A stretch of 64,000 bases of DNA from Symbiodinium sp. CCMP2592 (Eukaryota > Sar > Dinophyceae > Suessiales > Symbiodiniaceae). A model generated the notes under the pieces. It was not told where the DNA came from, searched no databases, and worked only from the letters and a program-made list of their open reading frames with translations. The DNA lies in NCBI GenBank assembly GCA_905221615.1, contig CAJNDT010005914.1, positions 716,183 to 780,182 on the forward strand. Direction: 5' to 3'. The stretch's first letter is position 1, and every line of letters begins with the position of its first letter. Positions 1-64,000 of the stretch are shown here, piece after piece. A program made the position numbers and the translations under genes.

Positions 1-62
1 TCTTGCTCACAGCTCTTATAGTGACACCTTAGAACTTGACAAGGCATCGCAGTCCGTTCGCA
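1..62 (-). repeat. 3' LTR fragment of copia copy 1
   Basis: It matches the terminal part of the copy 2 LTRs (42493-42554 and the distal end of 61385-61817) and ends at the same ...GTTCGCA boundary, which is TGCGAAC on the coding strand. The rest of this LTR lies outside the window. Confidence 0.9.
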
Positions 63-68
63 CCCCCC
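63..68 (-). promoter_or_regulatory. Polypurine tract of copia copy 1
   Basis: Six C on the + strand (GGGGGG on the coding strand) directly abut the 3' LTR. This is where the primer for plus-strand DNA synthesis is expected. The same tract abuts the 3' LTR of copy 2. It is short, but its position is exact. Positions 69-326 are the non-coding stretch between the ORF2 stop and the LTR; nothing else is evident there. Confidence 0.6.
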
Positions 69-326
69 ATGAGTTGCGTCTCCGACGCTGCTCACCCGGA
101 AGATGGCACGATAGGACAACAGAAAATGTTCCGCCGCAACGTTGACATTGAAAATCAGAGCTTTGCATCCCAATTAGAAACGTTGTGACACTCATCTACG
201 TCAGTAACGATCCCCTGAAATGGCAAACGAATCAGGCGTCACCGAAGAAAGAAGCATTCGCGATGGCATTCCATGGGCGAAGCTCAGAGGTCACGAACTG
301 ATAGGCGAGGAAGACCAAGCGTTGAT

Positions 327-3300
327 TCATCTCCATCTTCGCGTGGTCGCAGGATCGCGGTCCCAGGGCCGGAGGTTTTCCTCTGGATACTGTTCCCGAT
401 GCTTTCCCTTGTCCTTGCCTTTGTTTCGGCCTTTGCCGGCGGTGTAGTCGTAGTAGGAGTTGGAGTTCCAGCCTCCATGCTGCTCACCTCCGGTTCTCCC
501 ACGCCCTTTTGAAGGTCCCTTGGCCGAAGAAGCGCTTTCACGTTCCTCCGTAGTGACAGGCGTGTCCAGGATGGAAGTACCACCTGGAGGGAGATAGTCA
601 GCGGCCGAGATGTGGTGTAGGGCTTCAGTACGCTTGGTCGTCGGGTTTTGCTGTCTCTCAGCCTTGGATCGATTCAATCTGTCCATGAAATGCGCAGGCA
701 TTTGCACACTGTGGTCCACCAGCAAGCCGATGGTCTGGACTGACTGATCAGAATGAGTCAGCAGGATACCGACGGGGTCGATGTACAAGAAGTCCACCGG
801 TCCAGTTGGCGTTGGTCGTAGCACTGAGAATTGTTGGTGTCCCGTCACCATTGGAATCACCTCGCACAGGACGTTCAGGCAACAAAAGTGCATAGCCTTC
901 ACATCTTCATCCCTTTCGCTCTTCAAATAAGTAGTAGGGTTGAAGTTGTCCCTGCCAATTCCCATCATGTTGGCTCCCCGTGTAAGCAACGAAAGCATCT
1001 GGTTCGTCCGGAAGCGCTTCAAGGTGTAAGTCCCGTTGGGATCATACTGCTTGAGGTTCTCAGGCTCCTTGGCAAAGCGAATGATCTCCTCATCAGTCAC
1101 ATCCTTGCTCACACCCGTTTCCCTATCCACTGCCGCCAAAGATCCCCACTTTCCGAGCACATCATAGCGTTGGCCAAGTGCGAAACTTTCCCTCATCTGG
1201 AACAACGGCATAGTCGCCCACTTTGCGAATCCTGACCAAGCCTTGTAGATGGATCTGCATACCACGTATGCCATGTACGAAAGAGCGGTCATGTTCGCGT
1301 CAATGCAATGGGCATTTCGCTTTCCAGAATAGTAGGATGGCTGCATGGCGGTACGTGCAAGTTGTAGCTCAGGATCGATGTTCAAAGACTGGCCGGTAAT
1401 GAAGACGGGACGACGTTCCTGTGCAATTGCTTCTGGTACTGCGTCATCAAAGTCCTCTCCTGGCTCTATGTCCATTTCTTCATCAGGTTCCTGTTCTGGA
1501 TCGTCCTCCGCGATGACAGATGGTTCTGGGATTTCCTCAGGTTCCGCAACGGTCTCTACCTCCATGGCTTCCTGCTCCTCTTCGGGCGCCTCAGGCACTG
1601 CGGCTGCTGCGGCTTCCATTGTCTGAGCAATGAAGTCACTGGGGATCTCCGTAGGAGTCTCCCGTTGTGGAGAACCTTGGTAATATCCGCTCGAAACGAA
1701 CTGTGACCAGCAAGACGTGCATCGGGAGAAACATGCTGGAACGATGTTGTAGCATGCCGGGCACACCCTCATTCTCCTTCCATCCTCGTCTCTGCGTAGG
1801 TCTTCGGGTCGCCAATTCTTGATGACAAACTTGATCCCTTTGTCCATGTAGTGATGCCGAACCGTGTTCTCCCTGTGGGACTCCAGGACAGTCGTGAGGT
1901 CTCGAATGATCTGCTCCTTGCTTGTGTCGTGGGGTCCAGGAGGCATCTCGCAAAGCAATTCCATGATCTTGCTTGGCGTTCGGTATCTCTCGAACTCAGG
2001 AAGCAACGGTGATGCATTGTAGTCCAACACCAGCTCTTTCTCCAACCGTTCATCGTAGATCTTTTCCACCAGAGCGAAAGAGTGTGTATCTCGAGGATCA
2101 GGGACGCAAAACCATACCTCCTTGACGAAATGGAAAGGTATCGTTCGGCCAACGATCATGATGCCGCTGTCTGTGATACGTCCATCTTCTCGTGCAAGGT
2201 CCTGCGATGGGACATGAAGGACCGCCAATGGCATGTGCTTGGCGTCTCGTCCATGTACTCGCATCTTGGTCGTTGCGTTCCGGTGATCGAACGGCGCAAA
2301 CACCCCCCAATAGCTGTGGAGTCTGCCACCTTGGTTGCCTCGGAATTGGCGCCTATGGTCGAAGTCCCCGTCGGGGTCCTCCGAACCAGGCATGATGCCT
2401 TGCGTGACAATGGAATCCAAGTTGCGGCATGCCGTAGCGTGGAACGCACCTCCAAGACGTTGCAAGAGGGTCATAGATGGAGATATTGCGAACCTGTTCT
2501 TGTCCAACTGAAGCAAGTTGTTCTGGGGATCTGAGTGCGCAGAGTGACCACTCGTAGCCCGAACTGCCCATGGCTTCACCCAGCCGTTGCACATGTTCAG
2601 GTACCTCTGGCCGTGCCGGCAATGATCATTGTTCTGGATCTCCGTGATCTGGTCCTGAACCGATACCAACCTGTTCGAACCTGCTGATCCAAGAGTTTCC
2701 GTGCCGGGGTCCTTCACTCTCACACCCAGGAACTGCAACCGAATTTTGGCCTTGTGGCGTTTCGTGGCTGCAATCATGTTCCCTTGGAACAATAGTTGAA
2801 GTCTTTCATTGTACACTCTCTTCTTCTGTTGCTCATCGGTCCTTGAGACCGCTTCGGTGATGCGTCTGCTTTCATGGGTCCATAGTGGCTCATGCCTCAC
2901 CAAATCTTCGATCATCACCCACCCTCCTTCATCACATTTGATGACACTGTTGAATGCCACCTGGCACCTGTTGTCAAGCCATTCCGAGCCTGGGCGCCTG
3001 GCGATTCTGTGGCGCAGGTCAGATTGGATGCATGATAGCGCCCAATCCGCGTTCAGTCTGCGCTGACGGGTGATGTCGCGAAGGACAACTTCGTTCACGA
3101 GGTCCCATCGATTGTTGATGAAGCTTGCACCCTTGGTTGGGATCAGGTCGAGAATCCCGCACCGGATTGGCCTTCCGCCGCCGATGGATTCGTAGCCTGC
3201 ATTGGTGTAGCTATGAGTGGTATCATCGTAAGCAAAGCTAGGACGGTCTCCTCGTTGAGGTAGGCGTCGGTCGCGATGGTCCGAAAGCTGCTCAATGAGG

Positions 3301-6300
3301 TCCACCACTCGCTGGCTATTCTCTGGTCCCGATTCCTGCAGTGGTACGCCACAAGCATCATGTAGGCCCCGACGGTTCTCCACATCCGTGCAGAGATTGT
3401 GTTTGTTCTCATAACGGATCAAGACCACATCACCCCGTACGGCTTCGCCTCCGCGTCGCGGTCGGGCTTTGGCCTTGGGTCGTCGGTCCGAGGATGCAAC
3501 ACTCACATGGTCTGTGGTGTCAACGTCCATTGGCTCAGCCTCTTGTGGAGGTACTCGACGTGGATATCGAAGAAGGCTTTCCTTGATAATCTGGACGCCT
3601 CGAAGTACCAGATCCCGGGTCGCAGCATTTTCTGTGCAATTGGACAGAGTGTGTAGATCACTGCCACAAGCGACACAGAACGTGATGCGGTCGCTTCCGA
3701 CTGACATTTCGCCCTGAGCGAGTACACCCACATAGTCCTGAAGCTGCGCGACAAATCCTTCACGAATTGCATGCCTGGGATCAGGGCCTTCTGCACCTTG
3801 TTCTTCTTCGGGTTGCGCATCCACATCTACATCCTGTGCAGGTATTGGTGGAGCAACTGAGAACCCTGGATCGTCCGTGACGTTGTCAGCGGCCTGTGTC
3901 TCGTCGGTTCTCGCAATCTCTACAGGGTAGATATCACCATCGACGATCACTGTGAAATCAATCACGAGGTCAGCGGACATGTTGTTGACGATCTCAGCGA
4001 CTGCTTCATTCTTCTTGGGCGGTGTCCTTTTGCGCGGGGAGTCAACCGTGATCAGCTCGATAGCTTCGGCCGACGCGTAGCGGAAGAATGATCTTTCGAT
4101 TCCCCTCGCGCACGCATTTGCTCCCTCAAGGCCACCCCAATTCGGAAAATGACTTGGGTGTCTCATTGCAATTGTAAGAAGCCCGAGCGCCAGCTCCACC
4201 GTGTCACCCAGGAGCTCTTCCTTGGGCAAGACTGACCCTCTGTAGCATTCTTGGCGCTCTTCCGGAGTCAAAAGCATTCTCATGAAACCAGCATAAGCGC
4301 AGTTCCCGGCATCGTAGTAGCAGATGTAGCATGTCTTGCCTTCGGAGTCGTACCCTCTGTCCCATGCCAACTGTTTGGCCTTTCCCCATGCCGCGTACTC
4401 GATGGCCTGACTGGCTGTGATTCGGAGACCACCGTAGTGAGAAACCGTCTTGCCGATGTCTTCATAGACCATCTCCGCACAAACTTTGAGGAACTCCTTG
4501 ATGTCCGCGCGAGGATCCACGAATTGGAGCCTCAGGTCATAAAGGTGCTTCGCGCAAGCCAAGGTGTACTTCTGGGACGTGATCAAGTCATTGAAGGAGC
4601 CGATTTGATGCTGCATCTTCAAGGCTGAAGTGTGCGCGCACCCAATGCAGTGTCCAGGATACCCGTTTCCGGTCGGCTTGAAGAAGGCTTGTGCGTAGCA
4701 CTCAGCCAACTTCATTGCTTCACATCCAGAGCAATAGAACGTTCTCCCTTTGACATAACCAGTGTTCGGGGTCGCATAGGTGTCGATCCGAACCAGTAGT
4801 GCCTGTTGTCGTAGTAGGCTTCGGGAACGGTCATGGCGATGTCAAAATCCTGCCAGGTGACTGTGGACGATTCAGCGACCGTGTCACCCTGGGCACCCGA
4901 CCTGATCTGTTGCTGCTGTTCTCCCGTAAACCATGTCTGCGAAATCTTGGTGGACGTCTTGACTTCACTCTTGTCCTCCCAAATCTCGACAAGCGACGGG
5001 TGAGCGACTGAGTCGGTTCGGACAGTTTCGTCCCATGAGCGAACTTTCGATGCCTCAACAAAGCACGTGGATACCATCTTCTCGCAGAACAGCTGCTTCT
5101 CGTAGATAGCGAAGCCCAATTTGAACCTGACCCGATTGTCCGGTGCTGGCACCTTTTCGGCTGACAGTGTATGCACGCCTGAAGACGCATGTTTCGTCTG
5201 GCTGTACATTCTTGACCAAAACGAAGATCCATGAATCACCACGCATGCTCGGGCTCGCAACTCCAGTTCAATATACATTCCCAGCGCGTGGAAGCCGTTG
5301 AACAGAGAAGCTTTCTGTCGAAGGTAATTGCTGGCTGCTCCTACGAACCGTAAGTCGTGATTGATGTTGACAATTGGAGGGCGCGTGGTACGCTTCCCTG
5401 CCGCAATGATAGGGTCAACGTACGTGACCTTGAGCTGTCGCTGCAAGTCAGAACGAATTGCTGCTCCGTCTCCGACCTCACTCATCGGAAATGATATGTT
5501 CTCGATGAGGATCGCCTGGAGAGACAGATGGTAATGCAATGTGACGGTTGCAAGCTGCTCTTCAGTCAAGCCATCCAATGTCGCATTCACAGATTCCAAC
5601 GATCCTTTTGTGACTTGGAAGTTGTAGTTGGCACCTGTGGTGATCGACGGGCTCACAATGTAGATCTCACTCCATCCATGCATGCCGAGGTTCTCTCTCA
5701 CTGTATGCGTTGATCCCCTGGTCCTTGCGACCATGTCAAAGTCTTGGACGAGGATTGTGCATTGAGAGCGCATAGTCGCGGCATCAGGCTTGCCACCCAT
5801 ACCCAAACTATTGCGAAATCCGTTCAGCGTGTTCATGGTGTTGATCCTTGCTTCTTCCGGAATTTCATCGTTGTCGACAAGATCGTTGTCTGCCTCGATC
5901 ATCACTGCCGAGGTAAGCATCGGAGGAGAAGGAAGATGCACGCATGACACCAATGCCAATGCATGGTACAGCCGTGAATACATCCGTAACCACACCTTCG
6001 TACTCAGCTTCACGTAGACCTTCAGGTTGAGACCCTTGTCATCACTTTGAGAGACGGAACGGATCCTTGCCAAATAGGTCACCAGTCTTCTGACGTAATG
6101 CTGAATCGGTGTGGTCCCCACGTCGTGGTTGGCCACAAACTTTGGCGTCTCATCAATGGTAGGTGGGTACTCGTCTTGATCACGGGTCGTCGCCAGCAAG
6201 CTCGAGCGACAGCCCTTTTCATCGATGTTGACATAATGGTACCAACTTTCCTGAGCGCCAGCGGGGATTGGAGCTTCCTCCCATGTCGGTTGCGATGGTT

Positions 6301-7815
6301 CCTCTTCCGGTTGCGAAGTCGATGGTTGTGGAGGAGGTGCCGCGGAAGATGATGACGCCGATGCCGTTGCCTCGTCCGTCCTTGCCCTCTTTGGTCCGTG
6401 GCTAGGGGTGGCTCGAGGCTCGGCAGCGGATCCTTGCGATTGTCCCGGCGTTCTTCCATGCTCAGGGTGCACGATTCCTTCCGGTTCGAGGTTGCTTGCC
6501 GTAGGCATCGCAACTCTCCCCGTTGAGTATACCCAGCTAGGATGCCGTTGAAGATTGGGCGGAAATAGGCCATCATCTTGCATAAGCGGACTTGGTGCCC
6601 CCATCTGTTGGAATTCTGCTTCCCATATGCTCAACGTGGCGCGTTTGGTAGAGCAGTCGACCACGTACCCAGATTCAACTCCGCACTGATTCCAGGTGTA
6701 GCTACGGAACGCATCCGGCAATTGGAAGCCGTTCCTGTCCTGATCTGCACATACAGCATCCACATGGTGCTTGAGGAAAGCATACGTGGTGTAGTCGGAA
6801 TCAGGGAGCACATCGTTGGACCATCTGTAATGCGGGTGTCCAGTTTCTGGATCAACCCATGATACGTAGGAATGAAGCACGTGGAGACAGACACTGAACG
6901 CCTGGAGCGAGTTCATCGCAAAGGCGAGCGGATGTCCCATGCCTTGAGGCATTGTGCGCATCATCAAGGCCAGCTGGTGAACGTTGAGTGGCGTAGCGCC
7001 ATCGTTGCTCGCTGCACATTCCTGGTTGTAGGTCCGTAGTCCATACCCAGTGTGTTTTGCGAACATGTACATCAGCTTGCACACCCTACATAACGTAGGC
7101 TCCGCCAACAGGTCTGATTGGTCAGGTGCTCTACCTGACATAGGCAACTTGTGGTAGTAGTCCTGATTCACCGTATACCATTGTTGAATTCTCGTGTCTG
7201 TCACAGCCTGGTAGGGCGTCTCCACGGAGTTGATGAGAACGGCGAGGTTGTAGTACCCGTCCGCACTGACGATGTTCCTTGTTGCAGTGTTCAAGTCGAA
7301 CCGAACTTGTTTTCGTTCTTGTTCCAGTTCAACTACAGCCAATTTTGCATCATCGCGGATCACTTCCTCATCCACCATAAACCTGGTGATGGCATTGAAC
7401 TTCCCCTCGTAGTCAGCAACAATGTGTTTGAGACCTCCACCAAACTTGATGACCATGGCGAGTATCTCCCCATAGGGTTTGTCCATGTACTCCTCAGGGG
7501 CAGCAAATAAGCAAGCTTTGAGGATTTCTCGGACTCGAATGGAAAGATCCCCTCCTGGCGACAGATTTGCACACGTGAACAGCAAGACCAACGGAGGTGC
7601 TTTGAACGCTGCCCATGTGCGAATGAGATCATTGTCGACCACTTTGTCTTTCGTAATCTTCGGCGGGAGCGAACGCTCTGCGACGAATCCCCAGAATACA
7701 TCTCCAGGAACTTGTGGAACTTCAGAAACGTTCGCATCATCCCACCAGACGGGAAAACTTCTTCGTGGTCCACTCCTTCGAAGGCCAGCTCGTAGGCATT
7801 GTAGCTTTCAGCCAT
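327..7815 (-). pseudogene. Copia ORF2, copy 1, split by two 1-bp deletions
   Basis: This is the same gene as the intact 2496-aa ORF2 of copy 2. The start codon is at 7813-7815. Relative to copy 2, one A is missing near 7673 (GCGAACG against GCGAAACG) and one T is missing between 4789 and 4790 (GATCCGAACC against GATCCTGAACC). Three reading-frame pieces remain: about 7674-7815, 4712-7642 and 327-4715. The possible ART/Tpt1-like segment (about 2100-2460) and the cysteine clusters are still readable in the third piece. The function of the family is unknown. Protein could be made from the internal ATGs only if they are used. Confidence 0.85.
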
Positions 7816-7927
7816 GGCTCGGGTTTCGGTCCTTCCTCCGTAGGAGGGAAGTCCCTACACCCTACTTGACTTCACGGTTCCGGGTTCTCCGTAAGAGGCA
7901 CCCTTCCCCGATCCGTCTGGTCAGACC

Positions 7928-10900
7928 TTAGTTGTTCCTTAGTTGGGGCTGTCTAATAGCCCCTTCATCAGCGTCTACACACTGATGTTGCTGCCATGCA
8001 ATGTCCTCAGATTCATGTGCAACATGACTGACACTGACATGAGCTCGAACAAGGCTGCGAACATTCCTCGCAATTGACCGCCATGAGACATCAATGCGCT
8101 GCGACAAACTGCTCTTCGAATCATGGTCCAAGCAATCATCCGGTCTCACCATCAAACGATCCGCTTCAGGCATGTTAGAGAACATGATCCTGCGTCCACC
8201 ACCATCGCCACCAGCACCAACATGATCATCAACCTTAACCTTCGTCACCTTGCCACTTGAAACAAGAGCATGCAACTCTGGCCAAGACCAACATGAACAT
8301 GAAGAAGGCATGTCAAGCGAAAAATAGACGTCGGAAAATTCCGCACACTTCTTCAGCAGGCGTTTGAGAGATTTCAAGACACTTCTGAAAACCTTGTACT
8401 TCCCACCGGAACGTTTCTCACCCCCCACGCAAGCCCCTTCACTACTTCCAGGACCAGCACCTGATCGCAAAAGCGATGCCACGAATAGCACAGGTGTGCG
8501 CAGGTCGTTCCGGCACGCATCCTTCATCGTACCGATAAGGTTGTCCTCATCGGCTTTGGAGCCGATCAGCTCCTTGCAAGTTATGCGAGAGCAACCCTTA
8601 GTGGACTTAGGCACGGCGTAGCCATTACCCAAGCCACAGAGGTCAACAATCATGCGGTCTGGCTTTCGTCCACCAGCCTTCGACGGCATGGCTACCAATC
8701 TCCCATCGCCCGTTGCCTGAAATTTCAAGGCTTTAAGCAATCTCCTGGATATTTGGCTAGTCAACTCGCATTTATCAGATCGATCCTGAGCGTCCGAATC
8801 AGTCATGTGCAAATGTTTGGACGAGCACACATCAGACGACTTAGGATGCAACGCGACGTTTGCGGCAATGTACTCCCATTCATCCTTGCAGTAGCCGAGC
8901 TCAACGGCGGTTCCGGGAGATACAGGATCCCGAAAGGTATAACGTTGCCCGTGAGTGCATCCTTGGATCTTGATGCTCTTCCACATGGCATCTTCCTGAA
9001 GTCCCTTGTACTGCTTGGTTTCCTGGACTGGTACTCGAGGAGGTACTTCGATGATGATTTGGAACCCCCATGATGCCGCTCTGCGCGCAATTCTTTGGAC
9101 GACCTCCCCCCATGGGTAGTCTGTCCGCAATTTGGCCCTTTCAGGGTTGTCAGCGATTTTCCGACTCAGCCACGAATTCTTGCCCAACACCCCTGCACCA
9201 ATGAAGATTACGGAGTTAGGGTTGTCTTTCCTTGCTTCCACCACATCAAAGAGGTAGGCGCACATGGCGTCGTCAACTTCTCGCCCCATACTCAGAACAT
9301 TTACTTGCAGCCCAGGGTCGTAGTGAGAATCGGGAGCATGCTGGGCGATGCAATCCTTGCCTGGAGCATACTCATTCCACCAGTTCTCCTCATCGACTCC
9401 TATCAATGTCCACACCGTCACTGCCTTTGGAGCATCTTTGATAGTGATACGGTACTTCCACCGGCTGTAAGGATTCTTGTAAGTATGGACCAACCTTCCA
9501 TCGTGGTCGAGGAATTGGATCACCAGGCCCTCCTTGGGTTTGTTTTCGGCGAAATTGACCACGTGAGGCACAATTGCTCCATCATATCCTTGATATTCCC
9601 TTTTCTGTTCCGCCGCATCATGCCATACATCCTCGTACACCGACGACCATTGGTCATAACCAAATTGAGAGGCTTGACTTTTGGACTGGCCGTTGAAACA
9701 AAATCCCTGGTGCAATGTAAAGCCCTGGTACCCCCCATGGATGGCACGCGCCAGTGTGACAACCACCGCTCGCCATTTGGCGGGCAGGGCGCGCACATAA
9801 GACTGGCCTAGAGGCGGTTCAGGAGGAGGCAAAAACGGCGGCGCAAGGACGTCCGCAATAGCTGCGGGGCGCAAATGCCCCCGGACCGGATGGTACTGAA
9901 ACACAGCACGCTCCACATAGCGGTCGAACTTGCCCGGTTGATCAAGGATAGCAGCACGATCCTCCATCTGGTGCCACTGCCCTTCACGAAGAATCCAAGT
10001 CGACCGAAGGTAACGACCAGGCGGCAACGCGGAAGGCGGCCCCCGCAACATGCGCGGGAACTTGACAACCAGGATGGGGTCCACACTGTCATGTTCTTGC
10101 AAGCCTTCCTTACTCGACAATCCAGCGCGATACAACACCTGAGGGAGGATCGGCGTCTGCGTGTAAGGAAAACAAGGCACCTCGCTCTTGAACGAGTAGT
10201 GCTGCTGACCCTTCTCATCTGTGCTTTGGGTATGAGTAGGGCGCATCAGATCCATAATCTCTTGGGAGCCGATGAGATCCGGCGGAAAGATGTTGATGAG
10301 CTGACACGCATGTGTCCAGGACACGGAATCCTTGAACGACTTGGTGTGTATGTCCGCTGACATCTTGGCAGTGACCTCATAGGCAAGAGAAACGTAACCT
10401 TCCTGAAAGATAGAATGCATCCATCCAATGCAGATACCGTGGGTACGTTCCAAGTGACGCATAGTCGGATTCTTGCCCGTGCGAATCACCCCGATCATGG
10501 TCTGGTTGTCGTCGTAGAAGACGAAGTTGGGGTCTTGCCCCCCAAGCTGCTGCCACAACGTGATAGCAGGCAATCCAAGACGTGACATGGCAAAGTCGGC
10601 CGCGACAATCTCGGCCTCAGGTGTGGAATGACTCAAGCACCCCTGCCTTTTGCTAAGTCCCGCCAAGGGAAATCTTGTATGAGAACCTTGAATGTGCAAA
10701 TGAGCACCGGAGGTAGATTTCAAACTTTCTCCACAACCTGCATAGTCCGCATCTGCAAACAGCCCGATGGACGAGTCCTCCAAGGAGTTCCCGACCCATC
10801 CAATCATCATGTGATGTTTGGACTGGTGCACATAGGCCATGAGATGATGAAGAAGAGCATCCTCCTTCTTGGTCCATTTCGTGATCTTGCGTGCGAGATT

Positions 10901-13900
10901 GTTGATACTGCGCAGAAGATCAAAGCGGCAAATGCGCGCGGCATAAAGCAATTTCATGAGAATGCTGGCTGCCTGCGGAGCAAGTGCACCGCGATTAGCC
11001 TCGTTGATTTCCTCTTCCTCGGGCGCCTTGGGAATAGGTGGAGGCGGAACGAGCCGACCATCCTTATCAACAGGCATGGTGTGTCCACACCACGTGCATC
11101 GATGGCTTTTACCTGACTGTGCCGGAGCGCGAGCTGGGTGATTCTTAGTCTCCTCAGCCGGACTCGGCGATGGTACCGTCTTGAATTTTGTCGGATCGAA
11201 CCCAGTCACGTCGCAGTACTTCTTGACTGTCATGTCCAGGTACGTCTCCATGTCGTAGGTAACGGTCTGCACCTTCGTTTTGTCATGCAACGTTGCCTCG
11301 CCCTTGGAGATGCGACAACCCAGATACAAGCCCAGTGGCGTTTCTTCTTCCAATCGAAGTTCTTGGCGCAGCATGTCCCAACCCTTGGGTAGATTCTCTT
11401 TGGGTCCTGCCATCTTGAGATCATCCACGTAGATGACAAGTAAGAGCTTCATTTGCGGGTGGAAATACAATGATGGCCATTCATCGCCAAGTGGCTTGAA
11501 TCCTACTTTCTGTACCGCGGTATGGCAATGTTGTTCCCACATGGTTCCTGCGTCAGGATGTCCATATAGAGCTTTGATCAGGCGACATACAGGCCTACGG
11601 AATTTATGCCGTTTCGCAGATGGATGCCAGGCTTCATCAGGCAGTTCAACCCAACATGGAGTTCCCGATAGTCTCGCCTGAATGTATGCTTGGATAGCAT
11701 CCGCCATCTGGACATCGTTGCCAGGAAGGCATCCGTAATAATCTGCCCACCGTGAGGCGTCAAACGTAGCCGGGGAATTCCCCAAATCCTGAAACAATGC
11801 GGCTTCCATGTTCTGGTCTTTGACCTGATCACCGAGTAGTACACCTCGCCCTTTGAACTTCCTGGCAGGATCGTCCTCTTTGAGCTGATAGTTCTTCTCG
11901 TATATCAGTCCATGTACTCGCGCCATGTGTACTTTCTCACCTTTCTTCTTTGCCTCAGCGACGACGTCGTCATATTCACGCGTAGTTGAGAAGTCAAACA
12001 CCTCTTGGTCCCACAATCCCTTCCATTCTTTCATGAAAGCTTCCATGGCCTTGGGATTGTTGATCATCTCCTTGCGTGTGACGGGTCGAGTGACCATGGC
12101 ATTGAAGCACGATCCTCCTGCATGATTCTTTTCCCGATGTACGTTTCTGTGAGAAGTCGTACACGGCATAGAAGGAATCCAGTTATCATCCATGACCATA
12201 TGCGCCGGAACGGCCGGCACAACATCTGCCAAGAATTGTTCCTGTGTATATTGATCCACATAGGACTGTGCCCATGACCAACCATCGTCGTCATCAATGG
12301 ACACGTTGAGTTGCAGATCAATTTCTTCACATGGGACAATCTTGGGAAAGATCATGTTGTCCAAAATCTTGGTAACTATCTTCTTTCCTATCACAGCCTT
12401 CTTCCGGTCTTTCTTGGCAACTCGAGCTTTGTCTCGCTTTTCTTTCTTGTATGTTGCCTTCTTCTCCGTTTCGCTCATCTTCTTCCATGCTTCCGGAGAT
12501 TATAAGAATGGATAGGTCGCCGTGTAGGAAGAGTTCGTCGACCGTCACTTCGGATCTTATACGGAACTCCCCTTTTGTCGATCTTGCAGGCTTCACCGTC
12601 ATCGGTGAGATATACAATGCCGTCCCCTTTCTTCCCCGTACTCCAATGTTCAATCTCCTCGGGAGCCAACTTCTTTTCTTTCAAGATCTTGATAATCTCT
12701 CCAGGTTCTTCGATGTCTCCTTCGGGGATGAGTCTACCGGTTGGACCGACTTCGCGGGGCGATCGTCGATCTTTCCCAGTGACCTTTGGTTCAGAAGGAG
12801 GCGGTGCTGCACGTAGACCCAGCTCTTCGTCTAGTTCTTCGAGTCTTTTGTCTCCTATGGCATCAATAGCTTCATGTTCTGCTGACTTGAAGACTTCGCC
12901 GGACGGCTCCGTCTCTATGTCAGATGGATCTATGTCCTGTAAGTCAGGATCTTCTCCGGGATCCGGTGGAGGAAGAAGTCCATTTTGATCATCATCATCC
13001 CCGTCGCCACCATTTCCCCCGGGCGGACCGTCATCACCGTCATCGACGTCTTTTATCTCCTTGCCAGCGAGGTCAACGTTGTCCCTGAGTCCCTCAATGG
13101 TTGAATTCATCCTTTCGTACTCGGCTTTCAGGGGAAACGTTATCTCCTCTGGGAAGTAGATAACTTCTGTCTCGTACGGTCTCATCAACTTCCTGGGAAC
13201 AGATGCGTCCATCGACAAGTTCGCATTGGCAAATTCCTTCATATCCCAAACGCGATACTTCTTGGACCATCCTTGACCAGCAGTGATGATGTATCCGGCA
13301 AAAATGCCTGGGATCCCCTTTGGATCGAATTTGTTGCCATATGTCTTCGGCCTTGTGTCCGTCGGCTTGAAGAAGACTTTGGCCCCAAAGGGTATGGCTT
13401 TTCCCTCGAAGTCCTTTCCAGTCATTCGCTTCCATGCTGAATCACCATCGCCCTCCACGTCTTCAACGTTGAGGTTCTGCATCACGCAATTAAGCGCAAA
13501 GGACCAGTATTGAGCGGGCAATCCGGCGTGTAGCATGGATGCTGCGACTGTGTTGATCACTTCTTGATTTGATCGTTCAGCGAGTGAGTTGTTACTGGGT
13601 TTCCCTGGAAGGGAATGATCTATCACGATCTTCAACTGCGCCATAGCTGAATCGAACTCTGGTGCTTCATCACTGTACGCCATATGAATCTTGCGTCTTC
13701 CCATTAGACGTCTGATGGCCATGACGACCTCGTCAGTACTCCTTGAAGCCGTGGGAATCGCTGCGATCATTTTGGTGGCGATATCTCTGATGACTAGAAC
13801 TTCACGTGCTCCGTCATCGAGTCCGATGCCTGCTTCGGCGGCCTTGCGCATGTCAAGGAAGTCGAACGTCACAAGATCTCCCCAGTGTTTGATCACACGT

Positions 13901-16900
13901 TGAAACGCACCTCGTTGTGTTCGCAAGTGCTTCATCTTCGCGCGTATGCACGATTCGCAATATGGGTTGCGGTAGCGATGAGTACACAGATGTGCCAACG
14001 TCTTAGCTTCGGCTTTCAGTGTTCCGACTCTGGCCTTGCGGCTCGGCGCACCGTCGCCTTCTACATCAATGATCACCTCATCGTCACCATCCAATGGAAT
14101 TTCACCCACTCCTTTTCCTTCGTCGTCGTCCGGAGGTCGTCCGGCCTCGGACTCTGGTACTTCTTCTATAGGAGGTTCTTGGGGTTCAGGATCAGGAGGT
14201 CGTTCATGATCGTCACCTTCTTCTTCTGCTTCAATCTCGCTCGGTGCAGCTTCAGCGGCAGCTGCGACGCTGACGTCAACATTGCCCGCTGTTAGCGCAC
14301 CCTTGAAGATTTCGGTGATCGCTTTGGCCTCCGGATCATCATGAACCAATGACTTAGAACTCCCGGCACGAACGTACGGGATGTCACCGTTCACGAACAG
14401 AGATATTCTCTTGCCCTGCGGGTTGATCATGAATGGTTCCCTTCCGGGTGGCCACACAAACCCGTAGTTGAAGTTCATACATCTCTTGCCTATGGAAAGC
14501 ACCGACGGTGTGTCATCCAACACATAAGCGTTGATCGGTTCCTCGAACGACTCAGTCTGGAAATTCGACACGAGATCGGTATCGGTGATTCCATTGGCTG
14601 TCTGAAATGATATGGGCTCTGGAGTCACGAGTGTTTCGAGACTGTGCTTCTCGATCTTCTTCTGAGATATGAGGTCGTGACCACACCCAGTGTCCATGAG
14701 AAACTTGATCTTCTTCTTGAGGATGACTGGTTGAACCATGCATTTGAATACGCCTTGATTGATGATCCGTTTGCTGTGTGCAGCATCGAGTTCGCGCTCA
14801 ACGATGGAATCCTCCCCGTCGTAGAAAGAAACTTCTTCCACTCGAGACGTTCCTGGGATTCGTACGAATGAAACTCGATCTCCGCATTGATCATCATCGT
14901 CGTCAACCATGTCTCTCATGATCTGTGCCCTCAATCTCGCTTTGTGCTTGGCGAATTCCAAGCTCACGGCGCGGTCCTCATCATTGATAAACGCTTCCAT
15001 GTCGACGTACTTCACCTTCCGCTCTTTGTCTTTCTTCGATCTTCTAGGACACGAAGAAATGAACTTCACGTCATCGGCGAACGTCACATTGCGCTTCATC
15101 TCTTTTCGGGTCGACGTAGTCGTTCCCGAGGATTCGTCATCTGTTGAACAATCCGAATCAGCGTCGCTGTCAACGGATGGACAATCTGACTCCTCCTCAT
15201 CTTGTCTTGAAGATCGCTTCCATATAGCCGGAGCTGATGGATTCCACCTTCGACACAATCTGATGGCGGGTGCCGCAGGGAGTGCCTTGGCCTTGGCATT
15301 CGGCTTCGCTGGAGCTGCCTTCGCTTCGGATTTAGCTTTAGCTTTTGCCTTTGGTTCCGGAGCTGGGGTAGCTGCTGCCTCATGCTTGAAAGGACAATTC
15401 TCTCTTGAGCACGAGCCTGTGTTCTTGAACGAGTAGCATATCTTGTTTCCTCCTCCTCCAGATGGACTTGGAGTTCTCGTCCTCGGCGTGAAGGGTCGCT
15501 CTGGAGTCTTCTTCGAGTGACTGAATGGACACTTATCACCATTTCGACACCCTGCATCTGTGAAATGGAACTTGCAGCGGATTTGCTTCTTGCTTTTGTC
15601 ACCTCTGTTGTCCGCTGACTCACTCCTCGTCTTCTTCTTGGGCTTTGGCTTGGTCTTCGCAGGACTCTTCGCTTTGCTTTGAGGTAGTACAGGTGTTGCT
15701 TTATCCGGCTTGGTCGGCGAAGCCTTGACCTTTGCGGATGGAGCTGCGTTAGGCGTTGGTTTCTCGGGTACCTTGGCCGGTGCAGCAAGCAAATCCTTGC
15801 CCTCAAGCATCGGGCGCAAGCCAATTTGGGTCTGAGTGAGATTTGACTGTTCTCGTCTCCGCATGATAGTACGATCAATGATCTTCATCAGGTTGTCGTA
15901 CGATCGGTCTTCATGATTGTAGGGCAAGTGTTCGTAATGCATACCCAACTCCATCTTCATTGCGGGCGAGTCCTTGATCTTGCTGTACAAACAATCACGG
16001 AGAGCTGTTTTGGATGGAATGTCCTCTGGTCTCATCCGTCCCAGAACTTCCAACCACGTCTGCTTGAACGTATGAAGCTTGTTGTCGCCTTGGTACTGGA
16101 GCTTCACCAAATCCTCAAGAGTGATGATCATGTCGAGACGATCGTGCGTTCGAAAACTTTCATACATCATCGCAATGATTTGTCGTCCTTTGATGATCTT
16201 CCCGTCGGGCCTGCTGATGTAATCGTTAGCCTTCCGGTTCACCTCAAGGTACAGGTCAGCTGATTTGTGACCACCGGCACGTAGCATTGCGACCATGGCG
16301 ATCCCCAATTTGACGTCTATGCTCTTGAACTTCTTGTGTCCTGAATCATTCAATGCTTCGACATCAGGGAATAGGTTGAACGCTGGTGCCAGCCATAACA
16401 TCCAGTCCTCATGATGTGGGTCGGCTGATGCCCCTAAGACATTGGCCGTGCACACGGATCGCCAGTTGTTGAGATGAGTGAGAGTAGGCCATGGAGTAAC
16501 GGTCACTTTGTCGGCTTCCCTCCTGGAAATTCTCACCTCTGTGACTTCAGGATCCGCGTCTCCATCAGGATCACGCGCATGCGAGCCAGGATCCGATTCA
16601 GGTTTGCCTCCACCGCTCTTCTTCTTATCATCATCGTCGTCAGGCGGGTCAGGAGGGTCATACCCCGTGCCGGTTCCTTCATCGTGCTCTCCATCTTCGT
16701 TCTCGTCGCCAGCCTCGTCACCGTCATCGTCTCCATTATCCTCCTGAATCGTTTCAGCGAATAACTTCCACTCATCACGATCAGCTCTGAGACGTTGTTC
16801 GGCCTTCTGGGCCTTGAGTACTTCGCTTCGCAGATCGGCAATCTTCTCCTCGTACCGTTCCGCGACCTCTTTCTCGATCTGACGTCTCCTTGCTTCATGA

Positions 16901-18828
16901 ATGGAATCGTCATAGGCAATAGGAGGACCGATGAGGTCGTTGCCCTTCGTAGATGCGGTAACACCGTCGATACCAACAGGTCTTGAGGAGCTGGCAGATG
17001 CTGTGGACTTCGATCCCAACATCCCGCGATCCTCCAAGAGTTCGCGTAGCTGTCGATCACGCACGGCTGCCGAATCACTTTTCCCATGAAATCCGCTTGG
17101 TATGCCGAACAAAGTGGCTGCACTAGGCGTGGAACGCGCAAGTGCTGGGCTGCTAATACCTGGCACGTAGTGCTCGGGCATTGCATCCGCCACGATTGGC
17201 ATTGAATTGCGGCCAGTGAAGAAGTTTCCACCGCTGAATGGAATTCCATCCATCACAAGGTTCTTGTCCTTGTCCGATTCCGAGAATGCTAACTTCTCTT
17301 TGGCGACTGGACTAACTTGACTTGGGGACCGTATTTCAGGGGATCGTACCTCACCTCCTACGGAAAATGCAGGCACTACTTCCTTTCCTACGTGCTCCCA
17401 GCCAGACTCAGTAGTCCTCGAAGACATGGGCATGCTCGAAGGTCGCGTCGCTCCTCCTTGATTGGAGTTTCGCGCTGCCTCCAATTCGCTGCGTGTCCTC
17501 GCTTGAAGATCTTCTTGTGCTTTGAGCGTTTTCCTGAGTTCACTCAGCTCTTCGTGCAAGGTAGGCAATGATCGCCTTGCATGATCTTCATTCTGATGAA
17601 GTCGTTCCTCTGCTTCTTGCATCCTCTTCACAGCCATTTTGCGGTACTCTTCCTCTTCACCAAGACGTTCGCGAAGCCGAAATCGTTCTTGATCAATGGC
17701 TGCGCTGTTTCCAGCTAGCCCTTGGATCTCGTTCACAGCCCGCAACTCCTGGTTCTTGACCAAGTGGAATCGTTCCTGCATTGCTTGTAAGGCTTGTTCC
17801 GAACTTGCTGTTTTTGACCGGAGGACCAAGTTCTCTCTGGCGTGTTCATGAAGTTCATGAGTCAGACGCTCATACTCACGTGCCATAAGCTCACCATCGC
17901 CTTGCGCTCTTGCCTCCAACTGCACAAAGTTAGTGGCTGCTTCCGTGCGGAACACGTGTAGCTGTTGAGCTAACTCCTCGGCAACGGCATGTGCTTGACG
18001 TTGTTGAGCAGAGGTCTGTTCATCCATGCGAAACAAAGCTGTTTCATAGTCTCGCTTCATCTCCTGATTGACATTGTTGATGTGCCTCATGGCTAAGCAT
18101 GCATGGTCACGTTGTCGTCCCAATTCTTCAATGCGAATTCCAGATCCTTCATCTTCTTGTTGCATCTCCTTGATCTTGTCCATCAGGGTTTGGACGATTC
18201 CTTCGTATTCTTGCACCTGACTGCGATAGTACATCTGCTGTGCAAGGTTCGATGCTTCGAACTGTTGCGAAATCGTCAGCTCCTGATAAGCGTTCGGACC
18301 ATCAGCTATGGCAGGCGTGGCCACGGACGACGCATCACCACAGGCAGGAATCGTATCCAGAGTCATATCCAGATCGTCAGCATCGCGTGGTTGATTGGTA
18401 ACCATCCGATTCCAAGTCATGGATTTGTCACGTCCACGAGTAGCTGAGGTCCTCGATCGTGCTGAAGAGCTTCTCGAAGATGATGGCCTTGACTTCTTTT
18501 CCAAGGTCTTGACTCCTTTGTCCTTGGCCCTGGACGTAGTCCGAGGTGCCTGAAAACCAGACGTTTCGGCCCGTCGTTCTGAAGCCTTGCCCGTCCTCGA
18601 ACCTGTGGATGTCGGACGCGAAGGCGTAGATGCTCTTGGTAGACTCTTTGCTTTCCCCTTGGGAACTGCCTTTGCAATGGCAAGCGCAGAAGATTGACCT
18701 TTGTCATCTCCCGTGGAGCTATCAACGGATTGCACCACTGTGTCGTCAGCTGTTGACTCACCAACGGCTGGCGCTGCCACATCGGCACCGAAAGTCATTG
18801 TCGTATCTTGGCTTGATCCTGAGTTCAT
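7928..18828 (-). pseudogene. Copia Gag-Pol ORF1, copy 1, split by a 2-bp insertion
   Basis: It aligns with the intact 3632-codon ORF1 of copy 2. A TT insertion at 12500-12501 (GGAGATTATAAG against GGAGAATAAG) ends the first frame at 12475. The first piece (12475-18828, 2117 aa) keeps Gag, CCCH fingers, protease and integrase. The second (7928-12478, 1516 aa) holds RT, RNase H and the C-terminal extension. The break falls between integrase and RT, so a truncated Gag-PR-IN protein remains possible. Apart from this indel and scattered substitutions the motifs (DTGC protease, YVDD RT) are intact, so the lesion is recent or artefactual. Confidence 0.9.
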
Positions 18829-18892
18829 TGTGGTCGTAGTAGATCCAGTAGTCGTTGCTGTAGAAAGGCAGAGCCGCGTACGGCTGATAACC

Positions 18893-19000
18893 TGCGTGGG
18901 NNNNNNNNNNNNNNNNNNNNNNNNNNNNNNNNNNNNNNNNNNNNNNNNNNNNNNNNNNNNNNNNNNNNNNNNNNNNNNNNNNNNNNNNNNNNNNNNNNNN
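18893..19000. other. Assembly gap (100 N) at the 5' LTR of copy 1
   Basis: TGCGTGGG at 18893-18900 is the inner edge of the 5' LTR (compare 61385-61392). The sequence then becomes exactly 100 N (18901-19000), which is the convention for a gap of unknown length. The remainder of this LTR and its flank are not in the assembly. Confidence 0.95.
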
Positions 19001-19013
19001 CTTAAGCTTTAGC

Positions 19014-19123
19014 TAGGATGCCCAATAACCTAGGAATAAAAAGGGCTTCCTTTTTGGTATTTGGTAACTTTATAAGGAGCCTAGGACTACAAAAAGGGAA
19101 GAAGGGTACTACTAGGCATCCTA
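19014..19123. repeat. Small fold-back (9-bp inverted repeat)
   Basis: TAGGATGCC at 19014-19022 is inverted at 19115-19123 (GGCATCCTA), enclosing an A/T- and purine-rich spacer. It is one of a run of fold-backs just after the gap and is compatible with a MITE or its remnant. No coding sequence is seen. Confidence 0.5.
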
Positions 19124-19126
19124 CTG

Positions 19127-19221
19127 TTGATGATATAAATCCTGCATGACCTTAAGGACTCTAAACTATGGGAATTATGGTATATTCCTTATTATAGGTA
19201 ATGCAGGATTTATATCATCAA
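19127..19221. repeat. MITE-like element with perfect 21-bp inverted repeats
   Basis: The 21 bases at 19127-19147 (TTGATGATATAAAT then CCTGCAT) recur as an exact reverse complement at 19201-19221, separated by 53 bp. This is far above chance. It is non-coding, and whether it is a transposon is inference. Confidence 0.7.
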
Positions 19222-19373
19222 CCGTAGTTAGCGTGCTGCGCTGGGTCCTTTGCCCACGGGGACCGCCTCCAGAATGCGAATGGCGCGGGCCCAAGCAGGG
19301 TCCTCCTCGCCGTCTTTAACCTCCCAATGTTTTTGGGCGTTGGGTATCTTAAATATTACCTGGACCCTAAGGA

Positions 19374-19436
19374 ACCTACCTTGTTTAGGGTTCCCGAATA
19401 TGATGTCTTTATATAAGACCTTAAACAGGTAGGTTA
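19374..19436. repeat. Short fold-back with near-perfect 17-bp arms
   Basis: AACCTACCTTGTTTAGG (19374-19390) is inverted at about 19420-19436 as CCTTAAACAGGTAGGTT, with two small differences. The loop contains TTTATATAAG. It is probably a MITE-like or RNA-hairpin-forming repeat. Confidence 0.55.
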
Positions 19437-19899
19437 CTTGGGGTTAAGGTATAGTATGATGGGTCCCAAAACCCTGTTCTAATTATGAAGGCCCCTATAA
19501 ATCAAGGAACCCTATTATAATGGTTCCCTGGGGCTCCAAATAGCCCAAAGTAGGTACTGTTTATAGGCTTTAGACCCCAAAGTAGGTACTACTTATAGAC
19601 TTTAGAACCCAAAGAAGGTACGATTTGTATACTTGAAGCCTCAGGGGTTTCGGTTGTTGGGTTTTGGTACGGGCTGTTCCAGACTCAAAGCGTTCAGTGT
19701 GTAAGGCATATGCCAGCGAGCTCTAGTTTCCCACCGGTCCCGGAAAACCATTAAACCTGCAGACCCACTCGTGCTGCTCTAGATGCGCTCTGCAAACACT
19801 CGCAGAACTACTTTACAGCCGTGTGCGTAAGCGGTGCATGGCATCCGGATGACTTTCAACATCCTAAGCCTCACCCTCCTGCAAACCGCAACAGTCCCC

Positions 19900-20003
19900 A
19901 GAGGCTCCATATATAGTACCATTATGGAATTAAGTCCCGAAAGACTATCCATATTATGGCTTTGGGAACCTAATTCCATACTAGTAGTACATATGGAGAC
20001 TCT
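19900..20003. repeat. Imperfect fold-back of about 40-bp arms
   Basis: The left arm (from AGAGGCTCCATATATAGT at 19900) and the right arm (ending ACATATGGAGACTCT at 20003) are imperfect reverse complements over about 40 bp. Both arms contain the GGAATTA/TAATTCC core. It is a MITE-like non-coding hairpin. Confidence 0.55.
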
Positions 20004-20109
20004 AGGGTCCCTTGTGAAATCGAAGGCCCCGAATCCCACGCCTGCGTGTTGGCGAACGAGTCCAAGTATGATTGAAGCTTCTCCTACAGATGCGACACAA
20101 GCCTTTTAT

Positions 20110-20166
20110 GGGGATTGGGTTTAGAGTTTGGGGTTTAGGGTTGACGGTTTAAGGTTTAAGGTTTAG
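20110..20166 (+). repeat. Degenerate telomere-like TTTAGGG tract
   Basis: It is a run of GGGTTTAG, GGGGTTTAGGG and GGTTTAAGG units. TTTAGGG is the plant/algal and dinoflagellate-type telomere repeat. The units are degenerate, so this is an interstitial relic or a chance G/T-rich satellite, not a functional end. Confidence 0.5.
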
Positions 20167-20258
20167 GAGTTCCAGCCGAAGGGTCCATAAACGACTACAC
20201 CATTGCACTGCAGAAACGCAAACTATATGATGAGGCCCGTCATCTGGGGGGCCTCGTT

Positions 20259-20287
20259 CCAAGATCATCGTGTTTGGATGATCTTGG
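20259..20287. repeat. Perfect 11-bp hairpin
   Basis: CCAAGATCATC (20259-20269) pairs with GATGATCTTGG (20277-20287) around a 7-nt loop. It lies between the two oppositely oriented telomere-like tracts. Confidence 0.6.
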
Positions 20288-20398
20288 ACACTTAGGCTCC
20301 TATCTGTGGATCGAAACGGCCTTATTCGGGGCGGCATTCTGCCAGTTACATCGTACCTGTAGGTTCGATGAAACCAGAAAGTTGCAGCCTAAATCTCA

Positions 20399-20535
20399 TA
20401 TCCCAAACCCCCTCAACCCTAAACCCCTACGCCCTAAGCCCCAGAACTCCAGACCCTTAAACCCCTACACCCTCAACCCTAAACCCCTAAACTCCAAACC
20501 TGAAAAAGCTCCAGAACTCCAGATCCCTAAACCAC
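20399..20535 (-). repeat. Degenerate telomere-like CCCTAAA tract, inverted relative to 20110-20166
   Basis: It contains repeated CCCTCAACCCTAAACCCC-like units, including a duplicated CCAGAACTCCAGA phrase. The opposite orientation to the upstream TTTAGGG tract makes 20110-20535 a large fold-back with telomere-like arms. Confidence 0.5.
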
Positions 20536-20773
20536 TGCGTAAACCTGCTCTGCGGGAGGCCCCTCCTCTGCAGAAGGGGTAGCTTCTGCTTGCACACGAG
20601 CAGGGAAGTATCCCTTTGCGGGAGGTCTGCCAGCATCTGCTTGTGGCTTCGCCGCCTCTTCCTATGTTGCGATTTGGAGCTTTGCGTTCAGAAGACACGG
20701 GCCTTGATCACGTGACTAGCGTCTTCAGGGATATTTCAGTAAACAAATAGGGACCACTGTGGGAATCTTGTGC

Positions 20774-20803
20774 ATGATGATGATGATCATCATCATCATC
20801 ATC
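20774..20803. repeat. (ATG)n/(CAT)n palindromic microsatellite
   Basis: An ATG run changes to an ATC/CAT run at about 20786, giving a self-complementary trinucleotide tract. It is low-complexity DNA. The short ORFs across it are not genes. Confidence 0.7.
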
Positions 20804-21045
20804 ACTTCGGCGCCGGAAGACCCGAACGTCAACCCATACCCTCTGTTGAGTCCTGAAGCTAGGCTCAAGGCTCAACGAAAGGAGTCCCATAAAAAGAAAA
20901 CGAAAGCAACTAAGCGTTTTACATCCCAACATCCGCGGCTTTATGATTCGAGTCGGGTTTGGTGGGATACCTTATGGTGCAGCAATAAACGGCCGAAGCG
21001 GGGATGTCGCTACGATTTTTTCAGACTTTCATAAAACCCCCCCCT

Positions 21046-21564
21046 TCAAAAGTCCTTACAAAAACCTGTAATTAAACCTGTTCTGACAAAACCCCTATGA
21101 AACCCAACTAAAAGCCTTCGAAACGAAACCAAAGACCTTCTGAAGAGTCCAGTCTCCAAGAGCCGAAGCGCTTCGAGCCAGGGTGGCTGAGCTTCCGCTT
21201 GCTGGGAGCTCGGTGTGGAAACGGGTGTTTTCGGTGCTCCGGTAGCCACTGAAGTCACTGAAGGCTTGGGAGGTATGGAGGTCATGGGGGGCTTTTGCTT
21301 TAGAGGATCTGCGCGGACGGGAAACGTCGTCCGGCCTGTCTGTGCCTGCGTTGCGGCATCTTCACTTTGCTTCTCCAGCAGGATGCTCCGCAGCTGGATG
21401 ATGACCCGCTCAAACCAAGCGGTGTCGCCTGCCTCGACGCTCTCAGACAGAGCCGCACATGCTGCAGCGACCTCTCGCTCACGGCTGGATCGGGCAGTGC
21501 TTGCTTCAAGCTTGTCCTTGCCCTGCGTGCGGGAAGCCGCTGGCGACACATCCGGCCAGCTCAC
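21046..21564 (-). CDS. Hypothetical protein, 172 aa, doubtful
   Basis: This is the longest open frame between the gap and the GACCG block. The N-terminal half looks protein-like: a mixed charged helix with TAWFERVIIQLRSILLEKQ near residues 50-70. A Pro/Ser/Thr-rich linker follows. The C-terminal 40 residues repeat a Phe/Arg-rich pattern (RRSLVSFRRLLVGFHRGF) that looks like translated non-coding sequence. I do not recognise a family. It may be an exon whose true end is a splice donor upstream of 21160. Confidence 0.25.
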   Translation of the reverse strand: MSWPDVSPAASRTQGKDKLEASTARSSREREVAAACAALSESVEAGDTAWFERVIIQLRSILLEKQSEDAATQAQTGRTTFPVRADPLKQKPPMTSIPPKPSVTSVATGAPKTPVSTPSSQQAEAQPPWLEALRLLETGLFRRSLVSFRRLLVGFHRGFVRTGLITGFCKDF

Positions 21565-21686
21565 CTTGGATTCACCGGCACAATCTTGAACCTTGCTCCT
21601 TCATTATGTGGTGCTTCTGCCACAACTGCCACTACCACTACAGCTCCGGGCCTACTCCAACTATTAATACTGCTGCTGCCACTACT

Positions 21687-21754
<68 letters not shown>
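21687..21754. repeat. (TAC)n microsatellite
   Basis: An almost uninterrupted TAC/CTA run, followed by imperfect units to about 21796. The long Leu, Tyr or Ser homopolymer ORFs in this stretch are microsatellite artefacts. Confidence 0.95.
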
Positions 21755-21849
21755 GCCAATACTTGTACTACGACTATTACTAGTACTACTACTACCACCG
21801 CCACCACTGCTTCCCGCACTCCCTTTATGACTGTTCACTTATGCTTGTC

Positions 21850-22780
21850 AAAGGCGCTGAGGTAGCAGAGCCGGCACTTCGAAGGCAGGTGCCAAGCCGG
21901 AATCCTAGCGGTACGAAACTCGGACTTCCCACGGAGAGGCAGGTCAAGCGGCTGCAGGCGCGAATCGCCATGGCATTTACAACAAGATGGATAATCAAGA
22001 GTAGGGCTTTAGGGCTTCCGGGCATAGTTTGAGTATGGGCTGATAGAATAGAGTTGTGTAGGGTTTGGGGTGTGATTTGTATCTGGTTTGGGGGTATGTT
22101 TGTCCTGGGATAGGCTCGGGCAGGCCCTCGAGTGGTCGGAACAAGCCTTTGGTTTGAACTGGGCCTGTAGAGCTATGACTTCAATGAAAGCGGCATTTCT
22201 TTATCTTGCAATTGGCTCAGCAAAGCTTTGACGGCGCAGCGAACAATGCCGGACCGACGTTCGCGGGTGAGAGCCCCAAACCCTTAACCAGAAACGGTCC
22301 ACGAGCAGAAAATGCTTGAACATAGGGGGGGTTGAGTACCCTAGCCCAAAAAAAGTTAAGCTTTCCAATTATGGTAGGGTGATATAAACCCCAAAAGGTT
22401 AGCTACTCAGCTACTAAGTGAAATACATGCATAAACACATGGATGGTTGGGGCCTGGGGTTTAGGATTTGGAGTGAAACCTCAGATTCTACACCTATATA
22501 GAATTCCGACCAGCGGGATCCTTACAGTGAGGATCCCTAAGTAAAGTACCCCTTATGGAAAGAAACTCCCATATGTGGAAGCCCTTTAAGGAACCCTTAA
22601 AGCATCCCTTTAAAGGAACCTTAAGGCACCCCTACCCATATGTACTCCCCAACAGGCCACTCCTCTGGGCTCTGAGCATTCCACAGCAAGTGTTAACAGG
22701 GTAGGTAATGCTATACTGAACTTAGAACAGGGTTGAGCTGTACGACTTTGGCATAAACCAAAAAACAGGGTCGTGACTTA
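21850..22780. other. Non-coding interval, no gene seen
   Basis: It is GT-rich and then AT-rich sequence with scattered TTTGGGG/TTTAGG-like words (22050-22110, 22445-22475) and a small perfect hairpin GGATCCT...AGGATCC at 22516-22536. It also holds several ACCCTTAAAG-type short repeats (22575-22640). No ORF here looks coding. Confidence 0.5.
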
Positions 22781-22781
22781 G

Positions 22782-22956
22782 ACGGTTTGAGAAGTCGACC
22801 GCCTTTTTCCGCACAATCGACTTCCACGGTTTGAGCAGTCGACCGCCTTTTCCGCACAATCGACTTCCACGGTTTGAGCAGTCGACCGCCTGATTCTGCA
22901 CAATCGACTTCCACGGTTTGAGCAGTCGACCGCCTGATTCTGCACAATCGAGTTCC
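22782..22956 (+). repeat. Tandem array, four units of 43-44 bp, each with one GTCGACCGCC
   Basis: Units begin with ACGGTTTGAG or its variant at 22782, 22826, 22869 and 22913. Each contains AGTCGACCGCC and ends CACAATCGACTTCC. Units 1-2 share a T-rich middle (CCTTTTTCCGC / CCTTTTCCGC), and units 3-4 share CCTGATTCTGC. The array is the left edge of the GACCG-dense block, and every unit carries exactly one copy of its motif. Confidence 0.9.
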
Positions 22957-22965
22957 TAGCTCGGG

Positions 22966-23024
22966 GTGCAGCCCAGAAGAAAAAAGAGCTCGAGCCTCGA
23001 GCTCTTTTTTCTTCTGGGCTGCAC
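22966..23024. repeat. Perfect 29-bp palindrome with 1-nt centre
   Basis: The left arm 22966-22994 (GTGCAGCCCAGAAGA...GAGCTCGAG) and right arm 22996-23024 are exact reverse complements. It lies 10 bp after the tandem array. It would form a very strong DNA cruciform or RNA hairpin, with A/T runs inside the stem. A 3'-end or terminator role for the methyltransferase gene 0.8 kb upstream on the minus strand is conceivable but unproven. Confidence 0.9.
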
Positions 23025-23402
23025 TGACGCCGTCAAGGCCACATGATGGACCGGCTGAGTGAAAACAACGCCTAACATGAACTTAAAATACTGTTTCGTT
23101 TGCGCTCCACCATAAGGCCACGGCAAGCTGAGCGCCGAGACCGAAGTCGACCGGCGAGCTCAGGAATGCACCGGGACGGAAGTCGACCGGCAAGCGATGT
23201 GGTCACCCCAGTGCTTCAATGTCTACGACCGTTGTCAAGGCCATCTCCGAACCTGGCGGCCGGTCCATCGGCTTGTGGTTGAGACGATTGGCCCAATCGT
23301 CCAGCCGCATGATGGACCGGCTGTGTGAAAACAACGCCTATAACATGAACTCAACTTTTTCAATGACATGACCTTGACATCAGCATGTCGAACATGCTCG
23401 GT

Positions 23403-23459
23403 CAAGCAGTTCAACGAGAAGGCTCTGTAGGCTACAGAGCCTTCTCGTTGAGCTGCTTG
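23403..23459. repeat. 28-bp palindrome, one mismatch
   Basis: The arms 23403-23430 and 23432-23459 (CAAGCAG...GGCTCTGTAG) match at 27 of 28 positions around a single base. It is the second strong hairpin downstream of the methyltransferase stop codon. Confidence 0.9.
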
Positions 23460-23463
23460 GGAA

Positions 23464-23524
23464 CCGTGGGGCAGCTCCAATGCGAACACCTCTCAGAGGG
23501 ATTCGCATTCGAGCTGCCCCACGG
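23464..23524. repeat. 23-bp inverted repeat with nested hairpin
   Basis: CCGTGGGGCAGCTCCAATGC... (23464-23486) pairs with 23502-23524 with one mismatch. The 15-nt loop itself contains CCTCT/AGAGG. It stands 4 bp from the preceding palindrome. Confidence 0.85.
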
Positions 23525-23841
23525 CTCCAGAACTCCTTTGTACACTCAGGAGGCACGCAAAGTGAAGATTCAGCGAAGCTGAAGGACCGGCACTGTGTCT
23601 GGTCTTCCAACCAGCAGCCACGGACCATTTGGACGGCATGGTCGTACCATGTCATCCACCTGGTCGACCTGCTCTCAGAGGAGGGCTCACCACGTCTGCC
23701 TGGCAATGAGCAAACGACATTAATTAAGATTGACTGAAAATAGGCACGACCGACGTGGCACAGGATGAATCATGGAGCAAGTGTGCCAATCAGATATTGG
23801 GCATTGCACCACACTGCATTTTTTTTTAACCGCACTGTTCT

Positions 23842-25418
23842 TCAACGCGTACAGGCCAAGGCGACCGCCAACATTACTCCACAGTTGGCCACATGCATTC
23901 CGTTGCCGACCTGCTGTCGGTTGGGCTGCCCCAGGACCCCATAGTTCATTGCCATTGCTGCTGCCATTTCGACCGGCAGAAGCCATCGGCTCAAACCATC
24001 CACCCAAATTTTCGTATTCGTGCGGAAAGTTGGCAAGCGACCATCTTTTGTAGTCATCTTAAGGAAACGTGCAGGGTTTTGGCTGAGATCAAAGACCGGC
24101 TCCTGCTCTTTGTCAGACCTGCACTGCTGCCAAGTTTCACGGTACTTTGCCAAGTATTTCTGCTGCTGCCCAGTCAGCAGACATTCCCACGACCGGCTTG
24201 GCGTCTGCACCATGTCTAAACCCTTTGCTCTGCGACAGAAGTTCTCCTCTTCTAGAGTCTCCTCGACCGACCCTATGTAACAATCTCTGATGGACAGTCC
24301 ACCACCGACGGAATTGAAGAAGCTTGTCACGAAATGGTAGACCGTCGGGATATCGGCAACCGACGCTCTCGACCGATGTACTAGCACGGAATATACCCGT
24401 GGTCGATTCACACAGGTGAAGCCCACATGGTGTGGCTCGACCCGCAAGTGATGAATGACATACTTTTCCTGCATGAGATCCTCCAGGACCGACGTGGGAA
24501 AGCCAGACACGTTTTCGTGCAGTATGACCGGCGGCTCCTGCTTCAACATAAGGGCTGCCCATAGCAGGAGAAGGTCAGACCGACCGTCGGTCCAGCGCCT
24601 CTTCTGTCCAGCTCTCGACCATGGCTGGCATGGGCTACCGCTGATGTCGACCGTCACGGGTGGTGGCCGGCATGCAACATGACACCGACATATTCTTGGG
24701 ACGTTGGCGGCTGCTCTCTTGGCCAGTGCCCACCGCTCTGCGACCGGCCGGTCAGGACCTAGCATTTCCAGAGTCGGAAAGGCATCCCTGATATCTCCAA
24801 AGACATGCTCCGACCGACCCATCAAAAGATTCTGGCAGGCCCGTGATAAGTCACACGCAGACACGAACTGCAGAGTCGATCTTTTGGCGACCGCCCGCGT
24901 GGTGAACTTACACAGAAGAAGTTCTTGGAAGGCCTTGTGCACACGCTCGACCGCCTGCTCAGCACATCCAACACCTGAGAAATGTGTACTGACACGGATT
25001 GGGCCAGCCAGCATGGAACCTGGTCAGGGTGCTCAGAAACTGATAACGATTATTATTACTATTGCTCTGATAATGATAACTTATTAGCATTATGACGATT
25101 GCAAGAATAATTAATAAACGGTTCTTAATCGATGGGTTTCACAACAGCCATGCCTTGAAGTTGCTTGACCGACAAAATACGACTTAAAGCAATCATCGTG
25201 ATCTCAGGCCACTGCTTGGCACCTGCCATGCCGCTGCCAAAATTTGCGACCGGCGTCGCATTTGCCTGGTCCACGTCAATATCTGGCATATCTGACGCCG
25301 GAAGAGACTCCGACCCACTCTCATCCGGCGACCAGCTCTTCAAGCTTTCGCTGCCTGAACATATCTGGAGGTCGACCGACATGGACTCAGACTCCGAAAG
25401 GAGCTCCATCTGCTCCAT
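23842..25418 (-). CDS. C5-cytosine DNA methyltransferase, two exons
   Basis: The catalytic exon 23842-25019 contains the DNMT motifs in order: motif I FSGVGCAE for AdoMet binding, motif IV GSPCQPWS with the catalytic Cys, motif VI ENV, a VNRPRVYSVLV segment near motif VIII, and motif X QVGNGMHV near the end. It would methylate cytosine C5 in nuclear DNA. Exon 1 (25154-25418) gives an acidic Ser/Asp-rich N-terminus starting MEQMELL, with an in-frame stop four codons upstream. Removing 25020-25153 as a GC-AG intron (CAAG|GC ... CCAG|GT) keeps the frame and gives about 480 aa. No chromatin-reader domain is visible. No RT is fused to it, unlike the DNMT-bearing retrotransposons reported from Symbiodinium. 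It lies about 80 bp downstream of transposase-like exons in the same direction. Confidence 0.85.
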
Positions 25419-25500
25419 GTCTAAAGTCTAGTCTCAAGTGAAGTTCTCATGTATATTATAGGTATGATGATACGCTGATGCTGCCGTGCAATGGCTTTGT

Positions 25501-25982
25501 TCAGTCCCAAGGCTTGTTGCTCCCTGACACGACCACGGCTGCAAGAAACTCTCTAAGTGATGTGTAGTCGATGATGCTATAAGAGCTGAAGCACAGCTGG
25601 CAAGTCAGACAGACAGAGTCAAGCAGAAGGCCATGCCATCGTGACAGCATCGCCTTGTGATCGACCGACAAAGGGCTTACACATCGCCTCGTTGTCTTTC
25701 TTTCAGTGGCAGCGACCAGCACGGCAACCACGGCCTGGGCCACATGAGCTCATCACAGGACGGTCAGGTTACTAAAGAAGGTCTGAGCTTCCAACATGCC
25801 ACCAGCTGGAGATGCAAAGCAACTCGGATCCACGATCGCCCGGCAGTGCCGGACAGTCGTGGGCCAGGGTTGCTTCGGATCTTCATCTTATGGCATTGAC
25901 CGGCCTGCTTGACTGAAGATAACATGTGAGAGAAATCAGGAGGAGTGCAGCAAACAAACAGCTGGGGGTCCGACGAGACCAC
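25501..25982 (-). CDS. Unrecognised exon(s), possible 3' end of the hAT-like gene
   Basis: Two open stretches (25764-25982 and 25501-25743) lie between the hAT-like exons and the methyltransferase start. One carries VSPLSVDHKAMLSRWHGLL, the other a Cys-containing stretch. No domain is recognised. A stop follows SNKPWD at 25501. They may be terminal exons of the upstream gene or non-coding sequence. GACCG copies occur here at lower density than further right. Confidence 0.25.
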
Positions 25983-25990
25983 TGAAGCAC

Positions 25991-26471
25991 CTAGTGCCCA
26001 ACCTGAAGAACCACTTTGCTGACAGCAAAATGGTTCTGCAGCTTGGGCACCATGATGGCCTGGTGCTTTGCAAAAGACATGATCACCAACCGAGCTAGTG
26101 CTTCATATGCAACACACGGCCCAGTCCTTTGTGCAGCAGTGACCGGCGATCCAGTCATGGCCTGGGTGACGTGACTCACTCGAAAAGTGACCGAGCTAGA
26201 TCTTGGTACACAAATGCAGTGTTCACAACATCGTCGGCATTTTTTCTCAGCAGCGACCAGCTCACTTCCAAAGCTTAGCCCGACTGGCTTGGTACTTCTT
26301 GCCATCCTCTGATTCCAGCCACTCTTTCAAGTAGTCTCTCATAACAGAGGAGGCGACCGACTTCTGCTGAGCGTGCAGGACCTGCACTGAGGTTGGCAGC
26401 AGTTGCACTTTCCTTGGCTCTCTGGTCCTTCCAGGCAACTTGAATACTGTAGAGTTGTATTTTTTTAACAA
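25991..26471 (-). CDS. Exon(s) of tentative hAT-like transposase gene, C-terminal part
   Basis: The open frame starting near 26452 reads FKLPGRTREPRKVQLLP, then SSVMRDYLKEWLESEDGKKY, and continues in an overlapping frame with STKPVGLSFGSELV and a CRRCCEHC cluster. The YLKEWLES.GK pattern is plant/algal-protein-like, but no catalytic motif is present. Its acceptor ACAG|TA at about 26452 is in phase with donor GGCG|GTTC at about 26557 of the preceding exon, giving an A/T-rich intron of about 105 nt. The frame change within the stretch may be another small intron. Confidence 0.35.
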
Positions 26472-26533
26472 TTAAGTTGATTCCTTACATTTGATTAGTA
26501 CATGTCATGATTGAGTCAAATAATAAACTAATA

Positions 26534-26878
26534 CTATGTGCAGGCTGATGAACCGCCAACGACCGCCTTCTGCACAGCTTGCTGGAGAACATCAGGAAGA
26601 TCACACGGCAATGACGAAGAATGTTGCTGCTGAATGTTCCTCAAGACGACCGACAATCCACCATCGATGTCTTGTGGGAGCAGTGGATCCAGCAGTTCTG
26701 CCATGTACTGACGGCTGTGCCCAGAAAGCTCTTCAAACGACCGTCCAGACAGACGCACAGCATTGTTCTTCTGGCGGATCTGCTCAGTGGGTCCTCCTCC
26801 TCGGGCGCGTTTGCGGACCGACATGATCGACCGGCAGACTGCAGCTTTGAGGATTTCATCGCGGTCCGAGCCCAGCAT
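26534..26878 (-). CDS. Exon of tentative hAT-like gene (GSDRDE segment)
   Basis: The open frame can be extended upstream to about 26895 (EAQGGLHMLGSDRDE). It contains LGSDRDEILKAAVCRSIM followed by a basic stretch SVRKRARGG and Gln/Leu-rich helices. From memory, a GSxRDE block follows the dimerisation region in algal hAT-like proteins; this is weak support. Three GACCG copies lie in it in different frames. Confidence 0.35.
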   Translation of the reverse strand: MLGSDRDEILKAAVCRSIMSVRKRARGGGPTEQIRQKNNAVRLSGRSFEELSGHSRQYMAELLDPLLPQDIDGGLSVVLRNIQQQHSSSLPCDLPDVLQQAVQKAVVGGSSACT

Positions 26879-26933
26879 GTGCAGCCCACCTTGGGCCTCA
26901 GACAGGCAATTTCAGGCTCGTGTTTTTCTCTGT

Positions 26934-27278
26934 CTAATCAAAAATACATTGAATAATTGATGAATCAACACTAGAACTAAACAAATACTTTACTATGTGT
27001 TTCCAGAGATCCAAGAGCAGGCGATCGACCGCCTGTGCCGGGGTAAGACCAGCACAGGCATCGTACTGGTAATTCATTATGGAACCCAGGCGCTCGATGG
27101 CAGCTTCAGGTGCTGCCAGCAGCCGAGTACGATGATGCAAGCGACCGACATGCCAGCACTTTGGGTCTGTTCTGCATCGACCAACTGTAAACCAAGGATG
27201 TGCTTCCAAGGATCTAGCGATTGCCACAGAATCAACCGAGACCTTCATTTCGGTCACAACCACCAAGCGCTTAGCCAA
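26934..27278 (-). CDS. Exon of tentative hAT-like gene, dimerisation-region-like
   Basis: The sequence SVAIARSLEAHPWFTVG followed by APEAAIERLGSIMNY and LTPAQAVDRLLLDLW resembles the hAT C-terminal dimerisation region (S-E-x-x-x-E-R...S pattern and a terminal L-x-L helix). The likeness is by pattern only. The frame runs on into A/T-rich sequence after LLLDLW, so the true exon end is probably a donor just there (G|GA or G|GT candidates). Confidence 0.4.
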   Translation of the reverse strand: MAKRLVVVTEMKVSVDSVAIARSLEAHPWFTVGRCRTDPKCWHVGRLHHRTRLLAAPEAAIERLGSIMNYQYDACAGLTPAQAVDRLLLDLWKHIVKYLFSSSVDSSIIQCIFD

Positions 27279-27573
27279 GATACCAGACTTCCTCAGACCG
27301 ACAATAGATATGGACGCATATATATTGTCAGCAAAGGAAGTCTGGGATCTTGGCTAGGCTGAATCTGAAATGCAGACCGGTGGCAGCACCGCCACGAGTC
27401 CCTTTGTGGGAACTATGACCGCCCCTGTCTTTCTGCGTTTCCGTCTGTTTACAGTGAGACTTCCGACCTGCGCGAGTCCTCAGAACTATGATAAGGGAAA
27501 CACAAACCAAATGCTGTTGCATTCCATTTCCAACAATCATGCAGAACACTCCACTCCAACCTGTATTAATTGA

Positions 27574-28461
27574 TCATGTCTTTACTAATAAATAATTACA
27601 ACTGAATGAATATTGCAAGCGACCGTCGCTGGCAACCTGGAAAGTCTCATACGCAGACACAGGCAGCTGCTGCTGTTGGTACGATCCCAAACAAAGTGAA
27701 ACGACAGACGCACAATACAGCTGTCCAGCTCTTGAAGCATAGGGCATTTTCTGCTGCACGATGGCCGCCACAGCGGAGAAGACCATGACCGGCCGCACAG
27801 TGCAAGCAGTAACGGAAAACCATGATTTAGCCTCTGCTCTGATGACCGGCGGCACCCGACAGTCCTTCCCAAATGCTGCTGCAAGAACACGAGAAAGGAA
27901 CAGTCTATATTGTGCCTTCATGTCTTCGACCGGCAAATACCATCGATGTTCGACACCTTGAAACTCAGGGCCCGTGGGCCAAAGTGTGTGCCTTAGGACC
28001 GGCCTGAGTGCCTGATACAGTTTCAGGAAAGCATCTCCGTGCCGAGGTTGGGCTCGACCGCCGATCAACCCTTCCCAGTCAAACGCAATCATTGCATTGG
28101 ACCGGATCTGCAAGACATCATCATTGACACCGACCGGCCCGAGAATTTGCGACATCTCCTCTGTGGCACGACCGGCGAGCGTCTTTGCACTGTCCAGTGC
28201 TTGAATCACATCATGGTGCACGATATAAACCTTCTCTGGGATGACACACCGCGACCGCCATTTGCATACACAACGACCGGCCTGTGCCCAAGTGGATTCT
28301 GCGTGTTCGCAACCATCGGTCCGATCCTCCCACAAATGTTGACGAAATCGACGAGCTTCTTGTCTTCCAAGCTGCCGTGTTCGACTACGAAACTGAACAC
28401 GTGGCTCGTAGAAGTCATCTTGCAACGAAGCTCGACCGTCAGCCCACACCGGCACACGCAC
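27574..28461 (-). CDS. Large unrecognised exon, 295 codons, tentative hAT-like gene
   Basis: It has protein-like composition throughout, with Trp/Tyr-rich blocks (MIAFDWEGLIGG, PEFQGVEHRWYLPVED, YRLFLSRVLAAAFGKD). The first 60 residues are Arg-rich and may be intronic or out of frame. The end (YSFSCNYLLVKT) is A/T-rich and probably read-through into an intron. Twelve or so GACCG copies fall in all frames. No domain is recognised with confidence. Its position between hAT-like exons suggests a middle region of that protein. Confidence 0.4.
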   Translation of the reverse strand: MRVPVWADGRASLQDDFYEPRVQFRSRTRQLGRQEARRFRQHLWEDRTDGCEHAESTWAQAGRCVCKWRSRCVIPEKVYIVHHDVIQALDSAKTLAGRATEEMSQILGPVGVNDDVLQIRSNAMIAFDWEGLIGGRAQPRHGDAFLKLYQALRPVLRHTLWPTGPEFQGVEHRWYLPVEDMKAQYRLFLSRVLAAAFGKDCRVPPVIRAEAKSWFSVTACTVRPVMVFSAVAAIVQQKMPYASRAGQLYCASVVSLCLGSYQQQQLPVSAYETFQVASDGRLQYSFSCNYLLVKT

Positions 28462-28590
28462 CTTGAAGGGTGTGTTTCATGTTTAATGATTTAAGGTTGG
28501 GCGGCAGGGGCTTCATCTCTCTGAGACAGACGAAGAGAATGAATGAAGTAACACCAAAACTCCGACCGCCCGACCAGAAACATCAGCATG

Positions 28591-29334
28591 TCACGCCTCA
28601 CGGGTTCCACGTGGTCCATCCCAGTTCACAACTGGCCTCGGCCTCGTCTCAGAATATTTCTCCCTGCCCAGACATTGGCAATGTGGGCCCAAGCAATAGT
28701 ATTCGACCGACGGCTCTCTGCTGGTGTGCAATGTAACCGACGAGAACTCTGGCGGCAGTACATGCATTATCTTCATGATTCCAGGAAGAAACTTTGGCAA
28801 AAAGCGACCAGCTGGTGTGTAGCAAAGGGCTGCAAGAAACTGCATGATCTGCTTGCTGGAACAGTGCTGGCGCAACAAGGTGGCGACCGTCACGTAGGTC
28901 TTCAGTCTGTCGATGGAGGTGCTTGCTCGTCTGGCGTACTGCAGCGATCTCTCTGCACTTGCTTGCAGTTTTGAAGGTTCGACCGCCTTTTGGGCCACCT
29001 GAGAAAAAGCTTCGAAGGCGACCGGCATGAAGTTTTCCAAGAAAGATAGGAACACCACAAAGCTCACGTCTGTCAAACGGCGACCGACGTCCATCAAATT
29101 TCTCAGACTTCGGGCTCCGTGCTTTTGCTGCTTCCAAGCCAGTCTTGCATGCATAGCGGTGACGACCGGCCTGAAATTCTTCAAAAGCGACAAACGGAAA
29201 AATACAAACATCCGTGTTCCGCCAGGTGCTCCCAGGGTGCCGACCGGCTCACCAATTTGTTTCGAAACTCCTCGCAGCAAGGCCCGACCGTCGCCCATGA
29301 AAAAGGTCTTGTCCAAAACAGATACGATGTCCAT
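28591..29334 (-). CDS. Exon of tentative hAT-superfamily transposase-like protein, core region
   Basis: The 247-codon exon reads MDIVSVLDKTFFMGDGRALL, then APGGTRMFVFFRLSLLKNF, then LMDVGRRLTDVSFVVFLSFL. A TR-[aromatic] step followed by paired amphipathic helices and a long helical C-terminus is the pattern of the hAT/KIAA1586-like transposase core. I judge this by pattern only, without alignment. The upstream exon 29465-29752 ends TDWGLMHREA, and an intron of about 130 nt with A/T-rich middle separates them. It could be a domesticated gene. Confidence 0.4.
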   Translation of the reverse strand: MDIVSVLDKTFFMGDGRALLRGVSKQIGEPVGTLGAPGGTRMFVFFRLSLLKNFRPVVTAMHARLAWKQQKHGARSLRNLMDVGRRLTDVSFVVFLSFLENFMPVAFEAFSQVAQKAVEPSKLQASAERSLQYARRASTSIDRLKTYVTVATLLRQHCSSKQIMQFLAALCYTPAGRFLPKFLPGIMKIMHVLPPEFSSVTLHTSREPSVEYYCLGPHCQCLGREKYSETRPRPVVNWDGPRGTREA

Positions 29335-29464
29335 AACTTCTGTAGCTGCATCGACAGACTTGATTGACCGATCCAGTGCGGTTTGTTCCTTCGTAGTTCG
29401 ACCAACAGTGTGTACATATTACAATTGAACATATCGTTTGATTATCACAACTATTGCTTTGTAG

Positions 29465-29752
29465 CTATGCTTCACGGTGCATCAGGCCCCAGTCCGTCAT
29501 GACCGGCACAGGGTCTCCATCCCAAACAGAATTGAAAACTTCAGACCATATCAGTTCCGCCGAAGCTGTGCTCTTGTGCCGAGCCAACCGACCACCCATG
29601 GCATTGGCGCCATCGCCGACAACCATGGCTAAAGATGCCGCCAGTGACCGGCTGCTAAAATGGGCAGGGTGCTCCTCCAGAATCTCCAACGCGACCTTCT
29701 TCAATTGTGGGCCTGCATGATCACCGACACCCAAAGTCTTCCCGCCAACCAT
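29465..29752 (-). CDS. Exon of tentative hAT-like gene (GDGANAMGG segment)
   Basis: Coding-like throughout: LKKVALEILEEHPAHF, then VVGDGANAMGGRLARHKS, then a Trp-rich block ending TDWGLMHREA. A GDG...RH.S...A..LW arrangement before an aromatic TDW.L.HR step is what I remember of dinoflagellate hAT-like proteins. Treat it as a weak lead. A/T-rich sequence lies on both sides (29400-29460, 29775-29815). Confidence 0.4.
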   Translation of the reverse strand: MVGGKTLGVGDHAGPQLKKVALEILEEHPAHFSSRSLAASLAMVVGDGANAMGGRLARHKSTASAELIWSEVFNSVWDGDPVPVMTDWGLMHREA

Positions 29753-30026
29753 CGGTGTGTAAGCACGACCTGTGGCAAATTATTAGTTGTTAATTTATTC
29801 TATGAAAAAATAGATAGAAGACACAAAGGTGACCGGCTAGTGCCATGATGCTTTGGACATGAAGAGGAAGCCTGTGCTTTGGCTCACGACCGACAGTCCG
29901 ACCAGCAACTCATTGTCCCGCTTCAGCATTTGTTCTTTGCCAATGGAGATGGAGTCCAACATGACACCTTGCTTAGTGAGATGAGCCACATCACTGATTC
30001 ACACACACAGTTGCAGCATCGACTGT

Positions 30027-30422
30027 CTAATCTGGCGGCAAAGCACAGAAGTCGCTTGGAATGCCTAGGCCAACGACCAGCCGTTGAAAATCCATCGCAT
30101 CCAAATTCTGCAATGCCCTGGCGGCATAGAACTCCACCTCGCGGCAGAACGACCGGCTGCAAGGCCAATGGCCCAATTGCACTCCACGCCGGCGGTTCCT
30201 CTCGGCATCTCTTTCAAAAGAGAGGAAGGACCGGCCTTCGGATGCGTTGGAAAGGCAAATGTCGACTACTGTGTCCAGTGACAGCTCCTTGTCGACCGAC
30301 ACGGCCTTCTGTTTCCTTTGTATACCCTCCTTCTCTTTCTCTTTGAGCTTCTCGCGTTCAAACTCTTCAAGCTTCGACCGGCTCTGCATGGATCGTTCTA
30401 CGCTGGTGGTTCCCAAACCCAA
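30027..30422 (-). CDS. Unrecognised exon with charged coiled-coil segment
   Basis: It contains EEFEREKLKEKEKEGIQRKQ (a strongly charged helix, likely coiled coil) and then AARALQNLDAMDFQRLVVGLG. The stretch 30181-30260 may be in a different frame. It lies upstream of the hAT-like exons in the same direction and may be their N-terminal part. No family is recognised. Confidence 0.35.
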   Translation of the reverse strand: MGLGTTSVERSMQSRSKLEEFEREKLKEKEKEGIQRKQKAVSVDKELSLDTVVDICLSNASEGRSFLSFERDAERNRRRGVQLGHWPCSRSFCREVEFYAARALQNLDAMDFQRLVVGLGIPSDFCALPPD

Positions 30423-30512
30423 TAGAGCTGCTGCTACCCTTTCGACCAGTGATTTGCCAGCAAACTTCCTTTCAGGCAGCAGTTATTGTATTGAATCAAT
30501 TACTTAAATTAG

Positions 30513-30905
30513 TTAACTGAAATAATTTTGCAGATGATAATTGATAAACCTATAAAATATTGGATTTGGAAGACCCAGCCTGACCGGCATGTATTTCATC
30601 ACGGCCGACAAGACGTCTTTCGGGCAGCGCTGAAGGTTGGTCATGACATTGACCGACAAAACTTGGCCTTGGCCTTGCAAGGCAGCATGTCTGTCCACGA
30701 ACGTACCACAGTTCTCCCCTGGTCGCCAAAGGCGACCGTCGACTTCATCTTCGACCGGCATTTCGGCTTCGCTGTCAGAAACACTGGGTTCGGATGCAGC
30801 ATCGGCTGACGAGGAATCAAAGTTTTGTGTGCAAGCGACCGACTTGGAGGTTTCTGACCTTAAAGAAGGCACAAACTCCTCGTCAGACATGGCTCCGTCA
30901 GACAT
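30513..30905 (-). CDS. Unrecognised acidic exon, 130 codons
   Basis: It starts MSDGAMSDEEFVPSL and is Ser/Glu/Asp-rich for 60 residues, then has a compact region (CPKDVLSAVMKYMPVRLGL). An acidic N-terminus like this could be the 5' end of the 25.5-30.9 kb gene. The last residues run into A/T-rich sequence at 30485-30550, an intron candidate. Confidence 0.35.
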   Translation of the reverse strand: MSDGAMSDEEFVPSLRSETSKSVACTQNFDSSSADAASEPSVSDSEAEMPVEDEVDGRLWRPGENCGTFVDRHAALQGQGQVLSVNVMTNLQRCPKDVLSAVMKYMPVRLGLPNPIFYRFINYHLQNYFS

Positions 30906-31476
30906 GGCTCTTATGGATGGCGATCAACTCTACCCCAGCAAAGGTTCATGGGGTGCGTTTTGGGTGAGGTGTGCTGGCCAAACTGCTTTACTGATTCCTG
31001 ATGTCTGTCAGTTCTGGAGAATGAGATGACGTCCAGGCACAGTTGCATCAAGCACTTCGGTTGCCTGTCTGACAAACACTGGGAAGCCCTGGCTGGGTGA
31101 CTGACTGAGAAACTGTGCAAAGTCCAAGAACACTTTTCTCAGCTTCACCTTTCACATCTCACAATACGGCTCTTAGTCTCAATGTGATGGATGCTGGGAC
31201 CCTGGCAAGGCCTTGGCGACCGGCTGGCATGATGCGCGAAGTCAAGAACATTTTGTGCACCTCCAGTCTGATACTGGCTCTTGAATTGTCCTCTCTGCAA
31301 GTGTTGCCAGTTGAATGAAAAGCTTCTGGGCAAATAGCGGGGATGGAACTGCTCTCCACTGTCATCGGACAGAGAACCTGAGCAGGGTGAAATGACATTT
31401 GTGGTGTCATCATCAGAATCAGAATCGACACATCTTCCACCATGAACCATTTTTCTGATGCTGCCACAGAGCCCCA

Positions 31477-31710
31477 GACCGTCGGACGAATCAGAAAAAC
31501 TCCACAAAGTGTCAAAACAATTCTGTCGACGGGTTATCCCCGATGGCAGAGTCGACCGTCGGACGAATCAGCAAAACTCCACAAAGTGTGCACACAATTG
31601 TGTCGACGGGTTATCCCTGATGGCAGAGTCGACCGTCGGACGACGAATCAGCAAAAAATCCGCGTGAAGTGGGAAAACAATTCTGTCGACGGGTTATCCC
31701 CGATGGCAGA
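31477..31710 (+). repeat. Three tandem units of 77-80 bp, each starting GACCGTCGGACGAATCAG
   Basis: Units start at 31477, 31554 and 31631. Each starts with the block motif and ends CTGTCGACGGGTTATCCCCGATGGCAGA or a close variant. Unit 3 has a 3-bp insertion (GACGAC) and a diverged middle. Like the 22782 array, this is a tandem repeat whose units each contain one GACCGTC. Confidence 0.9.
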
Positions 31711-31748
31711 CTTAACATGCGGATAGTTATAGTTGTCAGCGACCGACT

Positions 31749-32630
31749 TCAGTGACCGACTTCGCGACCGACAAGCAAGCCGAGATGTCCCGGCTTGCCG
31801 GGAATGATCAGCTGTTTGTCGATCACTAGGCAAGCTTTGACCGGCGTGAGACTCCCTTTGCTGCCATTTTTCATCACCCACCTCCAAGAAGCATCCGTGG
31901 CCTTGTTGAGCTGGGCCATCACGACCGACGCGTCATCTCCTGGAACCCAAACCATCTGCTGGTTAGGTTTCAGACCGGCCGATGGGAGGGAACCTTGGGT
32001 GAAGGAAGGCGGGATGTGCTCCCAAACGGAGTTCGACTTGAGGCTGGCGACCGCGTCTGCGACCGTCACTTGCTTCCCATTGACAATGACCTTGTCCTTC
32101 GAAGAGGTCAGCTTGTACTCCAGACCGACAGCACTGGAGTTTTTGCGGAAACGACCGGCGCTGCAATCCAGAGTGTACACAATTGTGCCTGGAGGCAGCC
32201 TCTTGTTGGTGGAGGTTCCGACCGGCAAAAGGATCCTCAAGTTCTGCAAGTCCAAGCGAAACGTGGCATCACCCACGATGAAATTGGCGACCGACGCAGG
32301 GTTCAGCTCCGGCTCCGGGGCTGTTACATCAGCTTTGACGACCGGCGGCGAAGTCTCAGCTGCAGCAGACGGGGCTGGCTTGTCGACCGGCACTGGACCA
32401 GTAGCGGGAGCCGGAGTGACCGGAGCCGGTGCGACCGGCGAAGGCTTGGCCTTGGCCTCTGAGGTTCGGGGTTTTTTGCCAGCTGGCTCCACTGTTGTCT
32501 CTTCCTTGACCGGCGCCTCATTCACAGGCTCCTGAAACCACTTATCCATGAACTGCTTCTTGCTGGCAGCGAGCTCGACCGGCGTGGCTTGTGACCTGTC
32601 AGAGTAATAATAAACGTGCTGCATCAGCAA
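31749..32630 (-). CDS. Unrecognised exon, 293 codons, Pro/Ala-rich linker then compact domain
   Basis: The real exon probably begins at acceptor TCTGACAG|GTCACAAG near 32598, because the preceding codons (MLMQHVYYY) come from a T-rich tract. Residues 15-110 form a charged then Pro/Ala/Thr-rich linker. Residues 115-290 look globular (NFIVGDATFRLDLQNLRILL, SAVGLEYKLTSSKDK, TDASWRWVMKNGSKG). No family is recognised. GACCG copies average about one per 50 bp here, the densest run in the block, and several create the Pro/Ala/Val residues of the linker. Confidence 0.5.
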   Translation of the reverse strand: MLMQHVYYYSDRSQATPVELAASKKQFMDKWFQEPVNEAPVKEETTVEPAGKKPRTSEAKAKPSPVAPAPVTPAPATGPVPVDKPAPSAAAETSPPVVKADVTAPEPELNPASVANFIVGDATFRLDLQNLRILLPVGTSTNKRLPPGTIVYTLDCSAGRFRKNSSAVGLEYKLTSSKDKVIVNGKQVTVADAVASLKSNSVWEHIPPSFTQGSLPSAGLKPNQQMVWVPGDDASVVMAQLNKATDASWRWVMKNGSKGSLTPVKACLVIDKQLIIPGKPGHLGLLVGREVGH

Positions 32631-32650
32631 GCAATGGACTCGACAGCAAC

Positions 32651-33130
32651 CTAACTATCGCAGCCAGGTGGCGGATCATAGTCTGGACCCAGGTCGACCG
32701 ACACGACCGACTTTGCAGCAATGCCACACCCATTCCGTGTCTTGACGACCAATGCGATGAGACCGTCAGAGGCGCCCTGGCTGATGTCAAAGTTGAAGGC
32801 CGCGTTTGCTCGCTTTGCGGCTTTACTGAGCGGGGCGACGTGGCTAGCAGCCCCAATTAACAGTGACCAGACCGACGAGGAGCGATCCTCTGTCAAACCG
32901 ACGCAGTCCGTCCTGAGCACAGGATTCTTGGCGAGGTTCACTTTGTCGGAGTTCACGACCGACAAGAGGCTTGCCATGTTGTCGAAATGCAAAGCACTGC
33001 ATGTGCATATCAAGTCCCCCTCCTTTTTAGGGACAGTCGTGATGAGTGCAACATGACCGTCGATGACCGACAATCCCAGGTCATACTTGACCAGCTCCTC
33101 ATGTGTGAGATCGTTGCATTTCTTCTCCAT
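32651..33130 (-). CDS. Unrecognised exon, possibly a degenerate SET-like domain
   Basis: The C-terminal half (KRANAAFNFDIS ... GLIALVVKTRNGCGIAAKSV ... VDLGPDYD) has the rhythm of the end of a SET methyltransferase domain: an N-x-x-F step, a strand, then a turn and D-x-G-x-x-Y. The N-terminal VALITTVPKKEGDLI could be the SET first strand. The NHS and catalytic Tyr signatures are not convincing. If related, it is probably inactive. It reads on to a stop at 32651, with an intron or gene boundary following. Confidence 0.35.
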   Translation of the reverse strand: MEKKCNDLTHEELVKYDLGLSVIDGHVALITTVPKKEGDLICTCSALHFDNMASLLSVVNSDKVNLAKNPVLRTDCVGLTEDRSSSVWSLLIGAASHVAPLSKAAKRANAAFNFDISQGASDGLIALVVKTRNGCGIAAKSVVSVDLGPDYDPPPGCDS

Positions 33131-33228
33131 GTCATTGTAGTTGGCAACCGACTTGTTGATACCTCAGTTCGGAATTGCACACGTCCTATCATAATCGATC
33201 AATGCATGACATGAAGGTCAGTCAGAAC

Positions 33229-33796
33229 TCAAGCCAAAACACCATTTCGCCAGGTGCTCTCGACCGGAATCTCCAACAGCTTGAACACTGAGCCCTCTGC
33301 TGCATAGGGGGTAAAGACCGGCACACACGGGATGTCTGTCACCTTGCGCTTCAAGTTCAATGACCGGCTAGCTTCATCCAGTTTCAGGGCGGTGCACATG
33401 TCGTCGAGCAAGACTCGGCCATGTGCCATGGAGTGCCTGAGCTTAACATGCATTCCTGCGAAAAGCTTTTGGTTGACACACGTTTCATGCTTTGTCGGCA
33501 AGATGCTCGACCGGCCCACGAACCATACCTATGACTGTGGAGACGACCGACTGGACCCCAACGAAGATGGAAGGATGGGCTGTGCGTGTGGAGACCGCCA
33601 TCCACCTGCACTGATCACCACGGAAGACTTCTCGCACGACCGACGCATGGTGATCCCAGCATTTGGCCACCAACCACAAATCCACAGGATACTTCTTGTC
33701 GACGGACGCTTCGACCGCCTGTGTGTCAGGACCGGCTTCCTCTGTGGTGTCCAACGTCTTGCTATCCTCTGGCTGCTCTTGGTCACTGACCGGCAA
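33229..33796 (-). CDS. Unrecognised exon pair
   Basis: Two overlapping frames, 33485-33796 (SVDKKYPVDLWLVAKCWDHH, then VVREVFRGDQCRWMAVSTRT) and 33229-33519 (LRHSMAHGRVLLDDMCTALK, then VPVFTPYAAEGSVFKLLEIP), both look coding. The frame switches near 33500, where AG|GTATGG is a candidate donor. No family is recognised. The first exon starts with an acidic Glu/Asp-rich stretch. Confidence 0.4.
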
Positions 33797-33840
33797 CTCC
33801 TCCCAGATTCAGTAAAGTGATTGATGACGTCCACATCAAA

Positions 33841-33955
33841 CCCTGAACTGCACCTGGACTGCACCTGAACTGCACCTGAATGGCACCAATATAGAAAACC
33901 TCATCACCTGAACTGCACCTGAACTGCACCTGAACTGCACCTGACCTGCACCTGC
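33841..33955 (+). repeat. 11-bp minisatellite (CTGAACTGCAC)n, two arrays
   Basis: Repeats of CTGAACTGCAC with minor variants occupy 33843-33885 and 33906-33955, separated by an A/T-containing spacer beginning CAATATAGAAAA. The same 11-mer with a similar CAATCTATAA spacer recurs at 41379-41478. Short ORFs through it are not genes. The adjoining 33956-34090 has no feature I can support. Confidence 0.9.
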
Positions 33956-34091
33956 CGCCCTGCCCCCCACAAAGGTCCTCTGTGGGATGGGCCGGCATGT
34001 CTGTCATGGGTTTGCACGGCCTGAGCTTGCCTCAGTAGGAGTGTGGGTTAGTGTGGGCAGTGGGGCCATTAGTCTAGTTTCAAGGATTCTT

Positions 34092-34439
34092 TTAATTTAA
34101 TTCAAAGGCACAATTGTAGTCGGTGCAGCGCATCTGTAACTTCTCATAGGCAAATGACCGGCATTTGTTGACAGTCACATGGCTCGGCACCACCTCCTTC
34201 GCAGAGACCGACAACTCCGACTGTGAATAGACCATGTAAGTCGGGCGACGATTCCGGGACTGTTCTGGACCGGCAGTGAAGGTGATGACGTACGCCTCAC
34301 GGTTTGGGATCATCGTCTGCAGCTGGTTCCTTAGCTGTAGTGTTGCATCGACCGACCAATTGGATTGTCGCACCCCAAAACTTGCACTGACCACGATTGC
34401 CACTGCAGATGCTTTAAATCTTTTTTTGGCTTCCTGCAT
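34092..34439 (-). CDS. Unrecognised exon, 115 codons
   Basis: It reads MQEAKKRFKASAVAIVVSA, TLQLRNQLQTMIPNREAYVI and SVSAKEVVPSHVTVNKCRSF. Composition is protein-like up to about residue 105, after which it is probably intronic. It lies just downstream of the kinase gene on the same strand. No family is recognised. Confidence 0.35.
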   Translation of the reverse strand: MQEAKKRFKASAVAIVVSASFGVRQSNWSVDATLQLRNQLQTMIPNREAYVITFTAGPEQSRNRRPTYMVYSQSELSVSAKEVVPSHVTVNKCRSFAYEKLQMRCTDYNCAFELN

Positions 34440-34479
34440 GCCCCTTCACACAGAAATTTGACACCCGACTACTGGCGGT

Positions 34480-35818
34480 TCAACGACCAGCGTGGTGTCT
34501 GTACTTCTCCTCTGCAGCAATAATGAAAAGCCTCAGCTGCTGTCGCTCGTTCGGCAGCTTTTTCAAGAAAGCTCTTATGTCTTCTTGAGCGCCAGAGACG
34601 ACCGGCACGTTCTTATCAATTCGGGAATTGATGAAGGACATGTCATACAGCACCTTCACTGTGACAAACAAATGACACAGTGTCGATGTTGTGAAGATCG
34701 CAAACAAGAGACACCCGACCGCCCAAAGATCAGCTGTGGGTGCCAACCTCACCCTTACAGCAAAGCTACGACCGGGTTCCTGTGACCCGCTAAGCTCCGG
34801 AGGTCTGTACGCTGCAGAGTACACCTCGTCACCATAGACAGCTGTCCCGACCGGCTCAGTGAGGCCGAAGTCTGCCCAGCGGGCTCGAACATGGGGGGCA
34901 GGACCGACAAGTATGTTCTGTGGCTTCACATCACAGTGCACAAGCTTGTGACAGTGCAGATACTGGAGTCCATGTGCAAGATCGACCATCAGATGCCATT
35001 TGTGTGGGCACTTTGCGGCCTTGGGCTGCGTCTTCAGCCAAGCGTCCAATGTCACCGGCACATACTCCAAAAGAAGGCCCACGAGACCTCCGTCGACCGA
35101 CATGACTGGCCCATAACAATGCAGGATGGCTGGGTGGCGTAGACTGAGGAGAACGTCTAGCTCCCTCTTCACGTCCCTGCTGCCGACCGGCAACCTCGAC
35201 ATGACAAGATGCAGCACTAAACCCAAAGTCGACAAAGACATCATTCGTTCATTCATTCATGATTGTTCAATCGCATGAACCTTAATAATAAAATGAATAG
35301 CCAAGATGCTTCACTGCGAACTCCGTTCCCATCAAGTTTTCACAGCGGTAAACTGTGCCATGGGCGCCTTGTCCCAGGGTCGACCGACTGGAAAGTGCCA
35401 TGCCTTCAAAGGAGAACCTCAATTCATTGACGAGGTTCTCATCGACCGGTGGCTGCTGGTCACTATCATTCTCAGGCTTCGGGTCTCTGACCGGCGAGTC
35501 GACTTCCACTGGAGGATGAGCGAGCTCCCTCTTGAGGGCGTTGTGCTTTCTGTGATCCTTGACCGCCGCGTCCACAAAGGGTTGTTTCTCCTTTTTTGAC
35601 ATCTGCTTCCATCGCGACCGGCTCTGATCTAAGTTTTTCAAGAAGGTTTTGACTCGAAGGCGCTTCAATGGAGGGTCGACCGTCCCTGTCCTGGCGACCG
35701 TCGCACAGTAACGGGCATAGGGCCCTGCCACCCTCTTCAGCCCGAGGCTTTTGTTACTGATTCGACCCATGAAGGTCGACCGGCCGTTTTGGACTTGAGC
35801 CGAAGCAACGCTGAGCAC
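34480..35818 (-). CDS. HMG-box protein kinase, two exons
   Basis: Exon 1 (35302-35818) encodes an HMG-box-like segment (residues about 27-105: KRVAGPYARYC ... SRSRWKQMSKKEKQPFVDAA). An acidic linker and the kinase glycine loop and lysine (LGQGAHGTVYRCENL, FAVKHL) follow. Exon 2 (34480-35216) continues with the alpha-C helix VKRELDVLLSLRHP, catalytic loop HCDVKPQN, DFG motif ADFGLTEP and RPPEL. Removing 35217-35301 as a GC-AG intron (CTTG|GC ... TTTAG|TG) keeps the frame and joins the N-lobe correctly. The kinase C-lobe after GCLLFAIF is short and unusual and may hide another intron before the stop at 34480. The catalytic residues K, D, N and DFG are present, so activity is plausible. HMG plus kinase in one chain is uncommon. 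Confidence 0.7.
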
Positions 35819-36429
35819 AGCAGTCGACCGACAAGTCTAGAAAGAACTCTGTGCCATCCAAGGTTCACGACCAACGTCACTAAGTCGTGGCGCTTTCCAC
35901 AGAAGATGCCCATGGACACGTGTTGCCGATCTACGACCGACGTGACGACCTTCCACAACTCTGCCATGTCCCCCAAAATGATCTTGGCCTTCGACGTGGC
36001 CTCATCGATGTAAATGCCGCCACGGGTCGTCGCCCGGCATAGACCGACGAAGCCATCACCAAAGGTCTTCATGTCATGAAACAGATGAATGTTGGAGCGG
36101 ACCGACAAGCCGAGCTCCTCAGCTTTTTCAAGAACAGGATCCTTCTCCACCAGTGGGGCCTCCATCGTGATGTCGTCAGCCAAGATCCCAGACTCGTCGT
36201 CTCCCCCCTCAACGACCAGCTTGTGCTCTGTGACCGTTGCTTTGGCCGCATCCACAGCACTTTCGGCTTCATCCACTGCACGACCAGCGGCCAGATTCTT
36301 CAACCCTTGGAGGACCGACACACACTCAGGGATGCCACTGCCCTCGATCTTCGGGTCACCAGACAGACCGACGCCAAGACGCATGCACGTCCTTGGCAAC
36401 CCCATCACCAAAATAATGAGACATGGCAC
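35737..36429 (-). CDS. Unrecognised exon, 230 codons
   Basis: Protein-like throughout: a helical Ala/Glu-rich stretch (AVDEAESAVDAAKATVTEHK), then an acidic segment. A compact region follows: NIHLFHDMKTFGDGFVGLCR, GGIYIDEATSKAKIILGDMA, VDRQHVSMGIFCGKRHDLV. The 3' end overlaps the kinase exon start in another frame, so its donor must lie upstream of about 35820. No family is recognised. It is possibly the preceding part of the same gene. Confidence 0.45.
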   Translation of the reverse strand: MPCLIILVMGLPRTCMRLGVGLSGDPKIEGSGIPECVSVLQGLKNLAAGRAVDEAESAVDAAKATVTEHKLVVEGGDDESGILADDITMEAPLVEKDPVLEKAEELGLSVRSNIHLFHDMKTFGDGFVGLCRATTRGGIYIDEATSKAKIILGDMAELWKVVTSVVDRQHVSMGIFCGKRHDLVTLVVNLGWHRVLSRLVGRLLCSALLRLKSKTAGRPSWVESVTKASG

Positions 36430-36584
36430 TGAATGTCAGTTATAGTTCATAGTGCTAGCAAGCCTCAAAATGCGCGACCGTCCACGCTCACTCCACAGCA
36501 TCTTCTGACAGCGGTCATACGCTGGTAGGCGGCTCACGACCGACGAGTATTTCTTCATGACCAACTGACACCACAACTGTGCCT

Positions 36585-36986
36585 TCAACATTGGGGCACA
36601 AAAGTCAGACATGAAGGTCGGTATGGAAGAGACCGTCCCGCGACCGTCACAGAAGTCATAGAAAAGCTGCAGAGCAGCAAGCTGCTGCTCGGGTTCCAGG
36701 AGGAAGCCTGAGCCAACTGCATTCCGCGACCAACAATGCAGGGAAACCTAACAGCATGGCATGCCGCCGAGTTACGTGTCTCTTCTCCTTGACCGACGAA
36801 GTACTTGTTCGTGAAAACAAGTCCCTGTGGCAGGTCGGGCTTCTCCTTCAGCTTGATCAGGACCGGCTCTTTTAACACTGCAGTCGCTTTGCACCAGTTG
36901 TGGATTGTTGACCGGCGTGACTTGCCCAAAATTTCCACCATGGCGTTCTCGGCGTCCTGACAGATGAGACTCAGGGCCAGCAACAA
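36585..36986 (-). CDS. Unrecognised exon, 133 codons
   Basis: The N-terminal 60 residues look coding (LLALSLICQDAENAMVEILG, STIHNWCKATAVLKEPVLIK). After NKYFVGQGEETRN the frame becomes Cys/Ser-rich and is probably intronic. A helix-turn-helix-like reading of the first part (MVEILGKSRRSTIHNWCK) is tempting but too short to call. Confidence 0.35.
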   Translation of the reverse strand: MLLALSLICQDAENAMVEILGKSRRSTIHNWCKATAVLKEPVLIKLKEKPDLPQGLVFTNKYFVGQGEETRNSAACHAVRFPCIVGRGMQLAQASSWNPSSSLLLCSFSMTSVTVAGRSLPYRPSCLTFVPQC

Positions 36987-37536
36987 AAACAGGTGGTCGA
37001 CCGACTGTCCTTTATCAGACCGCCAGGAACTTTGGCGACATAAGCACGCACAAGTTTGATCTTGTGCTCGACCGACGTCGTCCGCAACTTGTTGGCCTCC
37101 TGCTCATGGGCCATGGTGTAGAAGAGCTTGACCGCCGCCTGACACAGGAGTAACTAGTGACCGTCATGAGTGTCTAGTCATACTGCACATCCCTGGCCTC
37201 ATCATCATCCAAGAATTTGATGCAATCAAAACGCATTCCGACCGTCAGAATGTCCTTGATCTCACCTGTGTACCACTCGAGCTGCGTTGCATCATCGGAC
37301 TGAGCGACCGTCTCAGCAGCTTTCCTCGGTCAGAAAGTAATTTAAAATTAAGGGAAATGAAAACCGTGGACTTCGACCGACTCTTTTCTGACCAGCTGAC
37401 AAACCAGTGCACACCAGAACGTGGAATTGGACCGACAAACTACACGTCGTCAAGTATCTTCAACGCTGCGATACAGTGCTTGCCATCTGCCAGCTTCGAC
37501 CGGCCATCAGATGCGGCCATAGGACGACCAGCAGGA

Positions 37537-38016
37537 TCATACCTGCGAAACCCAAGAGTGAACTACCAAGCACGAGAAAATAAACTTTTCGACTGGCCTC
37601 AGCTTCGGTCGGGACAACGAAGCCTGGCCCCAACGACCGGCCAAAATCACCTTCTCATACAACTCCAGGACACGATCCTCATCGACGTCCCGATGGCCGG
37701 AATCATGGGCGACCGACACGTCGTCAAGCTTTAAGAGCTTGCTCTCCACGTAGACCGGCGCGTAAGCAGGAGTGCCTGCTTTCTTGGACATGGCTCGACC
37801 GGCCGACTTGGTTCGGAACCCCGAGGATCGGTTGCTAAGGCTTGTAAGCCCAAACTCCAGGTAGGCAACGGCACGACCGACACTCAGAGATGTGCTTCCA
37901 AGATCATCGACCGGCCTGCCGATGTTGAACCCACAAGATAGGCCCACAAGGCTTAGCAACCTATTCTGCTGGTTCAACTGGAAGAGCATGCACGACCGGC
38001 TAAGGTGCTGCAACAT
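37537..38016 (-). CDS. Unrecognised exon, 159 codons
   Basis: It contains LFQLNQQNRLLSLVGLSCGF, a Ser/Gly-rich middle and SKKAGTPAYAPVYVESKLLK, then AHDSGHRDVDEDRVLELYEK. The segment TPAYAPVYVESKLLKLDDV...DEDRVLELYEKVILAGR resembles a protein-kinase C-lobe APE-like step, but no catalytic loop is seen. The segment 38030-38600 downstream of it on + has only scattered GACCG copies and no ORF I would call. Confidence 0.35.
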   Translation of the reverse strand: MLQHLSRSCMLFQLNQQNRLLSLVGLSCGFNIGRPVDDLGSTSLSVGRAVAYLEFGLTSLSNRSSGFRTKSAGRAMSKKAGTPAYAPVYVESKLLKLDDVSVAHDSGHRDVDEDRVLELYEKVILAGRWGQASLSRPKLRPVEKFIFSCLVVHSWVSQV

Positions 38017-38652
38017 ATGTGTCAGAGTGGGACCGACCTAGGACGATGCAGCACTAGACCGACTTTAACCCCCAAGATAGGACCACAAGCCTTAGCAAAG
38101 CATCCTTTGGGTTCAACTTAGTGAAGGCATGTATTCAACCTTGGAGGTCATCTCTGGCTCGGGCTGTCGACCGATGTCTGAACTGGTAACTTGGGGCTAC
38201 AAGCCTTAGCAACCGATCCTGGGGGGTCCGAACCAAATGCAGCCCAGAGTGGATTCCAAAGCATGTGCCATGCGCTGGAATGCACCATGGACCGCCAGGC
38301 TGGCATGCATTGTGCTACCAAGTCAACAACTTGACTACATGACAGAACCAACAGGTAACAAACAAAGTCAGGTATGCTGCACTCAATCTCGAACACTAAG
38401 TCGACTGGCATGCCCTCTCACGTGCTTCACATTTTAAACACATGTCTCGCTGGCTGCTGAAACCGACAGACGACTGTGGCTCTATGCACACATGTCATGG
38501 CCGACAGCTGGCAGGACAGGCTGCATCTGGCATTCAGAAAACACTATCGTCATGATCATGATGGTCTGTCATTATTTGACCGACAACTGCCAGGGCCAGC
38601 CTGCCTGCTAGAGTGAGGAAAAAGGCCTTTGACTCGACCGGCGTGGTGGACA

Positions 38653-39024
38653 TCAGCTAGACTCAGCGACCTGGTCCATGACGAGCGGCTGCTTTGTCTT
38701 GCCTGCAACATCTTCCTCGACCGACTCCATGACGAGTGGCTGCTTTGTCTTGCCCGCCAGATCCTCGACCGACACCGTTGTCTTGCCCGCCAGATCCACG
38801 ACCGACTCTTTGGCGAGCATCTCATCCATTTCTGCGACCAGCTTCTTCTGTATCGCGAGCAGAGTTGACGACCGACTGTTCAGCTCCTCCAACTCTTTAT
38901 CGTTCTGGTACATGTATTCTTTCAGCGTCTCGAGGTTCTTTAACTTCACGAAGTCACCGACCGGCACCTTGTTGCTGAACTGAACCATGACCTTGTACTC
39001 CGCGGCGACCGACTCAACGCCCAT
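38653..39024 (-). CDS. Unrecognised exon with coiled coil and DLAGKT repeats
   Basis: Upstream of the ATG the frame stays open as DYYYAPTLPQ, so the exon likely starts at CTCAG|GAC near 39059. Residues 1-75 are protein-like with a helical coiled-coil-prone stretch (LKEYMYQNDKELEELNSRSS). Residues 75-123 contain three short repeats around (D/V)AGKT, two followed by KQPLVM. At DNA level these are tandem duplications, and two of them lie immediately beside a GACCGAC motif. Confidence 0.45.
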   Translation of the reverse strand: MGVESVAAEYKVMVQFSNKVPVGDFVKLKNLETLKEYMYQNDKELEELNSRSSTLLAIQKKLVAEMDEMLAKESVVDLAGKTTVSVEDLAGKTKQPLVMESVEEDVAGKTKQPLVMDQVAESS

Positions 39025-39116
39025 CTGGGGAAGCGTCGGCGCGTAGTAGTAGTCCTGAGCAGACAGCTTATGCTGTAGATTGCAACTGCAGGATTAGAAA
39101 TCATGCAACTGCAACA

Positions 39117-39353
39117 TCACTGAATCGAATGCCACCAAAGCACACAGACCGGCGACATGCTTTCATCATAGTGAAGGAGTCCAGCTGGAAGCATGCCCAC
39201 TCCATAGTAGCTCAGCCGCACATCGACCGCCGTGCCGCCACCTGCCAGCCAACACATCAGCGCAGCCTTCGTCGGGTTACTGAAATACATATATCCAGTG
39301 CCACCCCGACCGACTGTGGAGGAAGGCCGCTTTTGCCCTCGGGGCTTGTTCAT
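39117..39353 (-). CDS. Unrecognised exon, 78 codons
   Basis: It reads GGTGYMYFSNPTKAALMCWL, DVRLSYYGVGMLPAGLLHYD and ESMSPVCVLWW. It is coding-like until MSP. Joining CCG|GTCTGT as donor to CTCAG|GAC near 39059 gives ...ESMSP-DYYYAPTLPQMGVESV in frame, so it probably precedes exon 38653-39024 in one gene. The donor would lie inside a GCCGGTC motif copy. Confidence 0.45.
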   Translation of the reverse strand: MNKPRGQKRPSSTVGRGGTGYMYFSNPTKAALMCWLAGGGTAVDVRLSYYGVGMLPAGLLHYDESMSPVCVLWWHSIQ

Positions 39354-40027
39354 GCTGTAGCTAGCTTCTTCACGACCGACAGCTCCGTCACATCATCGGA
39401 GATCTTGTAGAACACGAAAGCAGGCTTGTCGACCGGCACGTCACTTGGCAACGCCTCCACCTCGAGGCGGGCGTCCATGCGTGTGACTTTGAGGTGCTTC
39501 TCGACCGACAAGTCGAGGTTCCTCACGACGAAGCCGTCGTTGGTGCATGGTCTGACCGACCCTTGTTCCATAGCCAGTTGGAACTCATCGACCTGCACTT
39601 CCAGCACGACCACGAACCGGGTCAACAGAAGTTTGACCTCATCTTCCCGACCGGCATTATCAGTAACACACATGATTGTGCCCCCAGCCGAAACACGATG
39701 GGCCTGCTCCTTGTGCTTCGACCGTTGGTACATCGGCCCCGGAATGGGATCCGTGTCGGAAAGCTGGTATTGCATCCTGACCGACCGGGCAGTTCAGAAC
39801 TAAGGACGACCTACACTACTGCATCCTCGCTGGTCATGATAAATGAACTGAAACACAGCAGCAAGGCACCTGCGACCGACACCAGCGATAGCCTTATACA
39901 CAGCGACCGACGGGGAGAAATAGGCCTGGACGTCGGGAACTGGGTTCCAGAGCCAGTGCTCCCACTGGTCGACCGACAGTCCGACATAACCTGTCTTGGC
40001 CATAGCGACGGGGAGTGGGGCCGGCAA
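39350..40027 (-). CDS. 5'-proximal exons of unrecognised gene (GT-AG intron 39777-39869)
   Basis: Exon a (39870-40027) starts MPAPLPVAMAKTGYVGLSVD, then HWLWNPVPDVQAYFSPSVAV and AGVGR. Exon b (39350-39776) reads MQYQLSDTDPIPGPMYQRSK, then a globular stretch (LLLTRFVVVLEVQVDEFQLA, EALPSDVPVDKPAFVFYKIS). The intron CGCAG|GTGCC...TCAG|GATG is in phase (codon AGG split 2+1). On the coding strand both splice sites directly follow a CGGTC (GTCGGTCGCAG|GT and GGTCGGTCAG|G). No family is recognised. This is the most upstream coding signal of the block. Confidence 0.45.
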
Positions 40028-40412
40028 GTCTCGTGAAGCTGAAATTGCTTTGTGGCATGGCAGGCATCATAGACATAGACCGACTGTGACTGTGCCCAAC
40101 AACTGCAGGTAACCAATGAGGACCAGGCCAACCGGCACCCGCTGATCAGACATCATAGAGCTGGAGTCCAGTTCTATGGTGTCTGACCAGATGGTGATGG
40201 TAGGCGACCGACCTTGGCAAATATGAATCATGAAGTCATAGCTAGTTACAGTATCCAAAGCACGCTGCCCACGCATGTGTCTGAGAACACCACCGGCAAG
40301 GAAAGTAGATCTGCTTCTGTCTGGACCTCAATACTTAAGGTGACTGGGATCTCAAATTGGCATGGACCTGTTACTGCTACAGGAGCCCGACCTCCCAGAG
40401 CATCCAAGGAGC

Positions 40413-40487
40413 TCCTCAACCCTTCGTCGGCGCCACTCAGCCGGTCGTAGTTCGACTGGCTGAGCGGTGCCGACGAAGGGTTGAGGA
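40413..40487. repeat. 35-bp hairpin, copy A
   Basis: The arms 40413-40447 and 40453-40487 (TCCTCAACCCTTCGTCGGC...) pair with three mismatches around a 5-nt loop. Confidence 0.9.
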
Positions 40488-40831
40488 CACCTGTCGGTAG
40501 CTCTCCTCGACCGGCAACACTTCCTGACCAGGTGTTGCTAAGTCAATCATTACAGCAGTGTCCAGCATTATTGAATGCTGATCGACACTGAGGCCTGTAC
40601 CCTGAGCCATGAAGATTTACATTGGGTGGTCTGGGAGGTGATAGACCTTGAGCGAACACACACATAACACTTTCGAAAGTACACTGCCCACGCATGTGTC
40701 TGAGAACACCACCGGCAAAGAAAGTAGATCTGCTTCTGCCTGGACCTCAATACTTAAGGTGACTGGGATCTCAAATTGGCATGGACCTGTTACTGCTACA
40801 GGAGCCCGACCTCCCAGAGCATCCAAGGAGC

Positions 40832-40906
40832 TCCTCAACCCTTCGTCGGCGCCACTCAGCCAGTCGTAGTTCGACTGGCTGAGCGGTGCCGACGAAGGGT
40901 TGAGGA
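40832..40906. repeat. 35-bp hairpin, copy B
   Basis: It is the duplicate of the 40413 hairpin 419 bp away. One base in the stem differs (AGCCAGTCG against AGCCGGTCG), which restores a pair with the right arm GGCTG. Confidence 0.9.
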
Positions 40907-41051
40907 CACCTGTCGATAGCTCTCCTCGACCGGCAACACTTCCTGACCAGGTGTTGCTAAGTCAATCATTACAGCAGTGTCCAGCATTATTGAATGCTGA
41001 CCGACTCTGAGGCCTGTACCCTGAGCCATGAAGATTTAGATTGGGTGGTCT

Positions 41052-41101
41052 GGGAGGTGAGAGACCTGGACTGAAAATTTCAATCCAGGTCTATGCCTCC
41101 C
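41052..41101. repeat. Fold-back GGGAGG...CCTCCC with palindromic core
   Basis: The core AGACCTGGACTGAAA/ATTTCAATCCAGGTCT at 41062-41092 is an almost perfect palindrome, and GGGAGG/CCTCCC pairs outside it. It lies directly after the second tandem unit. Confidence 0.8.
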
Positions 41102-41195
41102 AGAGCACCCGAGGAGCTCGACCGGCAACACTTCCTGACCAGGTGTCGCCAAGATGTGGCAGAGAAGCTTTATGGATCAATCGGAGCACCTTGGC

Positions 41196-41218
41196 TATAA
41201 TATATATATATATATATG
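41196..41218. repeat. (TA)n microsatellite
   Basis: TATAATATATATATATATATATG. Low-complexity sequence. Confidence 0.9.
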
Positions 41219-41378
41219 TTGCAAGATAGTGACTGTCACTATCACTAGAGCCGATGTATTTAAGCCAAAACTGTTTGATGCTATGGTAAGTTCATTCGTG
41301 TCTTTTTTGTGTAATACAGCATACCTTTTACTATTTTATGATTTGTATACCTCACGTATGGTTGTGCAGCATCACCAC

Positions 41379-41478
41379 ACCTGACTGCACCTGAACTGCA
41401 CCTGAACTGCACCAATCTATAATAGCGCGAACGCTGAACTGCACCTGAACTGCACCTCAACTGCACCTGAACTGCACC
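41379..41478 (+). repeat. 11-bp minisatellite (CTGAACTGCAC)n, second locus
   Basis: Two short arrays of CTGAACTGCAC units are separated by CAATCTATAATAGCGCGAACG. It is the same unit and a similarly placed CAAT-A/T spacer as at 33841-33955, so the whole array-spacer-array structure is a dispersed repeat family. Confidence 0.9.
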
Positions 41479-41695
41479 AGCATTATCCTTGTTCATGGTT
41501 TCCCCCAGAAAGAATAAACAGAACAGACCGGCTAGTAGACCTTCTTGAATAATTAATTCCTACTAAGGGATATAGGTAAACTTATAGGGCTCTGTCTATT
41601 ATTTCTAAAAAGGACAAGCGTGAACTGCACTGGAACCTTTGTGAATCAAAGCATCAAACCCAGCAGTCCTCCTGGACTGTGTCAGACCGTCGCTC

Positions 41696-41752
41696 AGCCG
41701 AGGCCATTGGGGGATCTTGTCATTTTGACGAGATCCCCCGATGGCCTCGGCT
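41696..41752. repeat. 27-bp hairpin, two mismatches
   Basis: The arms 41696-41722 (AGCCGAGGCCATTGGGGGAT...) and 41726-41752 pair around TTT. It is the right-most of the long hairpins, about 390 bp from the end of the GACCG block. Confidence 0.9.
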
Positions 41753-42140
41753 AGCCTGGCTCAAGGTGCCAAACAATGCATCTTGACTTGGCTCTGTGAT
41801 CCTCAGATGAAACGTTGACTTAGTGCTGGACGACCGACTCGTCGCCGGGCCGGCCTGCCACGTCGGTGGTCTGTCCATCGGTCTGATTTATTTATGATTA
41901 CACCTCACGAATCCGCCTCATGCGGGACACTGACCGGCCCCATGTGAAGCTCTCGCCTTGGAGCAAAAAGTAGACAGGTAAATACCGGAACACCCACTGC
42001 ATCCAGGGATGTGGCAGGTCATGAAGATGTTGCCGAAAGCCTGTCCACGGGAAAATGCATCATTGCTGTAAACAAATGAGGTGGCACCCATGATGCATGA
42101 GCTGCACTTGTTTTGCCATCATTGCACGACCGTCGGTTTC

Positions 42141-42554
42141 TGCGTGGGGGAATTGATCTCGACTTGGTTGCTGCTCTCCCCCCAGAGCTGTAATGAATGT
42201 AGGTGTGGCTGGCTAGCACTCTCCACAATGGGACCCTGTCTCTCCCTCTTACTCCCAACATGACTAAGCAGCCATTAACCGTTCCTGTTCCTTTTGCACT
42301 CACTGCCCAAATCTAAACCGAAGTGCCCCGATTCTGATTTGTAGAAACACACTAGCACTTAGCTATGGGCATTGACTTGAGCCAAACGTTGCGTTGGCGG
42401 TCACATAGAAAGGTAAAGACGAGGGATGCGTAGCATGCCCCCTTAGAGTCGAGGGACGCGTAGCGTGCCCCCTTCTCTTGCACTTTACACGGTCTTGCTC
42501 ACAGCTCTTATAGTGACACCTTAGAACTTGACAAGGCATCGCAGTCCGTTCGCA
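42141..42554 (-). repeat. 3' LTR of copia copy 2 (414 bp)
   Basis: It matches the 5' LTR closely at both ends, but a central block (about 42228-42360) is strongly diverged from the corresponding part of the 5' LTR. The terminal TGCG...CGCA is a 4-bp inverted repeat. The twin 24-bp direct repeats lie at 42421-42444 and 42451-42474. Confidence 0.9.
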
Positions 42555-42560
42555 CCCCCC
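42555..42560 (-). promoter_or_regulatory. Polypurine tract of copia copy 2
   Basis: GGGGGG on the coding strand, immediately upstream of the 3' LTR. Position and sequence are identical to copy 1. The 258 nt from here to the ORF2 stop (42561-42818) form the 3' non-coding region, and nothing else is evident in it. Confidence 0.6.
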
Positions 42561-42818
42561 ATGAGTTGCGTCTCCGACGCTGCTCACCCGGAAGATGGCA
42601 CGATAGGACAACAGAAAATGTTCCGCCGCAACGTTGACATTGAAAATCAGAGCTTTGCATCCCAATTAGAAACGTTGTGACACTCATCTACGTCAGTAAC
42701 GATCCCCTGAAATGACAAACGAATCAGGCGTCACCGAAGAAAGAAGCATTCGCGATGGCATTCCATGGGCGAAGCTCAGAGGTCACGAACTGATAGGCGA
42801 GGAAGACCAAGCGTTGAT

Positions 42819-45800
42819 TCATCTCCATCTTCGCGTGGTCGCAGGATCGCGGTCCCAGGGCCGGAGGTTTTCCTCTGGATACTGTTCCCGATGCTTTCCC
42901 TTGTCCTTGCCTTTGTTTCGGCCTTTGCCGGCGGTGTAGTCGTAGTAGGAGTTGGAGTTCCAGCCTCCATGCTGCTCACCTCCGGTTCTCCCACGCCCTT
43001 TTGAAGGTCCCTTGGCCGAAGAAGCGCTTTCACGTTCCTCCGTAGTGACAGGCGTGTCCAGGATGGAAGTACCACCTGGAGGGAGATAGTCAGCGGCCGA
43101 AATGTGGTGTAGGGCTTCAGTACGCTTGGTCGTCGGGTTTTGCTGTCTCTCAGCCTTGGATCTGTTCAATCTGTCCATGAAATGCGCAGGCATTTGCACA
43201 CTGTGGTCCACCAGCAAGCCGATGGTCTGGACTGACTGATCAGAATGAGTCAGCAGGATACCGACGGGGTCGATGTACAAGAAGTCCACCGGTCCAGTTG
43301 GCGTTGGTCGTAGCACTGAGAATTGTTGGTGTCCCGTCACCATTGGAATCACCTCGCACAGGACGTTCAGGCAACAAAAGTGCATAGCCTTCACATCTTC
43401 ATCCCTTTCGCTCTTCAAGTAAGTAGTAGGGTTGAAGTTGTCCCTGCCAATTCCCATCATGTTGGCTCCCCGTGTAAGCAACGAAAGCATCTGGTTCGTC
43501 CGGAAGCGCTTCAAGGTGTAAGTCCCGTTGGGATCATACTGCTTGAGGTTCTCAGGCTCCTTGGCAAAGCGAATGATCTCCTCATCAGTCACATCCTTGC
43601 TCACACCCGTTTCCCTATCCACTGCCGCCAAAGATCCCCACTTTCCAAGCACATCATAGCGTTGGCCAAGTGCGAAACTTTCCCTCATCTGGAACAACGG
43701 CATAGTCGCCCACTTTGCGAATCCTGACCAAGCCTTGTAGATGGATCTGCATACCACGTATGCCATGTACGAAAGAGCGGTCATGTTCGCGTCAATGCAA
43801 TGGGCATTTCGCTTTCCAGAATAGTAGGATGGCTGCATGGCGGTACGTGCAAGTTGTAGCTCAGGATCGATGTTCAAAGACTGGCCGGTAACGAAGACGG
43901 GACGACGTTCCTGTGCAATTGCTTCTGGTACTGCGTCATCAAAGTCCTCTCCTGGCTCTATGTCCATTTCTTCATCAGGTTCCTGTTCTGGATCGTCCTC
44001 CGCGATGACAGATGGTTCTGGGATTTCCTCAGGTTCCGCAACGGTCTCTACCTCCATGGCTTCCTGCTCCTCTTCGGGCGCCTCAGGCACTGCGGCTGCT
44101 GCGGCTTCCATTGTCTGAGCAATGAAGTCACTGGGGATCTCCGTAGGAGTCTCCCGTTGTGGAGAACCTTGGTAATATCCGCTCGAAACGAACTGTGACC
44201 AGCAAGACGTGCATCGGGAGAAACATGCTGGAACGATGTTGTAGCATGCCGGGCATACCCTCATTCTCCGTCCATCCTCGTCTCTGCGTAGGTCTTCGGG
44301 TCGCCAATTCTTGATGACAAACTTGATTCCTTTGTCCATGTAGTGATGCCGAACCGTGTTCTCCCTGTGGGACTCCAGGACAGTCGTGAGGTCTCGAATG
44401 ATCTGCTCCTTGCTTGTGTCGTGGGGTCCAGGAGGCATCTCGCAAAGCAATTCCATGATCTTGCTTGGCGTTCGGTATCTCTCGAACTCAGGAAGCAACG
44501 GTGATGCATTGTAGTCCAACACCAGCTCTTTCTCCAACCGTTCATCGTAGATCTTTTCCACCAGAGCGAAAGAGTGTGTATCTCGAGGATCCGGGACGCA
44601 AAACCATACCTCCTTGACGAAATGGAAAGGTATCGTTCGGCCAACGATCACGATGCCGCTGTCTGTGATACGTCCATCTTCTCGTGCAAGGTCCTGCGAT
44701 GGGACATGAAGGACCGCCAATGGCATGTGCTTGGCGTCTCGTCCATGTACTCGCATCTTGGTCGTTGCGTTCCGGTGATCGAACGGCGCAAACACCCCCC
44801 AATAGCTGTGGAGTCTGCCACCTTGGTTGCCTCGGAATTGGCGCCTATGGTCGAAGTCCCCGTCGGGGTCCTCCGAACCAGGCATGATGCCTTGCGTGAC
44901 AATGGAATCCAAGTTGCGGCATGCCGTAGCGTGGAACGCACCTCCAAGACGTTGCAAGAGGGTCATAGATGGAGATATTGCGAACCTGTTCTTGTCCAAC
45001 TGAAGCAAGTTGTTCTGGGGATCTGAGTGCGCAGAGTGACCACTCGTAGCCCGAACTGCCCATGGCTTCACCCAGCCGTTGCATATGTTCAGGTACCTCT
45101 GGCCATGCCGGCAATGATCGTTGTTCTGGATCTCCGTGATCTGGTCCTGAACCGATACCAACCTGTTCGAACCTGCTGATCCAAGAGTTTCCGTGCCGGG
45201 GTCCTTCACTCTCACACCCAGGAACTGCAACCGAATCTTGGCCTTGTGGCGTTTCGTGGCTGCAATCATGTTCCCTTGGAACAATAGCTGAAGTCTTTCA
45301 TTGTACACTCTCTTCTTCTGTTGCTCATCGGTCCTTGAGACCGCTTCGGTGATGCGTCTGCTTTCATGGGTCCATAGTGGCTCATGCCTCACCAAGTCTT
45401 CGATCATCACCCACCCTCCTTCATCACATTTGATGACACTGTTGAATGCCACCTGGCACCTGTTGTCAAGCCATTCCGAGCCTGGGCGCCTGGCGATTCT
45501 GTGGCGCAGGTCAGATTGGATGCATGATAGCGCCCAATCCGCGTTCAGTCTGCGCTGACGGGTGATGTTGCGAAGGACAACTTCGTTCACGAGGTCCCAT
45601 CGATTGTTGATGAAGCTTGCACCCTTGGTTGGGATCAGGTCGAGAATCCCGCACCGGATTGGCCTTCCGCCGCCGATGGATTCGTAGCCTGCATTGGTGT
45701 AGCTATGAGTGGTATCATCGTAAGCAAAGCTAGGACGGTCTCCTCGTTGAGGTAGGCGTCGGTCGCGATGGTCCGAAAGCTGCTCAATGAGGTCCACCAC

Positions 45801-48800
45801 TCGCTGGCTATTCTCTGGTCCCGATTCCTGCAGTGGTACGCCACAAGCATCATGTAGGCCCCGACGGTTCTCCACATCCGTGCAGAGATTGTGTTTGTTC
45901 TCATAACGGATCAAGACCACATCACCCCGTACGGCTTCGCCTCCGCGTCGCGGTCGGGCTTTGGCCTTGGGTCGTCGGTCCGAGGATGCAACACTCACAT
46001 GGTCTGTGGTGTCAACGTCCATTGGCTCAGCCTCTTGTGGAGGTACTCGACGTGGATATCGAAGAAGGCTTTCCTTGATAATCTGGACGCCTCGAAGTAC
46101 CAGATCCCGGGTCGCAGCATTTTCTGTGCAATTGGACAGAGTGTGTAGATCACTGCCACAAGCGACACAGAACGTGAGGCGGTCGCTTCCGACCGACATT
46201 TCGCCCTGAGCGAGTACTCCCACATAGTCCTGAAGCTGCGCGACAAATCCTTCACGAATTGCATGCCTGGGATCAGGGCCTTCTGCACCTTGTTCTTCTT
46301 CGGGTTGCGCATCCACATCTACATCCTGTGCAGGTATTGGTGGAGCAACTGAGAACCCTGGATCGTCCGTGACGTTGTCAGCGGCCTGTGTCTCGTCGGT
46401 TCTCGCAATCTCTACAGGGTAGATATCACCATCGACGATCACTGTGAAATCAATCACGAGGTCAGCGGACATGTTGTTGACGATCTCAGCGACTGCTTCA
46501 TTCTTCTTGGGCGGTGTCCTTTTGCGCGGGGAGTCAACCGTGATCAGCTCGATAGCTTCGGCCGACGCGTAGCGGAAGAATGATCTTTCGATTCCCCTCG
46601 CGCACGCATTTGCTCCCTCAAGGCCACCCCAATTCGGAAAATGACTTGGGTGTCTCATTGCAATTGTAAGAAGCCCGAGCGCCAGCTCCACCGTGTCACC
46701 CAGGAGCTCTTCCTTGGGCAAGACTGACCCTCTGTAGCATTCTTGGCGCTCTTCCGGAGTCAAAAGCATTCTCATGAAACCAGCATAAGCGCAGTTCCCG
46801 GCATCGTAGTAGCAGATGTAGCATGTCTTGCCTTCGGAGTCGTACCCTCTGTCCCATGCCAACTGTTTGGCCTTTCCCCATGCCGCGTACTCGATGGCCT
46901 GACTGGCTGTGATTCGGAGACCACCGTAGTGAGAAACCGTCTTGCCGATGTCTTCATAGACCATCTCCGCACAAACTTTGAGGAACTCCTTGATGTCCAC
47001 GCGAGGATCCACGAATTGGAGCCTCAGGTCATAAAGGTGCTTTGCGCAAGCCAAGGTGTACTTCTGGGACGTGATCAAGTCATTGAAGGAGCCGATTTGA
47101 TGCTGCATCTTCAAGGCTGAAGTATGCGCGCACCCAATGCAGTGTCCAGGATACCCGTTTCCGGTCGGCTTGAAGAAGGCTTGTGCGTAGCACTCAGCCA
47201 ACTTCATTGCTTCACATCCAGAGCAATAGAACGTTCTCCCTTTGACATAACCAGTGTTCGGGGTCGCATAGGTGTCGATCCTGAACCAGTAGTGCCTGTT
47301 GTCGTAGTAGGCTTCGGGAACGGTCATGGCGATGTCAAAATCCTGCCAGGTGACTGTGGACGATTCAGCGACCGTGTCACCCTGGGCACCCGACCTGATC
47401 TGTTGCTGCTGTTCTCCCGTAAACCATGTCTGCGAAATCTTGGTGGACGTCTTGACTTCACTCTTGTCCTCCCAAATCTCGACAAGCGACGGGTGAGCGA
47501 CTGAGTCGGTTCGGACAGTTTCGTCCCATGAGCGAACTTTCGATGCCTCAACAAAGCACGTGGATACCATCTTCTCGCAGAACAGCTGCTTCTCGTAGAT
47601 AGCGAAGCCCAATTTGAACCTGACCCGATTGTCCGGTGCTGGCACCTTTTCGGCTGACAGTGTATGCACGCCTGATGACGCATGTTTCGTCTGGCTGTAC
47701 ATTCTTGACCAAAACGAAGATCCATGAATCACCACGCATGCTCGGGCTCGCAACTCCAGTTCAATATACATTCCCAGCGCGTGGAAGCCGTTGAACAGAG
47801 AAGCTTTCTGTCGAAGGTAATTGCTGGCTGCTCCTACGAACCGTAAGTCGTGATTGATGTTGACAATTGGAGGGCGCGTGGTACGCTTCCCTGCCGCAAT
47901 GATAGGGTCAACGTACGTGACCTTGAGCTGTCGCTGCAAGTCAGAACGAATTGCTGCTCCGTCTCCGACCTCACTCATCGGAAATGATATGTTCTCGATG
48001 AGGATCGCCTGGAGAGACAGATGGTAATGCAATGTGACGGTTGCAAGCTGCTCTTCAGTCAAGCCATCCAATGTCGCATTCACAGATTCCAACGATCCTT
48101 TTGTGACTTGGAAGTTGTAGTTGGCACCTGTGGTGATCGACGGGCTCACAATGTAGATCTCACTCCATCCATGCATGCCGAGGTTCTCTCTCACTGTATG
48201 CGTTGATCCCCTGGTCCTTGCGACCATGTCAAAGTCTTGGACGAGGATTGTGCATTGAGAGCGCATAGTCGCGGCATCAGGCTTGCCACCCATACCCAAA
48301 CTATTGCGAAATCCGTTCAGCGTGTTCATGGTGTTGATCCTTGCTTCTGCCGGAATTTCATCGTTGTCGACAAGATCGTTGTCTGCCTCGATCATCACTG
48401 CCGAGGTAAGCATTGGAGGAGAAGGAAGATGCACGCATGACACCAATGCCAATGCATGGTACAGCCGTGAATACATCCGTAACCACACCTTCGTACTCAG
48501 CTTCACGTAGACCTTCAGGTTGAGACCCTTGTCATCACTTTGAGAGACGGAACGGATCCTTGCCAAATAGGTCACCAGTCTTCTGACGTAATGCTGAATC
48601 GGTGTGGTCCCCACGTCGTGGTTGGCCACGAACTTTGGCGTCTCATCAATGGTAGGTGGGTACTCGTCTTGATCACGGGTCGTCGCCAGCAAGCTCGAGC
48701 GACAGCCCTTTTCATCGATGTTGACATAATGGTACCAACTTTCCTGAGCGCCAGCGGGGATTGGAGCTTCCTCCCATGTCGGTTGCGATGGTTCCTCTTC

Positions 48801-50309
48801 CGGTTGCGAAGTCGATGGTTGTGGAGGAGGTGCCGCGGAAGATGACGACGCCGATGCCGTTGCCTCGTCCGTCCTTGCCCTCTTTGGTCCGTGGCTAGGG
48901 GTGGCTCGAGGCTCGGCAGCGGATCCTTGCGATTGTCCCGGCGTTCTTCCATGCTCAGGGTGCACGATTCCTTCCGGTTCGAGGTTGCTTGCCGTAGGCA
49001 TCGCAACTCTCCCCGTTGAGTATACCCAGCTAGGATGCCGTTGAAGATTGGGCGGAAATAGGCCATCATCTTGCATAAGCGGACTTGGTGCCCCCATCTG
49101 TTGGAATTCTGCTTCCCATATGCCCAACGTGGCGCGTTTGGTAGAGCAGTCGACCACGTACCCAGATTCAACTCCGCACTGATTCCAGGTGTAGCCACGG
49201 AACGCATCCGGCAATTGGAAGCCGTTCCTGTCCTGATCTGCACATACAGCATCCACATGGTGCTTGAGGAAAGCATACGTGGTGTAGTCGGAATCAGGGA
49301 GCACATCGTTGGACCATCTGTAATGCGGGTGTCCAGTTTCTGGATCAACCCATGATACGTAGGAATGAAGCACGTGGAGACAGACACTGAACGCCTGGAG
49401 CGAGTTCATCGCAAAGGCGAGCGGATGTCCCATGCCTTGAGGCATTGTGCGCATCATCAAAGCCAGCTGGTGAACGTTGAGTGGCGTAGCGCCATCGTTG
49501 CTCGCTGCACATTCCTGGTTGTAGGTCCGTAGTCCATACCCAGTGTGTTTTGCGAACATGTACATCAGCTTGCACACCCTACATAACGTAGGCTCCGCCA
49601 ACAGGTCTGATTGGTCAGGTGCTCTACCTGACATAGGCAACTTGTGGTAGTAGTCCTGATTCACCGTATACCATTGTTGAATTCTCGTGTCTGTCACAGC
49701 CTGGTAGGGCGTCTCCACGGAGTTGATGAGAACGGCGAGGTTGTAGTACCCGTCCGCACTGACGATGTTCCTTGTTGCAGTGTTCAAGTCGAACCGAACT
49801 TGTTTTCGTTCTTGTTCCAGTTCAACTACAGCCAATTTTGCATCATCGCGGATCACTTCCTCATCCACCATAAACCTGGTGATGGCATTGAACTTCCCCT
49901 CGTAGTCAGCAACAATGTGTTTGAGACCTCCACCAAACTTGATGACCATGGCGAGTATCTCCCCATAGGGTTTGTCCATGTACTCCTCAGGGGCAGCAAA
50001 TAAGCAAGCTTTGAGGATTTCTCGGACTCGAATGGAAAGATCCCCTCCTGGCGACAGATTTGCACACGTGAACAGCAAGACCAACGGAGGTGCTTTGAAC
50101 GCTGCCCATGTGCGAATGAGATCATTGTCGACCACTTTGTCTTTCGTAATCTTCGGCGGGAGCGAAACGCTCTGCGACGAATCCCCAGAATACATCTCCA
50201 GGAACTTGTGGAACTTCAGAAACGTTCGCATCATCCCACCAGACGGGAAAACTTCTTCGTGGTCCACTCCTTCGAAGGCCAGCTCGTAGGCATTGTAGCT
50301 TTCAGCCAT
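42819..50309 (-). CDS. Copia ORF2, 2496 aa, env-position protein of unknown function
   Basis: It starts MAESYNAYELAFEG 112 nt after the ORF1 stop. I see no signal peptide or clear transmembrane segment, so it is not an obvious envelope. Residues 1-1000 are globular and unrecognised, with a Ser/Ala/Pro-rich linker near 470-520. Cysteine pairs at about 1026-1060 (YCSGC ... HCIGC), 1160-1170 (CYICYYDAGNC), 1378-1393 (CVACGSDLHTLSNC) and 2019-2037 (CPACYN ... CTSC) suggest zinc ribbons. Residues about 1786-1905 (GGAFHATACRNLDSIVTQGI, then VGRTIPFHFVKEVWF) resemble an ADP-ribosyltransferase fold of Tpt1/KptA or PARP type (H-x-T, then S-I-x-x-x-G-I). An acidic Glu-rich stretch and a Gly/Lys-rich tail (GKGRNKGKDKGK) follow. 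ART assignment is tentative; the rest is unknown. The frame is intact over 7.5 kb, so it is or was under selection. Confidence 0.85.
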   Translation of the reverse strand: MAESYNAYELAFEGVDHEEVFPSGGMMRTFLKFHKFLEMYSGDSSQSVSLPPKITKDKVVDNDLIRTWAAFKAPPLVLLFTCANLSPGGDLSIRVREILKACLFAAPEEYMDKPYGEILAMVIKFGGGLKHIVADYEGKFNAITRFMVDEEVIRDDAKLAVVELEQERKQVRFDLNTATRNIVSADGYYNLAVLINSVETPYQAVTDTRIQQWYTVNQDYYHKLPMSGRAPDQSDLLAEPTLCRVCKLMYMFAKHTGYGLRTYNQECAASNDGATPLNVHQLALMMRTMPQGMGHPLAFAMNSLQAFSVCLHVLHSYVSWVDPETGHPHYRWSNDVLPDSDYTTYAFLKHHVDAVCADQDRNGFQLPDAFRGYTWNQCGVESGYVVDCSTKRATLGIWEAEFQQMGAPSPLMQDDGLFPPNLQRHPSWVYSTGRVAMPTASNLEPEGIVHPEHGRTPGQSQGSAAEPRATPSHGPKRARTDEATASASSSSAAPPPQPSTSQPEEEPSQPTWEEAPIPAGAQESWYHYVNIDEKGCRSSLLATTRDQDEYPPTIDETPKFVANHDVGTTPIQHYVRRLVTYLARIRSVSQSDDKGLNLKVYVKLSTKVWLRMYSRLYHALALVSCVHLPSPPMLTSAVMIEADNDLVDNDEIPAEARINTMNTLNGFRNSLGMGGKPDAATMRSQCTILVQDFDMVARTRGSTHTVRENLGMHGWSEIYIVSPSITTGANYNFQVTKGSLESVNATLDGLTEEQLATVTLHYHLSLQAILIENISFPMSEVGDGAAIRSDLQRQLKVTYVDPIIAAGKRTTRPPIVNINHDLRFVGAASNYLRQKASLFNGFHALGMYIELELRARACVVIHGSSFWSRMYSQTKHASSGVHTLSAEKVPAPDNRVRFKLGFAIYEKQLFCEKMVSTCFVEASKVRSWDETVRTDSVAHPSLVEIWEDKSEVKTSTKISQTWFTGEQQQQIRSGAQGDTVAESSTVTWQDFDIAMTVPEAYYDNRHYWFRIDTYATPNTGYVKGRTFYCSGCEAMKLAECYAQAFFKPTGNGYPGHCIGCAHTSALKMQHQIGSFNDLITSQKYTLACAKHLYDLRLQFVDPRVDIKEFLKVCAEMVYEDIGKTVSHYGGLRITASQAIEYAAWGKAKQLAWDRGYDSEGKTCYICYYDAGNCAYAGFMRMLLTPEERQECYRGSVLPKEELLGDTVELALGLLTIAMRHPSHFPNWGGLEGANACARGIERSFFRYASAEAIELITVDSPRKRTPPKKNEAVAEIVNNMSADLVIDFTVIVDGDIYPVEIARTDETQAADNVTDDPGFSVAPPIPAQDVDVDAQPEEEQGAEGPDPRHAIREGFVAQLQDYVGVLAQGEMSVGSDRLTFCVACGSDLHTLSNCTENAATRDLVLRGVQIIKESLLRYPRRVPPQEAEPMDVDTTDHVSVASSDRRPKAKARPRRGGEAVRGDVVLIRYENKHNLCTDVENRRGLHDACGVPLQESGPENSQRVVDLIEQLSDHRDRRLPQRGDRPSFAYDDTTHSYTNAGYESIGGGRPIRCGILDLIPTKGASFINNRWDLVNEVVLRNITRQRRLNADWALSCIQSDLRHRIARRPGSEWLDNRCQVAFNSVIKCDEGGWVMIEDLVRHEPLWTHESRRITEAVSRTDEQQKKRVYNERLQLLFQGNMIAATKRHKAKIRLQFLGVRVKDPGTETLGSAGSNRLVSVQDQITEIQNNDHCRHGQRYLNICNGWVKPWAVRATSGHSAHSDPQNNLLQLDKNRFAISPSMTLLQRLGGAFHATACRNLDSIVTQGIMPGSEDPDGDFDHRRQFRGNQGGRLHSYWGVFAPFDHRNATTKMRVHGRDAKHMPLAVLHVPSQDLAREDGRITDSGIVIVGRTIPFHFVKEVWFCVPDPRDTHSFALVEKIYDERLEKELVLDYNASPLLPEFERYRTPSKIMELLCEMPPGPHDTSKEQIIRDLTTVLESHRENTVRHHYMDKGIKFVIKNWRPEDLRRDEDGRRMRVCPACYNIVPACFSRCTSCWSQFVSSGYYQGSPQRETPTEIPSDFIAQTMEAAAAAVPEAPEEEQEAMEVETVAEPEEIPEPSVIAEDDPEQEPDEEMDIEPGEDFDDAVPEAIAQERRPVFVTGQSLNIDPELQLARTAMQPSYYSGKRNAHCIDANMTALSYMAYVVCRSIYKAWSGFAKWATMPLFQMRESFALGQRYDVLGKWGSLAAVDRETGVSKDVTDEEIIRFAKEPENLKQYDPNGTYTLKRFRTNQMLSLLTRGANMMGIGRDNFNPTTYLKSERDEDVKAMHFCCLNVLCEVIPMVTGHQQFSVLRPTPTGPVDFLYIDPVGILLTHSDQSVQTIGLLVDHSVQMPAHFMDRLNRSKAERQQNPTTKRTEALHHISAADYLPPGGTSILDTPVTTEERESASSAKGPSKGRGRTGGEQHGGWNSNSYYDYTAGKGRNKGKDKGKHREQYPEENLRPWDRDPATTRRWR

Positions 50310-50457
50310 GGCTCGGGTTTCGGTCCTTCCTCCGTAGGAGGGAAGTCCCTACACCCTACTCGACTTCACGGTTCCGGGTTCTCCGTAAGAGGCACCCTTC
50401 CCCGATCCGTCTGGTCAGACCTTAGTTGTTCCTTAGTTGGGGCTGTCTAATAGCCCC
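50310..50457 (-). promoter_or_regulatory. ORF1-ORF2 junction with hairpins
   Basis: A 112-nt spacer separates the ORF1 stop (50422-50424) from the ORF2 ATG (50307-50309). A perfect 6-bp stem (GGGGCT / AGCCCC, 50439-50457) lies 14 nt upstream of the ORF1 stop. The stop region repeats CCTTAGTTG twice (50420-50439 on +). CTTCCTCC/GGAGGGAAG at about 50326-50345 can form a second hairpin 17 nt upstream of the ORF2 ATG. The same layout is conserved in copy 1. This could serve reinitiation, internal entry or splicing; nothing here decides which. Confidence 0.45.
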
Positions 50458-53400
50458 TTCATCAGCGTCTACACACTGATGTTGCTGCCATGCAATGTCC
50501 TCAGATTCATGTGCAACATGACTGACACTGACATGAGCTCGAACAAGGCTGCGAACATTCCTCGCAATTGACCGCCATGAGACATCAATGCGCTGCGACA
50601 AACTGCTCTTCGAATCATGGTCCAAGCAATCATCCGGTCTCACCATCAAACGATCCGCTTCAGGCATGTTAGAGAACATGATCCTGCGTCCACCACCATC
50701 GCCACCAGCACCAACATGATCATCAACCTTAACCTTCGTCACCTTGCCACTTGAAACAAGAGCATGCAACTCTGGCCAAGACCAACATGAACATGAAGAA
50801 GGCATGTCAAGCGAAAAATAGACGTCGGAAAATTCCGCACACTTCTTCAGCAGGCGTTTGAGAGATTTCAAGACACTTCTGAAAACCTTGTACTTCCCAC
50901 CGGAACGTTTCTCACCCCCCACGCAAGCCCCTTCACTACTTCCAGGACCAGCACCTGATCGCAAAAGCGATGCCACGAATAGCACAGGTGTGCGCAGGTC
51001 GTTCCGGCACGCATCCTTCATCGTACCGATAAGGTTGTCCTCATCGGCTTTGGAGCCGATCAGCTCCTTGCAAGTTATGCGAGAGCAACCCTTAGTGGAC
51101 TTAGGCACGGCGTAGCCATTACCCAAGCCACAGAGGTCAACAATCATGCGGTCTGGCTTTCGTCCACCAGCCTTCGACGGCATGGCTACCAATCTCCCAT
51201 CGCCCGTTGCCTGAAATTTCAAGGCTTTAAGCAATCTCCTGGAGATTTGGCTAGTCAACTCGCATTTATCAGATCGATCCTTAGCGTCCGAATCAGTCAT
51301 GTGCAAATGTTTGGACGAGCACACATCAGACGACTTAGGATGCAACGCGACGTTTGCGGCAATGTACTCCCATTCATCCTTGCAGTAGCCGAGCTCAACG
51401 GCGGTTCCGGGAGATACAGGATCCCGAAAGGTATAACGTTGCCCGTGAGTGCATCCTTGGATCTTGATGCTCTTCCACATGGCATCTTCCTGAAGTCCCT
51501 TGTACTGCTTGGTTTCCTGGACTGGTACTCGAGGAGGTACTTCGATGATGATTTGGAACCCCCATGATGCCGCTCTGCGCGCAATTCTTTGGACGACCTC
51601 CCCCCATGGGTAGTCTGTCCGCAATTTGGCCCTTTCAGGGTTGTCAGCGATTTTCCGACTCAGCCACGAATTCTTGCCCAACACCCCTGCACCAATGAAG
51701 ATCACGGAGTTAGGGTTGTCTTTCCTTGCTTCCACCACATCAAAGAGGTAGGCGCACATGGCGTCGTCAACTTCTCGCCCCATACTCAGAACATTTACTT
51801 GCAGCCCAGGGTCGTAGTGAGAATCGGGAGCATGCTGGGCGATGCAATCCTTGCCTGGAGCATACTCATTCCACCAGTTCTCCTCATCGACTCCTATCAA
51901 TGTCCACACCGTCACTGCCTTTGGAGCATCTTTGATAGTGATACGGTACTTCCACCGGCTGTAAGGATTCTTGTAAGTATGGACCAACCTTCCATCGTGG
52001 TCGAGGAATTGGATCACCAGGCCCTCCTTGGGTTTGTTTTCGGCGAAATTGACCACGTGAGGCACAATTGCTCCATCATATCCTTGATATTCCCTTTTCT
52101 GTTCCGCCGCATCATGCCATACATCCTCGTACACCGACGACCATTGGTCATAACCAAATTGAGAGGCTTGACTTTTGGACTGGCCGTTGAAACAAAATCC
52201 CTGGTGCAATGTAAAGCCCTGGTACCCCCCATGGATGGCACGCGCCAGTGTGACAACCACCGCTCGCCATTTGGCGGGCAGGGCGCGCACATAAGACTGG
52301 CCTAGAGGCGGTTCAGGAGGAGGCAAAAACGGCGGCGCAAGGACGTCCGCAATGGCGGCGGGGCGCAAATGCCCCCGGACCGGATGGTACTGAAACACAG
52401 CACGCTCCACATAGCGGTCGAACTTGCCCGGTTGGTCAAGGATAGCAGCACGATCCTCCATCTGGTGCCACTGCCCTTCACGAAGAATCCAAGTCGACCG
52501 AAGGTAACGACCAGGCGGCAACGCGGAAGGCGGCCCCCGCAACATGCGCGGGAACTTGACAACCAGGATGGGGTCCACACTGTCATGTTCTTGCAAGCCT
52601 TCCTTACTCGACAATCCAGCGCGATACAACACCTGAGGGAGGATCGGCGTCTGCGTGTAAGGAAAACAAGGCACCTCGCTCTTGAACGAGTAGTGCTGCT
52701 GACCCTTCTCATCTGTGCTTTGGGTATGAGTAGGGCGCATCAGATCCATAATCTCTTGGGAGCCGATGAGATCCGGCGGAAAGATGTTGATGAGCTGACA
52801 CGCATGTGTCCAGGACACGGAATCCTTGAACGACTTGGTGTGTATGTCCGCTGACATCTTGGCAGTGACCTCATAGGCAAGAGAAACGTAACCTTCCTGA
52901 AAGATAGAATGCATCCATCCAATGCAGATACCGTGGGTACGTTCCAAGTGACGCATAGTCGGATTCTTGCCCGTGCGAATCACCCCGATCATGGTCTGGT
53001 TGTCGTCGTAGAAGACGAAGTTGGGGTCTTGCCCCCCAAGCTGCTGCCACAACGTGATAGCAGGCAATCCAAGACGTGACATGGCAAAGTCGGCCGCGAC
53101 AATCTCGGCCTCAGGTGTGGAATGACTCAAGCATCCCTGCCTTTTGCTAAGTCCCGCCAAGGGAAATCTTGTATGAGAACCTTGAATGTGCAAATGAGCA
53201 CCGGAGGTAGATTTCAAACTTTCTCCACAACCTGCATAGTCCGCATCTGCAAACAGCCCGATGGACGAGTCCTCCAAGGAGTTCCCGACCCATCCAATCA
53301 TCATGTGATGTTTGGACTGGTGCACATAGGCCATGAGATGATGAAGAAGAGCATCCTCCTTCTTGGTCCATTTCGTGATCTTGCGTGCGAGATTGTTGAT

Positions 53401-56400
53401 ACTGCGCAGAAGATCAAAGCGGCAAATGCGCGCGGCATAAAGCAATTTCATGAGAATGCTGGCTGCCTGCGGAGCAAGTGCACCGCGATTAGCCTCGTTG
53501 ATTTCCTCTTCCTCGGGCGCCTTGGGAATAGGTGGAGGCGGAACGAGCCGACCATCCTTATCAACAGGCATGGTGTGTCCACACCACGTGCATCGATGGC
53601 TTTTACCTGACTGTGCCGGAGCGCGAGCTGGGTGATTCTTAGTCTCCTCAGCCGGACTCGGCGATGGTACCGTCTTGAATTTTGTCGGATCGAACCCAGT
53701 CACGTCGCAGTACTTCTTGACTGTCATGTCCAGGTACGTCTCCATGTCGTAGGTAACGGTCTGCACCTTCGTTTTGTCATGCAACGTTGCCTCGCCCTTG
53801 GAGATGCGACAACCCAGATACAAGCCCAGTGGCGTTTCCTCTTCCAATCGAAGTTCTTGGCGCAGCATGTCCCAACCCTTGGGTAGATTCTCTTTGGGTC
53901 CTGCCATCTTGAGATCATCCACGTAGATGACAAGTAAGAGCTTCATTTGCGGGTGGAAATACAATGATGGCCATTCATCGCCAAGTGGCTTGAATCCTAC
54001 TTTCTGTACCGCGGTATGGCAATGTTGTTCCCACATGGTTCCTGCGTCAGGATGTCCATATAGAGCTTTGATCAGGCGACATACAGGCCTACGGAATTTA
54101 TGCCGTTTCGCAGATGGATGCCAGGCTTCATCAGGCAGTTCAACCCAACATGGAGTACCCGACAGTCTTGCCTGAATGTATGCTTGGATAGCATCCGCCA
54201 TCTGGACATCGTTGCCAGGAAGGCATCCGTAATAATCTGCCCACCGTGAGGCGTCAAACGTAGCCGGGGAATTCCCCAAATCCTGAAACAATGCGGCTTC
54301 CATGTTCTGGTCTTTGACCTGATCACCGAGTAGTACACCTCGCCCTTTGAACTTCCTGGCAGGATCGTCCTCTTTGAGCTGATAGTTCTTCTCGTATATC
54401 AGTCCATGTACTCGCGCCATGTGTACTTTCTCACCTTTCTTCTTTGCCTCAGCGACGACGTCGTCATATTCACGCGTAGTTGAGAAGTCAAACACCTCTT
54501 GGTCCCACAATCCCTTCCATTCTTTCATGAAAGCTTCCATGGCCTTGGGATTGTTGATCATCTCCTTGCGTGTGACGGGTCGAGTGACCATGGCATTGAA
54601 GCACGATCCTCCTGCATGATTCTTTTCCCGATGTACGTTTCTGTGAGAAGTCGTACACGGCATAGAAGGAATCCAGTTATCATCCATGACCATATGCGCC
54701 GGAACGGCCGGCACAACATCTGCCAAGAATTGTTCCTGTGTATATTGATCCACATAGGACTGTGCCCATGACCAACCATCGTCGTCATCAATGGACACGT
54801 TGAGTTGCAGATCAATTTCTTCACATGGGACAATCTTGGGAAAGATCATGTTGTCCAAAATCTTGGTAACTATCTTCTTTCCTATCACAGCCTTCTTCCG
54901 GTCTTTCTTGGCAACTCGAGCTTTGTCTCGCTTTTCTTTCTTGTATGCTGCCTTCTTCTCCGTTTCGCTCATCTTCTTCCATGCTTCCGGAGAATAAGAA
55001 TGGATAGGTCGCCGTGTAGGAAGAGTTCGTCGACCGTCACTTCGGATCTTATACGGAACTCCCCTTTTGTCGATCTTGCAGGCTTCACCGTCATCGGTGA
55101 GATATACAATGCCGTCCCCTTTCTTCCCCGTACTCCAATGTTCAATCTCCTCGGGAGCCAACTTCTTTTCTTTCAAGATCTTGATAATCTCTCCAGGTTC
55201 TTCGATGTCTCCTTCGGGGATGAGTCTACCGGTTGGACCGACTTCGCGGGGCGATCGTCGATCTTTCCCAGTGACCTTTGGTTCAGAAGGAGGCGGTGCT
55301 GCACGTAGACCCAGCTCTTCGTCTAGTTCTTCGAGTCTTTTGTCTCCTATGGCATCAATAGCTTCATGTTCTGCTGACTTGAAGACTTCGCCGGACGGCT
55401 CCGTCTCTATGTCAGATGGATCTATGTCCTGTAAGTCAGGATCTTCTCCGGGATCCGGTGGAGGAAGAAGTCCATTTTGATCATCATCATCCCCGTCGCC
55501 ACCATTTCCTCCGGGCGGACCGTCATCACCGTCATCGACGTCTTTTATCTCCTTGCCAGCGAGGTCAACGTTGTCCCTGAGTCCCTCAATGGTTGAATTC
55601 ATCCTTTCGTACTCGGCTTTCAGGGGAAACGTTATCTCCTCTGGGAAGTAGATAACTTCTGTCTCGTACGGTCTCATCAACTTCCTGGGAACAGATGCGT
55701 CCATCGACAAGTTCGCATTGGCAAATTCCTTCATATCCCAAACGCGATACTTCTTGGACCATCCTTGACCAGCAGTGATGATGTATCCGGCAAAAATGCC
55801 TGGAATCCCCTTTGGATCGAATTTGTTGCCATATGTCTTCGGCCTTGTGTCCGTCGGCTTGAAGAAGACTTTGGCCCCAAAGGGTATGGCTTTTCCCTCG
55901 AAGTCCTTTCCAGTCATTCGCTTCCATGCTGAATCACCATCGCCCTCCACGTCTTCAACGTTGAGGTTCTGCATCACGCAATTAAGCGCAAAGGACCAGT
56001 ATTGAGCGGGCAATCCGGCGTGTAGCATGGATGCTGCGACTGTGTTGATCACTTCTTGATTTGATCGTTCAGCGAGTGAATTGTTACTGGGTTTCCCTGG
56101 AAGGGAATGATCTATCACGATCTTCAACTGCGCCATAGCTGAATCGAACTCTGGTGCTTCATCACTGTACGCCATATGAATCTTGCGTCTTCCCATTAGG
56201 CGTCTGATGGCCATGACGACCTCGTCAGTACTCCTTGAAGCCGTGGGAATCGCTGCGATCATTTTGGTGGCGATATCTCTGATGACTAGAACTTCACGTG
56301 CTCCGTCATCGAGTCCGATGCCTGCTTCGGCGGCCTTGCGCATGTCAAGGAAGTCGAACGTCACAAGATCTCCCCAGTGTTTGATCACACGTTGAAACGC

Positions 56401-59400
56401 ACCTCGTTGTGTTCGCAAGTGCTTCATCTTCGCGCGTATGCACGATTCGCAATATGGGTTGCGGTAGCGATGAGTACACAGATGTGCCAACGTCTTAGCT
56501 TCGGCTTTCAGTGTTCCGACTCTGGCCTTGCGGCTCGGCGCACCGTCGCCTTCTACATCAATGATCACCTCATCGTCACCGTCCAATGGAATTTCACCCA
56601 CTCCTTTTCCTTCGTCGTCGTCCGGAGGTCGTCCGGCCTCGGACTCTGGTACTTCTTCTATAGGAGGTTCTTGGGGTTCAGGATCAGGAGGTCGTTCATG
56701 ATCGTCACCTTCTTCTTCTGCTTCAATCTCGCTCGGTGCAGCTTCAGCGGCAGCTGCGACGCTGACGTCAACATTGCCCGCTGTTAGCGCACCCTTGAAG
56801 ATTTCGGTGATCGCTTTGGCCTCCGGATCATCATGAACCAATGACTTAGAACTCCCGGCACGAACGTACGGGATGTCACCGTTCACGAACAGAGATATTC
56901 TCTTGCCCTGCGGGTTGATCATGAATGGTTCCCTTCCGGGTGGCCACACAAACCCGTAGTTGAAGTTCATACATCTCTTGCCTATGGAAAGCACCGACGG
57001 TGTGTCATCCAACACATAAGCGTTGATCGGTTCCTCGAACGACTCAGTCTGGAAATTCGACACGAGATCGGTATCGGTGATTCCATTGGCTGTCTGAAAT
57101 GATATGGGCTCTGGAGTCACGAGTGTTTCGAGACTGTGCTTCTCGATCTTCTTCTGAGATATGAGGTCGTGACCACACCCAGTGTCCATGAGAAACTTGA
57201 TCTTCTTCTTGAGGATGACTGGTTGAACCATGCATTTGAATACGCCTTGATTGATGATCCGTTTGCTGTGTGCAGCATCGAGTTCGCGCTCAACGATGGA
57301 ATCCTCACCGTCGTAGAAAGAAACTTCTTCCACTCGAGACGTTCCTGGGATTCGTACGAATGAAACTCGATCTCCGCATTGATCATCATCGTCGTCAACC
57401 ATGTCTCTCATGATCTGTGCCCTCAATCTCGCTTTGTGCTTGGCGAATTCCAAGCTCACGGCGCGGTCCTCATCATTGATAAACGCTTCCATGTCGACGT
57501 ACTTCACCTTCCGCTCTTTGTCTTTCTTCGATCTTCTAGGACACGAAGAAATGAACTTCACGTCATCGGCGAACGTCACATTACGCTTTATCTCTTTTCG
57601 GGTCGACGTAGTCGTTCCCGAGGATTCGTCATCTGTTGAACAATCCGAATCAGCGTCGCTGTCAACGGATGGACAATCTGACTCCTCCTCATCTTGTCTT
57701 GAAGATCGCTTCCATATAGCCGGAGCTGATGGATTCCACCTTCGACACAATCTGATGGCGGGTGCCGCAGGGAGTGCCTTGGCCTTGGCATTCGGCTTCG
57801 CTGGAGCTGCCTTCGCTTCGGATTTAGCTTTAGCTTTTGCCTTTGGTTCCGGAGCTGGGGTAGCTGCTGCCTCATGCTTGAAAGGACAATTCTCTCTTGA
57901 GCACGAGCCTGTGTTCTTGAACGAGTAGCATATCCTGTTTCCTCCTCCTCCAGATGGACTTGGAGTTCTCGTCCTCGGCGTGAAGGGTCGCTCTGGAGTC
58001 TTCTTCGAGTGACTGAATGGACACTTATCACCATTTCGACACCCTGCATCTGTGAAATGGAACTTGCAGCGGATTTGCTTCTTGCTTTTGTCACCTCTGT
58101 TGTCCGCTGACTCACTCCTCGTCTTCTTCTTGGGCTTTGGCTTGGTCTTCGCATGACTCTTCGCTTTGCTTTGAGGTAGTACAGGTGTTGCTTTATCCGG
58201 CTTGGTCGGCGAAGCCTTGACCTTTGCGGATGGAGCTGCGTTAGGCGTTGGTTTCTCGGGTACCTTGGCCGGTGCAGCAAGCAAATCCTTGCCCTCAAGC
58301 ATCTGGCGCAAGCCAATTTGGGTCTGAGTGAGATTTGACTGTTCTCGTCTCCGCATGATAGTACGATCAATGATCTTCATCAGGTTGTCGTACGATCGGT
58401 CTTCATGATTGTAGGGCAAGTGTTCGTAATGCATGCCCAACTCCATCTTCATTGCGGGCGAGTCCTTGATCTTGCTGTACAAGCAATCACGGAGAGCTGT
58501 TTTGGATGGAATGTCCTCTGGTCTCATCCGTCCCAGAACTTCCAACCACGTCTGCTTGAACGTATGAAGCTTGTTGTCGCCTTGGTACTGGAGCTTCACC
58601 AAATACTCAAGAGTGATGATCATGTCGAGACGATCGTGCGTTCGAAAACTTTCATACATCATCGCAATGATTTGTCGTCCTTTGATGATCTTCCCGTCGG
58701 GCCTGCTGATGTAATCGTTAGCCTTCCGGTTCACCTCAAGGTACAGGTCAGCTGATTTGTCACCACCGGCACGTAGCATTGCGACCATGGCGATCCCCAA
58801 TTTGACGTCTATGCTCTTGAACTTCTTGTGTCCTGAATCATTCAATGCTTCGACATCAGGGAATGGGTTGAACGCTGGTGCCAGCCATAACATCCAGTCC
58901 TCATGATGTGGGTCGGCTGATGCTCCTAAGACATTGGCCGTGCACACGGATCGCCAGTTGTTGAGATGAGTGAGAGTAGGCCATGGAGGAACGGTCACTT
59001 TGTCGGCTTCCCTCCTGGAAATTCTCACCTCTGTGACTTCAGGATCCGCGTCTCCATCAGGATCACGCGCATGCGAGCCAGGATCCGATTCAGGTTTGCC
59101 TCCACCGCTTTTCTTCTTATCATCATCATCGTCAGGCGGGTCAGGAGGGTCATACCCCGTGCCGGTTCCTTCATCGTGCTCTCCATCTTCGTTCTCGTCG
59201 CCAGCCTCGTCACCGTCATCGTCTCCATTATCCTCCTGAATCGTTTCAGCGAATAACTTCCACTCATCACGATCAGCTCTGAGACGTTGTTCGGCTTTCT
59301 GGGCCTTGAGTACTTCGCTTCGCAGATCGGCAATCTTCTCCTCGTACCGTTCCGCGACCTCTTTCTCGATCTGACGTCTCCTTGCTTCATGAATGGAATC

Positions 59401-61320
59401 GTCATAGGCAATAGGGGGACCGATGAGGTCGTTGCCCTTCGTAGATGCGGTAACACCGTCGATACCAACAGGTCTTGAGGAGCTGGCAGATGCTGTGGAC
59501 TTCGATCCCAACATCCCGCGATCCTCCAAGAGTTCGCGTAGCTGTCGATCACGCACGGCTGCCGCATCACTTTTCCCATGAAATCCGCTTGGTATGCCGA
59601 ACAAAGTGGCTGCACTAGGCGTGGAACGCGCAAGTGCTGGGCTGCTAATACCTGGCACGTAGTGCTCGGGCATTGCATCCGCCACGATTGGCATTGAACT
59701 GCGGCCAGTGAAGAAGTTTCCACCGGTGAATGGAATTCCATCCATCACAAGGTTCTTGTCCTTGTCCGATTCCGAGAATGCGAACTTCTCTTTGGCGACT
59801 GGACTAACTTGACTTGGGGACCGTATTTCAGGGGATCGTACCTCACCTCCTACGGAAAATGCAGGCACTACTTCCTTTCCTACGTGCTCCCAGCCAGACT
59901 CAGTAGTCCTCGAAGACATGGGCATGCTTGAAGGCCGTGTCGCTCCTCCGTAATTGGAGTTTCGCGCTGCCTCCAATTCGCTGCGTGTCCTCGCTTGAAG
60001 ATCTTCTTGTGCTTTGAGCGTTTTCCTGAGTTCACTCAGCTCGTCGTGCAAGGTAGGCAATGATCGCCTTGCATGATCTTCATTCTGATGAAGTCGGTCC
60101 TCTGCTTCTTGCATCCTCTTCACAGCCATTTTGCGGTACTCTTCCTCTTCACCAAGACGTTCGCGAAGCCGAAATCGTTCTTGATCAATGGCTGCGCTGT
60201 TTCCAGCTAGCCCTTGGATCTCGTTCACGGCCCGCAACTCCTGGTTCTTGACCAAGTGGAATCGTTCCTGCATTGCTTGTAAGGCTTGTTCCGAACTTGC
60301 TGTGTTTGACCGGAGGACCAAGTTCTCTCTGGCGTGTTCATGAAGTTCATGAGTCAGACGCTCATACTCACGTGCCATAAGCTCACCATCGCCTTGCGCT
60401 CTTGCCTCCAACTGCACAAAGTTAGTGGCTGCCTCCGTGCGGAACACGTGTAGCTGTTGAGCTAACTCCTCGGCAACGGCATGTGCTTGACGTTGTTGAG
60501 CAGAGTTCTGTTCATCCATGCGAAACAAAGCTGTTTCATAGTCTCGCTTCATCTCCTGATTGACATTGTTGATGTGCCTCATGGCTAAGCATGCATGGTC
60601 ACGTTGTCGTTCCAATTCTTCAATGCGAATTCCAGATCCTTCATCTTCTTGTTGCATCTCCTTGATCTTGTCCATCAGGGTCTGGACGATTCCTTCGTAT
60701 TCTTGCACCTGACTGCGATAGTACATCTGCTGTGCAAGGTTCGATGCTTCGAACTGTTGCGAAATCGTCAGCTCCTGATAAGCGTTCGGACCATCAGCTA
60801 TGGCAGGCGTGGCCACGGACGACGCATCACCACGTGCAGGAATCGTATCCAGAGTCATATCCAGATCGTCAGCATCGCGTGGTTGATTGGTAACCATCCG
60901 ATTCCAAGTCATGGATTTGTCACGTCCACGAGTAGCCGAAGTCCTCGATCGTGCTGAAGAGCTTCTCGAAGATGATGGTCTTGACTTCTTTTCCAAGGTC
61001 TTGACTCCTTTGTCCTTGGCCCTGGACGTAGTCCGAGGTGCCTGAAAACCAGACGCTTCGGCCCGTCGTTCTGAAGCCTTGCCCGTCCTCGAACCTGTGG
61101 ATGTCGGACGCGAAGGCGTAGATGCTCTTGGTAGACTCTTTGCTTTCCCCTTGGGAACTGCCTTTGCAATGGCAAGCGCAGAAGATTGACCTTTGTCATC
61201 TTCCGTGGAGCTATCAACGGATTGCACCACTGTGTCATCAGCTGTTGACTCACCAACGGCTGGCGCTGCCACATCGGCACCGAAAGTCATTGTCGTATCT
61301 TGGCTTGATCCTGAGTTCAT
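50422..61320 (-). CDS. Copia Gag-Pol polyprotein, 3632 aa, intact
   Basis: Residues 1-780 form a Ser/Arg-rich then long coiled-coil Gag region with an acidic stretch. About 787-1007 resembles copia capsid (NNWRSVCTANVLG ... FRTHDRLDMIITLE). Two CCCH fingers lie near 1085-1150 (C-x8-C-x5-C-x3-H and C-x8-C-x4-C-x3-H) instead of the usual CCHC knuckle. Protease is near 1375 (FLMDTGCGHDLI). The integrase HHCC zinc site is at 1611-1633 (HLCTHRYRNPYCESC), and its D, D, E lie at about 1655, 1720 and 1750 (TFDFLD, YSDEAPEF, LAERSNQE). RT is at 2150-2500 with YVDD at about 2467. RNase H motifs ADADYAG, STPEAEIVA, DNQTMIG and ADIHTKSF span 2690-2830. About 800 further C-terminal residues are unrecognised. 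It acts in reverse transcription and integration. The start is the first ATG after a 64-nt leader. Confidence 0.95.
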   Translation of the reverse strand: MNSGSSQDTTMTFGADVAAPAVGESTADDTVVQSVDSSTEDDKGQSSALAIAKAVPKGKAKSLPRASTPSRPTSTGSRTGKASERRAEASGFQAPRTTSRAKDKGVKTLEKKSRPSSSRSSSARSRTSATRGRDKSMTWNRMVTNQPRDADDLDMTLDTIPARGDASSVATPAIADGPNAYQELTISQQFEASNLAQQMYYRSQVQEYEGIVQTLMDKIKEMQQEDEGSGIRIEELERQRDHACLAMRHINNVNQEMKRDYETALFRMDEQNSAQQRQAHAVAEELAQQLHVFRTEAATNFVQLEARAQGDGELMAREYERLTHELHEHARENLVLRSNTASSEQALQAMQERFHLVKNQELRAVNEIQGLAGNSAAIDQERFRLRERLGEEEEYRKMAVKRMQEAEDRLHQNEDHARRSLPTLHDELSELRKTLKAQEDLQARTRSELEAARNSNYGGATRPSSMPMSSRTTESGWEHVGKEVVPAFSVGGEVRSPEIRSPSQVSPVAKEKFAFSESDKDKNLVMDGIPFTGGNFFTGRSSMPIVADAMPEHYVPGISSPALARSTPSAATLFGIPSGFHGKSDAAAVRDRQLRELLEDRGMLGSKSTASASSSRPVGIDGVTASTKGNDLIGPPIAYDDSIHEARRRQIEKEVAERYEEKIADLRSEVLKAQKAEQRLRADRDEWKLFAETIQEDNGDDDGDEAGDENEDGEHDEGTGTGYDPPDPPDDDDDKKKSGGGKPESDPGSHARDPDGDADPEVTEVRISRREADKVTVPPWPTLTHLNNWRSVCTANVLGASADPHHEDWMLWLAPAFNPFPDVEALNDSGHKKFKSIDVKLGIAMVAMLRAGGDKSADLYLEVNRKANDYISRPDGKIIKGRQIIAMMYESFRTHDRLDMIITLEYLVKLQYQGDNKLHTFKQTWLEVLGRMRPEDIPSKTALRDCLYSKIKDSPAMKMELGMHYEHLPYNHEDRSYDNLMKIIDRTIMRRREQSNLTQTQIGLRQMLEGKDLLAAPAKVPEKPTPNAAPSAKVKASPTKPDKATPVLPQSKAKSHAKTKPKPKKKTRSESADNRGDKSKKQIRCKFHFTDAGCRNGDKCPFSHSKKTPERPFTPRTRTPSPSGGGGNRICYSFKNTGSCSRENCPFKHEAAATPAPEPKAKAKAKSEAKAAPAKPNAKAKALPAAPAIRLCRRWNPSAPAIWKRSSRQDEEESDCPSVDSDADSDCSTDDESSGTTTSTRKEIKRNVTFADDVKFISSCPRRSKKDKERKVKYVDMEAFINDEDRAVSLEFAKHKARLRAQIMRDMVDDDDDQCGDRVSFVRIPGTSRVEEVSFYDGEDSIVERELDAAHSKRIINQGVFKCMVQPVILKKKIKFLMDTGCGHDLISQKKIEKHSLETLVTPEPISFQTANGITDTDLVSNFQTESFEEPINAYVLDDTPSVLSIGKRCMNFNYGFVWPPGREPFMINPQGKRISLFVNGDIPYVRAGSSKSLVHDDPEAKAITEIFKGALTAGNVDVSVAAAAEAAPSEIEAEEEGDDHERPPDPEPQEPPIEEVPESEAGRPPDDDEGKGVGEIPLDGDDEVIIDVEGDGAPSRKARVGTLKAEAKTLAHLCTHRYRNPYCESCIRAKMKHLRTQRGAFQRVIKHWGDLVTFDFLDMRKAAEAGIGLDDGAREVLVIRDIATKMIAAIPTASRSTDEVVMAIRRLMGRRKIHMAYSDEAPEFDSAMAQLKIVIDHSLPGKPSNNSLAERSNQEVINTVAASMLHAGLPAQYWSFALNCVMQNLNVEDVEGDGDSAWKRMTGKDFEGKAIPFGAKVFFKPTDTRPKTYGNKFDPKGIPGIFAGYIITAGQGWSKKYRVWDMKEFANANLSMDASVPRKLMRPYETEVIYFPEEITFPLKAEYERMNSTIEGLRDNVDLAGKEIKDVDDGDDGPPGGNGGDGDDDDQNGLLPPPDPGEDPDLQDIDPSDIETEPSGEVFKSAEHEAIDAIGDKRLEELDEELGLRAAPPPSEPKVTGKDRRSPREVGPTGRLIPEGDIEEPGEIIKILKEKKLAPEEIEHWSTGKKGDGIVYLTDDGEACKIDKRGVPYKIRSDGRRTLPTRRPIHSYSPEAWKKMSETEKKAAYKKEKRDKARVAKKDRKKAVIGKKIVTKILDNMIFPKIVPCEEIDLQLNVSIDDDDGWSWAQSYVDQYTQEQFLADVVPAVPAHMVMDDNWIPSMPCTTSHRNVHREKNHAGGSCFNAMVTRPVTRKEMINNPKAMEAFMKEWKGLWDQEVFDFSTTREYDDVVAEAKKKGEKVHMARVHGLIYEKNYQLKEDDPARKFKGRGVLLGDQVKDQNMEAALFQDLGNSPATFDASRWADYYGCLPGNDVQMADAIQAYIQARLSGTPCWVELPDEAWHPSAKRHKFRRPVCRLIKALYGHPDAGTMWEQHCHTAVQKVGFKPLGDEWPSLYFHPQMKLLLVIYVDDLKMAGPKENLPKGWDMLRQELRLEEETPLGLYLGCRISKGEATLHDKTKVQTVTYDMETYLDMTVKKYCDVTGFDPTKFKTVPSPSPAEETKNHPARAPAQSGKSHRCTWCGHTMPVDKDGRLVPPPPIPKAPEEEEINEANRGALAPQAASILMKLLYAARICRFDLLRSINNLARKITKWTKKEDALLHHLMAYVHQSKHHMMIGWVGNSLEDSSIGLFADADYAGCGESLKSTSGAHLHIQGSHTRFPLAGLSKRQGCLSHSTPEAEIVAADFAMSRLGLPAITLWQQLGGQDPNFVFYDDNQTMIGVIRTGKNPTMRHLERTHGICIGWMHSIFQEGYVSLAYEVTAKMSADIHTKSFKDSVSWTHACQLINIFPPDLIGSQEIMDLMRPTHTQSTDEKGQQHYSFKSEVPCFPYTQTPILPQVLYRAGLSSKEGLQEHDSVDPILVVKFPRMLRGPPSALPPGRYLRSTWILREGQWHQMEDRAAILDQPGKFDRYVERAVFQYHPVRGHLRPAAIADVLAPPFLPPPEPPLGQSYVRALPAKWRAVVVTLARAIHGGYQGFTLHQGFCFNGQSKSQASQFGYDQWSSVYEDVWHDAAEQKREYQGYDGAIVPHVVNFAENKPKEGLVIQFLDHDGRLVHTYKNPYSRWKYRITIKDAPKAVTVWTLIGVDEENWWNEYAPGKDCIAQHAPDSHYDPGLQVNVLSMGREVDDAMCAYLFDVVEARKDNPNSVIFIGAGVLGKNSWLSRKIADNPERAKLRTDYPWGEVVQRIARRAASWGFQIIIEVPPRVPVQETKQYKGLQEDAMWKSIKIQGCTHGQRYTFRDPVSPGTAVELGYCKDEWEYIAANVALHPKSSDVCSSKHLHMTDSDAKDRSDKCELTSQISRRLLKALKFQATGDGRLVAMPSKAGGRKPDRMIVDLCGLGNGYAVPKSTKGCSRITCKELIGSKADEDNLIGTMKDACRNDLRTPVLFVASLLRSGAGPGSSEGACVGGEKRSGGKYKVFRSVLKSLKRLLKKCAEFSDVYFSLDMPSSCSCWSWPELHALVSSGKVTKVKVDDHVGAGGDGGGRRIMFSNMPEADRLMVRPDDCLDHDSKSSLSQRIDVSWRSIARNVRSLVRAHVSVSHVAHESEDIAWQQHQCVDADEGAIRQPQLRNN

Positions 61321-61363
61321 TGTGGTCGTAGTAGATCAAGTAGTCGTTGCTGTAGAAAGGCAG

Positions 61364-61377
61364 AGCCGCGTACGGCT
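61364..61377 (-). promoter_or_regulatory. Leader hairpin next to the primer-binding site
   Basis: On the coding strand AGCCG-TACG-CGGCT forms a perfect 5-bp stem with a 4-nt loop, overlapping the 3' edge of the presumed primer-binding site. It is present identically in copy 1. A role in primer binding or packaging is inference. Confidence 0.4.
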
Positions 61378-61384
61378 GATAACC
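61373..61384 (-). promoter_or_regulatory. Candidate primer-binding site
   Basis: GGTTATCAGCCG directly follows the 5' LTR on the coding strand. It contains the TATCAG word found in initiator-Met tRNA primer sites (TGGTATCAGAGC) with an extra T. The position is right. The tRNA assignment is weak. Confidence 0.4.
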
Positions 61385-61817
61385 TGCGTGGGGGATTGAT
61401 CTCGACTTGGTTGCTGCTCTCCCCACCAGAGCTGTAATGAATGTAGGTGTGGCTGGCTAGCACTCTCCACAGACTGGACCCTGTCTCTCCCTCTTACTTC
61501 CACACGTGCAATCCTATGCAGGCAGAACCGGCGGCCGTTCCTTTTGCACTCACTGCCGGCGGCGGTTCGTCTGTGCAACGGGATAGCTCTGATTGCTCAG
61601 GATAGAAGACACATATAGCACTTAGCTATGGGCATTGACTTGAGCCAAACGTTGCGTTGGCGGTCACATAGAAAGGTAAAGATGAGGGATGCGTAGCATG
61701 CCCCCTTAGAGTCGAGGGACGCGTAGCGTGCCCCCTTCTCTTGCACTTTACACGGTCTTGCTCACAGCTCTTATAGTGACACCTTAGAACTTGACAAGGC
61801 ATCGCAGTCCGTTCGCA
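61385..61817 (-). repeat. 5' LTR of copia copy 2 (433 bp)
   Basis: It runs from TGCGTGGGG at 61385 to GTTCGCA at 61817 on +, with the coding-strand start TGCGAACGG at 61817. The central 61472-61625 differs in sequence and length from the 3' LTR, while both outer parts are nearly identical. CTATAAG on the coding strand near 61769-61776 is a possible TATA-like element about 45 bp from the LTR start. Confidence 0.9.
61684..61737 (-). promoter_or_regulatory. Twin 24-bp direct repeats in the LTR (enhancer-like)
   Basis: GAGGGATGCGTAGCATGCCC plus CCTT at 61684-61707 and a variant with two substitutions at 61714-61737, at 30-bp spacing. Both LTRs of copy 2 carry the pair. Each unit contains a partial palindrome around GCGTAGCATGC. 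A factor-binding role is inference. Confidence 0.5.
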
Positions 61818-62327
61818 ATAAGGCACCACCAAAATAGTGTAGGCAATTATAACGGCCCCTATGTTACAGGTCTAATCCTTGATGCCGCCTCCCTCCCTAG
61901 AAGCCTCAACCCTTGTGCTCGCTTGGGTTTTCCGCCTTCGCACATGCTGCTTAAGGTCGGCGAAGGAAGCTGCGACAAAGAACTCCAACTGGCGGGCCAA
62001 GGTTTGGAGTTCGGGCTCAGAGCTATATATGAAAGACCTGATTTAATTTACGAAGAAACGCTTTGGCGAAAATTCCACAAACTGCGGTCCATTGCAATCA
62101 CCAGCGATGTCGGACTCAGCTGCTTCTGGTCGTGAACACGTTAAAAGCATGTCCGTAGCTCTACCGATGGCCACAGTTCAGTTCATACGACATACGCTGC
62201 TACCGCTGCTGCTGCTGCTCCGCCTCCTGCTACTGCTACCACCACTACCACCATCGTCATACCTCATACTTTTGCGATGTAGGTATCAGTAGCCGTGTCA
62301 GTCTGTGTCAGTGGCAGTGACTAGTCA
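61818..62327. other. Flank of copia copy 2, no gene seen
   Basis: Unique-looking sequence starting ATAAGGCACC right after the LTR. The longest + frame (61791-62135) starts inside the LTR and so is not a credible gene. I see no further feature before the GGT microsatellite. Confidence 0.5.
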
Positions 62328-62400
62328 TGGTGGTGGTGGTGGTGGTGGTGGTGGTGGCGGCGGTGGCGGCGGCGGCGGTGATGCTGCTGCTGCTGGTGGT
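62328..62400. repeat. (GGT)n/(GGC)n/(GCT)n microsatellite
   Basis: GGT repeats change into GGC and then GCT repeats. ORFs in both directions here (His- or Val-rich) are repeat artefacts. Confidence 0.9.
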
Positions 62401-62677
62401 GCGCTGATGTCATAAGTGGTGTCAGCGGTGGCGCTGTGGTGGTGCTTGTGGTCTGGTAGTGGTTGTGGTTGTAGCAGCGGTCGTGGTAGCATTGGGCAGC
62501 CAAGCAGCAGCCGTAGGCTTCAGGACAACCCCGGCCTCTCGCGAGATCGCAAAGGTAAGGAGCAGTGATCCCAGTGGAAGGACGAGGGTCAAGCCGGCGA
62601 AGAAGGCGTAAACCTGACGAAATAGACATAGGTGCAAATAAACCAACAAAGCAAAAAACAACTAAATATGTATGTAA

Positions 62678-62694
62678 ATATATATATATATATA
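62678..62694. repeat. (TA)n microsatellite
   Basis: ATATATATATATATATA between two A-rich stretches. The interval 62401-63081 otherwise holds no gene I can support. Confidence 0.85.
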
Positions 62695-63081
62695 AGGACA
62701 TCAGGAGCCGTGTGACCGGACTGTGTCAAAAGAACATGCTTTTGACAACTTGCGATCAATGAGGCTTAACATGAAGGAGACAATACGGCTGGAGCAGACG
62801 ACTGTGAATACGACTCTTACTGACACAAGGTCCACTGCCGATAGCACAGCTGCGACGGAACTGGAGGTTAGTATGGACCTGACCTACTGCTCGAACGGCT
62901 GAGGCTTCAGCTAAAGCGGAGAAAAACAACTGCTCCTTCGTGTTTCTCAAAGGTGCTTGCTACCCAGAGGCAGGATCTAGACATCGGGAATATTGCAAAT
63001 TTAATTCTCGGACCCAAAGATAAAGATGTACATGAAACCTCTTCAAACGCATCATCAAAATGAGCCGGTAGCGCTGCAGCG

Positions 63082-63104
63082 TTCATCATCATCATCATCA
63101 TCAC
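63082..63104. repeat. (TCA)n microsatellite
   Basis: A TCA run of about seven units inside the 78-codon minus-strand frame 62907-63143, which I do not accept as a gene. Confidence 0.8.
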
Positions 63105-63298
63105 CATCTGCATGACTGCCACGTCTGTTGTCTTTTTCGCCATATCACGTGCAACTTCCGTATTTGGAGAGACGAGACTTTACCAAGTTCGGCACCAAAT
63201 TCCTCGTGGCTTTGGTAAAGCATGGTAAGGATGTGTATGGAGGGCATGTGGCCTCTTCCATGCGGCCCACACATCGTGCGTGAATCGGAGAAGCAAAA

Positions 63299-63516
63299 AA
63301 GTAGTAGTAGTCGTCGTCGTACACATAGTCGTCGTCCTAATCGTAACCGCAGTGGTGGGGACAGGGGTCATGATAGTGGTAGTCGTCGTAGTTGTCGTAG
63401 TAGTCGTAGTAATAGTAGTGGTAGTGGTAGTGGTAGTGGTAGAAGTAGTAGAAGTAGTAGAAGTAGTAGACGTAGTAGAAGTAGTAGAAGTAGTAGTAGC
63501 AGTAGTCGTCGTAGCC

Positions 63517-63582
<66 letters not shown>

Positions 63583-63637
63583 CTAGTACTAGTACTAGTA
63601 GTAGTAGTAGCAGTAGTAGTAGTAGTAGTAGCAGGAG

Positions 63638-63681
<44 letters not shown>

Positions 63682-63740
63682 CTACGAGTGGTAGGAGTAG
63701 CATTATCAGCAGTGGTAGTAATAGTAATAGGAGTGGTGGT
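63299..63740. repeat. Long (TAG/GTA)n trinucleotide array with TCG/GTG variants
   Basis: About 440 bp of AGT/GTA/TAG repeats interspersed with CGT and GGT, purest at 63515-63590 and 63640-63680. It explains the Ser-, Val-, Thr- and Leu-rich ORFs on both strands across 63180-64000, none of which is a credible gene. Confidence 0.95.
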
Positions 63741-63964
63741 ACGGCTGCTGTCGTGACTACAACCACGACGACTACCGTTGACCGCTGCGACCAAGATAAG
63801 AAAAATGGAGCTGCCGGTGGCCTCCAGGAAGAACTGCTCCAGTCCTGGATAATCGGTTGCGCCGACCTCCAGCAAAAGTCAGACAAAGCAAATGTGTGGT
63901 GTAGCTCTTTCGTCAGCGGTGTATTTGGGATATAGCAGTGACGTGAAAATATGTACGTGTCTTT

Positions 63965-63981
63965 ACACACACACACACACA
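63965..63981. repeat. (CA)n microsatellite
   Basis: ACACACACACACACACA close to the window end. Confidence 0.85.
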
Positions 63982-64000
63982 TGTGTATCGATGTAAACAT

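What the first reader, a model, noticed from the sequence alone, without database searches (positions are those of the whole stretch)
22797..42131. A short oriented motif, GACCGNC, saturates a 19-kb block
Hand count: about 207 GACCG on the + strand in 19.3 kb (one per about 93 bp), over 90 percent followed by NC and usually preceded by C. The reverse orientation occurs about a dozen times. Random expectation for a six-base pattern is about five. The density falls off sharply at the 22782 tandem array on the left and at the copia LTR on the right. Dispersed oriented words of this kind (bacterial uptake sequences, Chi) are known, but not at such density nor in a nuclear eukaryotic gene block that I know of. 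It could be a binding, packaging, splicing or methylation signal, or the footprint of a process that inserts short words.
Basis: seen in the sequence. Interest (0 to 1): 0.92.

Follow-up and report, generated by a model that had tools for sequence, protein, structure and literature searches.

The report
Giant jumping gene with self-address words
The 19-kb block is most of one copy of a roughly 30-kb jumping gene that sits at many places in this genome and carries about 300 copies of one short word, nearly all pointing the same way and written even into its protein-coding parts, most likely as docking sites by which it recognises itself.

Summary
The count is right: 191 GACCGNC on + and 5 on - in 22728-42139; dinucleotide shuffles of nearly the same stretch give about 6. 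The neighbourhood (+-100 kb) is at background.

The block is not a host gene cluster. It is a copy, cut on the right at a copia junction, of a giant DNA transposon. Its perfect 15-bp inverted repeat CAGGGTTGAGCTGTA occurs 30+32 times genome-wide (reversed-word control 2+1) and forms 24 inverted pairs; 14 of the 14 pairs tested have an exact 5-bp target duplication. Two pairs span 30.3 and 30.5 kb. The word keeps one orientation end to end: 296 to 7 in two pieces covering the element.

In predicted exons 123 of 190 places where the amino acids allow the word carry it, in all three frames; the neighbouring retroelement's frames have 6 of 104. Spacing is more even than random. A 1.36-kb non-autonomous element with the same terminal repeat and duplication length has none.

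Best reading: a self-tag for an element-specific DNA-binding protein, like VANC target motifs of plant VANDAL transposons, but extended through coding sequence. That protein, and an anti-silencing role, are inferred.

The parts
22728..42139 (+). Left two thirds of one copy of the giant transposon (element orientation = the strand that carries GACCGNC), cut on the right at the copia junction
   Evidence: Aligns over 19,403 columns with C5:141322-160811 at 0.27% mismatch; starts exactly where flanks of window and C5 copies part
22723..22727 (.). TAGAA, left target-site duplication (right partner absent in this copy)
   Evidence: C2057 copy has the same 22-base left flank and TAGAA on both sides (window letters)
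22728..22742 (+). Terminal inverted repeat CAGGGTTGAGCTGTA
   Evidence: inverse at right end in C33; 30+32 in genome, control 2+1
22775..22956 (+). Left subterminal array, 44-bp unit, about 4 copies, one word in each
23128..23202 (+). Subterminal segment with two words; 68-75-bp relatives stand five times near the right end, in the same orientation
   Evidence: C33 positions 3463-4018 of the reversed locus, 90-96% identical
22797..42134 (+). 191 oriented words GACCGNC (sense strand of the genes: GNCGGTC)
23842..25011 (-). C-5 cytosine DNA methyltransferase-like gene (PCQ, ENV and a C-terminal GNG motif readable)
   Evidence: Pfam PF00145 E 6.5e-10; translation; weak matches to M.HaeIII and DNMT2 in PDB
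26268..30923 (-). Series of predicted exons of unknown function, with AT-rich introns that lack the word
   Evidence: Codon HMM, open stretches
31752..33808 (-). Predicted exons of unknown function
34483..35836 (-). Protein kinase exons; upstream exon holds an HMG-box-like stretch below Pfam's cut-off; joining the two exons is my inference
   Evidence: Pfam PF00069 91 bits; HMG_box 20 bits against cut-off 25.4; Aurora-type kinases in PDB
42140..42554 (-). Copia LTR that bounds this copy; no target duplication across the copia element

Best explanation
The block is most of one copy of a DNA transposon of about 30.5 kb with 15-bp terminal inverted repeats and 5-bp target duplications (shown). 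Its whole length carries an oriented 7-bp word, (C)GACCGNC (shown). I think the word is a self-address (inferred): an element-specific DNA-binding protein, probably made by one of the unknown exons, docks on it about every 50-90 bp and keeps the element, genes included, out of host silencing, as VANC proteins do for VANDAL transposons. Selection for dense cover has pushed the word into exons, mainly through codon choice and partly through amino-acid change (pattern shown, cause inferred).
For: Mobility: 24 inverted TIR pairs, 14 of 14 tested with exact 5-bp duplications. Word confined to the element: background over the surrounding 200 kb; oriented end to end, 251:7 and 45:0; also 31:0 and 39:0 in 3-kb samples of two other copies and 60:4 in a 6.3-kb deletion copy. 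Exact: no one-base variant exceeds 22 per strand, apart from one that overlaps the word itself. In exons 123 of 190 permitted places are filled (26/48, 18/20, 79/122 by frame), copia frames 6 of 104, and permitted places are themselves in excess (48, 20, 122 against 17, 4, 68 in shuffles). Spacing is under-dispersed (KS p 5.5e-8; 2.4e-10 in C5). Words also fill untranslated stretches and both subterminal arrays in the same direction, which favours DNA over RNA. The two 1.36-kb copies read in full share TIR and duplication length and have no word, so end recognition does not need it. [quoted passage not shown]
Against: No binding protein was identified and no methylation or expression data exist here. 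Words are denser in predicted exons (12.4 per kb) than outside (6.8 per kb), whereas VANC motifs lie mainly in noncoding parts. The element carries a methyltransferase, not a known demethylating factor. Window and C5 copies differ too little to show conservation of words: 1 change in 1,143 word bases, 40 in 16,442 other, 12 in 1,628 other CpG bases. The 1.36-kb element's ends are only 84-89% like the large element's, so it may belong to a sister family. Part of the even spacing may stem from arrays and exon layout.
Confidence: 0.55

Rival explanations
1. The word acts in RNA: GNCGGUC on sense transcripts binds a protein, or helps splicing, export or stability of the element's messages.
For: All predicted exons of the block are on one strand, so word and transcription direction coincide; density is higher in exons and nil in four AT-rich introns.
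Against: Words fill long stretches without predicted coding, 48:1 in C5:158334-162770 and 163270-165743, and lie in arrays close to both ends, where mature RNA is less likely. AT-rich introns could lack the word through composition alone.
Confidence: 0.2
2. The word is the target of the element's own C-5 methyltransferase, which marks the element.
For: A methyltransferase gene is in the element and the word holds a CpG.
Against: A methylation target need not be oriented or evenly spaced; methylated CpG would be expected to decay, and words are exact. No methylation data.
Confidence: 0.1
3. The words are binding sites of a transposition accessory protein, as TNPA sites are in CACTA elements.
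For: Arrays with the word stand near both ends.
Against: TNPA-type sites are subterminal, here the word covers the whole element; the 1.36-kb element with the same TIR and 5-bp duplications has none.
Confidence: 0.1
4. A mutational or conversion process, not selection, writes the word into this DNA.
For: Very high filling of permitted places in all frames.
Against: Such a process should fill unconstrained sequence most, but density is lower outside exons; even spacing; the word stops at the element's ends.
Confidence: 0.05

Closest known systems
VANDAL (Mutator-type) transposons with VANC anti-silencing proteins, Arabidopsis (PMC5735166 and PMC10398659, passages read)
   Same: A short motif special to one transposon family, at high density and in one orientation, with effects along the whole element
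   Different: VANC motifs lie mainly in noncoding regions and arise by tandem repeats; here the word also fills exons singly, in all frames, over about 30 kb. TSD is 5 bp; no VANC-like protein was identified.
hAT5-type DNA transposons (hAT with 5-bp TSDs; PMC12730594, passages)
   Same: 5-bp TSD; TIR beginning CAGGG resembles hAT ends (recalled)
   Different: About 30 kb, no transposase recognised, element-wide word
CACTA/En-Spm elements with subterminal TNPA-type repeats (PMC2613891, passages)
   Same: Large elements with short repeated motifs near the ends bound by an element protein
   Different: Ends and TSD differ (CACTA, 3 bp); motifs are subterminal only
Giant eukaryotic transposons such as Polintons (PMC6431247, passages)
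   Same: Size and cargo genes
   Different: No polymerase, integrase or capsid match in the frames scanned
Bacterial uptake words and Chi (recalled)
   Same: Dispersed exact words, some within coding sequence
   Different: Those are chromosome-wide and much sparser; here the word is bound to one transposon family

Membership tests
TIR DNA transposon | Matching terminal inverted repeats at both ends of dispersed copies | tested here: met
   15-bp perfect TIR, 24 inverted pairs on single contigs
TIR DNA transposon | Target-site duplication of constant length | tested here: met
   Exact 5 bp in 14 of 14 pairs tested out of 24; C1122 and C4954 are one site in two orientations, so 13 sites
hAT (hAT5) | 5-bp TSD | tested here: met
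   definition from PMC12730594 passages
hAT (hAT5) | hAT transposase | tested here: inconclusive
   No Pfam transposase in minus frames of 22701-41500 or in six frames of L029 and of the right end in L032; plus frames of the window block not scanned and introns split the genes
VANDAL/VANC system | Dense short motif in one orientation, special to the family | tested here: met
VANDAL/VANC system | Motif mainly in noncoding regions as tandem repeats | tested here: not met
   More words per kb in predicted exons than outside; mostly single words, arrays only in places
VANDAL/VANC system | Element-encoded VANC protein that binds the motif and removes methylation | not testable with these tools
CACTA/En-Spm | Ends CACTA, 3-bp TSD | tested here: not met
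   Ends CAGGG, TSD 5 bp
Polinton | PolB, retroviral-type integrase, capsid or packaging genes | tested here: inconclusive
   None among Pfam matches of the frames scanned, with the limits named above

The most novel reading that the evidence does not exclude
A eukaryotic transposon has recoded its own genes so that about two thirds of all places where the protein allows it spell one oriented DNA word, giving a continuous address of about 300 sites over 30 kb for a dedicated binding protein: an element-wide self code written through coding sequence.
Probability: 0.45. Interest if true: 0.9.

Novelty: new variant of a known kind. Interest (0 to 1): 0.8.

Why it matters
If the word is a self-address, selection on a DNA address has visibly reshaped the codons and amino acids of a whole set of genes. 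That would make the arms race between transposons and silencing testable in a lineage with a word visible at base level, and would offer a natural array of about 300 sites for studying how one protein covers a long locus. It also shows that a large block with odd word content in a big eukaryotic genome can be a single giant transposon.

Tried and rejected
Genome-wide gene signal: rejected as far as tested; the word is at background in the surrounding 200 kb and in the copia frames and rare genome-wide; other host genes were not examined one by one. Protein-level repeat: rejected, all three frames are used. Fixed periodicity: none strong. Contamination: not supported, TIR pairs lie on 24 contigs with differing flanks. 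Relatives: three proteins against viral contigs gave none; blastn of 8 kb of the block against phages gave none. Rfam: no match in the window. Spliced-leader relic: 4 matches with up to 3 mismatches, 3.3 expected, so no support for the host's identity. Structure of 28621-29391: pLDDT 43, unusable. PDB searches of two unknown exons: nothing meaningful or nothing. Conservation between window and C5 copies: too few changes. Literature: no held paper has both 'dinoflagellate genome' and 'overrepresented motif'; of the listings I saw titles and abstract starts only, and passages of five papers. I make no claim that this is absent from print beyond those searches.

Full report
Observation. The count stands: 206 GACCG on + in 22797-42131, 190 followed by NC, 13 CGGTC. 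For 22957-42140, 187 GACCGNC on + and 5 on - against 5.7 +- 2.6 in dinucleotide shuffles. The surrounding 200 kb is at background. Because the word was chosen after looking, I ranked 6-mers by strand bias in 26 overlapping windows of 19.2 kb: CGACCG reaches 109:2 (z 10.2) in the block; the strongest word in windows clear of the element reaches z 5.5.

What the block is. A clustered-word pattern gave 917 + 759 hits genome-wide. Its reversed control gave more (2775 + 3029), so the number alone proves nothing, and some listed hits are simple repeats (C10, C14); but the first 100 places listed showed the window's DNA again on contigs C5 and C33. Fetching these gave the ends: the repeat starts at window 22728 and at C5:141322 with unrelated flanks, and ends on C33 with the inverse of the same 15 bases. 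That 15-mer occurs 30 + 32 times, control 2 + 1: 24 inverted pairs on single contigs and 14 unpaired ends. Pair spans are about 1.35 kb (four), 6.3 kb, 18 from 20 to 51 kb, and one of 80 kb. C2257 (30,276) and C4368 (30,485) agree with 30,556 from the C5 piece plus C33 tail. Longer spans were not opened; nested insertions are a guess. I tested 14 of the 24 pairs: all 14 have an exact 5-bp duplication. C1122 and C4954 are one site in opposite orientation, so 13 sites. The C33 pair lies in a host palindrome and its duplication falls in a run of T, so its length is ambiguous. The window's left flank equals that of C2057 over the 22 bases shown, so these two are probably alleles or duplicates.

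The word on the element. The C5 piece (26,637 bp, to a run of N) has 251 words and 7 reversed, the C33 tail (3,919 bp) 45 and 0. 3-kb samples of C4368 and C2257 have 31:0 and 39:0 and are 99.6-99.9% identical to C5; the window copy differs from C5 by 0.27%, so these copies are young or duplicated. A 6.3-kb deletion copy on C3190 has 60:4. Both subterminal regions hold arrays with the word in the same direction. Spacing is more even than random: median 78 bp in the window, KS p 5.5e-8, 2.4e-10 in the C5 piece; arrays and exon layout were not modelled.

How it sits in genes. A codon HMM, trained on nine open stretches of this block with words masked, puts the predicted exons of the block on the minus strand; in the right part the calls are minus except one low-complexity stretch on +. 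In 19 predicted exons (3,312 codons, one internal stop) 123 of 190 permitted places spell GNCGGTC: 26/48, 18/20, 79/122 by frame; copia frames 6/104. Of 59 permuted control words the median is 3.8%; the two highest, CNGGTCG 45/100 and CNGTCGG 21/107, overlap the word's core. Permitted places exceed shuffles (48, 20, 122 against 17, 4, 68), so amino acids have moved too. In ten open stretches 60 of 91 [STPA]V pairs are spelled as the word, and SV plus PV exceed VS plus VP by 68 to 23. Density is 12.4 per kb in predicted exons and 6.8 outside.

What it does. Shown: a mobile, multicopy element and a word that follows it from end to end through exons, spacers and ends. Two copies of a 1.36-kb element (99% alike, so one independent case), with the same TIR and 5-bp duplications, have no word; 13 would be expected at the element's density. 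Its ends beyond the TIR are 84-89% like the large element's, so it may belong to a sister family, which weakens but does not remove the inference that end recognition does not need the word. Inferred: a DNA-binding protein recognises the word along the element. The nearest precedent is VANC. The element encodes a C-5 methyltransferase-like protein, a kinase beside an HMG-box-like stretch below Pfam's cut-off and unknown proteins; which one binds is open. No transposase was recognised in the frames scanned.

Limits. A run of 100 N lies at 18901-19000, and the copia at 42140-61817 has no target duplication and LTRs only 87% alike, so the right flank of this copy may be an assembly join.

Noticed in passing
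1-18900 and 42140-61817: Two copies, 99.5% identical over 18.9 kb, of a very large copia-like element with long frames (2,496 and 3,632 aa in the right copy; RVT_2, CCCH zinc finger, weak aspartyl protease, marginal Tpt1/KptA match). The right copy's LTRs are only 87% alike and it lacks a target duplication; the left copy ends at a run of 100 N.
   Followed up: partly
G000 C6:38104-39463, C4556:328307-329666, C4954:1817-3165 (= C1122 site): A non-autonomous element of about 1.35 kb with a long internal inverted repeat, the same 15-bp TIR and 5-bp duplications, and no GACCGNC in the two copies read.
   Followed up: partly
G000 C33:260676-304383: One insertion site spans 43.7 kb and appears to hold parts of two same-orientation copies; its flanks are inverse to each other, an insertion into a host palindrome.
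   Followed up: partly
33842-33954 and 41378-41478: Two arrays of an 11-bp unit (CACCTGAACTG) inside the element, also present on the C33 tail.
   Followed up: no
22966-23024, 23403-23459, 23460-23528, 40413-40487, 41696-41752: Several near-perfect hairpins with arms of 27-35 bp in noncoding parts near both edges of the block.
   Followed up: no
21652-21795, 63374-63741, 20109-20500: CTA/TAG triplet arrays and degenerate CCCTAAA/TTTAGGG repeats in the host DNA beside the element.
   Followed up: no
window coordinates about 120801-159600 (C5052, right of the window): AGCATC shows a strand bias of 38:3 in a 19.2-kb window (z 5.5), the strongest outside the element.
   Followed up: no
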